A stretch of 64,000 bases of DNA, taken from contig NZ_CP041352.1 of NCBI RefSeq assembly GCF_009746125.1, forward strand, positions 1,782,436-1,846,435, written 5' to 3'. This document shows positions 1 through 64,000 of the stretch, piece by piece (the stretch's first letter is position 1; each line of letters starts with the position of its first letter). Both the position numbers and the translations under genes were made by a program. The stretch is from Casimicrobium huifangae (lineage in GTDB: Bacteria > Pseudomonadota > Gammaproteobacteria > Burkholderiales > Casimicrobiaceae). Below the pieces are notes generated by a model that was not told the origin of the DNA, made no database searches, and saw only the letters and a program-made list of their open reading frames with translations.

Positions 1-191
1 CCATGGCGCTGACCGGCCAGCTGGACGCACACTTCACAGCGCTGTGGGACCATGGTCATATCAAGTTTTGGTCGGTCAAGACGCTGGGTGAACTGCTGCA
101 CGAGGCGGGATTTATAGACATCCGCTTCGAACGGGTGGGGCGCGTACCGGCGCTGGCCAAGTCCATGATTGCCGTTGCGCGTAAACCATGA
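1..191 (+). CDS. C-terminal fragment of a class I SAM-dependent methyltransferase (5' end outside window)
   Basis: The last 60 or so residues of a protein whose start lies left of the window. The pattern of an H-x-K-F-W-S segment followed by a short helix and L-L-x-E-A-G-F resembles the end of the Methyltransf_11/23 fold, where the last strands pack after the SAM-binding core; the core motifs themselves are not in view. Its stop overlaps the start of the next glycosyltransferase (ATGA), so the two are probably translated together and this enzyme may methylate a sugar in the same polysaccharide. The family call rests on the tail only. Confidence 0.55.
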   Translation, partial: MALTGQLDAHFTALWDHGHIKFWSVKTLGELLHEAGFIDIRFERVGRVPALAKSMIAVARKP

Positions 192-1096
192 AGCTTGTTG
201 CCATAATCCTGACGCTCAACGAAGAACTGCACCTTGCCCGTTGCATTGCCAGTCTGTATGGCATTCCCAGTGAAATTGTGGTGCTGGACTGTTTTTCGAC
301 CGACTCCACGCTGGATATTGCACGCAACCTTGGCGCGCGAGTCATTCAGCGCGATTGGGTGAACCACGCGACGCAATTCAACCTGGCACTGTCGCAGCTC
401 GACCCGGGCACTGACTGGGTGATGCGCATCGATGCGGATGAAGTGCTGACGCCTGAGCTGGCCACCGAGATCAAGGCGCGCCTGCCGGGCATCGGCCCGG
501 AGGTGGATGGCGTTTATTTCAGCCGCCGCATGACGTTTCAGGGCCGGCTGCTGCGTCACGGGGGGGTATTCCCGGTGCGGGTGCTGCGCCTGTTTCGGCA
601 CGGGCGCGGGCAGTGTGAAAACCGCTGGATGGACGAGCACATCAAGGTGGCCGGCCCCACTGTGGATTTCAAAGGCGAGCTGATTGACGACAACCTCAAT
701 TCGCTGACCTGGTGGACCGACAAGCACAACAAATACGCCAGCCGCGAGGCGGTGGATTTGCTCAACCTGCAATACCACTTCATGCCGCGCGACACGGTGG
801 CCAGCCTGCGCGGCGGCGCGCAGGCCGGCGTCAAGCGCTGGCTGAAGGAGGAGGTCTACGCCCGGTTGCCGGGCGGATTGCGCGCCTTTGCCTACTTTTT
901 CTACCGCTATGTGATCCGGCTGGGTTTTCTGGATGGGCAGGCCGGCACGGCGTTTCACTTTCTGCAGGGCTTCTGGTATCGCTACCTGGTGGATGCCAAG
1001 GTGGCGGAGGTCAAGCGATACATGCAGCGGCAAGGCGTGGACGTGGTGGTCGCAATCCGCGCCGTGCTGGGGATAGAGGTGGAGAAATCGAAATGA
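188..1096 (+). CDS. Glycosyltransferase family 2 (WaaE/KdtX-like)
   Basis: Predicted cytoplasmic or membrane-associated sugar transferase of 302 residues. It begins directly with the GT-A fold: a V-A-I-I-L-T-L-N-E-E strand at the N-terminus (nucleotide binding) and a D-A-D metal-binding motif at residues 82-84 inside M-R-I-D-A-D-E. The C-terminal third is basic and aromatic-rich, as in LPS-core-type family 2 enzymes. It starts at the ATG overlapping the preceding stop and its own stop overlaps the galE start, so it sits inside a translationally coupled polysaccharide operon. Donor and acceptor cannot be told from the sequence. Confidence 0.85.
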   Translation: MKLVAIILTLNEELHLARCIASLYGIPSEIVVLDCFSTDSTLDIARNLGARVIQRDWVNHATQFNLALSQLDPGTDWVMRIDADEVLTPELATEIKARLPGIGPEVDGVYFSRRMTFQGRLLRHGGVFPVRVLRLFRHGRGQCENRWMDEHIKVAGPTVDFKGELIDDNLNSLTWWTDKHNKYASREAVDLLNLQYHFMPRDTVASLRGGAQAGVKRWLKEEVYARLPGGLRAFAYFFYRYVIRLGFLDGQAGTAFHFLQGFWYRYLVDAKVAEVKRYMQRQGVDVVVAIRAVLGIEVEKSK

Positions 1097-2127
1097 TGGC
1101 TTATTCGGGTGACCGTGACAACACTGTGGCAGGCGCGGCGGCTGGCATCGGCGCCCGTGTGCTGGTGACGGGTGGTGCCGGCTACATCGGCAGCCACACG
1201 TGCAAGGCGCTGCACTTGGCGGGGTATGTGCCGGTAGTGCTCGATAGCTTGGTCGCGGGGCACCGCGAGTTTGTACGGTGGGGGCCTCTGGTAGGAGCCG
1301 ACATTCGGGACACAGGCGAGGTGGTGGCTGCCATCAAGCGTCACGGCGTGACCAGCGTGGTTCACTTTGCATCGCTGATCGCTGTGGGTGAGTCGGTTAG
1401 TGATCCTGCTCTTTACTACGACGTTAATGTCGCCGGCACCCTATCGCTGTTGCGCGCTATGCGACAAACGGGCGTGCAGCGAATCGTGTTTTCGAGCTCG
1501 GCAGCGGTTTATGGGATGCCGCAAGCCGCCGCGCTCAACGAGGCGCATGTGCTCAACCCGGTGAACCCGTATGGATGGTCTAAATACATGGCGGAGCGCA
1601 TGCTGCAGGATCACGCGGGCGCCTACGGCCTGCGCTACTTGGCCCTGCGCTATTTCAATGCCTGCGGCGCCGATGCGGCGGCTGAACTGGGCGAATGCCA
1701 CTCACCCGAGACGCATCTCATACCGCTGGCAATTGCGGCCACCCATCCCGGTGGCAAGCCGCTGCAGGTGTTCGGCCGCGACTACGACACGCCGGACGGT
1801 ACCTGTGTACGCGATTATGTGCACGTGTCCGATCTGGCGGCGGCGCATGTTGCGGCACTGCGCATGCTGGACCAAGGGCATGGCAATCAGGCGTGGAACG
1901 TCGGCACAGGTCGCGGACACAGTGTGCTTGAGATCATCGCTGCGATCGAGGCTGCGACCGGCCGACCGGTGCGGGCTGAGTACGCCGGGCGACGGCCTGG
2001 CGACCCGCCGCGACTGGTGGCCGATGCGTCACTGATTCAACAGCAGACCACGTGGCGACCGCAGCACTCGTCGATCGGGAACATCATCGCCACGGCGTGG
2101 GCCTGGCATCAGGGGCGGCCCACTTGA
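1093..2127 (+). CDS. galE: UDP-glucose 4-epimerase
   Basis: Interconverts UDP-glucose and UDP-galactose (EC 5.1.3.2), supplying UDP-Gal for surface polysaccharide. The 344-residue protein has the extended-SDR NAD-binding motif G-G-A-G-Y-I-G at residues 27-33, an S-S-S-A-A-V-Y-G serine motif, and the catalytic Y-x-x-x-K in N-P-Y-G-W-S-K. The length matches the family (about 338) after a short N-terminal extension. The open frame runs further upstream, but the ATG at 1093 overlaps the stop of the glycosyltransferase and keeps the normal length; a second ATG follows at once at 1096. Confidence 0.93.
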   Translation: MMAYSGDRDNTVAGAAAGIGARVLVTGGAGYIGSHTCKALHLAGYVPVVLDSLVAGHREFVRWGPLVGADIRDTGEVVAAIKRHGVTSVVHFASLIAVGESVSDPALYYDVNVAGTLSLLRAMRQTGVQRIVFSSSAAVYGMPQAAALNEAHVLNPVNPYGWSKYMAERMLQDHAGAYGLRYLALRYFNACGADAAAELGECHSPETHLIPLAIAATHPGGKPLQVFGRDYDTPDGTCVRDYVHVSDLAAAHVAALRMLDQGHGNQAWNVGTGRGHSVLEIIAAIEAATGRPVRAEYAGRRPGDPPRLVADASLIQQQTTWRPQHSSIGNIIATAWAWHQGRPT

Positions 2128-2143
2128 AGCGCCGTCGTCCGCG

Positions 2144-2842
2144 ATGAGCAGGCCGCCTGCAGTGATCGTCATGGCGCGGCGCAGTCGCCGCAGGCCGTTG
2201 GCGCCAATTGCGGCACTGGTGTGCGCCATTGGCATGGCGGGTGGTGTCTTCGTCGGCGCAGGGGCTTTGCTGTCAACGCCGGCTGTGGCGCCGCACCACG
2301 CCGATGCGGTGGTCGTGCTGGGCGGCGATCCGACCGTCGGTGGACGATACGCGCACGGCGTTGATCTGGTGACGGCCGGCTATGCGCGCCGCTTGGTGCT
2401 GGTGTTGCCCAGCGCCGCGCAAATCGCCGATGCGGCCAAGCGGTCAATTGGCGTGGATGCGCTGGACGACCCCGCCATCACCGGGAGTTGGGGCGAAGCG
2501 GTTGCCGTGCATGCCTACCTGCGCGGGCATGGCCTGCAATCGGCGCTGGTTGTCAGTGATCCGCCGCACATGCTGCGCCTGCAGTATGCGTGGGGCGCGA
2601 ACTTTCGCGGTTCACCCGAACGTTTCTCACTGGTCGCCACCCGCCCGCCGTGGTGGTCGGCGTGGCGCTGGTGGCAGTCACCGCAGGGGGCGGCCTTTGT
2701 GCTCAACGAGGTGCCCAAATTGCTCGGCTACATCTGGCATTACGGCCTGGGGCTGCCGCTTGTCGGCACAGGCGCAGCCGGCGCACCACTTGGCTCCACA
2801 GAAAAATCGGTTGCGCTTGCGCCGCACTTGGAGACGCTGTGA
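2144..2842 (+). CDS. DUF218 (YdcF/SanA-type) protein, membrane-anchored
   Basis: 232 residues. A basic N-terminus is followed by a hydrophobic segment (about residues 20-45), then the DUF218 core, which opens with H-A-D-A-V-V-V-L-G-G-D and later has a V-V-S-D-P-P-H-M-L-R segment typical of the family. DUF218 proteins are thought to act on envelope polysaccharides or their lipid carriers (SanA, ElyC), but no reaction is established. It lies between galE and a glycosyltransferase and shares a GTGA stop/start overlap with the latter, so a role in polysaccharide assembly is likely. An alternative start is ATG at 2171. Confidence 0.75.
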   Translation: MSRPPAVIVMARRSRRRPLAPIAALVCAIGMAGGVFVGAGALLSTPAVAPHHADAVVVLGGDPTVGGRYAHGVDLVTAGYARRLVLVLPSAAQIADAAKRSIGVDALDDPAITGSWGEAVAVHAYLRGHGLQSALVVSDPPHMLRLQYAWGANFRGSPERFSLVATRPPWWSAWRWWQSPQGAAFVLNEVPKLLGYIWHYGLGLPLVGTGAAGAPLGSTEKSVALAPHLETL

Positions 2843-3603
2843 ACACCCGGATATCGGTTGTGACTGCGGTATACAACCGCGCCTCGACTATTGCGGAGGC
2901 TTTGCATTCGAGCCTGTCGCAGCAATATCCAGCCGTAGAGCGGGTCGTGATTGATGGCGGCTCCGCTGATGGCACCGTCGAGGTGGTTCGGGCACTGGGT
3001 GAGCGCATTGATACCTTCATTTCCGAAGCCGACCACGGCATCTACGATGCGTTGAACAAAGGCGTGGATGTCGCGACCGGCGACGTGGTCGGCTTTCTGC
3101 ATGCCGACGATTTGTTCAACGACGACACGGTCCTGAGCCGGGTCGCCGCTGCGATGGCGGACCCATCGGTGTCGGCGGTCTACGGCGATCTGGTCTACGT
3201 GAGCAAGGACCGGCCCGAGCAGGTGGTCCGCGATTGGCGCGCGGGCGAGTATTCCCCGGCCAAGTTACGTCGGGGCTGGATGCCGCCGCATCCGACGCTT
3301 TACGTGCGGCGCAGCGTGTTCGACTCGGTGGGCGCTTTCGATACGTCGCTGCGTATTGCGGCCGACTACGACTGGATGCTCCGGCTGTTGCTAGCGGGCC
3401 ACCGGGTCGCCTACATCCCGCATGTGCAGGTGCGCATGCGGACGGGTGGCGCGAGCAACCGCAGCCTGGGCAACATCATGCGCAAGTCCACAGAGGACTT
3501 TTCCGTATTGCGCCGTCACGGGTTCTCGCACGCGGCGGCGGCGACGGCCCTGCTATCCAAGAATCTGCGCAAGTTGCCGCAACTGGTCAGGCGCCGCTTT
3601 TGA
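2839..3603 (+). CDS. Glycosyltransferase family 2 (WcaA-like)
   Basis: 254-residue GT-A enzyme. The N-terminus R-I-S-V-V-T-A-V-Y-N-R is the classic family 2 nucleotide-binding strand, and F-L-H-A-D-D carries the D-x-D-type metal site. The D-G-G-S-x-D-G-T motif near residue 40 and the I-A-A-D-Y-D-W-M-L-R segment further on match enzymes annotated as colanic-acid-type glycosyltransferases. The start is the GTG overlapping the previous stop (GTGA); an in-frame extension upstream would run through the DUF218 gene and is not supported. The sugar transferred is unknown. Confidence 0.85.
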   Translation: MNTRISVVTAVYNRASTIAEALHSSLSQQYPAVERVVIDGGSADGTVEVVRALGERIDTFISEADHGIYDALNKGVDVATGDVVGFLHADDLFNDDTVLSRVAAAMADPSVSAVYGDLVYVSKDRPEQVVRDWRAGEYSPAKLRRGWMPPHPTLYVRRSVFDSVGAFDTSLRIAADYDWMLRLLLAGHRVAYIPHVQVRMRTGGASNRSLGNIMRKSTEDFSVLRRHGFSHAAAATALLSKNLRKLPQLVRRRF

Positions 3604-3626
3604 TCGATATCGATGAGGTGGCAACG

Positions 3627-3681
3627 GTGGGAGCGGGCTTGCCCGTAATTTGCCGGCCGTCGCGGGCAAGCCGGCTCCCAC
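3627..3681. repeat. REP-like inverted repeat
   Basis: Two 19-base arms, 3627-3645 and 3663-3681, are complementary at 18 of 19 positions and flank a 17-base loop. The arm GTGGGAGCGGGCTTGCCCG closely resembles repetitive extragenic palindromes of pseudomonads. A short A run follows at 3682-3687, so the hairpin could also end transcription of the upstream glycosyltransferase genes. Only one copy is visible here. Confidence 0.6.
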
Positions 3682-3739
3682 AAAAAATTGCGTCGGATCA
3701 TTCGGGCTGACGGCTGCCGCGGCCTTCTACAATGTGCCT

Positions 3740-4702
3740 ATGAAAGCTCTCATCGCAGGCGCCACCGGTCAGGACGGCACCTATCTTGCGGCGCATCTGC
3801 TCGCGCTCGGCCACGAGGTGGTTGGCACCACGCGCGACGCGGGATCGGCCGATACCGGGCGGTTGCGTGCACTGGGTATCGATGGGCAGCTCAATCTGGT
3901 GTCGATGCTGCCGTCGGACTACCGTAGCGTGTTGCGCACACTGGCGCAGCATCGGCCCGATCACATTTACTTCCTGGCGGGGCAGACTTCGGTCGGGCTG
4001 TCGTTCGACCAGCCGGTGGAGGCGATCGAGAGCATCGCCACGGGCACGTTGAACGTGCTGGAGGCGATCCGCTTCGTGAACCCGGAGATTCGGCTGTTCA
4101 ATGCGGGGTCGAGTGAGTGCTTTGGCGATACCGGGACTGCACGGGCCAGCGAGCAGACCCCGTTTCGGCCGCTTAGCCCGTACGCCGTGGCCAAGGTGAC
4201 GGCACAGAATCTGGTCACCAATTACCGCATCGCTTATGACCTCTACGCCTGCACCGGCGTCCTGTTCAACCACGAGTCACCACTGCGGCCGGATCGTTTT
4301 GTGACGCAGAAGATTATTCGCGGCGCGCACGCAGTGGCGATTGGCAAGACGAAGCAGTTGTCGCTGGGTAACCTCGACATTTCGCGCGACTGGGGCTGGG
4401 CGCCTGAGTACGTGACGGTGATGGTGAAAATGCTGGCGCCTGCGCAGCCGACAGATCTGGTGATTGCGACCGGGCGTTCGGTGTCGCTGTCGTATTTTGT
4501 CGAGCGGGCGTTCCGCAACTTTGATCTCGACTGGCGCGAGTTTGTGCGCGTGGATGACGCGCTGCGCAGACCTTCCGACATACACTACGGCGCCGGTGAT
4601 CCGTCACTCGCAAAGCAGGTGCTTGGCTGGAGCGCACAGTTTGACGTCGATTACGTGGTTGACCAGATGTGCGCGGCGGTGGTGAGGTCGGCGGCAAGCT
4701 GA
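3740..4702 (+). CDS. GDP-mannose 4,6-dehydratase-like NAD-dependent epimerase/dehydratase
   Basis: Extended SDR of 320 residues, shorter than true Gmd (about 370). The N-terminal [10 protein letters not shown] motif, the [11 protein letters not shown] segment and the S-P-Y-A-V-A-K catalytic Tyr/Lys are Gmd hallmarks. The usual S-T-S-E-L-Y-G catalytic motif is replaced by G-S-S-E-C-F-G, so Thr becomes Ser. A complete gmd follows 59 bases later, so this may be a diverged paralog with another nucleotide-sugar substrate or a partner reductase. The start at ATG 3740 is set by the family N-terminus; the frame is open further upstream into the inverted repeat. Confidence 0.75.
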
Positions 4703-4761
4703 CCGTTGCAGCCGGCAGCGTTCGAAGCAACTGGCAAAAGGTATTTGGACAGGGGAAGAGA

Positions 4762-5871
4762 TTGAAACGGGCACTGATTACTGGTATCACCGGGCAGGAT
4801 GGGGCGTATCTCGCAGAGTTTTTGCTCGGCAAGGGCTACGAGGTTCATGGCATCAAGCGGCGGGCGTCGTCGTTCAACACTGAGCGTATCGACCATGTGT
4901 ATCAGGACCCGCACGACAGCAATCGGCGGCTCTTCCTGCACTATGGTGACTTGACCGATTCCGTCAACCTGACGCGAATCCTGCAGCAAGTAAAGCCGGA
5001 CGAGGTGTACAACCTGGGTGCCCAGAGTCACGTGCAGGTGTCGTTCGAAACGCCGGAGTACACGGCCGATGTCGACGCGATGGGCTCGGTGCGCTTGCTG
5101 GAGGCGATTCGCCTGCTCGGTATGGCCAAGACAACGCGCTTCTATCAAGCGTCCACATCTGAGCTTTACGGCAAGGTGGTGGAGATTCCGCAAAGCGAGC
5201 GTACGCCGTTTTATCCGCGCTCACCGTACGGCGTGGCCAAGCTTTATGCGTACTGGATCACCGTGAACTACCGTGAGTCCTACGGCATGTACGCCTGCAA
5301 TGGCATCCTGTTCAATCATGAGTCCCCTCAGCGCGGCGAGACCTTTGTCACACGAAAGATTACGCGTGCCATCGCACGCGCGCATGTTGGGCTGGAGCAG
5401 TGCCTGTATCTCGGCAATCTCGACGCGCTACGCGACTGGGGACACGCCAAGGACTATGTGCGCATGCAGTGGATGATGCTGCAGCAGGACCATGCCGAAG
5501 ACTTCGTGATCGCCACCGGCAAACAGCATTCGGTGCGCCAGTTTGTCGAGCGCACAGCTGGCGAACTGGGTATCACGCTTGAATGGCACGGGTCGGGCGT
5601 TGACGAGAAGGGCGTCGTCGCGTCGGCGCCGTCTGATAGCGCGTTGAAGGTCGGTCAAACGCTGGTGGCCGTCGATCCGCGTTACTTTCGCCCCGCTGAG
5701 GTCGAGACCCTGCTGGGTGACCCGACCAAGGCGCGGGAAAAGCTGGGCTGGACCCCGGCGATCACGTTCGAAGCAATGGTCAGCGAGATGGTTCGCGCCG
5801 ACCTGAAGACCGCACAGCGAGACGCGCTGGTGAAGGGCGCAGGCTACGCAACGCCGTCGTTCCGGGAGTAG
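4762..5871 (+). CDS. gmd: GDP-mannose 4,6-dehydratase
   Basis: Converts GDP-D-mannose to GDP-4-keto-6-deoxy-D-mannose (EC 4.2.1.47), the first step to GDP-L-fucose. 369 residues, matching the family. It has [10 protein letters not shown] near the N-terminus, the catalytic S-T-S-E-L-Y-G, and S-P-Y-G-V-A-K with the Tyr/Lys pair. The start is TTG at 4762, preceded by AGGGGAAG about five bases upstream; the first residues after it are the family's beta strand. The product feeds the fcl gene five bases downstream. Confidence 0.93.
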
Positions 5872-5876
5872 GGGGC

Positions 5877-6824
5877 GTGGAGCTGTCTGCCCGTATTTTC
5901 GTCGCCGGCCATCGCGGCTTGGTGGGCTCGGCACTGGTGCGCTGCCTGCAGCGGGCGGGCGCCAGCAACCTGTTGTTGCGCAGCCGCACGGAGCTGGACC
6001 TGACCGATCAGGGCGCCGTTGCAGCGTTCTTCGCGGCCGAAAAACCGGAGTTTGTGTTTCTGGCCGCAGCCAAGGTTGGCGGCATCAAGGCCAACGACAC
6101 CTATCCCGCCGAGTTCCTGCGCGACAACCTGGCCATTCAAACCAATGTGATCCACTCGGCGTGGCAGGCGGGCGTGCGCAAGCTGTGCTTTCTGGGCTCG
6201 TCGTGCATCTACCCGAAACTCGCGCCGCAGCCGATGCCCGAGGAAGCGCTGCTGACCGGGCCGCTGGAGCCGACCAACGAGTGGTACGCGATTGCCAAGA
6301 TCGCCGGCATCAAGATGTGTCAGGCCTACCGCCGCCAGTACGGCTTCGACGCGATCAGCGTGATGCCGACCAACTTGTACGGCCCTGGCGATAACTTCGA
6401 TCTGGAGAACTCACACGTCCTGCCGGCGATGATCCGGCGCTTTCATGAGGCAAAGCTCGCCGCTGCGCCGAGCGTGACGATCTGGGGCACCGGTACGCCG
6501 CGCCGTGAATTTCTGCACGTTGATGATATGGCCGAAGCCTGCGTGTTTCTGATGCAGCATTACTCGGACGCCATGCACATCAACGTAGGCGTAGGTGTGG
6601 ACCTGACGATTCTGGAGCTGGCGGAGCTGGTCGCGAAAACGGTGGGTTACGACGGCGCGATCCTGACCGACCCGAGCAAACCCGACGGCACACCACGCAA
6701 GCTGATGGACGTGGCGCGCATTCATGCGCTGGGCTGGCGCGCACGCGTCGGGCTCGCCGATGGCGTCGCGCAAACCTATCGCTGGTACCTTGAGCAGTTG
6801 CAGGGCGCAGGCGTGCGGGCCTGA
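5877..6824 (+). CDS. fcl: GDP-L-fucose synthase
   Basis: NADPH-dependent epimerase/reductase that turns GDP-4-keto-6-deoxymannose into GDP-L-fucose (EC 1.1.1.271). 315 residues with G-H-R-G-L-V-G-S for cofactor binding, the S-S-C-I-Y-P serine motif and the N-E-W-Y-A-I-A-K Tyr/Lys pair, all as in WcaG/Fcl. It starts with GTG five bases after the gmd stop, so gmd and fcl form a two-step pathway unit. The presence of both predicts L-fucose or a derivative in the surface glycan. Confidence 0.93.
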
Positions 6825-6854
6825 GGCCCCACCCTCCTGTCGTCCCGCACGGTC

Positions 6855-7634
6855 ATGCTGCACTACGTTTCAAAACTGAGCGTTACGCTCTGGCAGCCGC
6901 TGGTGTGGGTAGCGTCACTGCTGGCGCTGGGCGTGCTGCTGCTGTTCGCGCGCGGCGAACGTGGTCGGCGGTGGGGGCGGCGGCTGTGCGCGGGTGCGCT
7001 GGCGCTACTGCTGGCGCTAGGCTGGTACCCGCTGCCGGATGCGCTGCTGCGCGGACTCGAGGATCAATATTCAGCCCCCACCGGCGATCTGTCCAGCTAC
7101 TACGGCATGGTGGTGCTGGGCGGCGTATTCGGTCGCGACGACGGCCGTGGTCACCGCCAGCTTGCGCTGGGGCCGGCGGCCGAACGGGTGGTCGAGCCGG
7201 TACTTGTCTTGCGGCGCAATCCGCAACTGCGTGTGCTGTTCACCGGTGGCGACGGCACCCTGTTTGGCCCGGTACGACGCCACGAGGCGGACATCGCGCG
7301 CGAGTTCTTCGAGCGCATGGGAGCCGGGATGAGTCAGCTTGCGATCGAGACGAAATCTCGCAACACCTACGAGAATGCGGTGCTCAGCCGCGCAGTTCCA
7401 GGCATTGACGCCAACAAGCCGTGGCTGCTGGTGACCTCTGCCGCGCACATGCCGCGCGCGCTGGCGACCTTCCGCAAGGCGGGCTGGAATGTGACGCCAT
7501 ACCCGGTGGACTATGAGACCGTGGCGAACGAGTCGTGGCTCGGCTACGGTTTGTACGACGGGATTAGCGCGTGGCAGATGGCGCTTCGTGAATACCTGGG
7601 TATTGCGTTCTACCGCCTCACTGGGCGGTTGTGA
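6855..7634 (+). CDS. DUF218 (ElyC-type) membrane protein
   Basis: 259 residues. Two hydrophobic helices (about residues 12-32 and 42-60) are followed by a DUF218 domain with V-V-L-G-G, the F-T-G-G-D-G-T loop, an N-T-Y-E-N-A motif and S-A-A-H-M-P-R. This two-helix architecture is that of ElyC/YcbC, linked in E. coli to undecaprenyl-phosphate-dependent envelope synthesis. It is the last plus-strand gene of the fucose cluster, 30 bases after fcl, and differs in topology from the DUF218 gene at 2144. The precise reaction is unknown. Confidence 0.78.
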   Translation: MLHYVSKLSVTLWQPLVWVASLLALGVLLLFARGERGRRWGRRLCAGALALLLALGWYPLPDALLRGLEDQYSAPTGDLSSYYGMVVLGGVFGRDDGRGHRQLALGPAAERVVEPVLVLRRNPQLRVLFTGGDGTLFGPVRRHEADIAREFFERMGAGMSQLAIETKSRNTYENAVLSRAVPGIDANKPWLLVTSAAHMPRALATFRKAGWNVTPYPVDYETVANESWLGYGLYDGISAWQMALREYLGIAFYRLTGRL

Positions 7635-7652
7635 CTGCATTCGCAGGCGTTA

Positions 7653-7713
7653 CAGCTTTTTCGGGAAACGCCCATTTCACTGGGGCTCGGGCCTCAAAAC
7701 CGCGTAAGTCGAT
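7653..7713 (-). repeat. Palindromic intergenic repeat, copy P1 (one clear arm)
   Basis: Read on the minus strand, this starts at the TCGA core (7709-7712), contains GCCC and ATGGGC hairpin halves and ends in GAAAAAGCTG. It matches one arm of the repeat seen at six other sites. The opposite arm would run into the end of the convergent gene at 7759 and is hardly recognisable. It lies between two convergent genes, so it is not a simple promoter. Confidence 0.7.
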
Positions 7714-7758
7714 GCCCGAAGCGGACAAGCCGCGCGTGGCGACCAAACCGGTGCGGGC

Positions 7759-8871
7759 CTACTTTGACTTGGCGGGTTCGGCGGCGATGTCGTCGGCCGC
7801 TGCGGCCGCTGGCGCACGCGGGCGAATGGCCAGATAGGCGACAGCGAACGCGACCGCCAGAAACCCGCAAAGCATCATCATCGCCGCAGTGTCACGGTGT
7901 AGAGCGACGGCGAGCACCGCCGTGACGCCGGACACACAGACGATCACCGCGCTGGCCAGGTTGCGGCCGACACGACCGAAACGCTGCACCAGACGCTGTG
8001 CCAGCAGGGTGTGCAGGTGGTCCGCGTCCGGCGCCATGATCGGGCGCCCGGTGGCCAGCCGCCGCACGATGGCGGCCGTGGTGTCAGCGAACGGGTAAAG
8101 CACCAGCGCGAACACGAACCACGGGCTGACGTCGACGTGGCGATGGCACAGCAGGATGGCAAACAGGCTGATCGCGGAGCCGAGCAGATAGGCGCCGCCG
8201 TCGCCCGCGAACAGTCGGGCACGCGGGAAGTTGAAGATGGCAAAGCCGGTAGTTGCGGCCGCCAGCGACGCGGTAGCCACCATGAGGAACTGGTCGCCGT
8301 GCCGCCACGCCACCCACGACATGGCCGCGCAGGCGGTGATGGCCAGGCCGGCGAGCAGGCCGTTCAGTCCGTCCGCCAGGTTGTAGGCATTGGCAATGGC
8401 GCCAACGCAGAACAGCGTCAGCACGAACTGAGCGAGGGGCGAAGCGGCCAGCAGCGCGTCAAGCGGCGGCACCGCGAAGCGGCTCAGCGCCGCTTCGCAG
8501 AAGTAGTAAGCGATACCAGCGCCGACAAAGGTTGCCAGAAGCCGCAAGCGCGCCCCGAATGACTTGGTGACATCCTCAATCAGGCCGGCAGCGAAGGGAA
8601 CGAACAGCGCCAGAATCAACCAGCCGTTGAACCAGGGCGGCGCATTGGTGCCATTGTCGGCGGGCAATTGCACGCGGGCGGCCACCACCGCCAGCGCAAA
8701 TCCGGCCATGACGGCAATACCGCCGACGCGCGGCGTTGCCCGTTCATGCAGCTTTTGTGGCCCGGCACCGGGCGCGTCTGCCGTGATCGCGCCGTGCCAA
8801 CGCGTGGTCAGCACCAAGAGCAGCGCTGTCGAGAACGACGCAAGAAAGGCAACCAGTAGCGTTGTGATCAA
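7759..8871 (-). CDS. Glycosyl-phosphate transferase family 4 (WecA/MraY/WbpL-like)
   Basis: Multi-spanning membrane enzyme (370 residues, about ten hydrophobic segments) predicted to transfer a sugar-1-phosphate from a UDP-sugar to undecaprenyl phosphate and so start glycan assembly. Visible family motifs: P-R-V-G-G near residue 47, N-A-Y-N-L-A-D-G-L-N-G-L, F-A-G-D-G-G, and P-D-A-D-H-L-H. The usual first Asp-Asp pair (as in WecA) reads Glu-Asp here. It starts with TTG at 8871 and runs convergent to the fucose cluster, which it probably serves. The sugar cannot be named. Confidence 0.85.
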   Translation of the reverse strand: MITTLLVAFLASFSTALLLVLTTRWHGAITADAPGAGPQKLHERATPRVGGIAVMAGFALAVVAARVQLPADNGTNAPPWFNGWLILALFVPFAAGLIEDVTKSFGARLRLLATFVGAGIAYYFCEAALSRFAVPPLDALLAASPLAQFVLTLFCVGAIANAYNLADGLNGLLAGLAITACAAMSWVAWRHGDQFLMVATASLAAATTGFAIFNFPRARLFAGDGGAYLLGSAISLFAILLCHRHVDVSPWFVFALVLYPFADTTAAIVRRLATGRPIMAPDADHLHTLLAQRLVQRFGRVGRNLASAVIVCVSGVTAVLAVALHRDTAAMMMLCGFLAVAFAVAYLAIRPRAPAAAAADDIAAEPAKSK

Positions 8872-9089
8872 TTACTGCCCTCAAGCGCGCGGCGACTATT
8901 GCCGCGCCGTCATGTCCTGCCAGCCTTCCGCCTTGCCCTACGGTCTTATCGCCGCTGCCGTGACGCTGCTGCCAGTGAGCGCAAGCGTGAGATCGCGAGT
9001 CGGCGCCGGGTGGCAACGGCCCTTTGTGGGGTTCGGGCCCAAGGGGACCGAAGGGGGCCGATGGCTGACCATCTTTACAAATGCAAAGG

Positions 9090-9872
9090 CTACCCCGTTT
9101 GGCTGCCAACAACAAGCAAAGCAAGGGATTCCGTGGCGTTGCGCGGCGCGATGTTGCAGATTTCGGCGCTGCGACCGTCGGCCAGGGTGACTTCGGCGCC
9201 GGCAACGAGGTCCGTCGCCGGCAGGGAAACGACTTCGGTGTGCCGCTTCACCGCACCACGATAGTGGGCGCGGGCGACCACCTCCTGTCCAGGGTAGCAG
9301 CCTTTGCTGAAACTCACCCCGCCGCCTGGCGTGACCTGATCCCAACCGATCATCTGCGGCACAAAGCGCTCGCTGGTGGTGGCGGTGATTTCAGGCTGCA
9401 TGGCGTTGATGCCGGCAAGCGCCCAGCGTTGCATGAAATCGGCGGCGTCAGCGGCCGATGGCGTTGCCGCCAACGTAGGTTCGCTAGCTGATTCCAGGGT
9501 GATCCAGCGCCCATTGCCCAACGCCAGTGTGGCGACGGTGCCTGCCACGACAGCCGGATCCGCGAGGTGCAGGCGAACCACGAGGTCATCGGGCGCAGCA
9601 ATGTCCAGCTTAGAGCGCAGCCGGTACATGGTCAGGCGTTTACTGATCGGCGCCGCCAGCGAGCGGTGGACGACCGCTACGTATTCGGCCGCGTCGACAC
9701 GGATTAGCGCGAAGGTTGCCAGCAGACGACCCCTTGCTGAGCAGTATCCCTGCCATTGCCAGGCGCCAGGCGCGAGCGCATCAACGTCGTTGGTGAGTTG
9801 CGATTGCAGGAAAGCCGCAGCGTCCGGGCCGGAAAAGCGGAGGATTTGATGTTCAGGTGAGAGCAGGTGCAT
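9090..9872 (-). CDS. ygfZ: Folate-binding protein YgfZ (tRNA-modifying / Fe-S maintenance)
   Basis: 260-residue GcvT-like protein with the signature K-G-C-Y-P-G-Q-E near residue 190, whose Cys is required in E. coli YgfZ for folate-dependent maintenance of certain Fe-S enzymes such as MiaB. It opens with the expected F-L-Q-S-Q-L-T-N-D-V segment. It is shorter than the E. coli protein (326), with a trimmed C-terminal barrel. It starts at ATG 9872 and is divergent from rpsB, with a palindromic repeat and the rpsB leader between. The stretch 8872-9089 next to it shows no gene or site. Confidence 0.88.
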   Translation of the reverse strand: MHLLSPEHQILRFSGPDAAAFLQSQLTNDVDALAPGAWQWQGYCSARGRLLATFALIRVDAAEYVAVVHRSLAAPISKRLTMYRLRSKLDIAAPDDLVVRLHLADPAVVAGTVATLALGNGRWITLESASEPTLAATPSAADAADFMQRWALAGINAMQPEITATTSERFVPQMIGWDQVTPGGGVSFSKGCYPGQEVVARAHYRGAVKRHTEVVSLPATDLVAGAEVTLADGRSAEICNIAPRNATESLALLVVGSQTG

Positions 9873-9944
9873 GGTCGGTACCGCAAGACAGCAGCCGGAA
9901 TTTAGCCCATTTGGGGGCAGACAGGCCCGAAGACAGGCGAGATA

Positions 9945-10063
9945 TGGCTACTTCGTATAAAGCCCGGTTTAATCAGGGCTTGGAGGCCTGTTTGCAGCTA
10001 TCTCGACAATTAACGAAAATGACGCTTTAGCCAAGAAAGAATAAGGCTTTCGGCAAAAAGCTG
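9945..10063. repeat. Palindromic intergenic repeat, copy P2
   Basis: About 119 bases centred on TCGA at 10003-10006. The right arm runs through GAAAAT, an AGCC...GGCT pair and ends GGCAAAAAGCTG. The left arm, read on the minus strand, has CCAAGCCCTGATTAAACCGG (a hairpin) and a decayed end. It lies between the divergent ygfZ and rpsB genes and is visibly richer in A and T than the flanking genes. Confidence 0.75.
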
Positions 10064-10139
10064 TCTCTCCGTGCGACGCTGATGTGGCGCGCTGTGCATC
10101 GCGCGCAGGTCGGACGGTGCGCAGCGGGCGTTTCCGGGC

Positions 10140-10169
10140 TATAATTATTGGCTGTCCTATTTCAGGACA
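10140..10169 (+). promoter_or_regulatory. Probable rpsB promoter -10 box and leader hairpin
   Basis: TATAAT at 10140-10145 is a perfect -10 hexamer about 125 bases upstream of rpsB; no good -35 hexamer is visible. Just after it, TGTCCT (10153-10158) and AGGACA (10164-10169) form a six-base-pair stem with a five-base loop at the start of the predicted transcript. This could be a leader element for S2 autoregulation, but that is inference. Confidence 0.5.
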
Positions 10170-10268
10170 AATCCACACACTCGCACCGATCTGATGGGTG
10201 TTCGCGCGGTTCGCAGGAATCCGTGGCAAACGCAGCGAGTGGAGGTTAAACCCACCAGGAGACAATTT

Positions 10269-11024
10269 ATGTCCGCAACCATGCGCCAGATGCTGGAGGC
10301 CGGTGTTCATTTCGGCCACCAAACGCGTTTCTGGAACCCGAAGATGGCTCAGTACATCTTTGGCGCCCGCAACAAGATTCACATCGTCAACCTCGAGAAG
10401 ACGATGGAGAAGTACAACGAAGCCATGACCTATGTTCGCCGTCTGGCGGCGAACCGTGGCACCATCCTGTTCGTCGCTACCAAGCGCCAGGCCCGCGAGA
10501 TCATCGCTGAAGAGGCGAAGCGCGCTGGCATGCCCTACGTCGACAACCGCTGGCTCGGCGGCATGATGTCGAACTTCAAGACCATCAAGGGCTCGCTCAA
10601 GCGTCTGAAAGAGCTGGAGACGATGCAGAACGACGGCACCTTTGATCGCATGTCGAAGCGCGAAGCACTGACGCTCAAGCGCGAGTTCGACAAGCTGATG
10701 ACCTCGATGGGCGGCATCAAGGACATGGTTTCGCTGCCGGACGCGCTGTTCATCATCGACGTCGGCTACCAGAAGATCGCCGTGCAGGAAGCCAACAAGC
10801 TGGGCATTCCGGTGGTCGGCGTGGTTGACACCAATCACACGCCGGATGGCGTCGATTACGTGATCCCCGGCAACGACGACTCGAGCAAGGCGATCCGCCT
10901 CTACGCCCGCGGCGTGGCTGACGCGATCCTCGAAGGCAAGTCGCAGGCGGTGCAGGAAATCGTGAAGACGCAGACGGAAGAATTCGTCGAAGTCGATCCG
11001 GCTGACCTCGAAGCCAAACAGTAA
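10269..11024 (+). CDS. rpsB: 30S ribosomal protein S2
   Basis: Structural protein of the small ribosomal subunit, 251 residues. The sequence [15 protein letters not shown] near the N-terminus and the F-W-N-P-K-M-A segment are diagnostic. ATG 10269 is chosen because AGGAGA lies seven bases upstream and the family N-terminus begins there; the frame is open further upstream. First gene of the translation/envelope run; a 134-base spacer with four hairpins separates it from tsf. Confidence 0.98.
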
Positions 11025-11036
11025 TCCTGGCCGCGT

Positions 11037-11138
11037 GCCCGCTGTAACCATTGCGGGCCGCCCGCCGGAGTAATTCCGGCGGTGACCGGCGTCTGGTCAC
11101 CGTCCAGCCCCAGATTCCGCGTACCCGGCCCGCCGGGT
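11037..11138 (+). other. Four consecutive hairpins in the rpsB-tsf spacer
   Basis: Perfect stems lie in series: GCCCGC 11037-11042 with GCGGGC 11053-11058; CCGCCGGA 11062-11069 with TCCGGCGG 11075-11082; GGTGACC 11081-11087 with GGTCACC 11095-11101; ACCCGG 11123-11128 with CCGGGT 11133-11138. The second and third share two bases, so they compete slightly. None has a T run, so they are more likely RNA-stability or attenuation structures than terminators. Confidence 0.6.
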
Positions 11139-11158
11139 GCGCCCATTCGGAGAAGCAC

Positions 11159-12046
11159 ATGGCAGAAATCTCTGCATCGCTCGTCAAAGAGCTTCGTGAA
11201 ATGACCGGTCTCGGCATGATGGAGTGCAAGAGAGCACTCACCGAAACCGAAGGCGACATCAAAAAGGCCGAAGAGCTGCTGCGCATCAAGTCTGGCGCCA
11301 AGGCATCGAAAGCCGCGTCACGTCAGGCTGCCGAAGGCACGATCGGTGTCTACGTGGCGCCGGACGCCTCGGTCGGCGCGCTGGTTGAGTTCAACTGCGA
11401 GACCGATTTCGCGGCCCGTAACGTTGATCTGCTGGCGATGGCGGCTGCGCTTGCCAAAAGCGTTGCCGAAAACAACCCCGCCGACGTGGCAGCGTTGATG
11501 GCAACCAGCATCGATGGCGAACTGGCAGAAACCCGCCGCGCCGCGCTTGTGCAGAAGGTGGGCGAAAACATGACCGCCCGCCGCTTCGTTCGCGTTGCGG
11601 GCGGCAAGGTCGCCAGCTACATGCACGGCGGTGGCCGCATTGGCGTCCTCGTGGCCTATGAGGGCAACGCCGACATCGCGCGTGACGTGGCCATGCATCT
11701 GGCCGCCTCGGTCGCATCGACCCGCGCGGTTTGCGTGTCGAAAGACCAGGTTCCGGCTGAGCTGATCGAAAACGAGCGCAAGATCTTCGCCGCGCAGGCA
11801 GCCGAGTCGGGCAAGCCGGTCGACATCATCGCCAAGATGGTGGAAGGCCGGATCAACAAATACCTCGCCGAAGTCACGCTGCTGGGCCAGCCCTTTGTGA
11901 AGGACCCGGAGCAGACGGTAGAGAAGGTGCTCAAGGCTGCCAATACGACGATCAAGAGCTTCCAGCTTTACGTCGTCGGCGAAGGTATCGAGAAAAAAGT
12001 GGTGGACTACGCTGCTGAGGTGGCTGCTGCTGCCAAGGGGCTCTAA
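11159..12046 (+). CDS. tsf: Elongation factor Ts
   Basis: Guanine nucleotide exchange factor for EF-Tu, 295 residues. The N-terminal UBA-like region with [11 protein letters not shown] and the core motif [13 protein letters not shown] are unmistakable. ATG 11159 follows CGGAGAAGCAC, where GGAG is a ribosome-binding site. A strong intrinsic terminator follows 27 bases after the stop, so rpsB and tsf form one unit and pyrH has its own start of transcription. Confidence 0.98.
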
Positions 12047-12072
12047 GCCTCCGCCGCACGACGTTGCTGAGA

Positions 12073-12097
12073 ACGGCCCTTCGGGGCCGTTTTTCTT
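12073..12097 (+). terminator. Rho-independent terminator after tsf
   Basis: ACGGCCC (12073-12079), TTCG tetraloop (12080-12083), GGGCCGT (12084-12090), then TTTTCTT. The perfect seven-base-pair GC-rich stem with an extra-stable UUCG loop and a U tract is a textbook intrinsic terminator closing the rpsB-tsf transcript. Confidence 0.93.
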
Positions 12098-12148
12098 GCC
12101 TGTCAGAACACCCACGACGGTAGCGCCCACGCGATAAACTTACGAGTT

Positions 12149-12871
12149 ATGCCCGACGCCAAGCCAGCCTTCCAACGCATCCTTCTCAAACTTTCCGGCG
12201 AAGCCCTGATGGGCGACGATGCCTATGGCATCAATCCGGAGGTAATTGACCGCATCGTCGGCGAGATCAAGGAAGTGTCCCGAATGGGGGTCCAGATCGG
12301 CGTAGTAATCGGTGGCGGCAACATCTTCCGTGGCATCGCTCCCAGCGCTGTCGGCATGGATCGCGCGACTGCGGATTACATGGGCATGCTGGCGACGATC
12401 ATGAACGCGCTGGCGCTCGGCGATGCGCTGCGTCGTGCTGGTGTGGAGGCGCGTGTGCAATCTGCGTTACGCGTCGATGCCGTGGCCGAGCCCTACATTC
12501 GCGGTCGTGCGTTGCGTCATCTGGAGGAGGGCAAGGTGGTGATTTTTGCGGCAGGCACGGGCAATCCGTTCTTCACCACCGACACGGGGGCTGCGCTTCG
12601 TGGCCGCGAAATCAATGCCGATCTGGTGCTGAAGGCCACCAAAGTCGACGGCGTATACACCGCCGATCCGATGAAAGACCCGACGGCAACACGCTACAGC
12701 TCGCTGACCTTCGACGAGGCGATCGTCAAGAACCTGAAGGTGATGGACGCCACCGCACTCGCGCTCTGCCGCGACCAGCAGTTGCGCCTGAACGTGTTCA
12801 GTATCTTCAAACCGGGTGCGCTAAAGCGCGTCATCCTCGGTGAAGACGAAGGTACCACCGTAGTTTGCTGA
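12149..12871 (+). CDS. pyrH: UMP kinase
   Basis: Hexameric bacterial uridylate kinase (EC 2.7.4.22) making UDP from UMP and ATP; 240 residues. K-L-S-G-E-A-L at the N-terminus, the [11 protein letters not shown] glycine loop and the D-x-x-G-M-L-A-T segment fit the amino-acid-kinase fold. It starts at ATG 12149 about 50 bases after the tsf terminator. It precedes frr by 13 bases, as in most proteobacteria. Confidence 0.97.
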
Positions 12872-12884
12872 GAGAGAAACAAAA

Positions 12885-13442
12885 ATGATTGCAGACACCA
12901 AGAAAACAGCCGAACAGAAGATGGCCAAGGCGCTGGAAGCGCTCAAGAACAATTTCGCCAAAGTGCGCACCGGGCGTGCTCACGCGGGTATGCTGGATGT
13001 GGTGCAGGTCGACTACTACGGCGCGATGACACCGATCAACGGCGTCGCCAGCGTCACGCTGCTCGATGCCCGCACTATCGGCGTGCAGCCCTACGAAAAG
13101 AAGATGATCCAGGCGATTGAGAAAGCGATCCGCGAGGCGGACCTTGGCCTCAATCCTTCGGTCAACAGCGACATCATCCGGGTACCGATGCCGATGATGA
13201 GCGAAGAGCGCCGCAAGGAGCTGGTCAAACTGGTCAAGGGTGAAGCGGAGGACGCCCGCGTGGCGATCCGCAATGTCCGCCGCGACGCCAATAATGCACT
13301 TAAGGACGCGCTGAAAGCGAAGACGATCTCGGAGGACGAGGAGCGCCGCGCGCAGGACGACGTGCAGAAGCTGACCGACAAGACGATTGCCGAAGTCGAC
13401 AAGCAGTTCACTGCCAAGGAAGCCGAGCTGATGTCGGTGTGA
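12885..13442 (+). CDS. frr: Ribosome recycling factor
   Basis: Splits post-termination ribosomes together with EF-G; 185 residues, the family length. Recognisable by K-V-R-T-G-R-A-H near residue 27, the I-R-V-P-M-P segment and L-T-x-E-R-R-K-E-L-type helix (here [11 protein letters not shown]). AGAGAGAAAC lies before ATG 12885. Its stop lies inside a GTGA overlap with a possible extended start of uppS. Confidence 0.97.
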
Positions 13443-13486
13443 CGTCAGGCGGTCAAAGCATCATTTTTCGTTCCAAGCCTCAGACC

Positions 13487-14200
13487 ATGTCGGCTGCCTC
13501 AGTGCCTCGCCATATCGCCGTGGTCATGGACGGCAACGGTCGCTGGGCGCAGAAGCGCTTCCTGCCGCGCGTTGCCGGTCACAAGCAGGGGGTTGAAGCG
13601 GTGCGTACGCTGATCCGTGCCGGCAGCGAGCGCGGCGTCGAAGCGCTCACCGTGTTCGCATTCAGCAGCGAGAACTGGCAACGCCCGGCCGATGAGGTGT
13701 CGTTTCTGATGGACCTGTTTCTTCGCGCGCTGCGCGAGGAAGTGCAGAAACTGCACAGCAACAGTGTCCGCTTTCGGGTGGTCGGCGATGTGTCTGTTCT
13801 GGGCGCAGAGACACGGTCGCTGATCGAAGAGGCCGAGGCGCTGACCGCAGCAAACTCCCGGCTTTGCCTGAACGTGGCAGTCAACTACGGTGGGCGGTGG
13901 GATATCGAGCAGGCGGTCGCCAAAGCCACGGCTGCCGGTGAGTCGGCAGCATTCGCGCAGTGGCTGTCGTTTGCCGGCCAGCCGGATCCTGACCTGTTCA
14001 TTCGCACTGGCGGTGAGCGGCGAGTCAGCAACTTCATGCTGTGGCAGTTGGCCTACACCGAGCTCTTTTTCTCGGACATCCTGTGGCCGGACTTTGATGA
14101 AGCGGAGCTTGCGAGCGCACTGGCGTGGTTTGCGGGTCGCGAGCGCCGTTTCGGCAAGACGGGAGAGCAGGTTCGTGTGCTCTCGACAACTCCTGTCTGA
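13487..14200 (+). CDS. uppS: Isoprenyl transferase (undecaprenyl diphosphate synthase)
   Basis: cis-Prenyltransferase making undecaprenyl diphosphate (EC 2.5.1.31), the lipid carrier of peptidoglycan and O-antigen sugars. H-I-A-V-V-M-D-G-N-G-R-W holds the catalytic Asp; F-S-S-E-N-W-x-R-P and D-L-F-I-R-T-G-G-E-x-R-x-S-N-F complete the active site. ATG 13487 gives 237 residues with a short N-terminus before the core; GTG at 13439, overlapping the frr stop, would give 253 residues and coupling. The choice is not settled by a clear ribosome-binding site. Confidence 0.95.
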   Translation: MSAASVPRHIAVVMDGNGRWAQKRFLPRVAGHKQGVEAVRTLIRAGSERGVEALTVFAFSSENWQRPADEVSFLMDLFLRALREEVQKLHSNSVRFRVVGDVSVLGAETRSLIEEAEALTAANSRLCLNVAVNYGGRWDIEQAVAKATAAGESAAFAQWLSFAGQPDPDLFIRTGGERRVSNFMLWQLAYTELFFSDILWPDFDEAELASALAWFAGRERRFGKTGEQVRVLSTTPV

Positions 14201-14212
14201 CGGATCAGGCCG

Positions 14213-15046
14213 ATGAGTAATTTGCAGACCCGGGTGATAACTGCGCTGGTGCTGGGCGCGCTCGTGGTCGGTACCCTGCTGACAAGATCGTCGATGTTGT
14301 GGGCTGCCCTGATACTGGCTTTCTGTCTGGCAGCGGTGTGGGAAGGACAGCGGCTCTGCGGCCAGACCTCGTTCGCCGCACGCGCGCTTGGTTGGACTGC
14401 TTCGGTATCGCTGTTGGGCGTGCTGTGGCTGGCGGTTTTCTCGAACCACGCTGTTTTGGGCCTCTTGCCTGTCGCACTGCTGGTTGTGGTCACCGCCTTC
14501 TGGCTCATCGTGGCGCCGGTGCAGTTGAGCCGGCATGCGCTACCTCCCGCCTCCGTCTTCACCCGCACTGTTCTGCTGTTACTGATTGGCGCTGCCTGGC
14601 TATCCGCCGTGCTATTGCAGCGATTGGGCATGGCGTATCTGGTCGCTGTCGTAGTGCTTACTGTTGTTGCCGATGTGGCTGGTTACTTTGTGGGGCGAGC
14701 GTTCGGCCGACGCAAACTTGCGGCGGCGATCAGCCCTGGCAAGACCCGTGAGGGGGCGGCTGGTGGTGTCACCGCCGCTGCGCTGTGGTCGGCCGCCGCC
14801 GCGTCTTACCTTGGTCTGGCGCAGTCATGGGTAGAAGTTGCGATGGCGTTGTTGGCCGGAGCGGCGCTTGGATGCTGCGCGGTGATGGGCGACCTCTGGG
14901 AGTCACTGCTGAAGCGGCAGGCGGGTGTGAAGGACTCGAGCCAGTTACTGCCAGGTCATGGCGGCGTGCTTGACCGGATTGATGCGCAACTCGCGGTGTT
15001 GCCGACTGCAACTTTGCTGATTTCGTTGGTCAAACCGATATGGTGA
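14213..15046 (+). CDS. cdsA: Phosphatidate cytidylyltransferase
   Basis: Inner-membrane enzyme (277 residues, about seven or eight hydrophobic segments) that forms CDP-diacylglycerol from phosphatidate and CTP (EC 2.7.7.41), the branch point of phospholipid synthesis. The C-terminal signature S-L-L-K-R-x(4)-K-D-S-S-x-L-L-P-G-H-G-G-V-L-D-R-x-D is intact. Twelve bases after uppS and four bases before dxr, the usual betaproteobacterial order. Confidence 0.95.
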   Translation: MSNLQTRVITALVLGALVVGTLLTRSSMLWAALILAFCLAAVWEGQRLCGQTSFAARALGWTASVSLLGVLWLAVFSNHAVLGLLPVALLVVVTAFWLIVAPVQLSRHALPPASVFTRTVLLLLIGAAWLSAVLLQRLGMAYLVAVVVLTVVADVAGYFVGRAFGRRKLAAAISPGKTREGAAGGVTAAALWSAAAASYLGLAQSWVEVAMALLAGAALGCCAVMGDLWESLLKRQAGVKDSSQLLPGHGGVLDRIDAQLAVLPTATLLISLVKPIW

Positions 15047-15050
15047 TCAG

Positions 15051-16250
15051 ATGATCGGCGTTGCCCTGCTCGGGGCGACCGGCTCTATCGGTGCGAGTAC
15101 GCTGGCGGTTTTGCGTCAGCATCGCGATCGCTTCCGGCTGGTTGCCGTGGCGGTGCGTTCGAACTGGGAGGCGTTGCTCCCCATCATTGCCGAGTTTGGG
15201 CCACAAGTCTGCGCGATTGAAGATGAACAGGCTGCACTCTCGCTTTCTGCGGCGATGTCTCGTCATCATCCGCGGGTAGAAGTGGTTGCCGGACGGGACG
15301 CTGCAAGCATCGCTGCGACTTGCGCTGGTGCGCAATTAGTCGTGGCCGGCATATCAGGCTTCGCAGGCCTTCCCTCAACGTGGGCGGCCGTTGCTGCTGG
15401 CAAGCAAGTGCTGCTGGCGAACAAGGAGGCGTTGGTCGCTTCCGGTAATTTGCTGCTGAACATGGCACGGCAATCGGGAGCGAATGTCTTGCCCATTGAC
15501 AGCGAACACAACGCCGCCTATCAGTGCGCCAACGGCCTGCATTGTGACAAGTCGCGTGTTCGGGCAATTACGCTGACGGCGTCGGGTGGCCCCTTCCGAC
15601 AGCGCTCGCTGGAGTCATTTGCTTCGATCACGCCGGAGGAGGCGTGCAAGCACCCGACGTGGTCCATGGGGCGCAAGATTTCAGTGGACTCGGCAACGCT
15701 GATGAACAAGGGCCTTGAGGTGATCGAGGCGTCGCTGTTGTTTGATCGCCCTGCGTCCGATGTTCACGTGCTGATCCATCCGACCAGCACCGTGCACGCA
15801 CTGGTCGAATTCGTAGACGGATCGATTCTGGCTCACCTTGGACCGGCCGACATGCAGGTGCCGATTGCACATGCCCTTGCGCAGGCGGCATCCAATCTCG
15901 GCACGCAAATTGAGCGACTGCCACTAGACGTTCCGCCGCTGTCACTCAGCGCGCTCGGCGCCCTCCAGTTCTTCGACGTCGAGCCGCAACGCTTTCCTGC
16001 GCTGGGGCTTGCCTATGCGGCGCTGCGGCAAGGGCAAGGGGCATGTCTGGCATTGAACGCTGCCAACGAAGTTGCAGTGGCCGCATTTCTGTCGGGCGAG
16101 TTGCGTTATACGGACGTCGTGCCAGTGGTGGCAGACAGCATGGCGCGCGCTGATCTAACCAATCCGGGCGACATCAATGAGGTATTCGCCCGAGATGTCG
16201 GTGTCAGGGCGATTGCCGGCGATCTGGTGGCGGCGCGGAGGACGGCCTGA
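15051..16250 (+). CDS. dxr: 1-deoxy-D-xylulose 5-phosphate reductoisomerase
   Basis: Second step of the MEP isoprenoid pathway (EC 1.1.1.267), making 2-C-methylerythritol 4-phosphate with NADPH; 399 residues. G-A-T-G-S-I-G-A-S-T at residue 9 binds NADPH; L-A-N-K-E-A-L-V, L-P-I-D-S-E-H-N-A (metal ligands Asp and Glu) and the T-L-M-N-K-G-L-E segment form the active site. Its stop overlaps the rseP start by one base (TGATG). It supplies precursors to uppS upstream. Confidence 0.97.
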   Translation: MIGVALLGATGSIGASTLAVLRQHRDRFRLVAVAVRSNWEALLPIIAEFGPQVCAIEDEQAALSLSAAMSRHHPRVEVVAGRDAASIAATCAGAQLVVAGISGFAGLPSTWAAVAAGKQVLLANKEALVASGNLLLNMARQSGANVLPIDSEHNAAYQCANGLHCDKSRVRAITLTASGGPFRQRSLESFASITPEEACKHPTWSMGRKISVDSATLMNKGLEVIEASLLFDRPASDVHVLIHPTSTVHALVEFVDGSILAHLGPADMQVPIAHALAQAASNLGTQIERLPLDVPPLSLSALGALQFFDVEPQRFPALGLAYAALRQGQGACLALNAANEVAVAAFLSGELRYTDVVPVVADSMARADLTNPGDINEVFARDVGVRAIAGDLVAARRTA

Positions 16251-17620
16251 TGGCGCTGTTTGGCAGTTCGATTGCGGGTTTTCTGCTGGCGGTCGCCATT
16301 CTGGTCACCATCCACGAACTGGGGCACTACCTCGCGGCGCGGTGGTGCGGTGTGCGGGTACTGCGATTTTCCGTTGGCTTCGGCCCGGTCTTGCTGAAGT
16401 GGACTGGACGGCGCAGTATTTTTGCGGGGACCGAGTTTGCCGTGTCCGCGATTCCGCTCGGGGGGTATGTGCGCATGCTTGATACCCGCGATCCGGAGGC
16501 CACGGCCATGGTATCGAACTTCGTGGACGCCTTTGACCGGCAGCCTATCTGGAAGCGATCATTCATCGTTGCCGCTGGCCCGTTGGCCAACTTCGTGCTT
16601 GCCTTCGTCCTTTACGCAGTGGCATTGTCAGCGCCTGATCGGGACTTGCAGGCAGTAGTTGCTGCGCCCGATGCAGGCACACCAGCTTACACAGCGGGCG
16701 TGAGGGGTGGTATGCGCATCACCCGCGTCAACGATCGCGAAGTGGCGCATTGGGGAGACATCCGCTGGCAACTGCTGACGCACGTTTTCGACGACCAGCT
16801 CGCGCTGGTGGTTGACGACAATGGTATCGAACGCACGCTATCACTGCAGCGTTCACACGATCAGCCGTTGACGCCAGAAAGCATCGGCAACCGGCTGGCA
16901 GGCTGGGGGCTGAGCTTTGACCAGCCGGCGATGATCGGGCGCGTTGTCGCCGGCGGGCCAGCAGAGCGCGCCGGTTTGCTGGTCGGCGATGTGGTTGTTG
17001 CAGCGGATGGTGCGGCCATTCGGCAGTGGAATCAGCTGACTCGGGCGGTTCAGGCGCGCCCGGACACACCGGTCGTGCTCACGATCGATCGTCGGGGCTA
17101 TCGTCAGGATTTCACCGTGACGCCGCGTGGCGAAGCGGTCACCGGCAAGCGCATTGGACGAATCGATGTGGCAGGCGCGCCGCCGGAGATGCTCGGGCAG
17201 GAATCGGTGGTGCTGCGGCAGCGCAGCCTCGCCGCCGCAGTAACCGATGGATTGCAGCGCAGCATTGACGCAACCGTACTGACGGTGCGCGTGCTTTGGG
17301 GAATGCTGGTGGGCGACATATCGTTGCGCCAGATTTCGGGGCCGCTCACCATGGCCGAGGGGGCAGGGGTGACGCTGAAGCAGGGGGCCGTGTCATTTGC
17401 CCTCTTTCTGGCGATTGTCAGCGTGTCAATCGGGGTGCTGAACCTGCTCCCCGTGCCCATGCTGGATGGTGGACAGTTGCTATATCATCTCTTTGAAGCC
17501 ATCAAGGGAGCGCCCCTTTCGGAGCGTGCTGAAGCACTCGGACAGCGCGTTGGCATCGGTTTTGTGATTGCCCTCACCGCGCTCGCGCTCTACAACGACT
17601 TTTTGCGAATCATCTCGTGA
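16250..17620 (+). CDS. rseP: RIP metalloprotease RseP (site-2 protease)
   Basis: Inner-membrane zinc protease that cleaves anti-sigma factor RseA in the sigma-E envelope stress pathway. 456 residues: H-E-L-G-H zinc motif at 22-26 in the first helix, two periplasmic PDZ domains in the middle (about 125-200 and 220-290), and the L-L-P-V-P-M-L-D-G-G third zinc-ligand motif near residue 405. It lies directly before bamA, whose GTG overlaps the rseP stop, linking stress sensing to barrel assembly. Confidence 0.96.
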   Translation: MALFGSSIAGFLLAVAILVTIHELGHYLAARWCGVRVLRFSVGFGPVLLKWTGRRSIFAGTEFAVSAIPLGGYVRMLDTRDPEATAMVSNFVDAFDRQPIWKRSFIVAAGPLANFVLAFVLYAVALSAPDRDLQAVVAAPDAGTPAYTAGVRGGMRITRVNDREVAHWGDIRWQLLTHVFDDQLALVVDDNGIERTLSLQRSHDQPLTPESIGNRLAGWGLSFDQPAMIGRVVAGGPAERAGLLVGDVVVAADGAAIRQWNQLTRAVQARPDTPVVLTIDRRGYRQDFTVTPRGEAVTGKRIGRIDVAGAPPEMLGQESVVLRQRSLAAAVTDGLQRSIDATVLTVRVLWGMLVGDISLRQISGPLTMAEGAGVTLKQGAVSFALFLAIVSVSIGVLNLLPVPMLDGGQLLYHLFEAIKGAPLSERAEALGQRVGIGFVIALTALALYNDFLRIIS

Positions 17621-19998
17621 CCCGTATCTCCCGCAGCATTCCGTTCTCACCGCGCCGCGTCGCTCTTGGCTTGTTCTCTGCAGGAATGCTCGGCCTGTCG
17701 GTCGCGTCGCATGCTATCGATCCGATCACGGTACGTGACATTCGGGTCGAAGGCTTGCAGCGTACGGATGCAGGCACAGTATTCAACTACCTCGGCATCA
17801 AGGTCGGTGATCGTTTCGACGACGCTGCGGCATCGGCGGCGATCAAGGCCCTGTTTGCGACCGGCTTCTTTCGTGATGTGCGAATTGAGGTTCAGGATAA
17901 CGTCGTTATCGTCTCGGTCGTCGAGCGACCGACCATCGCCTCGATCGATATTACGGGCGCGAAGGAATTCGACAAGGATACGCTGAAGAAGGCGCTGCGG
18001 GATGCAGGGCTCTCGGAAGGTCGCATTTTTGATCGTACGACGCTGGACAAGGCGGAGCAGGAGATCAAGAAGCAGTACCTGTCTCGCGGCCGCTATGACG
18101 TGGAAGTCACTACCACGCTGACGCCCCTGGAGCGCAATCGCACGGGCGTGTCGATCGTGGTGAAGGAAGGCGAAGTCGCCCGCATTGAGTCGATCAATAT
18201 TGTCGGCGCCAGTGCAATCCCCGAGAAGACATTGTTGTCCGAGATCCAGCTCACCACTGGCGGCTGGCTCTCCTGGTATACCAAGGACGATCAGTACTCG
18301 AAGCAAAAACTGCAAGCCGATCTCGAGACTATCCGCAGCTACTACACCAATCGCGGTTACCTCGAATTCAACGTCGAGTCGACGCAGGTCTCGCTGTCTC
18401 CGGACAAGACGCGGGTCTTCATCACCGTCAACATCACCGAAGGCGCGCAGTACACGGTATCGTCAATCGGCATGAGCGGCGAACTGCTGCTTTCTGAGGC
18501 CGAATTGCGGCCGCTCATTCGTGTGCAACCGGGTGAAATATTCTCCCGGACCAGGCTCGCAGACAGCGCCAAGGCGATCAGTGACCGCCTCGGCCGGGAG
18601 GGTTACGCCTTCGCCTCGGTCAACGCTGTGCCGGAGCTCGATCGCGAGAAGAGGACCGTTGCCTTCAACTTTGTCGTTGATCCGGGCCGCCGCGTTTACG
18701 TTCGTCGCATCAATGTCTCCGGCAATGCGCAGACCCGTGACGAAGTGATTCGCCGCGAGTTGCGGCAACTCGAAGCGTCCTGGTACGACCAGAGCAAGAT
18801 TCAGCGATCCAAGGTCAGACTGGATCGTCTTGGCTTCTTCTCCGAGGTGACGCTTGACAATCAGCCGGTGCCTGGCGCGAGCGATCAGGTTGACATCGAC
18901 GTTGCAGTGACCGAAAAGAACACCGGTAGCCTGAACGCTGGCGCCGGATATTCGAGCGCTGACAAGTTGGTGCTGACGGCCTCCATTTCCCAGAACAACG
19001 TACTGGGTACCGGAAATTCGCTTGCGCTGCAGGTAAACACCAGCCGCACGTCAAAGACCGCAGTGATGTCTTACACCAATCCATACTGGACTCCGGATGG
19101 TGTGAGTCGTGGCATTGATTTGTATCGCCGCACCTATGACCCGACTACCACCGGTGTAGGCAGCTACGTGCTCGGTACCTATGGCGCTGGTCTTCGCTTT
19201 GGCATCCCGATCAGCGAGACCGACAGCATCAGCGCCGGTGTAACGGCTGAAAACTCCAACCTCAAGCTGTATCCCGGCCTGAGTCCGCAACGATTCTTCG
19301 ATTTCGCCAACGAGTTTGGCTACAACAACAACACCTACAAGGTCTCGTCGGGCTGGGCGCGCGATACCCGGGACAGCCTGACCTACCCCACTCGTGGATG
19401 GCTGCAGAGTGTGGGCGTCGAAGCCACGCTGCCGGTGACCAACCTCAAGTTCTACAAGCTGAGCTATCAGGGTCAGGCGTTCCTCCCGATCTATGCGGAC
19501 TTTGTTTATGGTCTGAACGTCGAGCTCGGTTTTGCCAATGGTTATGGCGGCCGCTCGCTGCCGTTCTTCCAGAACTACTACGGCGGCGGCGTCGGTTCGG
19601 TGCGGGGTTACGAAACGAATTCGCTGGGTCCGCGGGAGGCTGTGACGTCCTCTGTGACGACCAACCCTGACGGTACGACCTCATCAACGACGTCGTACAC
19701 CGGAAACGCGACTGGTGGCCGGCGCAAGTTCACGATGAACAACGAGATACTGTTCCCGTTCCCGGGTACCAAGAACGACAAATCGGTGCGCGGTTCGTTC
19801 TTCTTCGATGCGGGTCAGATCTACGACAAGGGTGATCCGCTGCAAAAGGACAACGAGCGGGTGCACTTCTCGGCGGGTTTTGCGGTGGCGTGGCAGTCGC
19901 CCATCGGTGCGCTGAAATTCAGCTACGCGATTCCATTGGCAAGCAAACCGGGCGACAAGACGCAACGGTTCCAGTTCCAGGTCGGCACGCTGTTCTAG
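17617..19998 (+). CDS. bamA: Outer membrane protein assembly factor BamA
   Basis: Core of the BAM machine that folds beta-barrels into the outer membrane; 793 residues. After a signal peptide (to about residue 33, ...S-H-A) come five POTRA repeats (about 35-435), then a 16-strand barrel. The barrel carries the substrate-gating V-R-G-Y motif (G-S-V-R-G-Y-E-T) near residue 665 and ends in Phe. The start is GTG 17617, overlapping the rseP stop. A Ser/Thr-rich loop (S-S-V-T-T-N-P-D-G-T-T-S-S) after V-R-G-Y looks like an extended extracellular loop. Confidence 0.97.
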   Translation: MTRISRSIPFSPRRVALGLFSAGMLGLSVASHAIDPITVRDIRVEGLQRTDAGTVFNYLGIKVGDRFDDAAASAAIKALFATGFFRDVRIEVQDNVVIVSVVERPTIASIDITGAKEFDKDTLKKALRDAGLSEGRIFDRTTLDKAEQEIKKQYLSRGRYDVEVTTTLTPLERNRTGVSIVVKEGEVARIESINIVGASAIPEKTLLSEIQLTTGGWLSWYTKDDQYSKQKLQADLETIRSYYTNRGYLEFNVESTQVSLSPDKTRVFITVNITEGAQYTVSSIGMSGELLLSEAELRPLIRVQPGEIFSRTRLADSAKAISDRLGREGYAFASVNAVPELDREKRTVAFNFVVDPGRRVYVRRINVSGNAQTRDEVIRRELRQLEASWYDQSKIQRSKVRLDRLGFFSEVTLDNQPVPGASDQVDIDVAVTEKNTGSLNAGAGYSSADKLVLTASISQNNVLGTGNSLALQVNTSRTSKTAVMSYTNPYWTPDGVSRGIDLYRRTYDPTTTGVGSYVLGTYGAGLRFGIPISETDSISAGVTAENSNLKLYPGLSPQRFFDFANEFGYNNNTYKVSSGWARDTRDSLTYPTRGWLQSVGVEATLPVTNLKFYKLSYQGQAFLPIYADFVYGLNVELGFANGYGGRSLPFFQNYYGGGVGSVRGYETNSLGPREAVTSSVTTNPDGTTSSTTSYTGNATGGRRKFTMNNEILFPFPGTKNDKSVRGSFFFDAGQIYDKGDPLQKDNERVHFSAGFAVAWQSPIGALKFSYAIPLASKPGDKTQRFQFQVGTLF

Positions 19999-20010
19999 GA
20001 GTTGAAGGCG

Positions 20011-20553
20011 ATGCAGAAAAAATCCATGTTGAAACGATGGCTCGCAGCCTTTGCGTCGCTGGCCGTTATCGGGCTTTCGACAGCAGTTGCGACGGCTCAG
20101 ACGGGGGCCGTACGTACGCCAGACATCAAGATCGGCGTGGTCAATACCGAAAAGCTGCTCAAGGAGTCGGCGCCGGCGCAACGTGCCTTCAAGAAGCTTG
20201 AGCGTGAGTTTGCAACGCGGCAGGCGGACGTTGAACGCACCGCGAAGAAGTTTCGCGATCTGTCGACGGCTTTTGAAAAGGATCAGTTGACCTTGTCCGA
20301 CGCTGATCGTCGTAACCGCCAGCGTGAGCTGGAGGTTCTGAGTCGCGATCTGCAGCGCGCCCAGCGCGAGCTGCGCGAGGACGAGAACCTGCGACGCAAT
20401 GAAGAGCTCGCCGCCCTGCAGGATCGTCTGCAGAAGGCTATTCAGCAAATCGCCGAAGCGGAGAAGTTTGATCTGATCCTGCAGGAGGCGGTCTACATCA
20501 GCGCCCGAATCGACATCACAGATCGTGTGCTGAAAGCCCTCGCCGATAAGTAG
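20011..20553 (+). CDS. skp: OmpH/Skp periplasmic chaperone
   Basis: Trimeric periplasmic holdase that carries unfolded outer-membrane proteins to BamA. 180 residues with a signal peptide (basic M-Q-K-K-S-M-L-K-R, hydrophobic core, cut near A-T-A-Q), a short strand I-G-V-V-N-T-E-K-L and a long charged coiled coil (about 45-150). ATG 20011 is preceded by GGAG at nine bases; the in-frame TTG at 20002 touches that site and is rejected. Located between bamA and lpxD as usual. Confidence 0.94.
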
Positions 20554-20560
20554 GTATCGC

Positions 20561-21568
20561 ATGGGCCGTGCAGTCGCTCAGCCTCTGGCGACCGGACAGA
20601 TTGCTGAAAAACTTGATTGCACGCTGCGCGGTGACGCTACGGTAATGGTGCGCTCTGTTGCCGCGCTGGATAGTGCGGTCGACGGTGATCTTGCATTTTT
20701 CTCTGACAACAAGCACCGCCGTGCTGCGCATGCGTCTGCTGCATCGATCCTGATTGCACGCAGTGCGGATGCGGATGAACTGGCCCGCAGCCCGCTTGGT
20801 CCCCGGGTGCTACTGCTGCATCCAGCGCCCCACCTTGCATTCGCCGGGGCGCTCGAGCTTCTGTTTCCCGCGATCACGTTGGTGCCAGGCGTTGCAGCCT
20901 CCGCCGTCGTCCATGCCACGGCGGAGGTCCGTGGCGCCAAGATTGGTGATATGGCGACAGTGGGCGCCGGATCACGGGTTGGTGTCGGTACCTCCGTCGC
21001 CAGCCACTGCAGCATCGGCGACAATGTTGTCATCGGTACTGATTGCGTCATCCATGCAGGTGTGCGCATTGGTTCCGGGACCAAAATTGGTGATCGCTGC
21101 GTTATTCAGAGTGGCGCGGTCATTGGCTCCGACGGTTTTGGCTTTCAACCGACACGGCAGGGCTGGCAGAAAGTACAGCAGGTGGGGTTTGTCGTCATCG
21201 GCAACGACGTGGAAATCGGCGCCAACACGACCATTGACCGGGGTGCGATCGACGATACGGTCATTGGCAATGGGGTCAAGATAGACAATCTCGTGCAGAT
21301 TGGACACAACTGCCGCATTGGCGATCACACCGCGATTGCCGGTTGCGTCGGCATTGCTGGCAGCGCAATCATCGGCGCTCGCTGCATGCTGGGTGGCGCG
21401 GCGATGGTGAATGGCCACCTGAGCATCTGCGATGATGTCGTCGTGTCGGGTGGCACCCTGGTGGCGGCGTCGATCAACACGCCCGGCCGCTACACCGGTG
21501 TTTTCCCTTCGACTGAGCACCGCACCTGGACAAAAATCGCGGCCGGACTGCGACGTAGCGCCCGTTAG
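20561..21568 (+). CDS. lpxD: UDP-3-O-acylglucosamine N-acyltransferase
   Basis: Third step of lipid A synthesis, adding the N-linked 3-hydroxyacyl chain (EC 2.3.1.191). 335 residues: an N-terminal uridine-binding domain with D-L-A-F-F-S-D-N-K, then a left-handed beta-helix of hexapeptide repeats (about 110-300) containing G-S-D-G-F-G-F and the catalytic-His region I-G-H-N-C-R-I. Seven bases after skp. Confidence 0.96.
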
Positions 21569-21616
21569 GGTGTAACAGTCGCCGCCTCGCTGGGCAGATT
21601 TGCGAAAATTCAGCGC

Positions 21617-22087
21617 ATGACTGAATCCGCCACCCCAAATACGCCGCTGTTCGAAGTCACCCAGATCCGGGAGCTGCTTCCGCATCGCTACCCGTTCCTG
21701 CTGGTCGATCGCGTTTTGTCACTGGTCCCCGGTAAGTCAGTGCGGGCGATCAAGAACGTGACGATCAACGAGCCGTTCTTTCAGGGCCACTTTCCGGGCA
21801 AGCCGGTCATGCCGGGAGTTTTGATCATCGAAGCAATGGCTCAGGCGGCTGGCGTGCTGGCGTTCAAATCGGTGCCACCTGCACCGGACAATCGCCAGCA
21901 GATCGTCTATCTGGCCGGCATCGACGGTGCACGTTTCAAGCGCATGGTCATTCCCGGCGATCAACTGGTGCTGGAAGCCGACGTTGATCGCATCGTTCGC
22001 AACATCGGCAAGTTCCGCTGCCGCGCGCTCGTTGATGGCCAGCTCGCTGCCGAGGCGCTGCTGATGGCCGCTTTGCAGGTGGCCTGA
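21617..22087 (+). CDS. fabZ: 3-hydroxyacyl-ACP dehydratase FabZ
   Basis: Hot-dog-fold dehydratase of fatty-acid elongation (EC 4.2.1.59), 156 residues. [13 protein letters not shown] and [20 protein letters not shown] carry the catalytic His and Glu. Its stop overlaps the lpxA start by one base. It competes with LpxA for 3-hydroxyacyl-ACP, which is why the two genes sit together. Confidence 0.97.
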
Positions 22088-22878
22088 TGGCGCACGTTCA
22101 TGCGCTCTCGATGGTCCATCCGGATGCGAAACTCGCGCCTGATGTTGAGGTGGGCCCGTTCTGCACGATTGGCGCCGGCGTGACGATCGGCGCCGGCTCG
22201 AAGCTCGTCTCCCACGTTGTGATCGATGGCCACACCACCATCGGTGGTGGCAATGTCTTCTATCCGTTTTGCTCCATTGGTCTGGCCTCACAGGACAAGA
22301 AGTACGCCAACGAACCGACTCGGGTCGTCATCGGCGACAGCAACGTCTTTCGTGAGAACTGCACGGTGCACCGTGGAACGGTGCAGGACAAGGGGCTCAC
22401 CAGCATCGGCTCGCGTGGTCTGTTCATGGCCTCGGCGCACGTGGCTCACGATTGCGTGGTTGGCGATGACGTCATTCTCGCCAACGCGGCGACCCTCGGT
22501 GGTCATGTACGCGTTGGTAACTGGGCCATTCTTGGCGGACTCGCTGGCGTCCACCAGTTCTGCCGCGTGGGGGAACATGCGATGGTTGGTGGTGCCTCCT
22601 GCGTGCTGCAGGATGTCGCTCCCTATGTTCTTGGGCAGGGCAATCCGTTCAGCCTCAGCACGGTCAATGCCGAGGGGCTGAAGCGGCGCGGCTTTTCGCC
22701 GGAAGCGATTGCTGCCGTGCGCAATGCCTATAAGACTGTCTTCCGCAATAACCTCACCTTGAAGGAAGCCATTGCGGTGCTGGAGGCGGAGCAGGGCACG
22801 GCAAGCGACGAAATCCGTGCCGCGCTGCATCCGTTGCTGAGCTTTCTGCAAACACCTGGCCGGGGGCTTGCGCGCTAG
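22087..22878 (+). CDS. lpxA: Acyl-ACP--UDP-N-acetylglucosamine O-acyltransferase
   Basis: First step of lipid A synthesis (EC 2.3.1.129), 263 residues. Hexapeptide-repeat left-handed helix from the N-terminus (V-H-P-D-A-K-L-A-P-D-V) with the catalytic-His segment S-A-H-V-A-H-D-C near residue 120, the G-G-L-A-G-V-H-Q-F loop and a helical C-terminus (L-K-R-R-G-F-S). Three bases before lpxB. Confidence 0.97.
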   Translation: MAHVHALSMVHPDAKLAPDVEVGPFCTIGAGVTIGAGSKLVSHVVIDGHTTIGGGNVFYPFCSIGLASQDKKYANEPTRVVIGDSNVFRENCTVHRGTVQDKGLTSIGSRGLFMASAHVAHDCVVGDDVILANAATLGGHVRVGNWAILGGLAGVHQFCRVGEHAMVGGASCVLQDVAPYVLGQGNPFSLSTVNAEGLKRRGFSPEAIAAVRNAYKTVFRNNLTLKEAIAVLEAEQGTASDEIRAALHPLLSFLQTPGRGLAR

Positions 22879-22881
22879 TCG

Positions 22882-24051
22882 ATGTCGGACGTTGTTATCG
22901 TCGCCGGGGAGACCTCGGGCGACCAGTTGGCCGCAGATCTCGTCGAACGTGTCCGGCGCGTTGATCCTTCGGTGCGGTTTCACGGCATCGCCGGGCCACG
23001 CATGCGCGCTGCCGGCGTCAGCACCTGGATCGACTCGGAAACGCTCGCCGTCCGCGGCTATGCCGAGGTGCTGGCGGCGTTGCCGCGTATCTTGCGCGCC
23101 AAACGGGCGTTGTTGCAGCAAACGCTGGACAAACGTCCTGCCTTATATATCGGCGTCGATGCGCCAGACTTCAATTTGCGTGTCGAACGTGAACTGAAGG
23201 CGCACGGTATCCGCACGCTGCACTTTGTCTGCCCATCGTTCTGGGCCTGGCGACCGGAGCGGGCAGCGCGCTTCCGCGACTCTGCGGATCATGTCTTGTG
23301 TCTGTTCCCGTTCGAACCAGCACTCCTGGCGCAGCACCAGGTGCCGGCGACATTTGTTGGACATCCGCTCGCAACGGCGCCATTGCGTCATGCCGATCGC
23401 GAACGTCTTCGTCGCAAACTGGAGCACCATGACGCACCCGCCGGTGCGCCGCTGATTGCCGTTCTACCCGGTTCGCGCGTTGACGAGATTGATCGCCACG
23501 CCGAATTGTTTGTGGCTGTGATGAAGCGGCTGTCAAACCGGTTTGTCGGGGCGCGATTCGTAGTTCCGCTCGTCACGCGCGAAACACGGGAACGTTTCGA
23601 AAATGTCCTTTGGCGCGATGCCGAGGCGTTGGTGCCGCAGGTACAGCTGCTGTTCGGGCATGCCGACTTCGCCCTCCGCGCGGCCGACGTCGCTCTGGTG
23701 GCATCGGGCACGGCGACGCTTGAGGCAGCCATGCTGGGTGTGCCACAGGTGGTCAGCTACCGAGTCAGCGCGCTGACGGCGATGATCGTGCGCCGCAAGC
23801 TGAAGAGCCCTTATGTATCGCTGCCAAACATTCTCGCCAATGATTGGTGCGTGCCAGAGCTGTTGCAGGAGGCAGCCACCGAAGATGCGCTGGATAGCGC
23901 CCTGAGCTGCCTGATCGCACAGCCGCGCCTGGCGGGCACCATGCGCGATGCCTATGCCCGGATGGGCGATGCCCTGCGGCCGCCGGCTTTGCCTGATTCG
24001 GACCCGCTCGCCAACGCGGTTCTTGCCGAAATTCGTTGGTCCCGCCGATGA
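22882..24051 (+). CDS. lpxB: Lipid-A-disaccharide synthase
   Basis: GT19 enzyme joining lipid X to UDP-diacylglucosamine (EC 2.4.1.182); peripheral inner-membrane protein of 389 residues. G-E-T-S-G-D at residue 9, the S-F-W-A-W segment, L-P-G-S-R near residue 195 and A-S-G-T-A-T-L-E-A for UDP binding are all present. Its stop overlaps the rnhB start (ATGA). Confidence 0.97.
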
Positions 24052-24641
24052 CGCTGCTTTGCGGTGTTGACGAGGCTGGGCGCGGTCCGCTGGCGGGTCC
24101 GGTGTTCGCGGCGGCGGTTGTGCTCGGGCCGACCGCCGAGATAGACGGCATCGCCGACTCGAAGAAGCTTTCTGCCGCGCGACGAGATGCGCTGGCACCC
24201 CTGATTCGCGAGCAGGCGCAAGCTTGGGCGATTGCATCAGCCAGTGTGGCTGAAATCGACAGCATGAATATTCTGCAAGCCACCATGCTGGCGATGTTTC
24301 GGGCGGTGTCGCAGTTGCCGCCGGCTTGCCTGCAGCGCATCGTTATCGATGGCACCACCGTGCCGCGCGATTTGCGACCGTGGGCGCAGCAACGCGGAGT
24401 CGTGGTCGTGGCGCAAGCGCGCGCAGATGCCGACGTGCGTGAGGTCAGTGCGGCGTCGATTCTGGCCAAGACGGCGCGTGACGCCTACATGCTGGACGTA
24501 CACGCCCGCTATCCGCAGTACGCCTTCGACCAGCACAAGGGCTATGGCACGGCGGCACATATGGCGGCGCTGGGCGCGCACGGCCCCTGCCCCGAGCACC
24601 GGCGCAGCTTCGCACCGGTCGCACAGTGGCAACTGCTCTAG
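24048..24641 (+). CDS. rnhB: Ribonuclease HII
   Basis: Removes ribonucleotides from DNA-RNA hybrids (EC 3.1.26.4). 197 residues; [14 protein letters not shown] supplies the first catalytic Asp-Glu pair, and A-D-x-x-V-x-x-V-S-A-A-S-I-x-A-K-x-x-R-D the later acidic residues. ATG 24048 overlaps the lpxB stop; an in-frame ATG 12 bases earlier is less likely. End of the rpsB-to-rnhB run; convergent with the next gene with no spacer, so no separate terminator is seen. Confidence 0.95.
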
Positions 24642-25130
24642 TCAGCTCAGACTGACAAACTTGCTGTTGTGAAAGATCAGCGGCTGACCGTCATGCGTCG
24701 TGGCCCGTAGCACCTCGCCGACGAACAGCTCGTGGTCACCGACGCGATAGTCGTTGACCTTGCGGCAAACGAAATGCGCCAATGCGTGGCGGATCAGCGG
24801 TGGCGTGTTGGCCGCCTCAATCAGCTCGACACCTTCAAAGCGGTCCGGCACCCGGCTGGCAAAGCGTCGCGCGATGGCCTCCTGATCAGCAGCCAGCACG
24901 CTGACGCAGAAGGTCTGGGCGTCAACAAAAGCGCGGTGCAGGCCCGAGTTGACGCGCAGGCTCCACTGCACCAGCGGCGGGTCGAGCGAGACCGAGCCGA
25001 ACGAATTGGCGGTCATGCCAACCGGGTTGCCGGATTCGTCAAGCGTAGTGATGACAGTGACGCCGGTCGCAAAGCTCGCAAAAGCATGACGCAGCGCAAG
25101 GGGATCGAGATGGGGGGACGTGTGAGGCAT
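24642..25130 (-). CDS. Flavin reductase family (FMN-binding split barrel) protein
   Basis: 162-residue flavin reductase-like protein, probably reducing FMN or FAD with NAD(P)H for a partner monooxygenase. F-A-T-G-V-T-V-I-T-T, G-M-T-A-N-S-F-x-S-V-S-L-D-P-P and the D-H-E-L-F-V-G-E-V segment define the family. No monooxygenase is adjacent, so the partner is unknown. ATG 25130 gives the usual family N-terminus; ATG 25166, 12 codons upstream, is an alternative. Confidence 0.85.
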   Translation of the reverse strand: MPHTSPHLDPLALRHAFASFATGVTVITTLDESGNPVGMTANSFGSVSLDPPLVQWSLRVNSGLHRAFVDAQTFCVSVLAADQEAIARRFASRVPDRFEGVELIEAANTPPLIRHALAHFVCRKVNDYRVGDHELFVGEVLRATTHDGQPLIFHNSKFVSLS

Positions 25131-25198
25131 GCAAGGCTGAACAGGCTCACATACACTAGGACGCATTCCTCTTCGTGTGTCGAACCCAAGCCTTAATT

Positions 25199-26368
25199 AT
25201 GAAGCCTTCGATTCCCCTACTTGCCGTAATGTCGCTAGCTGCAGGGCTGGCATCGCCCCATGCGACCGCACAGATCAAGATTGGCGCCATGGTGTCGGCG
25301 ACGGGGCCTACGTCCGCCATCGGCATCCCCCAGCGCAATACCGTCTCCCTGTTGCCCTCCAGCGTGGCGGGTCAGACCATCGAGTACATCACGCTTGATG
25401 ATGGCGGCGACACGACGCGTGCAGTGCAGAACGCCAAGCAGTTGATCCAGCAGCACAAGGTTGACGCAATCATCGGCCCATCGACAACGCCCAACGCGCT
25501 CGCGATCCTGCCGATCATTGCTGAGGCCAAGGTGCCGCTGGTCAGTACCGTTGGCTCGCAGGCGGTGGTCGAGCCGCAGGATGCCACCAAGCGCTGGGTA
25601 TTCAAAACAACGCAGAACGACGACCTGATTGCCGAGGCGCTGGTCTCGCACATGGTTCGCGCCAAGGTCAAGCGGGTCGGCTATATCGGCTTCAATGACC
25701 CGTTTGGCGAAGGCTTTCTGAAGCTACTGCCCGGTCTTTTGACCAAGAACAGGATCGAACTGGTCGCCACGGAGAAGTACGCGCGCACCGATCAGTCGGT
25801 CACTGGTCAGGCACTGAAATTGATCGCGGCCAAGCCAGATGCCGTATTCGTCGCGGCCGTCGGCGGGCCGGCCGTGCTGCCGCAGGCCACGCTGCGCGAT
25901 CAGGGTTACAAGGGCTTCATCTATCAGACGCACGCCATTGCGACGCAGGATTTCATCAAGATCGGTGGTGCCAAGGTCGAGGGCACCGTGCTTGCTGCCG
26001 GCGGCATGCTGGTGTTCGACGAGATGAGCGACGCCAATCCGATCAAGAATGTCACCGCCCGCTACATCCGCGCCTATGAAAAGGTCTACGGTAATCGGCC
26101 CGCAACCTTCGGTGCCAATACTTACGACTCCGGCATCCTGCTGCAATACGCCATCCCCGACGCGCTGAAGAAGGGCGCGCCTGGCACGGAGGCATTCCGC
26201 ACAGCGCTGCGCGACTCACTGGAAGCGCAAAAGGAAATCGTCGGCTGCCAAGGCATCTTCAACATTACGCCCGCCAATCACAATGGCATGGACAAGCGCG
26301 CCCGTGACCTGATCACCATCAAGGACGGCAAGTTCCGTCTGCTGGGCGAGAGCAAGGTCGCACTCTAG
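25199..26368 (+). CDS. Branched-chain amino-acid-type ABC transporter substrate-binding protein
   Basis: Periplasmic binding protein of the LivK/Peripla_BP_6 type, 389 residues. A signal peptide (M-K-P-S-I-P-L-L..., cut near A-T-A-Q) precedes I-K-I-G-A-M-V-S-A-T-G-P, the D-D-G-G-D-T-T hinge region and repeated ligand-lobe motifs such as I-I-G-P-S-T-T-P-N-A. No permease or ATPase genes are nearby, so it is an orphan receptor; the ligand could be an aromatic or branched-chain acid. ATG 25199 chosen for the signal peptide. Confidence 0.87.
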   Translation: MKPSIPLLAVMSLAAGLASPHATAQIKIGAMVSATGPTSAIGIPQRNTVSLLPSSVAGQTIEYITLDDGGDTTRAVQNAKQLIQQHKVDAIIGPSTTPNALAILPIIAEAKVPLVSTVGSQAVVEPQDATKRWVFKTTQNDDLIAEALVSHMVRAKVKRVGYIGFNDPFGEGFLKLLPGLLTKNRIELVATEKYARTDQSVTGQALKLIAAKPDAVFVAAVGGPAVLPQATLRDQGYKGFIYQTHAIATQDFIKIGGAKVEGTVLAAGGMLVFDEMSDANPIKNVTARYIRAYEKVYGNRPATFGANTYDSGILLQYAIPDALKKGAPGTEAFRTALRDSLEAQKEIVGCQGIFNITPANHNGMDKRARDLITIKDGKFRLLGESKVAL

Positions 26369-26453
26369 AAGTCTGCCGGACGTTGGGTCGCGCAGCGGTG
26401 TCGGCGCCCGGCAACGCACACCGGGTGCGAAGATTTGTTTCAATGGAGCACGC

Positions 26454-27458
26454 ATGAAGTACAACCGTCTCGGCCAGAGCAATCTTCGCGTATCGGCGCT
26501 TTGCCTTGGCACCATGATGTTTGGCGATCAGACCGATGCCATGGAGTCGATGCGCATCGTCGATTTCGCGCGCGAGAAGGGCGTCAATTTCATCGACACG
26601 GCCGATGTTTATTCGCTCGGACGCAGCGAGGAGTTCACCGGCAGTGCGATTCGTGGCGACCGCGACTGGTGGGTGCTCGCCACCAAGGTCGGCAACCGGA
26701 TGAACACCGACGCCAGCGTGCCCAACCAGGATCGCTACTCGCGCAAATGGCTGCTGCGCGAGTGCGATGCCTCGCTCAAGCGGCTTGGTACCGATTACAT
26801 CGATATCTACTACCTGCACCGCGACTTTGAAGAAGACAACCTCGCCGAAGTTGTTTCGGGTCTGGGTGACCTGATCCGCAGCGGCCGGATTCGCTACTTT
26901 GGTGTATCCAACTTCCGCGCCTGGCGCATCGCGGAAGTGGTGGCCGAGTGCAAGCGGCAGGGCGTTCCACTGCCTGCCGTTTGCCAGCCGTATTACAACC
27001 TGCTCAACCGTTTGCCGGAGGTGGAGATCCTGCCCGCCTGTGGCTTCCACGGCCTTGGCGTGGCGCCGTATAGCCCGATCGCCCGTGGTGTGCTCACCGG
27101 CAAGTACAAGCCGGGCGACGAGCCGCCCGCAGACAGTCGCGCCGCGCGCGCTGATCGCCGCTTCATGCAGACCGAGTGGCGGCCGGAATCGCTGGTGATT
27201 GCGCAAAAGCTGGAGTGGCACGCCAAGGCTAAAGGCTTCTCGCTGGTGCAGTTCGCCACCGCGTGGGTGCTGGCGAACCGTTTTGTCACCAGCGTGATCA
27301 CCGGGCCCAAATCGCAGGCCCAGTTTGAGCCTTATTTCGGCGCACTGGATTACCCATGGGGTGAGGAGGACGAAGAAATCGTCGATTCACTGGTGCCGAA
27401 AGGGCATCCGTCAACCCCCGGCTACCATGATCCTGCGTATCCGTTTGTCGGACGCTAG
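26454..27458 (+). CDS. Aldo/keto reductase
   Basis: NADPH-dependent TIM-barrel oxidoreductase of 334 residues. The catalytic tetrad is visible: Asp48 and Tyr53 in F-I-D-T-A-D-V-Y, Lys78 in A-T-K-V-G and His122 in Y-Y-L-H-R-D. The form resembles the YajO/Tas group. Start ATG 26454 lies in a short spacer after the binding-protein gene, perhaps the same transcript. Its 3' end overlaps the convergent secreted protein gene by four bases. Substrate unknown. Confidence 0.9.
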   Translation: MKYNRLGQSNLRVSALCLGTMMFGDQTDAMESMRIVDFAREKGVNFIDTADVYSLGRSEEFTGSAIRGDRDWWVLATKVGNRMNTDASVPNQDRYSRKWLLRECDASLKRLGTDYIDIYYLHRDFEEDNLAEVVSGLGDLIRSGRIRYFGVSNFRAWRIAEVVAECKRQGVPLPAVCQPYYNLLNRLPEVEILPACGFHGLGVAPYSPIARGVLTGKYKPGDEPPADSRAARADRRFMQTEWRPESLVIAQKLEWHAKAKGFSLVQFATAWVLANRFVTSVITGPKSQAQFEPYFGALDYPWGEEDEEIVDSLVPKGHPSTPGYHDPAYPFVGR

Positions 27459-29245
27459 TTCTGCAGGCCAGTCACGCCGCATTGCGTTGCCAGGTACTGT
27501 CGCAAATCTGTCCAGGTACGCCGCGGTGCATTGGCAGGGAAGTTCAAACCGGCAACTACGCGGCTGTCGCGTAGACCGGCAGCGATTCGCAGGTGAATCG
27601 CTGCATCGGTCAGCGCGGTATTGAGGCCGTCGCCGTCAATATCCAGCATGCAATACGGTGATGCTGGCGCGCATAGCGAACGCAGGTAGGTGTCGATAGC
27701 GCTCCAGTTGTTGCGTGTTGCGCTGGCCGGGAACGTGATGCCTGTCGTTTTTGCGGTGTCCGGTACGCCCAACGCGATGCGCAGATGCAACAGCGCGTCG
27801 GTGGTCGCCAACACTTGCCCATCGCCGTCAAGGTCGAGCGTGCAAAGCACCGGTGGCGACGGTTCACCTTCGAAGCGTGCGAAGCAGAACACGGCTCCAT
27901 TCGGATTGGGATCACCCGCAGCGCCGACGGCGCACGATGCGGTGAACAGTACCTTGCCGTCCGGCAACAGGGTGACGTTGGCGGGATATGCGTAATTGCT
28001 GTAGCGGCCGAGTGCGAAATAGTTGATGCCACCGGCAGCGAATGAGATGTCCAGCGCGCCGGCCGCCGTCAGCCGCATGAGCAGGAACTTGCCAGCGCCG
28101 AACGTGGCATTGCAGCCGCTCGTTGCGTTGAGATGACGACAGGCACCTGCCACCAGGATACGCCCATCGGCGTAGACGTCGATGCCGCCATAGCGGAACT
28201 CGGGGGCAGGTGAAATGGTGACTTTGCCGCCGATGCCGAACGTAGTGTCGAGGGCGCCGTTTGCCTGATAACGCGCGGCACAAAACGAATCCTTGAGACC
28301 GGTGCCGGCGTCGTCCGGAACGCGGCATTGTCCGGCGGCCAGCAGTCTGCCATCGGGCAACCGTTTCAGCGTATGCGGCTGATCCCACTCGGTACCGACC
28401 GGGGTGATCACGATGCCCGCCGTTCCGAACGTCGTGTCAAGCGTGCCGTTGGCGAGGTATCGGGTCAGGCAGAAGTCATAGGCGGTGAATGGCGAACCCG
28501 GTGTTGTGCGGCAGAACCCGGCGATCACCAGTCTGCCGTCCGGCAGCAGAGTTCCCGCCTGAGCCAGATCGAGGTCGTTGGCGACGATATCGGTCGCGAC
28601 GAGACCGGTCCCGCCCCAGGTCGAATCGAGCTGCCCGGTGCTGGTGAGGCGGGCGATGCAAAAGGTGCTCTGGCCGTTGCAGAAGCCGATCAGGACAATA
28701 CGGCCGTCGCCCTGAACGACCAGCGCGGTCAGGGTATCGCTGTTGTTGCTGTTGCCGAAATCAAGCAGGCGCTTGCCGGCGTCGCCAAAGGTGGTGTCGA
28801 GCGTGCCGTTTGTGTTGTAGCGGACGACGCAGAAGTCGCGACTGCTGCTGTCGCACCATCCGGCCAGCAGCGCCTTGCCGTCGGTCTGCAGCGCCAGTGC
28901 GAGCGCGGTGTCACTGGTGAAGCCGGTGGCAACCTGCGTGAGCGTGGATCCGGTGCCGTTGAAGCTGGCGTCCGGCGAGCCGTCGGCGTTGCGTGATGAC
29001 AGGCAGAACGCCCGCGACAGGCTCGCCGAGTTGCAGTACCCACCAACGAGGAAGCGGCCGTCGCTTCGACGCACGGTTGCGCTCAGCGTGTCGTACACGG
29101 CGACCGGCGCGGCAAATACGGCCCCGGTGCCACCGCCATAGGTCAGATCCAGATCTCCCGGCAACGCTGACGCTGGCCGAATCATCAGCAGCAGCGAGAG
29201 GCAGGCAAACCATCGCGCCAGTTGCGCGGTCCGGTGTTCAATCAC
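27455..29245 (-). CDS. Secreted delta-60 repeat protein with C-terminal dockerin-like domain
   Basis: 596 residues. GTG 29245 is chosen because GGAG lies six bases upstream and a good signal peptide follows (basic start, W-F-A-C-L-S-L-L-L-M, cut near P-A-S-A). Seven delta-60 repeats of the form D-G-(R/K)-x-L-x-x-G-x-C ... F-C-x-x-R-Y-x-x-(N/T)-G-x-L-D-x-x-F-G suggest a seven-bladed propeller; nearly every repeat carries a Cys pair. Two dockerin-like calcium loops follow (D-L-D-G-D-G and D-I-D-G-D-G), each ending near a Cys. Likely surface or extracellular; function unknown. The frame is open to 29341. Confidence 0.8.
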   Translation of the reverse strand: MIEHRTAQLARWFACLSLLLMIRPASALPGDLDLTYGGGTGAVFAAPVAVYDTLSATVRRSDGRFLVGGYCNSASLSRAFCLSSRNADGSPDASFNGTGSTLTQVATGFTSDTALALALQTDGKALLAGWCDSSSRDFCVVRYNTNGTLDTTFGDAGKRLLDFGNSNNSDTLTALVVQGDGRIVLIGFCNGQSTFCIARLTSTGQLDSTWGGTGLVATDIVANDLDLAQAGTLLPDGRLVIAGFCRTTPGSPFTAYDFCLTRYLANGTLDTTFGTAGIVITPVGTEWDQPHTLKRLPDGRLLAAGQCRVPDDAGTGLKDSFCAARYQANGALDTTFGIGGKVTISPAPEFRYGGIDVYADGRILVAGACRHLNATSGCNATFGAGKFLLMRLTAAGALDISFAAGGINYFALGRYSNYAYPANVTLLPDGKVLFTASCAVGAAGDPNPNGAVFCFARFEGEPSPPVLCTLDLDGDGQVLATTDALLHLRIALGVPDTAKTTGITFPASATRNNWSAIDTYLRSLCAPASPYCMLDIDGDGLNTALTDAAIHLRIAAGLRDSRVVAGLNFPANAPRRTWTDLRQYLATQCGVTGLQN

Positions 29246-29518
29246 ATCTTGCTCCAGTAAATCAATGACTGCGCTGGCAACGGTGGTTGCTACTGCGCGC
29301 GGGTCAGACATTGCGGATGGCGGTGCCGACTGTGGCGCCACTCGTGCCCGTGCGCCTGTTCTGCACGCGCCTCAACCTTTGTTCGGCTGGTGCAATCGTC
29401 AGCAAATGGTAAATTTATGCCGTTGTCATTGTTTTGGCAAGCAAGATGGCGGTTCCAACTCCAACAAGTGAGTCGGCAAGTAGTGTGCATGACGTCAAAA
29501 GCGGCACGCACGCATCAA
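29246..29518. other. Non-coding spacer upstream of the delta-60 gene
   Basis: Left part of a 585-base divergent spacer between the delta-60 protein gene and the first parA-like gene. I see no gene in it; it should hold the promoter of the secreted protein, but no convincing -35/-10 pair is evident. The right part holds repeat copy P3 (29519-29636) and a further 190 bases without a recognised feature except TATACT at 29792-29797, a possible -10 box for the parA-like gene. Confidence 0.4.
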
Positions 29519-29636
29519 CAACCTGACGCCGAAATGACCTTTGCACAGGGCTCAGAGCCAGTAATCTGCAATAAGTCGACTTAAGATAAAAATGCACATG
29601 TAGCCCATATAAAATGGGCGTTTCGACAGAAAGCTG
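29519..29636. repeat. Palindromic intergenic repeat, copy P3 (best core)
   Basis: 118 bases exactly centred on the self-complementary AAGTCGACTT (29573-29582). The right arm has GCCCAT/ATGGGC with a five-base loop (29603-29619) and ends GACAGAAAGCTG. The left arm, read on the minus strand, has GAGCCCTGTGCAAAGGTCAT and ends GTCAGGTTG. Located between two divergent genes. Confidence 0.8.
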
Positions 29637-29830
29637 ATAGTGCCGGCGCAATCTCGCAGGCAATTGGCTCCTGCAGGGCGTGCAGGCGTGCGAGGGTGGT
29701 TCGCTGGATGCGTCGGGGCACCGATGTCCGGCGCGCGGGCGCGGCATAAGGCAAGGCGTGCCGGAGGCTGTCCGCCGCTATCTGCCTGTCCTATACTGCG
29801 CTGAACACAGTCTGAATGGGGCAAAGTGCG

Positions 29831-30478
29831 ATGTTCACGATTCTTGTTGCCAATCCGAAGGGCGGCGCGGGGAAGACGACCATCGCGACCAATCTGGCGG
29901 GCTATCTCGCGGGCAAACATCAGCGCGTGGTGATCCTCGACATGGATCGGCAACGATCGTCGGCGCGCTGGCTGGCGCGACGACCGCGCGGGTTTCCGGA
30001 GATTCGCGGCGCGTTGCCGGACACCGACCCGAAAATCATTCGCGACTACGCGCCGCAGTGGCTGATCGTGGACGCGCCGGCTGGTGTTCACGGCGCCCAG
30101 CTTGCTGAGCTGGTGAAGTCGGCCGATGCGGTGCTGGTCCCGGTCTCAACATCGACGTTCGACTTTGAGGCAACGGCCGACTTTCTCGCCGAACTCTCGG
30201 CGCTGAAGCCCGTGCGTGACGGCAAACGCTCGCTGGCAATCATTGGCTCCAAGGTTGACGGACGCACGGTTGCGGCGGCCGATCTTGACGCCTTTCTCGC
30301 GCCACTTTCGCTGGATGTACTGACTCATGTTCGCGATTCGCAGCTGTACGTTCATGCTGCGCGGGACGGCCTGTCAATCTTCGATCAGCCGCGATCGCGA
30401 GCGGAAGAGGCCTGGGCAGATTGGCCGCCGATATTGCACTGGCTGCAGTCGATTGTTTCCGGCAAGGCAGCGAAGTAG
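29831..30478 (+). CDS. Orphan ParA/MinD-family ATPase (first of tandem pair)
   Basis: 215-residue deviant-Walker ATPase. N-P-K-G-G-A-G-K-T-T at residues 8-17 has the signature Lys10 and catalytic Lys15; V-V-I-L-D-M-D-R-Q is Walker A' and W-L-I-V-D-A-P the Walker B strand. Such ATPases position plasmids, chromosomes, chemoreceptor arrays or other cargo on the nucleoid. No DNA-binding N-terminal domain and no parB are present. Very similar in plan to the next gene, 73 bases downstream. ATG 29831 starts directly at the beta strand; ATG 29816 is possible. Confidence 0.85.
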   Translation: MFTILVANPKGGAGKTTIATNLAGYLAGKHQRVVILDMDRQRSSARWLARRPRGFPEIRGALPDTDPKIIRDYAPQWLIVDAPAGVHGAQLAELVKSADAVLVPVSTSTFDFEATADFLAELSALKPVRDGKRSLAIIGSKVDGRTVAAADLDAFLAPLSLDVLTHVRDSQLYVHAARDGLSIFDQPRSRAEEAWADWPPILHWLQSIVSGKAAK

Positions 30479-30551
30479 TCGCGAGAGTCAACGCAGTTGA
30501 CCGCAAGCACCGGAACGGCGTGGCGCTGACGGCGCGCGATACACTCAGACG

Positions 30552-31253
30552 ATGTACACCATCCTCGTAGCCAATCCCAAAGGGGGCGCTGGCAAATCCA
30601 CGCTGGCGACTAATGTGGCTGGAATGCTGGCGCAGACCAAGCAACGTGTGGTGATCATGGATCTCGACAAGCAGCAGTCGGCGACCAACTGGCTGGCGCG
30701 ACGGCCGGCGATGCTGCCGCGCATCATGTCGTGGACCGAAGATACTGACATGGAAGAGTTACGCGCTTTCGCTCCGCAGTGGATGGTGGTCGACACCCAC
30801 GCGCGGCTGCGTCGCGCCGACCGCACCTATCTGCTGTCGCGTGCCAACTTTGTGCTGGTGCCGGTGAACCCTTCGGTTTTCGATATCGAAGCGACGGCCA
30901 AGTTTCTGCTCAAACTGCACCAGGACCCGAACGTGCAGTCCGGCAAGGTCGCCATCGGCCTGGTCGGCAGTCGTACGGACTCCCGCACGCGGATGGCACA
31001 GGAACTGAACAGCTTCTTCAAGCGCAGCGGTTTGCCGGTAGTGATGTTCGTGCCGGACAGCGTGGTGTATCCGCAATGCGCGCGGGACGGCGTGTCAATC
31101 TACGATTTGCCCAAGGCGCGCACCGAACAGCAGCTTGACGCCTGGCAGCCGCTGGTGGACTGGCTGCGGTCGCAGCTGACCCGCATGCGCGCAGCCGAGG
31201 CAGCCGGCGCCGCCAGGCCCACGGTGGAGCCCGGCGTCGTTCAGGTCGCGTAA
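30552..31253 (+). CDS. Orphan ParA/MinD-family ATPase (second of tandem pair)
   Basis: 233 residues, a clear paralog of the preceding gene: the same N-P-K-G-G-A-G-K-S-T loop, V-V-I-M-D-L-D-K-Q-Q-S-A-T-N-W-L-A-R-R and W-M-V-V-D-T-H at Walker B (Asp-Thr-His instead of Asp-Ala-Pro). It also has an extra Ala/Pro-rich tail of about 20 residues, a possible partner-binding region. The duplicated pair may form heterodimers or position two cargoes. No partner gene is next to it. Confidence 0.85.
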   Translation: MYTILVANPKGGAGKSTLATNVAGMLAQTKQRVVIMDLDKQQSATNWLARRPAMLPRIMSWTEDTDMEELRAFAPQWMVVDTHARLRRADRTYLLSRANFVLVPVNPSVFDIEATAKFLLKLHQDPNVQSGKVAIGLVGSRTDSRTRMAQELNSFFKRSGLPVVMFVPDSVVYPQCARDGVSIYDLPKARTEQQLDAWQPLVDWLRSQLTRMRAAEAAGAARPTVEPGVVQVA

Positions 31254-31325
31254 CGCCCGTCGCGTCACCCGGCCAGACAGCCGCCGCCGCTGGCGGTGGC
31301 AGCTATCCCAAGACGCTTTCCTTTT

Positions 31326-32279
31326 CTATTTGAGCAGTCCCATCTGCCTGGCCAGCGGCATCGTCTCGGCGGCGCGCTTTTTCATGAAATCACCGACCTG
31401 GTCGTAGGTGATGTCAATCTGCTCGTAGCCGCCATCCTGCATCTGCTTGCGATGCTCCGGGTCGCTGTTGATCTTCAGGAAGAGATCGGAAATCTGTTTG
31501 CGCACCGCCTCCGACGTTGACTTCGGCACCGCAATGCCGCGATAGGCACCATCCACCCAATCGAAACCCAATTCCCTGAAGGTCGGCGTATTGGGGAACT
31601 GCGGCAACCGGTTTGGCGTTGCCACGGCAAGCACGCGGGTCTTTTCCTTGTTGGATACGGCAAAGGTCGGATAGGTCATCGCCGCATCGACGTGTTTGCC
31701 GAGCAGGGCGGTCGTGAGGTCGCCAGTGCCCTTGAACGGCACGTAGGTCATCTTGAGTTTGCCCTGCACTTCGAGGCGCTGGAACGCCATGTGGTTGGCC
31801 GAGTTGGTACCGCTACCAGCAATGGTGAGCTTGCCTGGACTGGCCTTGGCCGCCGCTGCAAGATCGGCGAAAGTCTTGTACGGCGAATCGGCGGCGACCA
31901 CCAGTGCATCCGGTGTGTAATGAAAGAAGAACACGTTGACGATGTCGTCGGTCTTGTACTGCACCTGGCCTTCAAGGGGCTGCAGGATGATGTGGGGCAG
32001 GTTGCTGCCGACGACGGTGTAGCCATCGCCGGGCAGGCTGTTCAATTGCCCCCAGGCCAGCGCGCCGCCGGCCCCGGCCTTGTTCTGCACCACGAAATCC
32101 TTGCCGGTGAGCTTGGACGCGACCTTGCCCTGCAGGCGTGCCGCGATGTCGCTCTCGCCACCGGGGACGAAGGGGATGATGTAGTTGATCGGCTTGTCCG
32201 GGAACGTGCCCTGGGCGAATACGGCGGCGGGCGCAATGGCGAGCGCGGTCAGCGCCACTCGCAAGAACGGTGTCTTCAC
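31326..32279 (-). CDS. Bug-family tripartite tricarboxylate transporter substrate-binding protein
   Basis: Periplasmic solute receptor of the TctC/Bug type, 317 residues. GTG 32279 is preceded by a perfect AAGGAGGT six bases upstream, and a signal peptide follows (V-K-T-P-F-L-R-V-A-L-T-A-L-A, cut after V-F-A). F-P-D-K-P-I-N-Y-I-I-P-F-V-P-G-G and Y-V-P-F-K-G-T-G are the family's ligand-binding loops. No TctA/TctB membrane partners nearby, as is usual for the many Bug proteins of Burkholderiales. Ligand probably a carboxylate. Confidence 0.92.
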   Translation of the reverse strand: MKTPFLRVALTALAIAPAAVFAQGTFPDKPINYIIPFVPGGESDIAARLQGKVASKLTGKDFVVQNKAGAGGALAWGQLNSLPGDGYTVVGSNLPHIILQPLEGQVQYKTDDIVNVFFFHYTPDALVVAADSPYKTFADLAAAAKASPGKLTIAGSGTNSANHMAFQRLEVQGKLKMTYVPFKGTGDLTTALLGKHVDAAMTYPTFAVSNKEKTRVLAVATPNRLPQFPNTPTFRELGFDWVDGAYRGIAVPKSTSEAVRKQISDLFLKINSDPEHRKQMQDGGYEQIDITYDQVGDFMKKRAAETMPLARQMGLLK

Positions 32280-32459
32280 GATAGACCTCCTTGTTACAAC
32301 CAGCGCAGTGTATTGCCCGAGTCGGCGCGGCGACGGTTTGTGTATCGAAGATTTTCTGCGCCTGATTCCACAAATGTGAGTTGTGCTGCGGGGCGGATTG
32401 CAGGCGATTTGGTGCATCGCTGCGACCCCATAGCGAATGTCGTGCGTGGTTCACGCCGG

Positions 32460-33764
32460 TCACGCGGCACGCCGGGCCTGCCCTTTGCCAGCCCGCTTGG
32501 CTTCATACATCGCCGCATCAGCGCGACGAAGCAGATCGGACGCCGTTCCCGGCCCGGCTGCATGCTGTGCGATACCGATTGAGGCGCCAACGGTCGTTGT
32601 GCTGTCCCCGACATCGACCGGGAGTTGCAATGCCAGAAACAGGCGATCAACGACTGCGTCCGGTTCGCTGGTGTTGCCATCCGGGTGCAGCAGGACGACG
32701 AATTCGTCACCGCCCAGCCGCGCCACCGTATCGGCCGCGCGTACGCAGCCCTTGATGCGCGTGGCTACTTCCGACAGCACGCGGTCACCCGCCGCATGAC
32801 CGTGCGCATCGTTGATTGACTTGAAGCCGTCGAGATCGACGAAGATCAGCGTCACTGTAGCGCCGTTGCGTTCGCCCAGGGCCAGTGCGGCCGCGACGCA
32901 CTCTTCCAGCGACGCCCGGTTATGCAGGCCGGTGAGCTGGTCGTGCATTGCCATTCGGCGCAGTTGCGCTTCTGCCGTCACACGCGCGCTGACGTCCTCG
33001 ACCAGCGACATGATCGATGTCACCTGACCGTTCGCATCGGTCAGCGCTGAATTGAACCATTCGCAGTGCAGCAGCGTTCCGTCCGCGCGCACATGCGTCG
33101 AGGCAACGTGGTTGCGCGATTCCTCGCCGCGCTGCAGGCGCTCGAAGCTGACGCGCAGCGAATCGGCATGCAGGCCACCGAGTTGCGCAAGCACGTTGCA
33201 GCCCACGAGATCGTCGGGCAGCTGGCCAAACACCTGCTGCGACCGGATCGAGCAGTGGGTGATGTTGAGACTGGCATCAAGATCAATCACCAGCAGCGGA
33301 CTGTTGTCCATGTGCGAGGACAGCCGTTCATTGGCAACGCGCAGTTTCTCAGCGGCAATCTTGAGCTCCTGCACTGTCATCGCCACCCCGATGACACCGG
33401 CGATCTGCCCGTCGGCGTCGCGCCAGGGACGTAACGCGACGGTCCGCCAAAGACCATCCTTTTGTGCCATCCGTCCGAAACGCTCGTAGTTGAGCGATTC
33501 GCCTGCCAGCGCGCGTTGCAGGTACGCCGTCAGCACCTCGATATGGGCCGGGCCATAGGCGTCGAGGATGGTCATACGGACCATTTGCCCGGGGGCGAAG
33601 CCGAGTGCCTTCGCGAATGGCTCATTGACGTACTGAAAGCGCAGGTCGGCACCGACGATGCAGATCGAAGCGCCAGCGTCCTGCGTGACGATACGACTCA
33701 GCTCCGACATCGGAATGGCCGACGGATAGTCCGGGATGGGCGGGCGAAACCGGAGGGTTGCCAT
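32460..33764 (-). CDS. Diguanylate cyclase with two PAS domains
   Basis: 434-residue cyclic-di-GMP synthase. Two PAS sensor domains (about residues 20-137 and 150-265) precede a GGDEF domain with intact active site R-L-G-G-D-E-F at 349-355 and an inhibitory R-A-A-D site at 342-345, five residues before GGDEF, so product inhibition is expected. No membrane segment is seen; PAS1 contains a single Cys only. Start ATG 33764; divergent from the flavoenzyme gene, which it might regulate indirectly. Confidence 0.92.
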   Translation of the reverse strand: MATLRFRPPIPDYPSAIPMSELSRIVTQDAGASICIVGADLRFQYVNEPFAKALGFAPGQMVRMTILDAYGPAHIEVLTAYLQRALAGESLNYERFGRMAQKDGLWRTVALRPWRDADGQIAGVIGVAMTVQELKIAAEKLRVANERLSSHMDNSPLLVIDLDASLNITHCSIRSQQVFGQLPDDLVGCNVLAQLGGLHADSLRVSFERLQRGEESRNHVASTHVRADGTLLHCEWFNSALTDANGQVTSIMSLVEDVSARVTAEAQLRRMAMHDQLTGLHNRASLEECVAAALALGERNGATVTLIFVDLDGFKSINDAHGHAAGDRVLSEVATRIKGCVRAADTVARLGGDEFVVLLHPDGNTSEPDAVVDRLFLALQLPVDVGDSTTTVGASIGIAQHAAGPGTASDLLRRADAAMYEAKRAGKGQARRAA

Positions 33765-33882
33765 GATCGATCTGATGTTACTTCGGAACCCGCCGTGACA
33801 AGTCGGTACTCGACGGCGGCGTGGCTTCCGTCTACGATCAGCACTCACACTTGTGATCCACCAAACCCGAGGGGAGATACGG

Positions 33883-35550
33883 ATGCCGCACAACTACAAC
33901 AGCAAACGCCTGCGCGATCGCGCACTGTTCGCGCAGTGGGACAAGCGCGACGAAGGGGCGTTCTCGCGCTACGGCGTCAGTCGTGATGCCGTGAAGCAGG
34001 CGCAAAGCGGGCTGCAGGGCACCATCGTGCTGCCCGGCGATCCGCAGTACAACGCCGATCGCGTGCTGTTCAATCCGGTGTTCGACCCGTATCCGGCGAT
34101 GATCATCTATTGCAAGACCGAGAGCGATGTTGCTATCGCACTCAGCCTTGCCAACCTGGCGCGGCTGCAGGGCGGGGCGCCATTTACCGTCCGCTCCGGC
34201 GGCCATTGCACAGCAGGCTTCTCGGCCAGCTATGGTGTATTGATCGATATGAGCGAGATGGACAGCTACACCATCGACACCAGCGGCATGACCGCGACCG
34301 CGCAAAGTGGCGTCACCTTTGGTGCCTTCCGCTCGGCGCTGACGACATATGGCGTGCATGTGCCCGGCGGCGAATGTGACGACGTCTGTATCGGCGGCTA
34401 CGTGCAGGGCGGTGGTTACGGCTTCACCTCGGTGTCGTTCGGAATGAACTGCGACTGCGTGCTGAGCCTGAAGGTGATGCTGTTCGATGGCTCCATCGTG
34501 GTGGCCACAGCCACCACCAACTACGACCTGTTCTGGGCAATGCGCGGCGGCACCGGCGGCACCATGGGCGTGTTGCTGGAAGTGACCTATCAGCTGGTGA
34601 CGCTGGGCAATGTGTTCGGCTGGGCGATCGGCTGGCCGCTGACGACCGCCACGGATTTTCAAAATGCCACCGCAGCAATGCTGTTCCTGCAGCAGAACTA
34701 CATGGGTGCCGCGACCGATCCGCGGCAGAATATCCAGGTGACGCTCTGCTGGCAGCCCAGCCTGCAGCCGGGGCTGCCAACCAACCCGATGTCGCCCTAT
34801 CTGCTGGTGCGCGGCTGCTGGACTGGCGATTCGACTTCCGGCGCGACTGCCATCCAGCCGCTCATCAATCAGCCCGGCGCCTATCTGCAGTGGACCGATA
34901 CCGATACCTTCGAGGTGATGAACGACAAGCTGCTGAACTATCCGTATGGCCTGCCGGACATCAACATTCCGCCGATGCCCAACGAGGACAAGGCGTCGCG
35001 CTATGTGTCGCGCTACATGACCAGCGAAGAGTGGAATACCTTCTTCAACTACTTCGTCGGCTCGCCGAACCAGTACTCGTACTTCTACATGGAGTTCTAT
35101 GGCGGTGCGATCAACAGTCAGGCGACTGACTACAACGCCTTTGTGCATCGCACGGCGCTGTACAACGCGGTGCTTGATGTGTTCTGGTACACCAGCGACC
35201 AGCGCAATGCGGTGGAGACGTTCCTCGACGGCTGGGTGACCTTCATGGAGCCGATCTACAACGGCGAGGTCTACCAGAACTACCCGCGCATGAACGACGT
35301 CAACTACAACCGCATGTACTGGGGTGACAATCAGGCAGGGGTGTACGCCGTCAAGTGCAAGTACGACCCTTACGGGGCGTTCACCTTCCCGCAGGTCGTA
35401 CAGCCGCTGATGCCGCCGATCTTCGGACCGGGGCCGGTGATCATCCTGCCAGCGGCGTTGCAGGCGGCCCTCTCGCAGCCCATCGTGTACGCGTCAACGG
35501 TTGAGCAATTCGCGGTGAAGCCGAAGGCACCCGTTCCGGCATCCGCGTAA
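33883..35550 (+). CDS. FAD-linked oxidase of the berberine-bridge-enzyme type
   Basis: 555-residue flavoenzyme with a PCMH-type FAD domain. R-S-G-G-H at 104-108 offers His108, and G-G-E-C-D-D-V-C-I-G-G offers Cys165; by analogy with berberine bridge enzyme (His104/Cys166) the FAD should be bound by two covalent bonds. Many Tyr and Trp residues line the rest. A C-terminal Y-D-P-Y-G-A-F BBE-like segment is followed by an unusual 45-residue Pro/Ala-rich tail. ATG 33883 follows GGGGAGA. No signal peptide is seen. The substrate is probably a sugar or phenolic, unknown. Confidence 0.88.
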   Translation: MPHNYNSKRLRDRALFAQWDKRDEGAFSRYGVSRDAVKQAQSGLQGTIVLPGDPQYNADRVLFNPVFDPYPAMIIYCKTESDVAIALSLANLARLQGGAPFTVRSGGHCTAGFSASYGVLIDMSEMDSYTIDTSGMTATAQSGVTFGAFRSALTTYGVHVPGGECDDVCIGGYVQGGGYGFTSVSFGMNCDCVLSLKVMLFDGSIVVATATTNYDLFWAMRGGTGGTMGVLLEVTYQLVTLGNVFGWAIGWPLTTATDFQNATAAMLFLQQNYMGAATDPRQNIQVTLCWQPSLQPGLPTNPMSPYLLVRGCWTGDSTSGATAIQPLINQPGAYLQWTDTDTFEVMNDKLLNYPYGLPDINIPPMPNEDKASRYVSRYMTSEEWNTFFNYFVGSPNQYSYFYMEFYGGAINSQATDYNAFVHRTALYNAVLDVFWYTSDQRNAVETFLDGWVTFMEPIYNGEVYQNYPRMNDVNYNRMYWGDNQAGVYAVKCKYDPYGAFTFPQVVQPLMPPIFGPGPVIILPAALQAALSQPIVYASTVEQFAVKPKAPVPASA

Positions 35551-35564
35551 GCGTCAACCAATGT

Positions 35565-35596
35565 CGGTGGCCCGCGTCATGGACGCGGGCCGACCG
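35565..35596. terminator. Strong hairpin between convergent genes
   Basis: GGCCCGCGTC (35569-35578) and GACGCGGGCC (35582-35591) form a perfect ten-base-pair stem with a three-base ATG loop. CGGT/ACCG extends it past one bulge to 35565-35596. There is no T run on either side, so it may act as a factor-assisted, bidirectional terminator or an mRNA 3'-end stabiliser for the flavoenzyme and phoH genes. Confidence 0.6.
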
Positions 35597-35600
35597 TCTG

Positions 35601-37046
35601 CTAAAGGATCTCGGCGGCGTAATCAGCCAGACGCGAGCGTTCGCCGCGCTGCAGTGTGACGTGACCGGCATGGGCCCAGCCCTTGAATCGATCAACGACA
35701 TAGGTGAGACCGGACGAACCCTCGGTGAGGTAGGGTGTGTCGATCTGTGCGATGTTGCCGAGGCAGACCACCTTGGTTCCCGGGCCGGCACGGGTGACCA
35801 GCGTCTTCATCTGCTTTGGCGTGAGGTTCTGCGCCTCGTCGATGATCAAGAGCTTGTTCAGGAAGGTGCGGCCGCGCATGAAGTTGAGGCTTTTCACTTT
35901 CACCCGTGAGCGGATCAACTCGTTGCTGGCGGCGCGGCCCCAGTCGCCGCCCTCGTGGTTGTCGGCGCCCATCAGCACGTCGAGGTTGTCCTCCAAGGCG
36001 CCCATCCACGGCGTCATCTTTTCCTCCTCGGTGCCGGGCAGGAAGCCGATGTCTTCGCCCACTGGCACCGTGACGCGGGTCATGATGATCTCGTTGTAGA
36101 TCTTCTGGTCGAGCGTTAGCTGCAGGCCGGCTGCGAGGGTCAGCAGCGTCTTCCCGGTGCCGGCCTGGCCGAGCAGGGTGACGAAGTCAACGTCGGGGTT
36201 CATCAGCAGGTTCATCGCGAAGTTCTGCTCGCGATTGCGTGCCGTGATGCCCCACACCGCGTTCTTGTGGTGGCCGAAGTCGCGCAGCGTCTGCAATGTC
36301 GCGCTCTTGCCTTCGATGGCGATCACCCGCGCGTAGAACGGGGTATCGATCTCGGTGTAGACGAATTCGTTGACCAGCAGTTTCGGCACGATGGGGCCAG
36401 TGATCTTGTAGAAGGTGGCGCCGCCCTGCTGCCAGCTCTCCACACCCTTGCCGTGCTTCTCCCAGAAGTCGGCGGGCAGTTCGGTCATGCCGGTGTAGAG
36501 GAGGTCGCTGTCCTCCAGCACCTTGTCGTTGAAGTAGTCCTCGGCGTCAACGTTCAGCGCGCGGGCCTTGATGCGCATGTTGATGTCTTTCGACACCAGC
36601 ACGATGTGGCGCTTGGGCAGCTTCTTCTGCAAATGCAGGCAGACCGCGATGATCTCGTTGTCGGCCTTGCCCGGTGCGAATGACGATGGCAATTGCACGC
36701 TGATCGGCTCGGTCTGCAGGAATAGCCGGCCGGTAGCCCCCCCCTGTGACGCCTTGTTCAGCGGAATGCCTTCCGAGATGCCGTTTTCGAAGCCACCGAC
36801 CAGGCCGTCGAGAAAGCGCGAGGCCTGACGCGCATTGCGGTTGACTTCGAGCGTGCCTTTCTTGTGGTTGTCGAGCTCTTCCAGCGTGCAGATGGGCAGG
36901 AAGATGTCATGTTCTTCAAAGCGGTACAGCGAGGTCGGATCGTGCATCAGGACGTTGGTATCGAGCACGAACAGCTTGGTGGGCGTGGCGCGCGCTTTTG
37001 GCGTGCGCGACGAAATGGACACGACACGCGACTTGGATTGCGTCAT
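35601..37046 (-). CDS. PIN-PhoH fusion protein (PhoH2/YlaK type)
   Basis: 481 residues: an N-terminal PIN ribonuclease domain starting L-F-V-L-D-T-N-V-L-M-H-D (catalytic Asp29) and a C-terminal PhoH ATPase/helicase domain with Walker A G-Q-A-G-T-G-K-T near residue 290 and L-I-I-D-E-A-Q-N as Walker B. PhoH2 proteins are reported to unwind and cleave RNA. No small antitoxin-like gene is seen upstream, unlike in mycobacteria. ATG 37046 is preceded by a purine-rich stretch with GGGGA. Confidence 0.92.
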   Translation of the reverse strand: MTQSKSRVVSISSRTPKARATPTKLFVLDTNVLMHDPTSLYRFEEHDIFLPICTLEELDNHKKGTLEVNRNARQASRFLDGLVGGFENGISEGIPLNKASQGGATGRLFLQTEPISVQLPSSFAPGKADNEIIAVCLHLQKKLPKRHIVLVSKDINMRIKARALNVDAEDYFNDKVLEDSDLLYTGMTELPADFWEKHGKGVESWQQGGATFYKITGPIVPKLLVNEFVYTEIDTPFYARVIAIEGKSATLQTLRDFGHHKNAVWGITARNREQNFAMNLLMNPDVDFVTLLGQAGTGKTLLTLAAGLQLTLDQKIYNEIIMTRVTVPVGEDIGFLPGTEEEKMTPWMGALEDNLDVLMGADNHEGGDWGRAASNELIRSRVKVKSLNFMRGRTFLNKLLIIDEAQNLTPKQMKTLVTRAGPGTKVVCLGNIAQIDTPYLTEGSSGLTYVVDRFKGWAHAGHVTLQRGERSRLADYAAEIL

Positions 37047-37308
37047 GAATTTCCTTGTGGGGAGAAAGGCAGTAGCGGGAGGAGAAAAACAGGTAGCCCG
37101 GGGTGCAGCACGGTCAGCGGGGCAGCCACGCGAAGGGTGGCGCCGGGGGTGGGAGCAGCATGGCGCTGCGGTCGGAGAAAGAAACCAATTGCATTCAGCG
37201 GGAGCCTTGGACTAAATGTAGCGATGTTTGGCGACGCGGCAAGCGTTCGGCCCGCCATGACTTTGACCAGCCAGCTGGCCGTTGGGTTTTCGCGACAGCC
37301 CTGGACAA
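37047..37308. other. Spacer upstream of phoH
   Basis: Part of a 379-base gap between the PIN-PhoH gene and apbE. I see no gene here; the phoH promoter should lie in it, but no clear hexamer pair is evident. The rest of the gap is taken by repeat copy P4. Confidence 0.4.
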
Positions 37309-37441
37309 CAGCTTTTTTGCAAGAAGCCCATTGGAGCTGGGCTCATGGACTGATTTTGGCGAAAGTCGAGCAAAAATTCGTGCGTTCGGCCTGATTGGCC
37401 GGTCATTGCAATGTCATGAGACGTTTCAGGCGGAAAGGCCG
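37309..37441. repeat. Palindromic intergenic repeat, copy P4
   Basis: The clear arm (37309-37370, read on the minus strand) runs from CTCGACTTTCGCCAAAAT through GAGCCCA and ATGGGC to GCAAAAAAGCTG. The opposite arm continues rightward with GGCCTGATTGGCCGG and GTTTCAGGCGGAAAGG, slightly expanded, and seems to overlap the last codons of apbE. The right boundary is uncertain. Confidence 0.65.
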
Positions 37442-38400
37442 TGACGGACCACCTCGCCGTTCTGGTCCACACCGAGCCAGGCGACCTGCTGACTGGCAAG
37501 AAAGGCCGGTGCGGCGTCCTCATGCAGCAGCGCAATGGTGCTCATCGCGCCGGCGGCCACGCAGAGCGGCGCCACCACACTGATTGACTGCCAGCCTTGC
37601 ACCGGCCAGCCGGTAGCCGGGTTCAGGATGTGGCAGTAGCGTTTGCCATCGACTTCGAAGAATCGCTCGTAGTCACCGCTGGTTGCAAGTGCTCCGCGGG
37701 CAAGACGAATGCTGGCGATGGCGCGCTCTGGAGCACGCGGATGCTGGATGCCGATCGACCACGCGCTGCCGTCCGGTCGTGGGCCCAGCACGCGCAGATC
37801 GCCGCCGAGATTGACAATGCCGCTGGCGGCGCCATCGCGCTCAAGCAGCGCCGCTGCGCGGTCGGCGGCGTACTCCTTGCCGAAGCCGCCGAAATCGATC
37901 TCCATGCCTGCGTCCGGCAACACCACCGTCTCCGGCATTCGCTGCACGCGGGGCCAGCCGATCTGCGCCACGGCCTCCGCCAGCGCGTATGGCGTCGGGA
38001 TGCGTGCGCTGCGGAAGTCCCACGCCCGACGCAGTACGCCGGAGGTGATGTCGAACCGACCGTCACTCAGCGCGTGGAGTTGGGCAGCGAAATCCAGCAG
38101 TTGCGAGGTTTCAGTGTCGATCTCGACTGCTTCGCCACTACCTGCCGCCGTATTGATGCGCGAGACGATGCTGTCTGGCCGGTAGCGCGAATATTTGTGC
38201 TCAATGCGACGTACTTCGGCAATCGCGATCTCAGCGTGCGCAGTCGCCAGCGCGCGCGGCAGGCCGGCGAGGCGCACTTCGCAGGGGCTGGCCATCGCGG
38301 TGAAGCGGAAGCGGTGGTCCTCCGCATCGTCTCCCGCCGCGTACTCGACGTCCAAAGCTGCCGGAGCAGCAGAACGTTCAGAACCGGCGGCTGAAGCCAA
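37426..38400 (-). CDS. apbE: FAD:protein FMN transferase (ApbE family, atypical)
   Basis: Enzyme of 324 residues predicted to attach FMN from FAD covalently to Thr/Ser of a target protein (EC 2.7.1.180). It has D-F-G-G-F-G-K-E-Y-A-A-D at 169-180 (family form D-x-G-G-x-x-K-G-x-x-x-D), N-L-G-G-D near 197, and H-I-L-N-P-A-T-G at 257. The metal-site segment A-G-A-M-S-T at 283-288 has Gly where most ApbE proteins have Asp. No signal peptide or lipobox is seen. It starts at TTG 38400 inside the DUF3570 gene's last codons. Last gene of a five-gene overlapping operon. Confidence 0.88.
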   Translation of the reverse strand: MASAAGSERSAAPAALDVEYAAGDDAEDHRFRFTAMASPCEVRLAGLPRALATAHAEIAIAEVRRIEHKYSRYRPDSIVSRINTAAGSGEAVEIDTETSQLLDFAAQLHALSDGRFDITSGVLRRAWDFRSARIPTPYALAEAVAQIGWPRVQRMPETVVLPDAGMEIDFGGFGKEYAADRAAALLERDGAASGIVNLGGDLRVLGPRPDGSAWSIGIQHPRAPERAIASIRLARGALATSGDYERFFEVDGKRYCHILNPATGWPVQGWQSISVVAPLCVAAGAMSTIALLHEDAAPAFLASQQVAWLGVDQNGEVVRHGLSA

Positions 38401-39532
38401 TTTGCAGGATGTCGGCGCTCAGGCGCGCCAGGCCGGGTGAGCCGTTGCCACCCAGCCGCCAGTTGCTGCGCTGCTCGTAGCGTTCGTACTTGAAATCGGC
38501 GCTCCAGCGCGAATCGATGCGCCACTCAAGCTTGGCGCCCACGGTAATCGCACCGAATGCGGACAGCCGATGGTCCGACGATGACAGGCGCGGGCGGCCC
38601 GGCGGATAGGGCTCGCCAATCACCGGGTCATACACCGGGTCGTAATAGAAGTCCGCCTTGCCCTGCGTGTAGTAGCGCAATGACGGCGTCAGCGTGAAAC
38701 GCTCGCCCAGCGGGTGCACGCCCTCGACGGCAGCCGTGTGGGCGCGAATGCCGAAGGTGTCGCGATAGAAGCGGTAGCTGGAGCGGATGGTGACGCCAAG
38801 CGGCTCGATGTGGTGATTCCAGCGGGCGAGCGCCGTGGTCTGGTCGCGCTCCCGCGGGCGCTTGTCCACCAGCTTGTAGGGATCGTTGAAGTAGCCGCTG
38901 GCAGCGACGCGGCCGACGTTGAGCTGGACGAGATCGTTCTTCGTCCACGCCTGGGTAACGCCGATCATGAATTCGTTGCTGCGCTTGTGCTCGTTCTCGA
39001 CGACGCCGTTGACCGGGTTGATGTCGTCACGCGTGAGGCCGGCGCCCACGTAGAGCGTGGTGTTGTTGTCGGGCGTCGACCAGCGCACATCAAGCGACGC
39101 CGCGCGGGAGCGGTAATCGCGCTCTTCCGAGAAGGCGCCGCCCACGCCGACGCTGACGCGATCGAAGTAGCGGGTGGCCCGCGCCGTGCCGGCAGTGCGG
39201 TGGTCGCTCATGTGCGACGCGCCAGAGATGGCCGAATGCCAGCGCGGCGACGCGCCGGAGATGTCGTCGTGGACCAGGCTCGCTTCCAGCGCCCAGTTCG
39301 ACGCCACGGGTGCCAGCACGTATAGCGACGGTGCGATGACGCGAATGCGGTCAAGGCCGGGTTGCCGGTCGTCGTAGCTTTGCAGCTTGACGCTAATGAC
39401 GCCATCGGTCGGTGCCGATTCGGCGTGCGCCACATTCAGCAGGCCGGGTAGCGCCAGCGCCGCGAGCGTGATCGAACCGAGGCGCGGGCGAGCGTCGGTG
39501 GGCTGGATGTCGTCGTGGTCAGTTGCAGCCAC
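38378..39532 (-). CDS. DUF3570 outer-membrane beta-barrel protein
   Basis: 384 residues. The signal peptide (I-T-L-A-A-L-A-L-P-G-L-L, cut near A-H-A) is followed by alternating amphipathic strands rich in Tyr, Arg and Asp and a C-terminal Phe (G-F-S-R-R-F), as in outer-membrane barrels. The family is known mainly from clusters with DUF4266, a thioredoxin and ApbE. GTG 39532 is chosen because GGAGG lies five bases upstream, inside the DUF4266 coding sequence; longer in-frame starts run deeper into that gene. Possibly a channel or anchor for the flavinylated partner. Confidence 0.82.
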   Translation of the reverse strand: MAATDHDDIQPTDARPRLGSITLAALALPGLLNVAHAESAPTDGVISVKLQSYDDRQPGLDRIRVIAPSLYVLAPVASNWALEASLVHDDISGASPRWHSAISGASHMSDHRTAGTARATRYFDRVSVGVGGAFSEERDYRSRAASLDVRWSTPDNNTTLYVGAGLTRDDINPVNGVVENEHKRSNEFMIGVTQAWTKNDLVQLNVGRVAASGYFNDPYKLVDKRPRERDQTTALARWNHHIEPLGVTIRSSYRFYRDTFGIRAHTAAVEGVHPLGERFTLTPSLRYYTQGKADFYYDPVYDPVIGEPYPPGRPRLSSSDHRLSAFGAITVGAKLEWRIDSRWSADFKYERYEQRSNWRLGGNGSPGLARLSADILQIGFSRRF

Positions 39533-39767
39533 AGCCACCTCCGCCAACGCCAGTGCCGCCTGAGGCCGCTTCCTTGCTGAAATAGACATGCTGACTGAAG
39601 GCGTCTTCCAGCGGGTCAGCGCCGAAGGTCATCTCCCGCTTGGCGAGATTGCCCTTCTCGAACGCTTGCGGTGGCTGCAATGCACAGCCGGCGAGGCTGG
39701 ACAGGGCGAGCACGGCAAGCAGGAGGGCGGCGCGCGGTGGCGTTTTCGGTAGCTTCAGTTCAATCAC
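39519..39767 (-). CDS. DUF4266 small lipoprotein, putative flavinylation target
   Basis: 82-residue lipoprotein: hydrophobic signal with lipobox L-A-G-C (Cys28), a short linker, a M-x-x-G-A-D-P-L segment, and a tail E-A-A-S-G-G-T-G-V-G-G-G-G-C-G-C-N. E-A-A-S-G-G-T (66-72) resembles the ApbE target pattern D-x-x-(S/T)-G-(A/S)-(S/T). The Gly-Cys-Gly-Cys-Asn end is typical of the family. It overlaps TlpA upstream by four bases and DUF3570 downstream by 14. Inferred role: a periplasmic flavin-carrying redox peptide. Confidence 0.82.
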   Translation of the reverse strand: MIELKLPKTPPRAALLLAVLALSSLAGCALQPPQAFEKGNLAKREMTFGADPLEDAFSQHVYFSKEAASGGTGVGGGGCGCN

Positions 39768-40318
39768 TTCGCGGTCCTCGACAGGGCGTTCCTGATGGCG
39801 TCTTCCAGTGCGGCGCGGTCTTCTGTCTTGAACCCGGCGTGAACCAGCACCACGCGACCTGCCGGATCAATCAGCAGCGACGTCGGCATCGCCTTGACAG
39901 CGTAGCGGCGCGGCGTATCGCCACTCGTATCGTAAGCGATGGTGAAGCTAGCCAGGTTGCTGGCGAGAAACTTCTCAGCGTCCTGGGTTCGCGTGTCGAC
40001 GCTCACCGCAACGATACGCAGGCCTTTACCGCCATACTTCGCGTGCATCTCGTTCATCCAGGGGAACGACTGCTTGCAGGGCCCACACCACGATGCCCAG
40101 AAGTCGAGATACGTCCATTCCCCACGAGCGCGGATGGCGTCAAGCGAGACAGCGCCCTGCGGGCCGGACAGTGCAAACGACGGCGCAGCGTCACCGATGA
40201 CTGCCGCCTGAGTTGTGGAAACGGCGCTGCTAACCGCCATTGCAGCCGCCACCGCTCGGGCCGCATTCGCTACGACTCGCAAGATCCGATAGCTGCCAGA
40301 TGGCGCAGCCTGCATCAT
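39764..40318 (-). CDS. TlpA-like thioredoxin-domain protein
   Basis: Periplasmic thiol-disulfide oxidoreductase, 184 residues. N-terminal signal segment (about 12-39), then a thioredoxin fold with F-W-A-S-W-C-G-P-C-K at 73-82 (active-site Cys78 and Cys81) and the cis-Pro region M-P-T-S-L-L-I-D. It shares ATGA overlaps with the cytochrome gene upstream and DUF4266 downstream, so it may keep the Cys residues of the DUF4266 tail or the cytochrome's heme site reduced. Confidence 0.9.
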   Translation of the reverse strand: MMQAAPSGSYRILRVVANAARAVAAAMAVSSAVSTTQAAVIGDAAPSFALSGPQGAVSLDAIRARGEWTYLDFWASWCGPCKQSFPWMNEMHAKYGGKGLRIVAVSVDTRTQDAEKFLASNLASFTIAYDTSGDTPRRYAVKAMPTSLLIDPAGRVVLVHAGFKTEDRAALEDAIRNALSRTAK

Positions 40319-41856
40319 GGCGCAGGAACGCAGAACTTCACGCCTTCACCGTCCCAGCCGAGCCCGACGAACTGGTTGTAAATCGCCAGACTGGTGGTGA
40401 AGCGATGGTTCGGGTCGTTCGGAAAGTTCGCATTGCCACGGAACAGTCGGTACACGGGGGCAAGGCCGGCAGCGCAGGAACCGCCAACGCCCTCCACCAG
40501 TGGCGCGAAGGCATAGGAGTCGACACCCTCGTTGTAGGGCAAGCGGGGCGCCTGCAGGTTGTTCGGATTGAGGCTGGCGAGCAGCGTTTTTTCGGTTTCA
40601 ACCAGCGTGTAGAAGTGACTGCCGCGCTGGCCATTGCGCGCCACCTGATCGAAGTAGTAGCGCGAGATGCCGAGCCGGTCGGCTGCCTCGATGACCAGCA
40701 CGTTGAAGCTTTGACCGGTTCGCGCCCAGCCGGCGACTGCATCGAGCAGCGTCTTGTCGCCATCGCGCGAGGTCATGAAGTAGTAGTCAAGCGGGGCGTA
40801 GCGATATTCGGTCATCACCCGGGTTTGCTGCGCACTGACCACGCCGAGGCCGCTCAACGCCACCGCACTGCTACCGCCCGCCGCGTTGTGCAGGATCAAC
40901 AACTGTGCCTGCGCGGCGCCGCTCTCGGTCGGCGTGATTCGCAGCGATACCGAACAGCTGGCGGATGGCGGGACGCTGATACCGTCGGCACAATCGCCAC
41001 CGATGCGCTGGAACGGACTCCCGCTCGGGGTGATGACGATGGCGCTGATCTGCAGCGGCAGGCTGCCGGTGTTGCGCACCTCAATGAACTGCTGACTGCT
41101 TGATGAGCCAACGACCGTCGGCGGGAATACCAGTGTGGCCGGTACCTGAATGGCCGCTGCCGAACCGGAGCCACTGGCGGTCACCGTGCTGCTGCCGCCA
41201 CTCGCGTTGTGCAGGATGGTGATGGTGGCGTTGCGGGCGCCCGTCGCCGATGGTGTGAAGATGACGTTGACGGTGCAACTGGCGTTGATGGCGACCACGT
41301 TGCAGTTCGAGTTGACGGCGAAATCCGGATCACTGGACGAGACGCCGGACACGGCCAGCGGCAAGGTGCCGGTGTTGGTGACGGTGATCTGCTGCGCTGG
41401 TGCAGCGGTGCCGGGCGCGACGGCGCCAAAGCTCAATGTCGGCGGCGACACCTGCGCCACAGGCTGGCCGGTGGCCGACGTCGGGTCCGCGATGTAGGCC
41501 GCGAGATCGATCAGCTGCGGTGTGGTGACGTGACCGCGCAGGAAGGCCATCTGCACCACCAGATTGTTGATGGCGTTGGCGATATTGCCGGCGTTCTCAC
41601 CCAGTTGAATTCGGTTTTGCCGGTCCAGCGGGTCGGGGCCGTGACAGGCGCCATTGCTGCAGCTGCGTTCACCGGCGACCAGCGGGGTGTTGTAGAGCAC
41701 CTTGCCGTTGTTGACGTCCTGGGCCAGCACCGTGCTGCCGAGCAGACTGACCAGGCCAATCGCAGCGAACGCCGCCAGGCGCGAGAGCATGGCCGTTGCC
41801 CAGGTTGTAACTGGCCGGCCGCCCGATTCTGTGTTCTGCATCGACAACATTCTCAC
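40315..41856 (-). CDS. Cytochrome c-like protein with two ASH domains and DUF5648-like C-terminus
   Basis: 513 residues. After a signal peptide (L-S-R-L-A-A-F-A-A-I-G-L-V, cut near L-A-Q) comes a small cytochrome c domain with the heme site C-S-N-G-A-C-H (66-72, CX4CH rather than CX2CH). Two choice-of-anchor D (ASH) domains follow (about 135-240 and 245-340), each ending I-L-H-N-A-(S/A)-G-G-S-S. The C-terminal region (about 345-510) with Y-x-Y-x-x-x-D-Y-Y-F-M-T-S resembles DUF5648. First gene of the apbE operon. Start GTG 41856; ATG 41850, 41841 or 41790 are alternatives. Confidence 0.75.
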   Translation of the reverse strand: MRMLSMQNTESGGRPVTTWATAMLSRLAAFAAIGLVSLLGSTVLAQDVNNGKVLYNTPLVAGERSCSNGACHGPDPLDRQNRIQLGENAGNIANAINNLVVQMAFLRGHVTTPQLIDLAAYIADPTSATGQPVAQVSPPTLSFGAVAPGTAAPAQQITVTNTGTLPLAVSGVSSSDPDFAVNSNCNVVAINASCTVNVIFTPSATGARNATITILHNASGGSSTVTASGSGSAAAIQVPATLVFPPTVVGSSSSQQFIEVRNTGSLPLQISAIVITPSGSPFQRIGGDCADGISVPPSASCSVSLRITPTESGAAQAQLLILHNAAGGSSAVALSGLGVVSAQQTRVMTEYRYAPLDYYFMTSRDGDKTLLDAVAGWARTGQSFNVLVIEAADRLGISRYYFDQVARNGQRGSHFYTLVETEKTLLASLNPNNLQAPRLPYNEGVDSYAFAPLVEGVGGSCAAGLAPVYRLFRGNANFPNDPNHRFTTSLAIYNQFVGLGWDGEGVKFCVPAP

Positions 41857-41962
41857 TATCGTTTGCGTCCCCCGATCGCTCCCGCCATTATGCCAATGGG
41901 ATTGCTGTCAAAGCGCATTGGTGCGAACCTTCAATGCGTGACACGATCAGTATTGACCAGAT

Positions 41963-42079
41963 CAGCTTTTCGGTCAAAGTACCATTTGATAAGGGCTTGG
42001 TGGTCATAATTGCCGAAATCGACATTGAGTGAAATTGGCCGTTTAGCCCAATGAAAATCGGCTTTTATGCAAAAAGTTG
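41963..42079. repeat. Palindromic intergenic repeat, copy P5 (both arms clear)
   Basis: 117 bases centred on TCGA 42019-42022. The minus-strand arm runs GTCGATTTCGGCAATTATG through CCAAGCCC and AAATGG to CCGAAAAGCTG. The plus-strand arm runs TCGACATTGAGTGAAAT through TTTAGCCCA and AATCGGC to GCAAAAAGTTG. It sits between the divergent apbE operon and the sugar dehydrogenase gene, so both promoters lie in or beside it. Confidence 0.8.
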
Positions 42080-42141
42080 ATGATCGCGAAGGCCTCATTC
42101 TTTCCTTGCACTGCCAATGACGATGTCATATGGTTGCGTAC

Positions 42142-44082
42142 ATGAATCGAATCTCCCGCTCTCTGTTCCGTTTTTTCGCCCGCTGTCTGGTGCTGTCGGC
42201 GTTGCCGGGCATAGTCGCCGCGCAAACACTGCCATCGGGTTTCGTCGATGAAGCGGTGGTGAACGTCGGTGCGCCGACGGCACTGGCATTTACGCCGGAT
42301 GGGCGAATGCTGATCACCACGCAGGGTGGCACCTTGCGGGTGGTCAAGAATGGCGCGCTGCTCGCCACCGCCGCAATCACCTTCAACACGGCGGCCGCTG
42401 GCGCCGATCCGCGCATCTGCACCGGCAGCGAGCGCGGGCTGCTGGGCGTGGCCGTCGATCCACAGTTCGCCAGCAACGGCTATGTGTATCTGTTCTACAC
42501 GGCTCGCAATGGTTCGTCGTGCGCCACTGGCGCCATCTATGGAACGGGAACGCTTTACGACGCAACCGGACGCGCCGTCAATCGGGTGTCGCGCTTTGTG
42601 CTCGGCGGCAATGATCTGATCAATCCGGCGACCGAGACCATCATCGTCAACAACATGCCATCGCCCGGCGGCAACCACAACGCGGGCGACCTGCACTTCG
42701 GCAAGGACGGCTATCTCTACGTCAGCATCGGCGATGGTGGCACCGACTATGCGGGCGATTCCGGCTCCGGCGGTGGCAACGATGCGGCGCGCGACAAACA
42801 CGTGCTGACCGGCAAGATTTTGCGTGTCACCAGTACCGGTGGTATTCCGCCAGACAATCCGTTTGTCGGTGCTGGCACCGGCGTCTGCGCGTTGACCGGT
42901 GCCACGACTGCCGGCAACCACTGCCGGGAGACCTTTGCCTGGGGCCTGCGCAATCCGTTCCGCATCGCGCCCGATCCGAACGCTGCCGGCACCCGTTTTT
43001 ATCTGAACGATGTCGGGCAGGGGGTATGGGAGGAGGTCGACGAGTTGCAGGCCGGCGCCGATTTCGGCTGGTACTGCCGCGAGGGCGCCCATGACAACAG
43101 CACCAGCGGCAAATGCAACCCGCGCCCGGCCAACATGATCGACCCGGTGTTCGAATACCAGCACGGTGGCACCAGCGTGCCGGGCACGACGGTTAGCGGC
43201 TGCAACTCGATTACTGGTGGTGCCTTCGTGCCCAATGGTGTGTGGCCGTCGGCCTACAACGGCACCTACCTGCTGGCTGACTACATCTGCGGCGCGATGT
43301 TCCGCATTGCAGCTACCGGCACCCCGGCGGCGCCAATCACCTCGGCGTTTGCCTTCGCCACCAGTCTGGGCGCCAACAGCGCAACCTCGCTGACCTTTGG
43401 GCCTTATCTCGCAACTCAGGCGCTGTACTACACGTCCTATGCTGGTGGCGGGCAGATCCGTCGTGTCCGCTACGGGCAGACACGCGACGTGACGCTGCAA
43501 ACCTCGCCACCCGGACTGCGTCTGACGGTGAACGGCGTTACTCGCGCCACACCGTTCACCATCAACGCTGCGGAAGGTGCTGCCTTCACCATCGCAGCGC
43601 GCGACCAAAATGCGGGCTCCAGCGGCTATCGCTTCGCGTCGTGGTCTGACGCAGGAGCACGCAGCCATGCCTACACCGTGCCGGCCAGCGCCAGCACCAT
43701 TACCGCAACCTTTACGACCGGAGCTTTTGTGCCAAGCCTGGATGTTGACAACGACGACCGCTTTGACGCGGCGACCGACGGGCTGCTGATTCTTCGCTAT
43801 CTGCTGGGCTATCGCGGCGCTGCGCTGGTGGCCGACGCCGTCGCTGCAGCCGGGGCCGAGCGCGCCTCGGCCGCTGCCATCGAAGGCTATCTTGCGGCCG
43901 TACTGCCGGATCTCGACATCGAGGGCGACAATCTGCGCCTGGCGACCACCGATGGCCTGCTGATCATTCGCCACCTGCTGGGTCTGACCGACGATACTGC
44001 GTTGATCAGCGGCGCTGCCCGCCCAGGCAGCAGGAACGTGGCGCAGATGAAGAGCTATCTCGCAACTACGCTGCAACCCTGA
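42142..44082 (+). CDS. Secreted PQQ-type sugar dehydrogenase (GSDH fold) with dockerin-like tail
   Basis: 646 residues. A signal peptide (M-N-R-I-S-R-S-L-F-R-F, cut near V-A-A-Q) precedes a six-bladed propeller of the soluble aldose dehydrogenase / GSDH family. Its motifs are G-L-L-G-V-A-V-D-P-x-F, G-x-H-N-A-G-D-L-x-F-G-x-D-G-Y-L-Y, I-G-D-G-G, W-G-L-R-N-P-F-R and D-V-G-Q. Next is a beta-sandwich segment (about 455-535), then two dockerin-like calcium-loop repeats ending in T-L-Q-P. Oxidises a sugar using PQQ if the cofactor is present; no pqq genes in view. ATG 42130 is an alternative start. Confidence 0.88.
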   Translation: MNRISRSLFRFFARCLVLSALPGIVAAQTLPSGFVDEAVVNVGAPTALAFTPDGRMLITTQGGTLRVVKNGALLATAAITFNTAAAGADPRICTGSERGLLGVAVDPQFASNGYVYLFYTARNGSSCATGAIYGTGTLYDATGRAVNRVSRFVLGGNDLINPATETIIVNNMPSPGGNHNAGDLHFGKDGYLYVSIGDGGTDYAGDSGSGGGNDAARDKHVLTGKILRVTSTGGIPPDNPFVGAGTGVCALTGATTAGNHCRETFAWGLRNPFRIAPDPNAAGTRFYLNDVGQGVWEEVDELQAGADFGWYCREGAHDNSTSGKCNPRPANMIDPVFEYQHGGTSVPGTTVSGCNSITGGAFVPNGVWPSAYNGTYLLADYICGAMFRIAATGTPAAPITSAFAFATSLGANSATSLTFGPYLATQALYYTSYAGGGQIRRVRYGQTRDVTLQTSPPGLRLTVNGVTRATPFTINAAEGAAFTIAARDQNAGSSGYRFASWSDAGARSHAYTVPASASTITATFTTGAFVPSLDVDNDDRFDAATDGLLILRYLLGYRGAALVADAVAAAGAERASAAAIEGYLAAVLPDLDIEGDNLRLATTDGLLIIRHLLGLTDDTALISGAARPGSRNVAQMKSYLATTLQP

Positions 44083-44153
44083 GCGGCACCCATTGCAAAA
44101 AAGCAAACTCGGGCAGGAGTGACGCGCGCTGCGCGGATACGAAGGAGGATATG

Positions 44154-44192
44154 AAAAGAAAAAGGCGCGAATTTCGCGCCTTTTCCCTTTTT
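44154..44192. terminator. Bidirectional intrinsic terminator
   Basis: GGCGCG (44164-44169) and CGCGCC (44175-44180) form a stem with an AATTT loop, extended by the flanking A and T runs (AAAAAGG before, CCTTTTCCCTTTTT after). It lies between the sugar dehydrogenase gene and the convergent DUF1501 gene and can end transcription from both sides. Confidence 0.88.
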
Positions 44193-44218
44193 GACCAGGC
44201 TGCCAACGCAGCCGGTGG

Positions 44219-46084
44219 TCAGGCCAGAAATCCCATGTCAAAGCCGTTCGGGTGGGCCGCCCGTACGGTCGGGAACATGGCGTCAATCTCGGCGTTGGTG
44301 GTGAGCGGCACGCCAAACCATTTGGCAATGGTCGCCATCACGGCATCACCCGACGTGGTCGCCAGCAATTCGCCGCGGTCGAGCGCGTGGTTGAGGCCAT
44401 TGCACTTGGCGCCGGGTGCTGTCAGCGAGCTGTTGTAGCGGTCTGGCGGAATGCCGACGCGCGGCACGGCGCCGCAGGTGGTATCCGGGCTGACCCAGAC
44501 CTTGCTGGTGGTGGTGAGGGAGTCGATATACGCCTGCGATACGTTGTGGTTCATGCCGTAGATCTTGCCGCCCTGCACCGCGCCGCCAAGCACGAAGTGG
44601 TGGCTGCCCCAGCCATGATCGGAGCCCGCGCCATTGGAGTCGAGCGTACGCCCAAAGTCGGTCATGGTCAGCAGCGTGACGCGATCCTGCGCGCTGCCGG
44701 GCAGATAGCCGGTGCCGGCGGCGTCACGGATGCGCACGTTGCCCATCGCCGACCAGAAGGCATTGATGGCCTTGCTGATGCGGCCATTGAGCCTCGGGTT
44801 GTTGTCCCAGAATTCGGTGCCGTGAGTGTCGAAACCACCGATGGACACAAAGAATATCTGCCGCTTGACCGGGGTGGCAGCCGTGGCGCCCAGCTGGTTG
44901 CTGGCGCGGATCATGGCGGCAACCATGCGCAACTGTTTGGCCAGATCGTTGCCGCTGTCGACGCTGAGTACGGTCTGGAATGGAGCGACGATTTCCTCAG
45001 TTGGTGGGCTGTTGAGGAAAGCCGAGCTGACGTCAATTTCCGTCTGGATCGACTGGTTCATCGTTTGCCGCCACTGGTCGTGGTAGACCGACACGTTCTC
45101 GGCGGTGGCATTGATGCGGCCGCGGAACGCGTTGTAGAGAGGCGAATTCCAGCTGTAGCCGTTGCTCACCCGAATCGGGCCACCCGTCACGCAGTAGGGC
45201 GATGTCGGGTTGTTGTTCATGAACGTGGAGCCCGTGTTGCAGACGGTCGGCGTCGCCGGTGGCGTCGTGGTCGCAGTCTGCAGGCGCCCGATGGAGCCTG
45301 TACCGACCTGATAGGCGATAGCGGTAGTCGGCGAGCCGACGTCGGTCAGCATGAAAGTGTTCACGCCATCGATCGAAATCTGCGTGGATACCTTGGCGCC
45401 AACGTTCAACGCAGCGATCGCCGGGTTGGCTGCAATCCTGCCACCGATGCCGACGGCCGGATTGGCCACGTTCGCGGTGCCGCTCATCCAGCCTTTCTGC
45501 TGGTCGTCGTGCGAGTACAGGTTGACTGGCAGGGGCGGTCGTGTAGCCGACGAACCGTACCATTGCGCGCGCGTCAACGGTGCCACCAGCGGGCCAACGT
45601 TGGCGATCACGGCGAGCTTGCCGCTGTTGTACAGCGAGCGCAACTCGGCGTAGCTCGGATGTAGCGCAAACTGGCGACCGTAGGTGTGGGTGGTGAACAC
45701 CGAGTTGGTGCCGGGATCGGTACCTGTCGACGAGATCGACGTCGCCGCCAGCTGTGCGTTGGTGTAGGACAGGTCACCGGTGGACGTCGTCTGATTTTGC
45801 GGATCGCTGCCGTTGGCACGACCCTGACGATAGCGGTCGTACTCGGTGGTTCCGGTGCCATTGCTGTCGCGATAAGGGATCAGTACATTGGAAGCGTCCT
45901 GGCCGCCATAGAGGAAGACGCAAACGATGGCCTTGTAGTCAGCGCCGACTTCGGTGGTGCCGACGCCGCCAGCAGCATGCGCGACTTTGGTCAGCGCTTC
46001 CAGCGTGGGCAGTCCGCTTGCGAGTGCGAGCGAGGTGGCCTGCTTGAGGAAGCTGCGGCGTTCCTGAAAGTTCTTGGGTGTCAT
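44219..46084 (-). CDS. DUF1501 family secreted protein (Tat signal)
   Basis: 621 residues. N-terminal twin-arginine-like signal E-R-R-S-F-L-K-Q-A with a hydrophobic stretch and cut near A-H-A. The body has the family's sulfatase-like features: F-L-Y-G-G-Q-D-A-S-N, I-G-G-F-D-T-H near residue 430 and D-F-G-R-T-L-D-x-N-G-x-G-S-D-H-G-W-G-S-H-H, which probably bind metal. DUF1501 genes almost always follow a DUF1800 gene, as here (11-base spacer). Biochemical function not established. ATG 46084 chosen for the Tat motif; the frame is open to 46138. Confidence 0.88.
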   Translation of the reverse strand: MTPKNFQERRSFLKQATSLALASGLPTLEALTKVAHAAGGVGTTEVGADYKAIVCVFLYGGQDASNVLIPYRDSNGTGTTEYDRYRQGRANGSDPQNQTTSTGDLSYTNAQLAATSISSTGTDPGTNSVFTTHTYGRQFALHPSYAELRSLYNSGKLAVIANVGPLVAPLTRAQWYGSSATRPPLPVNLYSHDDQQKGWMSGTANVANPAVGIGGRIAANPAIAALNVGAKVSTQISIDGVNTFMLTDVGSPTTAIAYQVGTGSIGRLQTATTTPPATPTVCNTGSTFMNNNPTSPYCVTGGPIRVSNGYSWNSPLYNAFRGRINATAENVSVYHDQWRQTMNQSIQTEIDVSSAFLNSPPTEEIVAPFQTVLSVDSGNDLAKQLRMVAAMIRASNQLGATAATPVKRQIFFVSIGGFDTHGTEFWDNNPRLNGRISKAINAFWSAMGNVRIRDAAGTGYLPGSAQDRVTLLTMTDFGRTLDSNGAGSDHGWGSHHFVLGGAVQGGKIYGMNHNVSQAYIDSLTTTSKVWVSPDTTCGAVPRVGIPPDRYNSSLTAPGAKCNGLNHALDRGELLATTSGDAVMATIAKWFGVPLTTNAEIDAMFPTVRAAHPNGFDMGFLA

Positions 46085-46095
46085 GGTGGTGCCGC

Positions 46096-48432
46096 CTATC
46101 GTTGAATCTGGAATTCGGGGGTGTGTACGGCAAGCCACAGCGCGCTCTTGACGCGATCACGCTTGCGGTCCTGCCAGGTCGTGATGTTGCCCGCCGTGGG
46201 CGAGCCGGGCAGGGTGTAGACCGGATAGGCCGTATCCAGCGCACTGGCCAGCGCCGTCTTGTTGGCGGGACTCAGCGTGCCGCCAAGCAATACCAGATTG
46301 ATGTAGTCGAACAGGCTGCTGCTGCTGGCCTGTATTGCGTAGAGATCGGACAGGTTCGAGAAGATGCAGTCCGGCGTATTGGTCGAATCGCAGGTACCCG
46401 AGAAATCACCCTGACCGTTCTGCTTGTACAGATTGTTGCCGTTGCTTGAAGTGATCACGCTGCCAAAGAAGTTTTGCGTGCTGGCGACCGCCGTCGTGGT
46501 CGTGATTTCGAACTCCGGCGCGATCGCAGCATTGCTGGACACCGGGCCGGGCGGTGCAAACTCCGGATGGAAGTAGTTGAACACCGTCGGTGATTGCAGC
46601 GGCCCCTGGCTGATGCCGTATTCGACGTCGTTGATGTAGTGCAGCTGGTAACGGCCCGACGCTGCCGTGCCATTGAAGGCGCGCAGGATCGCGGAGAGTC
46701 GCAGAATCGGCTCTTTCAGCTTTCCGAATTTTGCGTATTCGGTGGCGGTCAGCGTTGTAGCCGGTGACACCGCTTCGTCGTCAAGCAGGATGGCGCGCAA
46801 CACGGCTTTCATGTCGCCGCGAATGCCGCTGCCGTTGTCGTTGAAGACGGTGGCGACACGCTGGACATACGCCGGTGTGGGCGTCGAGGTCACCAGGAAC
46901 TTGATCAGATGGCGGCTGATGAAGGGGCCGACATTGGGGTGACAGAACACGTTGTCGATCGCCGAGGTCAGCGTGGCGTTGGCCTGCGTCACGTTCACGC
47001 GGGTCCCCGTCGTTACGCCGGAGCCAGTGGTGGTGATTGCGGGAAGCAGGCCGTCCGACCCGCCGGACGCAACCGGCTTGGCGACATTCAATGCAGCGGT
47101 GCAGGCGGCGACGGGCGAAGCATAGTTGTATTTGAGCAACTGCTTCGACAGCGCGCTGTGCTTGCCGGGAAAGGCAATCATCGACCGTGCCCAACCGGTC
47201 AGCACGGGTGGAAAGGACTCACCACCAGCATTGTTGGGCGGATTGTTGTCCGGGCTCCAGTACCAGGAGGGATGGGTTGTGGAGTAACCGTCGAGGCAGC
47301 TATTGCGCGGAATTCCGTACCCGGGATCGCCGGCCTTGCAATACGGGTCATCGTAGGAAAACCCGGTGAACACTTTGGCGAATCCCTTCACCGTGTTCTC
47401 GTCGTAGCTCGGCGTCGCGGTGGCGGTGCCGTCCGGATTGAGCATGAACAGCCCGACGGCAAACAGTTGCAGAATTTCCCGCGCGAAGTTCTCGTTCGGA
47501 TTGGCGCTGCCGCCATCGTTGCGCAGGTGGCTCAGGTAGCGCCCCATCGCTGGCGAGAGCGCCACCTTGTTGAGGATGTCGCGGAAATTGCCGAACCCAT
47601 TGTCGGCCAGCAGATCAAGATAAGCGGCCAGCTCGAACGGGTCGTTCGATCCGCCGTTCTCGGAGACCACGAGGACTTCCGACAGCGCGAACGCCAGACG
47701 TTGTCGCAGCTGGTCTGGGCTCTTCAGTGCCTGGCCCCAGAACGCCTCGCGGCTCATCTCGCTGTAAAACGTCTGGCCGGCGGCATCGTACTCAACTTTG
47801 CGCGCGAGCAGGTAGTCAAAATGCTTCTGGCCGCGCGCCATGTTGAGCTGATCGTTGAGCCAGGTCGAGCGTTGCTTTTTGTGATTGCTGCCGGACACGG
47901 CGGCATCCGGCGTCAGCGCGACGAACGACTGGATGTCGTTGAGGCTGGGACCGAACGTGGACTGGATGAGGAAGCGCGCAGCATCGACCTGATCGGTCGT
48001 GGGCGCTGCGAAGGTGGTGTTGCAGCCACCGGCAACAAAGGCCTGCATGACGGCAGCGTTGGTTCGAGTGCCGTAGTTGACGTTGCTGGTGCCAGCGCCT
48101 TGCTTGCTGTTGGTGATGCCAAGCAGCGCACGGTTGATGACAAGGGCGTCCTGTACATCGAGGAAGCCATCGCCATTGATGTCGAGTTGTGCCAGGTTGC
48201 TCGCGATATTGCTTTCGACCGTGGCTGCGGTGGTACCGGTGCCGGCCACCAGCGCCGCACCACGCATGCCTTGCGCGTACCGGGTAATCAGCACGCCATC
48301 GCGCAACAGATCAAAGCTGGCCGGGTCGGTCAGGGTACCGACGCCGGAGACGTTGAATGGACAGGCAGCGTGCGCGCCTGCAGATACAAGCAGAAGCGCG
48401 CCAAGCACGCGTGCAGCGAAGAGTGGTTTCAA
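46096..48432 (-). CDS. DUF1800 family secreted protein with N-terminal dockerin-like repeats
   Basis: 778 residues. TTG 48432 is preceded by AAAGGGG at eight bases; a signal peptide follows (cut near A-H-A). Residues about 40-115 hold one degenerate and one intact dockerin-like repeat (L-D-I-N-G-D-G-F-L-D-V-Q-D). The DUF1800 body follows with A-A-R-F-L-I-Q-S-T-F-G-P, the R-E-x-F-W-x-Q-A segment, N-E-N-F-A-R-E-I-L-Q-L-F-A-V-G-L and S-R-H-L-I-K-F-L-V-T-S. The DUF1800-DUF1501 pair is common in environmental proteobacteria; a role in a secreted surface process is inferred only. Confidence 0.87.
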   Translation of the reverse strand: MKPLFAARVLGALLLVSAGAHAACPFNVSGVGTLTDPASFDLLRDGVLITRYAQGMRGAALVAGTGTTAATVESNIASNLAQLDINGDGFLDVQDALVINRALLGITNSKQGAGTSNVNYGTRTNAAVMQAFVAGGCNTTFAAPTTDQVDAARFLIQSTFGPSLNDIQSFVALTPDAAVSGSNHKKQRSTWLNDQLNMARGQKHFDYLLARKVEYDAAGQTFYSEMSREAFWGQALKSPDQLRQRLAFALSEVLVVSENGGSNDPFELAAYLDLLADNGFGNFRDILNKVALSPAMGRYLSHLRNDGGSANPNENFAREILQLFAVGLFMLNPDGTATATPSYDENTVKGFAKVFTGFSYDDPYCKAGDPGYGIPRNSCLDGYSTTHPSWYWSPDNNPPNNAGGESFPPVLTGWARSMIAFPGKHSALSKQLLKYNYASPVAACTAALNVAKPVASGGSDGLLPAITTTGSGVTTGTRVNVTQANATLTSAIDNVFCHPNVGPFISRHLIKFLVTSTPTPAYVQRVATVFNDNGSGIRGDMKAVLRAILLDDEAVSPATTLTATEYAKFGKLKEPILRLSAILRAFNGTAASGRYQLHYINDVEYGISQGPLQSPTVFNYFHPEFAPPGPVSSNAAIAPEFEITTTTAVASTQNFFGSVITSSNGNNLYKQNGQGDFSGTCDSTNTPDCIFSNLSDLYAIQASSSSLFDYINLVLLGGTLSPANKTALASALDTAYPVYTLPGSPTAGNITTWQDRKRDRVKSALWLAVHTPEFQIQR

Positions 48433-48541
48433 GGTTCGACCCCTTTGTCAGCGGACGCCGGCATGTTATGACATCGGCATTACCGTCACAAGTATCTTGA
48501 CGCATTGACGCGCAAATTCAGTCGCTTTTCAGCGGCTGTTG

Positions 48542-49915
48542 CTAGCCATTGGACGGATTTACTTTTACGTCTGTAATTTCGTCAGCAGTGACGCGGACCC
48601 GGCGCCGACGCGAATGCAACGTCAGTTGCTCCCCGATGGATACCGGCGAGTGGTCGGTGACCAGCGCGCCGTTTCCGTCGTAGACCAGCACATAGCCGCG
48701 GTCAAGTACGTTCTCGGGATTGAGATGCGCGAGCGCCGTAGCAGCGCGGTCGAGGCGATGCTGCACACTGAGCAAACGGGATCGCATGGCGGGCGCCAGC
48801 GCATGCTCGCATCCCGACAGGCGACGGGCAATGGCCGGGGGCGGAAGCTGCCGGGCAACGAGGGTGCGCGCCAGCGCTTCCAATCGCGCGTGCTGCATCG
48901 GCAGCTGCCTGGTCAGGCAGCGCTGCAGTCGCGCCTCGGCGCGCAGCAGGGCTTCGCGCCAGGGCGCAAGCTGGCCGAGACTGCTGCGCAATTGCGCGGC
49001 GAGATGATCAAGCCGTTCGGCGAGCCGGTTGCAGCGGTTGTCCAGCGCGTCGATCAGGCGCTGTGCCCGCTCGCCCAATGCCGTGCGCAGCCTATGCTGC
49101 TCTGGGGTGACCATTGTTGCGGCTGCGGTTGGCGTTGGCGCTCGCACGTCGGCGGCAAAATCACAGAGCGTGAAATCAGTTTCGTGGCCGACCGCGCTGA
49201 CAATGGGCACACTGGAAGCGGCAACGGCACGCACCAGCGCTTCATCGTTGAACGCCCACAAGTCCTCGATACTGCCACCACCACGGCCGATGATCAGCAC
49301 GTCGCACTCAGCACGCGCGTTGGCGGCGTTGAGCGCCACGAGCAATTCGCGGGGCGCGCTCGCACCCTGTACGCTCGCCGGATACACGACTACCTGCGCG
49401 CGTGGCCAGCGGTCGCGCAGTACACGCAGCATGTCGGCAAGGGCAGCGGCCCTGGTCGACGTGATGAGCCCGATGCATCGCGGGAATGCGGGCAGCTCGC
49501 GTTTCAGTTCATCGGCGAACAAGCCCTCGGCGTCGAGTTTTGCCTTGAGCCGCAGGAACGCTTCGTAGAGACGACCCACGCCCGCCAGGCGCGCCTGTTC
49601 GACGGTGAATTGCAAACTGCCGCGCGGCTCGTAGACCGAGGGACGCACGCGCAACTCCACCTGTGCGCCATCCTTCAATTCAAATCCAGCCAGCGCAGCG
49701 CGGTTGCGATAAAGCACGCAGGCGATTTGTGCCGCGTCGTCCTTCAGGTCGAAATAACAATGGCCCGACGCGGCGCGTTTGAAACCGGAGATCTCACCTG
49801 ACACCCAGCACAAGGGCAGCGCACGTTCCAGCGCAAGCTTCGCGCGCTGCAACAATCCGCTGACCGAAATAGGTTCGGCGTTGTTGATGGTTTCTGCGGG
49901 TTCTGTCCAGGACAT
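48542..49915 (-). CDS. xseA: Exodeoxyribonuclease VII large subunit
   Basis: 457-residue catalytic subunit of ExoVII (EC 3.1.11.6), which degrades single-stranded DNA. N-terminal OB fold with V-S-G-E-I-S-G-F and G-H-C-Y-F-D-L-K-D, then the catalytic domain with I-I-G-R-G-G-G-S-I-E-D-L-W-A-F-N and V-G-H-E-T-D-F-T, a long coiled coil (about 285-390), and a C-terminal N-V-L-x-R-G-Y motif. ATG 49915. The small subunit xseB is not in this window. Confidence 0.96.
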   Translation of the reverse strand: MSWTEPAETINNAEPISVSGLLQRAKLALERALPLCWVSGEISGFKRAASGHCYFDLKDDAAQIACVLYRNRAALAGFELKDGAQVELRVRPSVYEPRGSLQFTVEQARLAGVGRLYEAFLRLKAKLDAEGLFADELKRELPAFPRCIGLITSTRAAALADMLRVLRDRWPRAQVVVYPASVQGASAPRELLVALNAANARAECDVLIIGRGGGSIEDLWAFNDEALVRAVAASSVPIVSAVGHETDFTLCDFAADVRAPTPTAAATMVTPEQHRLRTALGERAQRLIDALDNRCNRLAERLDHLAAQLRSSLGQLAPWREALLRAEARLQRCLTRQLPMQHARLEALARTLVARQLPPPAIARRLSGCEHALAPAMRSRLLSVQHRLDRAATALAHLNPENVLDRGYVLVYDGNGALVTDHSPVSIGEQLTLHSRRRRVRVTADEITDVKVNPSNG

Positions 49916-50260
49916 GTCGACGAAAGCGGTACCGGGATTATTCTGAGGAGCACGCCAACGTCATCGCCTGCAAACGCTGATTGTGTGGTGCAAGTGCTTG
50001 ATCGAGTTTACGTTTTTGCAGGACAGACTGCGAGCAAAAAGCAAAATCGAGAACCGATGCGGGCTGCGGCCAGATCGGCAGAGTTATCCGGTCAGTTATC
50101 CACAATCGATGTGGGCAACTTTCCCGATTCCGGGGACCGCATTGGGGCTGGCGTCGCGCAGCGGTGACTTTTCCAGAACGCTGATGGACGCGCGTTCGGC
50201 GGTACAAAAGCGCATCGTTACAATGTTGCGACCGCACAATACGACATTGTCCAATCTCGA
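49916..50260. other. Divergent xseA-glnS spacer with two DnaA-box-like sites
   Basis: 345 bases without a supported gene. It contains TTATCCACA at 50096-50104, identical to the DnaA-box consensus, and TTATCCGGT at 50084-50092 in the same orientation. TACAAT at 50219-50224 is a possible glnS -10 box. A stretch with GAGCAAAAAGC near 50027 resembles the end of the palindromic repeat but lacks its core. Confidence 0.4.
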
Positions 50261-52003
<1,743 letters not shown>

Positions 52004-52032
52004 GGCCAGGGCCCACGGCAAGCAGGACTACC

Positions 52033-53037
52033 GTGTTTGCGCCGCCCGCCCTCTGCCGTCTTGTAGCAGTTGCCATGGTGCCGATTCTTGCCGCCTGTGA
52101 CGCGGTAGGGATCCATCGGCATAGCGAATGTCCCGACATTCAGGGCGTGTATTCGCTTCGCGCGCAGGACGTTCCAGGCGGGCAGTTCAGTCTGCGTGGA
52201 ACATTTCTCGGTCGCGAGATATTGCCGATGGCGCACAACCCCTGGTTAGCGGTGAAGATCGAGGGGAAGCCTGGCTCCGTATTGACGGTCACGTATCTGC
52301 GTGCAGCGCAAAACGATTCCGTCAAACTCGGTGCGAAATCGACACCAGCCTACGTAAAGTACGCAATGGAGGTCACGGCGGACCAGGTGGGATCGCTTGA
52401 CAACCACACGGCTACACTCGCCAGAGGCGCGCATTATGAATGCCGCGACGGTTGGCTGGCGGCGCCCAACGAACACCTGGGCTTACGCGTACGTCGCAAC
52501 GCCGAAGGTGACCTTGAGGGTTACTTGACAGAGCGAACGCCAAGGGTGACCTCGCTTTGGGCCGAGACTGGCGCTGGCATTCCGTACTGGATCGACAGCA
52601 AACGCCGCAACGCCACCTGGCCGTCGGCGAGCCTTGCGCGTGTGACCGGCCGTGAGATAGATCGACAGCCCGATATCGTGCCGCCGCGACCGCCGGGTGG
52701 CGTCGCGCGACAGGAATGGGATCTGACGTATGGCGGTGGCATCGCCGGCGCATCCGGTGGGATTACACGCGGGGATAGTCCTCGAGAACAAACTTTTGAC
52801 CCACAGCGGGCAATTCGTTCGCTCGTCGACCGCGATGCGACGGTCGAACGAATAAGGGTCGAAGCTGATCGCTACGTGCTTACGCTCCGCGTCGAAAGTC
52901 GCGGGCAGGTGACTAGAACGCTTGAGAACTTGCGTGGCGATACGCACCTGCAGGACGTGCAGGATCATGGTGCCGTATCTGACGGCAAGGCCACGGCTGT
53001 TGCGATGATCAGCATGCGCGTCGTATCACCGAGATAG
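52033..53037 (+). CDS. Putative lipoprotein of unknown function
   Basis: 334 residues, no family recognised. The GTG start leads into a short signal with lipobox L-A-A-C (Cys22). The rest is soluble-looking, with Y-Y-free polar beta-type sequence, several isolated Cys (C-P-D near 33, Y-E-C-R-D near 137) and a Gly-rich stretch (G-G-G-I-A-G-A-S-G-G). It lies 29 bases after glnS and may be co-transcribed. It interrupts the usual betaproteobacterial neighbourhood between xseA and exbB. Confidence 0.65.
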   Translation: MFAPPALCRLVAVAMVPILAACDAVGIHRHSECPDIQGVYSLRAQDVPGGQFSLRGTFLGREILPMAHNPWLAVKIEGKPGSVLTVTYLRAAQNDSVKLGAKSTPAYVKYAMEVTADQVGSLDNHTATLARGAHYECRDGWLAAPNEHLGLRVRRNAEGDLEGYLTERTPRVTSLWAETGAGIPYWIDSKRRNATWPSASLARVTGREIDRQPDIVPPRPPGGVARQEWDLTYGGGIAGASGGITRGDSPREQTFDPQRAIRSLVDRDATVERIRVEADRYVLTLRVESRGQVTRTLENLRGDTHLQDVQDHGAVSDGKATAVAMISMRVVSPR

Positions 53038-53076
53038 CCTCCTAGGCTCACTGCCGCGCGCTACGGGAAGCACGCA

Positions 53077-53192
53077 ACACCGCTCACAAGACGCGGCATT
53101 GCAACGAGGTTGCGTGCCAAATTTGCGCAAAGTCGACTTGATCGAAAATTCCGTTCCAAGCCCTTTTTAACCGTCGTTTCAGCAAAAAGCTG
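53077..53192. repeat. Palindromic intergenic repeat, copy P6
   Basis: About 116 bases centred on AAGTCGACTT (53130-53139). The right arm has GAAAATTCCGTTCCAAGCCC and GTCGTTTCAGCAAAAAGCTG. The left arm keeps GTCGACTTTGCGCAAATTTG (minus strand), then decays. Located 89 bases upstream of exbB, so the exbB promoter lies to its right; TTACA/TGTAA (around 53233-53250) is a small inverted repeat there. Confidence 0.75.
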
Positions 53193-53280
53193 TACAGCCA
53201 AAGTGGCTACATTCAAACGGCCAAATGGCGAGTTACACTGCACGCTGTAATCACCAATCTGACGAGCGAGACTGCGCTTC

Positions 53281-53889
53281 ATGTGGGACATCATCAAGGC
53301 GGCGGGCTGGCCAATTTGGCCGCTCATCTTTGTATCCATCGTTGCGCTGGCGCTGATCATTGAGCGGGCCTGGACGCTACGGCGGGCGCAGATCATCCCG
53401 GCCGGCCTGGTCGACAAAGTCATCGCCGAGTACCGCAAGAAGGGCCTGACGCAGGAACTGGTTGATCTGACGGCGGGTCAGGGGCCGATGGGTCAGATCC
53501 TTGCCGCCGGGCTCGCCAACATCAAGTCACCGCGTCCAGTGGTGAAAGAGGCGGTCGAGGAGACCGGCGTCGTGGTCGCCCACGGGCTCGAAAAGTACCT
53601 CAATGCCATCGGCACCATCGCTGCGGCGGCGCCACTGATGGGGCTGCTCGGCACCATCATCGGCATGATTGAAATTTTCGGCAGCACCGGCAGCGCCGGC
53701 GTTGATCCGACACGTCTGGCCAATGGCATTTCGGTGGCGCTCTACAACACGGCGATGGGCATCATCGTTGCGGTTCCCGCATTGATGTTCTACCGCTACT
53801 TCCGGGGCAAGGTCGATTCGCTGCTGATCGAGATGGAGCAGCAGGCGACACGCATGGTTGACATCCTGCATGGAGACCGCGCCAAGTGA
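53281..53889 (+). CDS. exbB: ExbB/TolQ-type proton channel protein
   Basis: Inner-membrane subunit of an Exb/Tol-type motor, 202 residues with three helices (about 10-30, 110-135, 155-175). A-P-L-M-G-L-L-G-T-I-I-G-M-I and N-G-I-S-V-A-L-Y-N-T-A-M-G-I-I-V-A are the conserved channel helices. It shares a GTGA overlap with exbD. Position before lpxK is the standard betaproteobacterial arrangement; no tonB gene is next to it, so its partner is unclear. Confidence 0.92.
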   Translation: MWDIIKAAGWPIWPLIFVSIVALALIIERAWTLRRAQIIPAGLVDKVIAEYRKKGLTQELVDLTAGQGPMGQILAAGLANIKSPRPVVKEAVEETGVVVAHGLEKYLNAIGTIAAAAPLMGLLGTIIGMIEIFGSTGSAGVDPTRLANGISVALYNTAMGIIVAVPALMFYRYFRGKVDSLLIEMEQQATRMVDILHGDRAK

Positions 53890-54305
53890 ACTTTCGCCGC
53901 GGCCGCTTTCGCGAAGAACCCGAGATCAACTTCATCCCGCTGATCGACGTCCTGCTGGTCGTGCTTATCTTCCTGATGGCATCGACAACCTACAGCAAGT
54001 TCACCGAACTGAAGATTTCGCTGCCGGAAGCAGATGCTGAAAAACAGGTGCAGCGGCCGAAGGAGATCAACGTCGGCGTTGATGCGACCGGTCGTTTCGC
54101 GCTCAATAAACAGGTGTTCACCTTTACCACGGTTGCTGCGCTGGCGCAGGCGCTGCGCGACGCTGCCGCTGGTGCTACTGACCCGGTGATCATCATCAAT
54201 GCCGATGCTGCCGCCAAGCATCAGGATGTCGTCCACGTGATGGAGGCAGCGCGCCTGGCGCAATACGCCAACATCACTTTCGCAACGCAGTCGCCGGGCA
54301 AGTAG
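53886..54305 (+). CDS. exbD: ExbD/TolR-type biopolymer transport protein
   Basis: 139 residues: short cytoplasmic N-terminus (R-F-R-E-E-P-E-I-N-F-I-P-L-I-D-V), one membrane helix (L-L-V-V-L-I-F-L-M-A) carrying the essential Asp at residue 19 of the P-L-I-D-V-L motif, and a periplasmic domain with the A-D-A-A-A-K-H segment. Starts at GTG 53886 overlapping exbB. Couples proton flow through ExbB to an outer-membrane partner. Confidence 0.92.
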   Translation: MNFRRGRFREEPEINFIPLIDVLLVVLIFLMASTTYSKFTELKISLPEADAEKQVQRPKEINVGVDATGRFALNKQVFTFTTVAALAQALRDAAAGATDPVIIINADAAAKHQDVVHVMEAARLAQYANITFATQSPGK

Positions 54306-54345
54306 CCTGGCCGCGGTGTAGCCGCAACCCAGCACATTTGCCATC

Positions 54346-55467
54346 ATGCTCCCCGCGCTTCTTGAAAAGACATGGTGGGCACGACAGCCGACCACGCTGG
54401 CGCGGCTGCTGAAGCCCTTGTCGTGGCTGTATGGTCTGGTTGTCCGTATCAGGGCAGATCTCTATCGGCGCGGTGTATTCAAGCGCAGCCATCCCGGCGT
54501 GGCCGTCGTTGTTGTTGGTAATGTCGTTGTTGGCGGCGCAGGCAAGACGCCGGTGGTGCAGGCCATTGTTCGCTGCCTGCAGAAAGCGGGCTATCGCCCC
54601 GGCATCATCAGTCGCGGCTATCCGGTCAGCCCCAAGGCGCCGCGCGCCGTGAGCGCACGGTCGACGGCGGCTGATGTTGGTGACGAGCCGATGCTGCACT
54701 TTGCGCTCGGTGTGCCGGTCGTCGTCTGCGCCGATCGGGTGCTGGCTGCAATCCATCTGCTTGCGGACAATCCCGATGTCAATGTGCTGGTCGCTGACGA
54801 TGCCCTGCAGCACTACGCTCTGATGCGGGATGTCGAGGTTGAGGTCATCAGTGCCGAACGCCGCTACGGCAATAACCTGCTGCTACCGGCTGGGCCTCTG
54901 CGCGAGCCGCGCGAGCGCGTGCGCAACTGCGAGTTGCGCATCATGCCATCATGGACGACGCCGAGCTCCGGCTACAAAGACGGCAACCATCATGTTGCGC
55001 GGCGCAAGTTGAGCGACGCTTACGCGCTGGTCGAGCCCGGCCGCCATACCCCGTTGTCGACCTTTGCTGAATCCCGCGCAGCGGTGGTCGCCGGCATCGC
55101 CAACCCGCGCAACTTTTACGATGCCTTGCGCCGGGCGGGCGTTAGCGGTCAACTGTTTCCGTTCCGCGATCATCACGCCTTCCAGCCAGGTGATTTCAGG
55201 AACATCGGCGAGCGTCCGATACTGATGACAGAGAAAGACGCGCCGAAGTGCTTGCCTTTTGCTGATCGTCGAATGTGGGCCGTACCGCTGAGTGTGCATC
55301 TGGCGCCCGAAACCAAGCGTAAACTGCTGCGGCTGGTACGCGATGCCTGCGAACTGTATGCCACGCACGAGCCTTCGCGGGCGGCGCCGGCCGCCAGCGC
55401 CGAGCGTGAGGCGTTGCTGGACGATGATCCAGCGTCCCCGTCACCAGTATCACCTGCAACCGAATAG
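54346..55467 (+). CDS. lpxK: Tetraacyldisaccharide 4'-kinase
   Basis: Inner-membrane kinase adding the 4'-phosphate of lipid A (EC 2.7.1.130), 373 residues. P-loop [13 protein letters not shown] near residue 60, R-G-Y near 88, D-D-A-L-Q-H near 150 and R-E-P as in the family. A Pro/Ala/Ser-rich C-terminal tail of about 30 residues is extra. Completes the lipid A genes of this window together with lpxD, lpxA and lpxB. Confidence 0.95.
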
Positions 55468-55486
55468 ATTTCCGCGACCCCCCCAT

Positions 55487-55684
55487 ATGGCCATCGACCC
55501 CAAACTGCTTGAGATCCTCGTGTGTCCCGTCACCAAGGGGGCACTGATTTATGACAAAGGCAGGCAGGAGCTCATCTCAAAGTCGGCACGTCTTGCCTAC
55601 CCGATTCGCGGAGACATTCCCGTGATGCTCGAAGAGGAAGCGCGCAAGCTCTTGGCAGAAGAGATCGAGGCGTTGGCGTCCTGA
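55487..55684 (+). CDS. Trm112 family protein (YcaR-like)
   Basis: 65-residue small protein with [17 protein letters not shown] and [12 protein letters not shown], diagnostic of Trm112/YcaR. The zinc-binding Cys residues of many relatives are reduced here to one (C-P-V-T instead of C-P-x-C), so metal binding is unlikely. Bacterial function is not settled. It sits between lpxK and kdsB, its usual place. Confidence 0.9.
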
Positions 55685-55731
55685 TCAGGGACAGTCCAGT
55701 TCGCCACCCAGCACAGAGCACAGTACGAGAT

Positions 55732-56493
55732 ATGTCGTTTGTTGCCGTCATTCCAGCCCGATACGCATCCACCCGTTTTCCTGGCAAACCGTTGATTGAT
55801 CTTTTCGGCAAGCCGATGATCGTGCGGGTGGCCGAGCGTGCGGCGCTGTCCGCTGCAAAGCAGGTCGTTGTTGCCACAGATGATCTTCGCATCGCTGAGG
55901 CGTGCCATGCTGCCGGCGTAGGCGTCGCGATGACGCGCAGCGACCATGCGACCGGTACCGACCGCCTAAGCGAAGTCGTCACCGCGCTGGGCCTTGACGA
56001 TGATGTCATCGTCGTCAATGTGCAGGGGGATGAGCCGGAGATTCCGGCATCTGCCATTAATGCTGTCGCCGCGATGCTGGATGCCGATCGCGGCGCGGCC
56101 ATGGCCACGCTCTGCCACCCGATTCATGACATCAGCGACGTGGTCAATCCGAACGTCGTCAAATGCATTGTTGCCGAGACCGGCAACGCCCTTTATTTCA
56201 GTCGGGCGCCGGTGCCGTTCTCGCGCGATGCGTGGGCAGGCGGGGTGACTGTCATGCCGGCCGGGCTGCCGGTCTATCGCCACATTGGGCTTTATGCCTA
56301 TCGGGCGTCTTTCTTGCGCTCGTTTCCAGCCCTGACTGTGCCCGCCATTGAGCGGCACGAGGCGCTGGAGCAGTTGCGAGCCCTGGCGCACGGGTATCGC
56401 ATACGGGTCGCCGTCGTTGACGATCCGCTGCCACCCGGCATCGACACGCCGGAGGACTACGCGAGGCTGCTGGCGCGTGGCAACCAGCACTAG
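55732..56493 (+). CDS. kdsB: 3-deoxy-manno-octulosonate cytidylyltransferase (CMP-KDO synthetase)
   Basis: Activates KDO with CTP for the LPS inner core (EC 2.7.7.38), 253 residues. I-P-A-R-Y-A-S-T-R-F-P-G-K-P-L at the N-terminus binds CTP; V-Q-G-D-E-P (metal Asp), H-I-G-L-Y-A-Y-R and D-D-P-L-P-P-G-I-D-T-P-E-D follow. Start ATG 55732. In many relatives adk follows; here the next gene is convergent. Confidence 0.96.
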   Translation: MSFVAVIPARYASTRFPGKPLIDLFGKPMIVRVAERAALSAAKQVVVATDDLRIAEACHAAGVGVAMTRSDHATGTDRLSEVVTALGLDDDVIVVNVQGDEPEIPASAINAVAAMLDADRGAAMATLCHPIHDISDVVNPNVVKCIVAETGNALYFSRAPVPFSRDAWAGGVTVMPAGLPVYRHIGLYAYRASFLRSFPALTVPAIERHEALEQLRALAHGYRIRVAVVDDPLPPGIDTPEDYARLLARGNQH

Positions 56494-56499
56494 CGGGTA

Positions 56500-56922
56500 T
56501 TACTCCGGCAGCGGCGTCACTTTTTTGATGTAGTAGCGCGTTTCGCCGAAGCAACTGGTCGGCAGTCCGACCTTCTCCTCGTAGTGCAGCGTGACGCGGC
56601 GGCCGACATTGCGGTTGATGGACGCAGCGACGCCGTCATCCCACACAGTGAAGAAGAATTTCTCCGGCAGCGCGCCGGGTAGCACCACCATGTTCAGCTC
56701 TCCCTCCCACGTCTTGCAGACCCAGCCCTTACGCGAGAATTTCTGCACGACGCCTGCGCGTTCGCCCTCCGAGTAGCTCCACTTCCAGACGATCATGCCG
56801 TAGACGCCTGCCAGCACGACAACGATGAGCAGCACCGCCAGCAGCGGCAGGATGAAGCCGCGTCCACGCTGGCCGCGCCACGACGCCGGTTTTCGGACAA
56901 ATCGCAAAGGCTTTTTCATCAT
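56500..56922 (-). CDS. Conserved single-pass membrane protein of unknown function
   Basis: 140 residues: basic N-terminus (K-K-P-L-R-F-V-R-K), one strong helix (I-L-P-L-L-A-V-L-L-I-V-V-V-L-A), then a soluble domain with W-K-W-S-Y-S-E-G-E-R-A-G, G-W-V-C-K-T-W-E-G-E-L and a late F-G-E-T-R-Y-Y segment. Similar proteins occur widely in betaproteobacteria without known function. ATG 56922 or 56919 (tandem Met); the frame is open to 56955. Confidence 0.75.
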   Translation of the reverse strand: MMKKPLRFVRKPASWRGQRGRGFILPLLAVLLIVVVLAGVYGMIVWKWSYSEGERAGVVQKFSRKGWVCKTWEGELNMVVLPGALPEKFFFTVWDDGVAASINRNVGRRVTLHYEEKVGLPTSCFGETRYYIKKVTPLPE

Positions 56923-57071
56923 GTGGGAGTGGCAAAGAAAGCGCTTTTGAGACATAATATAGGCCGTTGAAAATACAACGCTTTATTGAATCGCCTCAAT
57001 TGCATTCGTGTCATGGTTTTTACACGAAGCGCGTCTTTTGAGCATTTGATGGCGCGTAACTCAGGGTGACG

Positions 57072-57317
57072 ATGTCTATGCTCGATCCGAATCAGATCGC
57101 CAAATTTCGTCAACAAACCGCGACACCGCGCAAACGCTCGGTGGCCGGTAGTTGGACACGGCTCTGCGGAACCTGCAAGCAGCCTGCCATCATCCGTGGC
57201 GGCAAGACGCGCAAAGTCGGTGGTCGCACCGTCTTTACCTGCGCCGGGTGCTTGACCAAACTCCTCGAAAAACCGGACGACGGCGCAACCGTCAAGACCG
57301 GCACCGGCGGCGAATAG
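57072..57317 (+). CDS. Small zinc-ribbon-like protein
   Basis: 81 residues. Two Cys pairs, L-C-G-T-C-K and F-T-C-A-G-C, spaced about 23 residues, with a basic G-G-K-T-R-K-V-G-G-R between, suggest a zinc ribbon that may bind nucleic acid. No family recognised. ATG 57072 is preceded by CAGGGTG; GTG 57066 and ATG 57078 are alternatives. The 116-base leader contains small hairpins (GTTG/CAAC and TTCGTGT/ACACGAA, the latter at about 57006-57029). The 216 bases after it hold no feature I can name. Confidence 0.65.
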   Translation: MSMLDPNQIAKFRQQTATPRKRSVAGSWTRLCGTCKQPAIIRGGKTRKVGGRTVFTCAGCLTKLLEKPDDGATVKTGTGGE

Positions 57318-57533
57318 CACCACCGGACTTGCTGCCGCTCGCACAGCGAACGGCGGAAACAAATCACGCTCGCCTCGTGCTGATCGTCCGAATCAGCACG
57401 GTCTGGCTGTGCCTGACGCGTTGGACGGTCGCCAATTTCACGCTAGCTGGTCGCCACGCTGCGCACCATATTGATGCGCGGCGATGGTGGCGGTGAGAGG
57501 TGCGGCACCGCATCGCCGCACGCCCCTGCCAAC

Positions 57534-58505
57534 TTAGTCTGCGTAGGCCTTGGCTGCCTGGATAATCGGTGCCCACTTGCCGATTTCAGCGCTCAGCAGC
57601 GCCTTGGCGCCAGCGGAAGTCTGGCGATCAGGCGGCATGATTTCGGCGCCCAGGTCCTTCATCTTGGCGAGGAAAGCTGGGTCCTTGATGGCCGTTTGCA
57701 GCGCGCCCTGCAGTTTGCCCACGACGTCGGCCGGGGTGTTTTTCGGCGCGTAGAGGATGTGCCATACGCCAACCTCAAAGCCGGGCAACTCGGTCGCCAG
57801 CGGAGGCAGCTCGGGGAAGTTGGCGAGCTTGCCCTTGCTGGTGACTGCAAACGCCTTTACCTTGCCCGCCTTGATCTGGCCGGTGGTGTTGGTGGTCTGG
57901 TCGCACATGACGTCAACGTTGCCGCCAAGCAGCGCGGTCATCGCCGGGCCGGTGCCCGAGAACGGAACCGTGGTCAGATCGGTCTTCAGCGCACTCTGGA
58001 ACAGCAGGCCGCAAAGGTGCGACGCCGAGCCGATGCCAGCGTTGGCCAGATTGATCTTTTCCTTGTTGGCGCGGATGTAGGCCACCAGGTCTTTGACGTT
58101 CGTCTGTGTGGTCTGCGGCTTGGCAATCAAAGTCATCGGCACATCGACCACGGCGCCAATCGGGATAAAGTCATCCAGCGGCTTGAAGTCGAGCTTGCGA
58201 TACAGCGCCGGCGCGGTTGACATGCCGATGTGATGGAACAGCAGGGTGTAGCCGTCGCCCTGGGCGCGAGCGACCTTGCCGGCGCCGATGGTGCCACCGG
58301 CACCACCAACGTTCTCCACGACCAGCGTGCCCTTCAACGGGCCGCTCATGGCCTGCGACAGGGTGCGGGCGACGACATCGGTGGGGCCGCCAGCGGCGAA
58401 CGGGACGACCACCGTGATCGGCTTTTCAGGGTAGGCCGCCACTGCGACCGAACTCGCCACGGCGAGGCTCACCAGCGTGGCAAGCGTCGAGAGTCTCTTC
58501 AGCAT
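57534..58505 (-). CDS. Bug-family tripartite tricarboxylate transporter substrate-binding protein
   Basis: Second TctC/Bug periplasmic receptor, 323 residues. GGAG lies eight bases before ATG 58505, followed by a signal peptide (L-K-R-L-S-T-L-A-T-L-V, cut near V-A-A). Y-P-E-K-P-I-T-V-V-V-P-F-A-A-G-G-P-T-D and V-P-F-S-G-T-G-P are the two ligand loops. It has two Cys (S-H-L-C-G and V-M-C-D-Q), seen in some family members. No transporter membrane genes nearby. Confidence 0.93.
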   Translation of the reverse strand: MLKRLSTLATLVSLAVASSVAVAAYPEKPITVVVPFAAGGPTDVVARTLSQAMSGPLKGTLVVENVGGAGGTIGAGKVARAQGDGYTLLFHHIGMSTAPALYRKLDFKPLDDFIPIGAVVDVPMTLIAKPQTTQTNVKDLVAYIRANKEKINLANAGIGSASHLCGLLFQSALKTDLTTVPFSGTGPAMTALLGGNVDVMCDQTTNTTGQIKAGKVKAFAVTSKGKLANFPELPPLATELPGFEVGVWHILYAPKNTPADVVGKLQGALQTAIKDPAFLAKMKDLGAEIMPPDRQTSAGAKALLSAEIGKWAPIIQAAKAYAD

Positions 58506-58582
58506 TTGTGATTTCTCCATTGGATTGATTGTTATGGGCCGGGAATACAACGCCACGGTTCACGCGCTGGCTGACTCCACGG

Positions 58583-60043
58583 TCATTGTTGCGAGCCGGT
58601 CTTGATCTGCCAAGCGGGTTTCCACTGGCAGCAAAAGCCTCTCCCGCCGGCCTCTGTAGCATGCGGTGCGGCGCGCACTGTATAGGCGGAAGCTGTCGCA
58701 ACGCTAGCGACTGCTGCAACTTCGTTGTTGCAGATCAACAGCGGCCACATGCTGCGCTGCCACGGCGGGATACCAGCGTTCTGCATGACGTTCTTGATCG
58801 ACACATGACCGGAGCGCTCGGACAGCGCGATGCGGTCGCCGGGCTGCCGCCGCCGCACCAGCCAGTGTTCGCCTGGCTGCGGTGGTCGCAGCACCAAGGT
58901 TTCATCGGCAGCGCCGGCAACGAACTCCACGCTGCCGCAATGGCCACCCAACGAGAGGCTGGGTTCCCCGGTCCACGGCATCGCCGGCCAGGCCTCTTGC
59001 GGCCACGCGAGCTGCAGACGATCACGATAGACGATCACATCGGGCATCAGATTGCCAGCGCGTAGACGGATAGCCTGCGTCGGGTTGTTTGTCCCGAGCT
59101 GGCGCAGCCATTCATGCAGGGTGTTCTCGGCAACGGCTGCAATGGCATGCCTTGCCAGCCAGTAGCGCAGCACATTCGCCTGCCGCGCTGGCGACAGGCG
59201 CTGCAACCGCGAAACGACCAGTTCCTGCTCATGGTCTTCACCCGAGTCGCCATCGGTGCTGCTGATTGTGGCCAGGTCAATCGCCGCCAGATCATCCAGC
59301 AGCTCGGCCGCCTCGGCCTGCAGACCGCTGGCACGGGCAAGCGTGCGTTCGGCGGACGGGAAGGCTTCAACCAGCACCGGCCAGACGGCATGACGCAAGC
59401 GGTTGCGGGCAAAGCGCTGGTCGCCATTACTGTCGTCGTCAATCCAGGTGAGCCCGCATCGCGTCGCGTAGGCCGCAATCGCAGAGTGGGGAAGCGCCAG
59501 CAGCGGGCGTGAATACAGGTCACCGTCTTTCGCTGGCATCGCTGCCAGCCCGGCCGGACCAGCTCCCCGCAACAACTGCAACAGCACGGTCTCAGCCTGG
59601 TCGCGGGCGTGATGGGCGAGGGCGATGATCGTGGCACCGGATGCTGGTTTCGATTGGTCGCCTGTCGCTCCCGCCTGCAGTGCCGCATAGCGTGCGTCAC
59701 GCGCCGCCGCCTCAATGCCGCGTGGATCGTTGCGATCGACATGCACGCGACTGACCGCGAGCGGCACCTTCAGCGCACAGCAGACCGCTTCGCAATGCGC
59801 CACCCAGGCATCCGCGTTGAGACTGAGGCCGTGATGCACATGATGCGCCTGCAACGCCCAGCTGGTGTCATCGCGGCGAGCTTCGTGCAGCGCGTGCAAG
59901 AGGACGATGGAATCACGGCCCCCCGAGAGTGCCACTCGCACCCGTGTCAGCCCGCCGGCGCGGGAACGCCAGCGATGCAGCGCGGCGGCTACGGCGGAAC
60001 GAACGGCGTTTGCGGGATCAGGAGCCGGCTTTGAAGGCGCCAT
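58583..60043 (-). CDS. tilS: tRNA(Ile)-lysidine synthase
   Basis: Converts C34 of tRNA-Ile(CAU) to lysidine (EC 6.3.4.19), 486 residues. PP-loop A-L-S-G-G-R-D-S near residue 37, then [32 protein letters not shown], and the TilS substrate-binding and C-terminal domains. ATG 60043 overlaps the end of accA by 26 bases, the normal accA-tilS coupling; the frame is open to 60061. Confidence 0.95.
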
Positions 60044-60986
60044 AGTCGGCCAGCCGCGCACGGCGCAGCGCCAGGCGCTTGTCTGGCGTCAATGCCTTGA
60101 GCTTTTCGAGTTCACTGGCGAGCACCTTTTTCAGGTTGCCCATCATCGCCACCGGGTCGCGATGGGCGCCGCCAGCAGGCTCCGGGACGATGTGATCGAT
60201 CAGACGCAGGGCCTTTAGCCGGTCCGCCGTGATGCCCATGCACTCGGCGGCATCAGGCGCGCGCTCGGCGCTCTTCCAGAGGATTGAGGCGCAGCCTTCC
60301 GGCGAGATCACCGAATAGGTGGCGTATTGCAGCATCGCGGTGACGTCACCAACGGCAACGGCCAGCGCGCCACCGGAGCCACCTTCGCCAATGATGGTGA
60401 CGATGATTGGCGACTTGATCTGTGCCATCTCGAACAGGTTGCGGCCGATCGCTTCGGACTGGCCGCGCTCCTCGGCGCCGACGCCAGGGTAGGCGCCCGG
60501 CGTGTCGACAAAGGTGAAGATCGGAAGCGCGAATTTGTCGGCGAGCTTCATCAGGCGCAACGCCTTGCGGTAGCCCTCGGGGCGGGGCATGCCCCAGTTG
60601 CGCAACACTTTCTCCTTAGTGTCGCGACCTTTTTGGTGGCCGATCACCATGCAACTCTGGCCGTCAAACTTGGCCAGTCCGCCGACGATGGCCGCGTCGT
60701 CGGCATAGGCGCGGTCGCCATGCAGCTCGACGAAATCGGTGAACAGGCCGTTGGCGTAGTCCAGCGTGTAGGGCCGCTGTGGATGTCGCGCTACCTGCGC
60801 GATCTGCCACGGCGTGAGCTTGGCGTAGATCGACTTGTTGAGGTCAGCGAGCTTTTTGGTGAGCTTTTTGACTTCGTCGGAGACGTCGAGCTGGTCAACG
60901 CCGTGGTGCAACTCGGTCAGTTCATCGATTTTTGTTTGCAGCTCGGCCAGCGGCTGCTCGAAATCGAGGTAGGTTTGTTTTGCCAT
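60018..60986 (-). CDS. accA: Acetyl-CoA carboxylase carboxyltransferase subunit alpha
   Basis: Makes malonyl-CoA with AccD (EC 2.1.3.15), 322 residues. Y-L-D-F-E-Q-P-L near the start, coiled-coil N-terminal helix, G-D-R-x-Y-A-D-D, [19 protein letters not shown] and [10 protein letters not shown] form the carboxyltransferase site. ATG 60986 gives the standard M-A-K-x-T-Y-L-D-F-E start; the frame is open to 61007. Confidence 0.97.
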
Positions 60987-61058
60987 GGCCGCGATTGTAG
61001 TGGGCAAAGCGCAGCCTAAGACATTTCCGGTTTTGTCTGATTTTTCGCTGACAAGCTC

Positions 61059-61415
61059 CTACGGCGCACTGTCCTTTTGCCTGGGTGCCAGCAGCCCGTT
61101 GGCGCGCGATTCGGGTACCGGCGCGAAGCGCGCCACCAGCATCATCAGCCCGGAGAAGATCATCAACAGCGGAATGATCAGTCGCGAACGCCATCCAAGA
61201 TCAAAGTAGCCGTACCAGCCGATGCCGATGGCAATCAGGATCGGGCCGGCGACCAGCGACTTCTTGGTGATGCCATCGAGCACCAGAATCGCGATGCCGG
61301 CAACCACCAGTGCAATGGCGACCAGCGTGTTCCAGTCCGGAATCCAGCCGTAGTTCCAGCCGAGCAGGGCGAGCCCGCCGGCGATCAGTACGACGGGCAA
61401 GGTGGCGTCGCGCAT
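61059..61415 (-). CDS. Small membrane protein (LiaF-like transmembrane region)
   Basis: 118 residues with about four hydrophobic helices arranged as two hairpins: L-P-V-V-L-I-A-G-G-L-A-L-L-G-W-N and V-A-I-A-L-V-V-A-G-I-A-I-L-V-L-D, then I-L-I-A-I-G-I-G-W and L-I-I-P-L-L-M-I-F-S-G. The G-x-x-L-L-x-x-N and G-x-x-I-x-x-G-x-x patterns recall the LiaI/LiaF-like or DUF5668 membrane domain. Function unknown. It lies between accA and a GNAT gene on the same strand. Confidence 0.65.
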   Translation of the reverse strand: MRDATLPVVLIAGGLALLGWNYGWIPDWNTLVAIALVVAGIAILVLDGITKKSLVAGPILIAIGIGWYGYFDLGWRSRLIIPLLMIFSGLMMLVARFAPVPESRANGLLAPRQKDSAP

Positions 61416-61559
61416 GCGTTGTGATCCTGTTTTCGTGAGCAGGCAAATCTGCGCGGCGGATTGTCGCTACTTTGCGATGTCCCCGCAATCGGGGCAGGGC
61501 GGTAGCGGATTGCGCTACTGGCCGTTGCGCCTGACGGTACGCAGCCAACGCAGCGGCGG

Positions 61560-62096
61560 CTACAGCGCCTTGTAGAAGTAGGTGGTGTCGCAAAAGCCAC
61601 CCTGCGGCCATAGCGCATAGTTCGGGATCACGCCGCACTTTTGCCAGCCGAGGCGCGCATAGAGGCGCTCGGCGTCGCCGCCGGTGACGGTATCGAGCAC
61701 CAGCAACGATTTGTCGCTGTCGCGACCGAGCTGCTCTGCCGCTCGCATCAGTGCCTCGCCCAGCCCGCGCCGGCGTCCGCGGCGGTGCACCAGCATCTTC
61801 GCCAGATCGGCGCGATGCGGCTGGTTCTCCGGCAAATCAAAAACCAGTTGTACCGTGCCGACAATGCCGGCCTCGTCCTCCGCCACCAGAAGGGCGCGCT
61901 CGTCGCGCGCGACGCCGTCGGCAACCCGTTGCCAGAACGCCAGCGCCCGCTCGCGGCTGAGCGGCAGCATGAAGCTGACCGAGGCGCCGCCTTCGACGCA
62001 ATCGACGAGCACGTCCGCCAGTCCGGCCAAGTCGGCGGGGCTCGGTGCCATCGGACGGCGGATGGTGATGGTTGTTGGCGCGGCGGTGGCAGGCAT
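61560..62096 (-). CDS. GNAT family N-acetyltransferase
   Basis: 178 residues with the acetyl-CoA-binding loop V-H-R-R-G-R-R-R-G-L-G-E-A-L-M near 130 and the C-terminal A-E-R-L-Y-A-R-L-G-W. It starts one base after the stop of the XRE-cupin regulator, so the two are an operon. Such regulator/acetyltransferase pairs are common and may act on small amines; the substrate is unknown. Confidence 0.9.
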   Translation of the reverse strand: MPATAAPTTITIRRPMAPSPADLAGLADVLVDCVEGGASVSFMLPLSRERALAFWQRVADGVARDERALLVAEDEAGIVGTVQLVFDLPENQPHRADLAKMLVHRRGRRRGLGEALMRAAEQLGRDSDKSLLVLDTVTGGDAERLYARLGWQKCGVIPNYALWPQGGFCDTTYFYKAL

Positions 62097-62097
62097 G

Positions 62098-62772
62098 TCA
62101 TCTCCGGGGAGGTGCAGGTAGCGTCGCGATCACGACGGCGTAGCGCGTCGTATCGGCGGTGGGATTGTGGAAGGCGACCGGCCGGTCGAGTGCGAAGGCC
62201 AGGCAGTCGCCGCTGTCTAGCTGATGCGTCTCGTCGCCGACCGTGATCTGCATGGCGCCATCCAGCACCCACACCTGCTGATGCACAGCGACGTCGCGGG
62301 CCGCCGTTTCATAGGCGACGCGCGCGCCGGCGGGGAAGGCAACATCGACGATCTGGATTGGCGACTGCATCAGTCCGCTTGAGGTGCTTGCCATTTCTGG
62401 CGAGACGTTGCGTCGCAGGTAACCGGAATTGGGGTCGCGCCAGCGTGCCTGATCGGCGCGGCGGGCAAGCGTGGCGGTGTGATCCGCTTGACCGTTGACG
62501 GTGGGTGCATCGAACAGCGCTGCCAGCACTACATTGAGCCCGGTGGCGATTTTTTCGAGAACGACTGCTGTCGGGCTCGCCTCGTTGCGCTCGATCAGCG
62601 AAATCATCGAGCGGCTGACGCCGCTGCGCGTGGCGAGCGCCTCCAGCGACATGCGTTGTGCCGTGCGCAGGCCGTGTATGCGCTGGGCAATGCGGGCCGA
62701 CAAGCCGCTGCTCTCGTCCTCTCTGGCGGGCCCGGCTGGTTCGTTGGCTCGGCGGATAGTGTCGTCTTGCAT
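62098..62772 (-). CDS. XRE-family transcriptional regulator with cupin domain
   Basis: 224 residues: N-terminal helix-turn-helix (R-I-A-Q-R-I-H-G-L-R ... A-T-R-S-G-V-S-R-S-M-I-S-L-I-E-R, about 35-80) and a C-terminal cupin (about 130-215) with A-V-H-Q-Q-V-W-V-L-D-G and L-D-S-G-D-C-L-A-F that should bind a small ligand. ATG 62772 is chosen because promoter and operator elements occupy the bases just upstream; longer in-frame starts (62805, 62793, 62790) would lie inside them. Probably represses its own operon. Confidence 0.88.
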   Translation of the reverse strand: MQDDTIRRANEPAGPAREDESSGLSARIAQRIHGLRTAQRMSLEALATRSGVSRSMISLIERNEASPTAVVLEKIATGLNVVLAALFDAPTVNGQADHTATLARRADQARWRDPNSGYLRRNVSPEMASTSSGLMQSPIQIVDVAFPAGARVAYETAARDVAVHQQVWVLDGAMQITVGDETHQLDSGDCLAFALDRPVAFHNPTADTTRYAVVIATLPAPPRR

Positions 62773-62810
62773 GATGGAATAAATATCCATCATGATGGAA
62801 TTCAAGTCAA
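62770..62810 (-). promoter_or_regulatory. Promoter and operator of the XRE-GNAT operon
   Basis: On the minus strand, -35 TTGACT (62805-62810) and -10 TATTTA (62780-62785) enclose a 19-base spacer. The perfect palindrome TCCATCATGATGGA (62786-62799) lies within it. A further half-site ATGATGGA (62771-62778) overlaps the start codon. Three alternating copies of the same eight bases make a convincing autorepressor site. The -10 box is so close to ATG 62772 that the mRNA may be leaderless. Confidence 0.72.
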
Positions 62811-62830
62811 GTGCGACAGGAGTGATTCAC

Positions 62831-62946
62831 TGACTTTTGCTGAAGATGACGTTTCAATGCGGCGCGCAGACAAGAAATGTATCAAGTCGACTATTTGCCT
62901 AATCGCGTCTGAGCCCACATTGAACGATGGTTTCAAAGAAAAGCTA
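62831..62946. repeat. Palindromic intergenic repeat, copy P7
   Basis: 116 bases centred on AAGTCGACTA (62884-62893). The right arm has TGAGCCCACATTGAACGATG and GTTTCAAAGAAAAGCTA. The left arm, on the minus strand, ends CATCTTCAGCAAAAGTCA, so both outer ends are recognisable at equal distance from the core. It lies between the XRE promoter and the methyltransferase 3' end. Confidence 0.75.
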
Positions 62947-62963
62947 TAGGCGGACCCGAGGGC

Positions 62964-63614
62964 TCAGCGCTGAAACAGGAATGAAATCAATCGCGGCAGC
63001 GCGGCAGATTCGTCTGGATGGCACCACTCGTCGAGCCGCCGCAGGTGCAAGCCGGCGCGGCCCGCAGCGGCGGTGAAATCGGACAGGTGATGGGTGAAGG
63101 CGTCCACCTTTACCGTGTCCCCGGAGGCGCCGGCAAAGCGCGCCTGGCTGCCAGCGTACTGCCTGTATGGGTGCAGCTCACACACCCACAGATGACCGCC
63201 GGGCGCCAGCACGCGGGCGGCTTCCTCAAAATAAGGTGACAGATCCTTGAGGTGCTCCAGTACCAGGCTGCACGACACCAGATCAATGCTGCTGTTGTCG
63301 GCCGGCCAGCGTTGCAGCAAGTCGCACTGCGCAAAGCGGACCTGCGGTGGCAGACCGCGTTGGGCCGCCTTGGCCAGCATGCCAGACGAGAAATCGACGG
63401 CGAGCACGGACTGGCTGATGCTGGCGAGAAAGGCCGTGTTCTTGCCGGTACCGCAGCCCGTCTCCAGCGTTGCGCGCGGGCGCAGCTCGCCGAGCACACG
63501 CGGCAGCACCTGTGCATCGAGATCGCGGGTCGGATTGCGGTCGTGGTCGTACTGCGCCGACCACGCGTCGTAAGCGGCGGCGATGGCGGGTGGCTTGGCA
63601 GGAGGCGTCGTCAT
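62964..63614 (-). CDS. Class I SAM-dependent methyltransferase
   Basis: 216 residues. Motif I L-E-T-G-C-G-T-G-K-N near 52, an acidic V-D-F-S-S-G-M-L-A-K segment, and I-D-L-V-S-C-S-L-V-L-E-H-L-K-D-L match Methyltransf_11 (UbiE/bioC-like). N-terminal Y-D-x-W-S-x-x-Y-D is typical for enzymes acting on small molecules. Substrate unknown. ATG 63614; GTG 63620 is an alternative. Confidence 0.88.
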   Translation of the reverse strand: MTTPPAKPPAIAAAYDAWSAQYDHDRNPTRDLDAQVLPRVLGELRPRATLETGCGTGKNTAFLASISQSVLAVDFSSGMLAKAAQRGLPPQVRFAQCDLLQRWPADNSSIDLVSCSLVLEHLKDLSPYFEEAARVLAPGGHLWVCELHPYRQYAGSQARFAGASGDTVKVDAFTHHLSDFTAAAGRAGLHLRRLDEWCHPDESAALPRLISFLFQR

Positions 63615-63683
63615 CCGCACAGGATAGCCAAACCGGTGCCCGGTCGCCCAGCGCGGAGGCGCTTTGCTGGCGCTTGGAAGCGG

Positions 63684-64000
63684 TCAGGGCATGCGCGCGG
63701 CGATGGCGGCTTCGATGTCGGCTGCCAGCGTGCGTGTGGCGCCGCTACCCAATGCGCCATTGACCAGCGCATCACCGCGCAGGCCAGTGAGATAGCGCAG
63801 TAACAGCAGGCCATCGGTCAGCGCATCGACGCGACCATTGCCGTCGATGTCCAGCAGCGGCAGCAGGTCGGTCACGTAGCTGGCGATCTGGGCCGGATCG
63901 GTGCGCCCGGCGTTCGTCCCGGTCGCGTTGACGGTCAGCGCCAGGCCGCCGAAACCGAACAGACGACGCAGCATCAGCACGCCGTCAAACGCCGCTTCGT
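63684..64000 (-). CDS. C-terminal part of a dockerin-like repeat protein (5' end outside window)
   Basis: The last 105 codons of a gene that continues past the right edge; the frame stays open to base 64000 and reads F-D-G-V-L-M-L-R-R-L-F-G there, the same repeat pattern, so the internal Met at 63980 is not the start. A second, intact repeat has L-L-D-I-D-G-N-G-R-V-D-A-L-T-D-G-L-L-L-L-R-Y-L. It ends I-A-A-R-M-P. Closest in pattern to the tail of the sugar dehydrogenase at 42142. The N-terminal part, not seen, will define the protein. Confidence 0.75.
   Translation of the reverse strand, partial: EAAFDGVLMLRRLFGFGGLALTVNATGTNAGRTDPAQIASYVTDLLPLLDIDGNGRVDALTDGLLLLRYLTGLRGDALVNGALGSGATRTLAADIEAAIAARMP

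What the first reader, a model, noticed from the sequence alone, without database searches (positions are those of the whole stretch)
7653..62946. A family of about 118-bp double-hairpin palindromes occupies seven intergenic sites
P1 7653-7713, P2 9945-10063, P3 29519-29636, P4 37309-37441, P5 41963-42079, P6 53077-53192 and P7 62831-62946 share one plan. The core is (AA)GTCGAC(TT); on each side come an A-rich block, an AGCCC...GGGC hairpin about 30 bases out, and GTTTC then GCAAAAAGCTG at the end. The two arms are inverted copies, and in P3, P5 and P7 the outer ends are equally distant from TCGA. All copies are intergenic, in divergent, convergent and tandem settings, so this is not a promoter class. 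The ends read as 11-base terminal inverted repeats, as in a MITE, or as a large REP element. Density is about one per 9 kb. I do not recognise it as a named family.
Basis: seen in the sequence. Interest (0 to 1): 0.82.

Follow-up and report, generated by a model that had tools for sequence, protein, structure and literature searches.

The report
Evenly spaced 122-bp palindromic chromosome sites
Dotted about every 12,000 bases along the chromosomes of one little-studied group of bacteria are hundreds of 122-base mirror-image DNA sites that stay in place while their exact letters drift, which suggests landing sites for a protein that bends or wraps DNA rather than jumping DNA.

Summary
A model built from 12 copies outside the window finds all seven sites (E 2.4e-9 or better) and nothing in the reversed window. 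P1 is a half-site; P4 and P6 each have one decayed arm. The unit is a 122-bp two-fold-symmetric DNA element, roughly 320-360 copies per genome by extrapolation. With model R1, 16 of 17 same-genus genomes matched (own included) and 0 of 43 others.

The MITE/REP reading is not supported: no two of 85 copies exceed 67% identity, no target-site duplication, no copy beside four Y1-transposase-like loci. Of 30 sites syntenic with relative G011, 22 have a copy in the same gap; low-information positions there are nearly saturated, yet the motif persists. Arms do not covary as hairpins. Genome G002 keeps the A/T profile (r 0.76) while letters change. Spacing is more even than random in two G000 regions.

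Best reading: a maintained site for a two-fold-symmetric DNA-wrapping complex. Gyrase is the leading but unproven candidate; its periodicity and Mu-site tests were inconclusive.

The parts
7650..7712 (.). P1: left half-element up to the TC|GA centre; right half absent; between convergent genes
   Evidence: E 2.4e-9 with a profile free of window copies; context
9945..10063 (.). P2: near-full element, centre CTCGAC, between divergent genes upstream of a gene I take for rpsB (name inferred from its place beside tsf)
   Evidence: E 6.5e-14; same place occupied in L113 and L116, missing in G011
29519..29640 (.). P3: full element, centre GTCGAC, between divergent genes
   Evidence: E 4.8e-23; G011 counterpart at C79:320876
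37307..37441 (.). P4: good left arm, decayed right arm; tandem genes
   Evidence: E 1.1e-9 over 37309-37406; G011 half-site counterpart
41961..42082 (.). P5: full element, centre ATCGAC, between divergent genes
   Evidence: E 2.1e-20; G011 counterpart at C79:331762
53077..53197 (.). P6: good right arm, decayed left arm, centre GTCGAC; tandem genes
   Evidence: E 6.2e-16 over 53098-53197; G011 counterpart at C79:342906
62829..62946 (.). P7: full element, centre GTCGAC; tandem genes
   Evidence: E 6.4e-15; G011 counterpart at C79:352670

Best explanation
The element is a 122-bp two-fold-symmetric DNA site, kept by selection, on which a symmetric protein complex wraps or bends DNA. It is read largely through alternating A/T-rich and G/C-rich blocks rather than exact letters. 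Roughly 320-360 such sites, on average 12-14 kb apart and more even than chance, sit mostly just past stop codons and probably help partition or service chromosome supercoiling. The most likely protein is DNA gyrase: a central gate segment with both arms wrapped on the GyrA C-terminal domains. Shown: family, symmetry, place conservation, motif constraint, A/T-profile conservation between G000 and G002, even spacing in G000, 3'-end preference, a six-repeat GyrA C-terminus in the genome. Inferred: wrapping, the protein's identity, the supercoil role. My probabilities: maintained protein-bound DNA site about 0.75; wrapping or bending about 0.5; gyrase about 0.3.
For: Orthologous G000/G011 pairs (20 pairs): identity 76% at 52 high-information columns but 36% at 33 low-information columns, against 73% and 30% for non-orthologous pairs. 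22 of 30 syntenic G000 sites have a G011 site in the same gap; of the other 8, 6 lie in gaps where G000 has 2 kb or more of extra DNA, one where G011 has extra DNA, and one is P2. AT profiles of 85 G000 and 39 G002 copies correlate r 0.76 over d1-62 and 0.77 over d41-62, outside the 77-nt G002 profile; most of those copies were first found with the full-length R1, but the 7 that were not still give 0.67 and 0.62 (11 of 10000 permutations as high for d41-62). Letters change, e.g. d4 T 0.85 to A 0.60, with A+T 0.99 and 0.96. Spacing: region A CV 0.66 (89 of 5000 random intergenic draws as even), region D, named before its spacing was computed, CV 0.53 (4 of 5000); full-length sites only: A 122, D 1, G011 154 of 5000; 40 separate 20-kb stretches, variance/mean 0.43, lower-tail p 0.0007. 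3' gaps median 23 nt, 5' gaps 127 nt; in D 36 and 128. The E. coli gyrase motif is 130 bp, symmetric, with GC-periodic arms (PMC6379681, passages); gyrases of three species share 10-11 bp GC periodicity over about 120 bp (PMC12324340, passages). G000 has six DNA_gyraseA_C matches in one 867-aa frame.
Against: Within the arms (d17-62) the strongest period is 7.35 bp in G000 and G011 and 7.3 in G002, with 10.2, 9.85 and 10.65 second; over d1-62 7.85 bp leads in G011. E. coli gyrase has 10.75. The Mu gyrase site lies only at the 90th-95th percentile of Mu at its exact dyad, 83rd for the arms alone and 67th for the core; its left arm is at the 54th-66th; by log-odds it ranks 1790 of 36593. The preferred C at d6 is not met (T 0.63), though T at d4 is. 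Gyrase is universal, yet the family is confined to one genus. With all sites G011's spacing is not significantly even by CV (694 of 5000). D was not unseen: one search had listed hits in it and part of it was in the earlier sample. The gene caller was my own and crude.
Confidence: 0.45

Rival explanations
1. Sites of an unidentified, lineage-specific, sequence-reading nucleoid or boundary protein (not gyrase) that co-evolves with its sites, such as a roadblock or insulator at gene ends.
For: Restriction to one genus and absence in G016; near-invariant letters at d1-2 and d27-28; consensus drift in G002; 3'-end position; 79 bits of information where about 14 would locate the sites.
Against: No candidate protein found or searched for; A/T class is conserved better than letters. 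The 79 bits could partly reflect shared ancestry.
Confidence: 0.3
2. An old non-autonomous mobile element (MITE-like) with target immunity, now immobile; the even spacing reflects immunity when it spread.
For: A 122-bp sequence is unlikely to arise repeatedly by point mutation, so copying must have spread it (inference); inverted ends; some sites present in one species and missing in another, e.g. P2, an L112 copy after tsf, a G011 copy at C79:99662.
Against: No TSD, no young copies, strongly conserved centre, motif kept at near-saturated orthologous sites, Y1-transposase-like loci not associated.
Confidence: 0.17
3. Bidirectional transcription terminator or 3'-end RNA element.
For: Position just past stop codons; 14 of 31 convergent gaps occupied against 39 of 236 others, p 5.6e-4; terminator-like signal in 19 of 85 elements against 16 of 255 shuffles and 17 of 193 control gaps. 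One orthologous pair keeps an identical GC hairpin plus T run.
Against: No covariation in arm stems (excess at most 0.055) or across arms (29.8 of 61 mirrored pairs against 28.3 expected); 66 of 85 lack a terminator-like signal; convergent excess not clear in region D (5 of 19 against 27 of 136) or G011 (3 of 12 against 25 of 99).
Confidence: 0.1
4. REP/BIME-type element moved by a RAYT transposase.
For: Inverted arms, intergenic, high copy.
Against: Four Y1_Tnp-like loci (three over Pfam's cut-off) carry no element within 1.5 kb; hairpins not maintained; single units, not clusters.
Confidence: 0.02

Closest known systems
DNA gyrase binding motif and strong gyrase sites of E. coli and phage Mu (PMC6379681, passages seen)
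   Same: About 120-130 bp, symmetric about a centre, core plus two arms, alternating A/T and G/C, apparent indirect readout
   Different: Main arm period about 7.35 bp here with about 10 bp second; a much sharper motif; high-copy and genus-restricted; no binding data; Mu site match inconclusive
ERIC/IRU elements of enterobacteria (127 bp; PMC2229807, passages seen)
   Same: Length, imperfect palindrome, intergenic, high copy
   Different: That review lists ERIC with TSD and TA termini and describes such repeats' transcripts as stable stem-loops; here no TSD and no maintained stems. Sequence similarity to ERIC was not tested
REP/BIME (BIME-2 is bound and cut by gyrase; PMC6379681, passages seen)
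   Same: Intergenic palindromic family, possible gyrase link
   Different: Unit three to six times longer than a 20-40 bp REP (size from the abstract of PMC3733652 in a search listing), single rather than clustered, no maintained hairpin, no RAYT link found
Correia/NEMIS, RUP and other small MITEs (PMC2229807, passages seen)
   Same: About 100-160 bp, inverted ends, high copy
   Different: No TSD, no recent copies, conserved centre, conserved positions across species

Membership tests
MITE | Terminal inverted repeats | tested here: met
   Symmetric arms, ends ATCAGCTTTT/AAAAGCTGAT
MITE | Target-site duplication | tested here: not met
   106 elements, 1000 length/offset combinations, best z 2.71
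MITE | Recent, near-identical copies | tested here: not met
   Maximum 67% identity among 85 copies, 3570 pairs
MITE | Autonomous partner transposon with the same ends | not tested
   Only Y1-transposase-like loci were checked; no survey of insertion sequences
REP/BIME-RAYT | Conserved hairpin with compensatory changes | tested here: not met
REP/BIME-RAYT | RAYT gene flanked by the repeats | tested here: not met
   0 of 4 Y1_Tnp-like loci, +-1.5 kb
ERIC | About 127-bp imperfect palindrome, intergenic | tested here: met
   122 bp, symmetric; 55 of 64 with no gene overlap
ERIC | Sequence homology to ERIC | not tested
   No ERIC sequence was compared
Strong gyrase site | About 130-bp symmetric site with central segment and two arms | tested here: met
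   against PMC6379681 (passages)
Strong gyrase site | 10-11 bp G/C periodicity in the arms | tested here: inconclusive
   7.35 bp strongest, 10.2 bp second in G000; 7.3 and 10.65 in G002
Strong gyrase site | Profile picks out the known Mu site | tested here: inconclusive
   Exact dyad: both arms 90th-95th percentile, right arm 90th-98th, left arm 54th-66th; rank 1790 of 36593 by log-odds
Strong gyrase site | Gyrase binding and cleavage in vivo | not testable with these tools
   Needs Topo-Seq or ChIP
Rfam RNA family | Match to a curated family | tested here: not met
   0 matches at gathering threshold in the window

The most novel reading that the evidence does not exclude
A bacterial genus has hard-wired its chromosome with several hundred dedicated, shape-read gyrase (or gyrase-like wrapping) sites at near-regular spacing of about 12 kb, close to the roughly 10-kb supercoil domains described for enterics, conserved in place by selection while their letters drift: a genome-encoded ruler for supercoil domains.
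Probability: 0.25. Interest if true: 0.9.

Novelty: new variant of a known kind. Interest (0 to 1): 0.72.

Why it matters
Families of bacterial intergenic palindromes are usually read as selfish or relic mobile DNA. This one is kept in place at near-saturating divergence, keeps its base-composition profile while its letters drift, and is spaced more evenly than chance. If it binds gyrase or another wrapping protein, the old question whether supercoil domains are encoded in sequence becomes directly testable, with hundreds of natural replicates per genome.

Tried and rejected
RNA or cruciform structure: RNAalifold found 0 pairs on a 17-copy alignment, single-strand folds of the seven were near shuffled (z -1.35 to +0.52), and pairing tests were negative; the strong mutual information reflects a 1-nt slide of the outer block. 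TSD scan: negative. RAYT link: negative. Rfam: none in the window. BLAST of P3 against phages: no match. Mu strong-gyrase-site test: inconclusive; higher percentiles at +1/+2 offsets and on the right arm were noticed afterwards and are not counted as a hit. Orthology with G002 could not be tested: the contig region fetched shares only limited synteny with G000. A G002-based model gives 1 marginal match (E 0.004) in 31 genomes of other genera. Literature: the listings of searches show no title or abstract start describing such a family in this genus; most subscription papers are not held, so this is weak evidence of novelty.
Full report
1. Is it there? Yes. A profile from 12 copies lying elsewhere in the genome recovers 7 of 7 window sites at E 2.4e-9 or better and none in the reversed window; the iterated profile gives 0 hits in 20 block-shuffled windows. 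In 864 kb (the window plus 40 evenly placed 20-kb stretches) it finds 64 sites, 57 of them outside the window, and 0 in the reversed sequence. Two contiguous regions of G000, A (464 kb including the window) and D (400 kb), hold 38 and 32 sites. These densities extrapolate to roughly 320-360 per 4.47-Mb genome.

2. Anatomy. Of 130 distinct sites from G000 and the relative G011, 109 are 115-122 bp long. The consensus is ATCAGCTTTTTGCTGAAAGCCCCATTGAATAAGGGCTTAAAGGCCAAAATTGCCAAAAGTC|GACTTTTGGCAAATTTGCCCTTTGAGCCCAAATCGAATGGGGCTTTCAGCAAAAAGCTGAT. With d counted from the dyad and arms pooled over 123 copies (7 of 130 with weak centres left out), G1 and A2 are 0.96, C27 and C28 0.93, T44 0.89, A53-54 0.90-0.93; at d13-14 A+T is 0.97-0.98 while A and T are about equally common. 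The information totals 79 bits over 85 full G000 copies, where about 14 bits would locate 320 sites. The outer block (about d25-58) appears to slide by 1 nt as a unit against the core: its columns share most of the strong mutual information (the reading is mine).

3. Not RNA, not a cruciform. The best excess of paired cells over shuffles for any 4-bp arm stem is 0.055; the registers with the highest pairing have none (0.61 and 0.60 against 0.63 and 0.62 expected). Mirrored positions of the two arms pair 29.8 times of 61 against 28.3 expected.

4. Where it occurs. Titles of the closest tsf relatives are betaproteobacterial, Burkholderiales or proteobacterial MAGs, the tenth a Casimicrobiaceae MAG; I infer that G000 belongs to or near that family. 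With R1, 16 of 17 same-genus genomes (G000 included) match and 0 of 43 genomes of other genera, under the stricter filters used for large searches. G016 has none even at E<=10 (150 of 162 candidates scored), while G008, a 2.5-Mb genome, has 25 strand-wise matches. With a model from G002 (R2), 8 of 9 same-genus genomes sampled match and 1 of 31 others, marginally at E 0.004.

5. Conserved in place. Over the stretch syntenic between G000 and G011 (blocks over 600 bp are 72-92% identical), 22 of 30 G000 sites have a G011 site in the same gap between alignment anchors, two of them sharing one G011 site. Of the eight others six lie in gaps where G000 has 2 kb or more of extra DNA, one in a gap where G011 has extra DNA, and P2 is plainly missing from G011. 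Conversely 22 of 25 G011 sites have a G000 counterpart. The P2 place is also occupied in L113 and L116. In 20 orthologous pairs (one double and one split case left out), high-information columns are 76% identical and low-information columns 36%; non-orthologous pairs give 73% and 30%. By simple arithmetic only about 9% of neutral identity is left, so an unconstrained motif would match the consensus at about 0.44 of the high-information columns; observed 0.85 and 0.81 (inference). Selection is the simplest reading. Repeated replacement at the same place is not formally excluded, but no copy has a close relative (maximum identity 67% among 85).

6. Shape rather than letters. In G002 the consensus has drifted (centre still TCGA, then T/A steps; CTAGCCC instead of GAGCCC). 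Its A/T profile still correlates with that of G000 at r 0.76 over d1-62 (39 G002 copies) and 0.77 over d41-62, outside the 77-nt G002 profile used for finding and centring. Because 32 of the 39 were first found with the full-length R1, I repeated this with the other 7: r 0.67 and 0.62 (11 of 10000 permutations as high for d41-62). A/T maxima fall at d 4, 13, 23, 35, 45, 54, 60 in G002 and 5, 14, 23, 32, 37, 45, 53, 60 in G000. Over d1-62 the leading period is 9.8 bp in G000 and 10.0 in G002; in G011 it is 7.85 with 9.8 second. Of 85 single G000 copies, a fraction 0.56 exceeds 95% of shuffles in 9.6-11 bp A/T power.

7. Position and spacing. In the 864-kb sample 55 of 64 sites overlap no predicted gene, 8 overlap by 30 nt or less and 1 by 39 nt. 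Gaps to stop codons have median 23 nt, gaps to start codons 127 nt; A gives 36 and 141, D 36 and 128, G011 59 and 99. Convergent gaps are occupied in 14 of 31 against 39 of 236 others in the sample; A gives 8 of 13 against 29 of 135, but D 5 of 19 against 27 of 136 and G011 3 of 12 against 25 of 99, so this part is not firmly replicated. Spacing: after seeing underdispersion (variance/mean 0.43 over 40 stretches; CV 0.66 in A) I named region D (note) before computing its spacing, though one search had already listed hits there and some of its stretches were in the earlier sample. D gave CV 0.53; random choice of intergenic gaps was as even in 4 of 5000 draws, length-weighted choice in 0 of 5000. 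For A the numbers are 89 and 9; for G011 (CV 0.75) 694 and 573, not significant. Gaps under 4 kb: A 2 of 37 (8.8 expected), D 2 of 31 (7.8), G011 2 of 28 (7.1). Mean spacing is 12.2, 12.5 and 12.4 kb. With full-length sites only, draws as even are 122, 1 and 154 of 5000 for A, D and G011. Supercoil domains of 10 kb are mentioned in the abstract start of PMC3420936 (search listing).

8. Mechanism. A long, symmetric, centre-conserved site whose A/T profile is kept better than its letters fits a two-fold complex that wraps or bends DNA. The E. coli gyrase motif is the closest described: 130 bp, symmetric, a central 36 bp and two 47-bp arms with 10.75-bp GC periodicity; BIME-2 elements behave there as transcription-independent gyrase sites (PMC6379681, passages). 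G000 has six GyrA C-terminal repeats in one frame. Against gyrase: arm period 7.35 bp first and 10.2 second, Mu site at only the 90th-95th percentile and lower for arms or core alone (83rd, 67th), no C at d6, and no reason why only this genus would have the family. I therefore hold gyrase at about 0.3 and an unnamed wrapping or boundary protein about as high. Target immunity of an ancient mobile element could also give even spacing and remains a rival.

9. Verdict. By kind it belongs with intergenic palindromic families, but it fails the tested MITE and REP criteria (TSD, young copies, maintained hairpin, RAYT link) and behaves like a maintained chromosomal site. Even spacing, place conservation and profile-level conservation are the surprising parts.

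Noticed in passing
window 1 to about 9243: The start of the window belongs to a segment of about 37 kb with no counterpart at the syntenic place in G011 (gap of 36812 against 974 bases); a sampled stretch just before the window has G+C 0.559 and no element (L078). P1, a half-site, lies near its end beside a family-4 glycosyltransferase gene.
   Followed up: partly
G000:C1:1654480-1654600 (region A 172045-172165) and G011:C79:206057-206176: The right arm here contains an identical GC-rich hairpin followed by TTTT in both species, looking like an intrinsic terminator built from the element.
   Followed up: no
L274, L262, L305 and other G002 loci: Some G002 copies carry an additional short CTAGCCC...GGGCTAG-like inverted repeat outside or overlapping the element, perhaps a separate small repeat of that genome.
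   Followed up: no
G011:C79:196068-196377: Two half-elements about 0.2 kb apart where G000 has one full element, as if split by an insertion or rearranged.
   Followed up: no
L112:10962-11078: An element just downstream of tsf in L112; the window has none there, so gains or losses do occur.
   Followed up: partly
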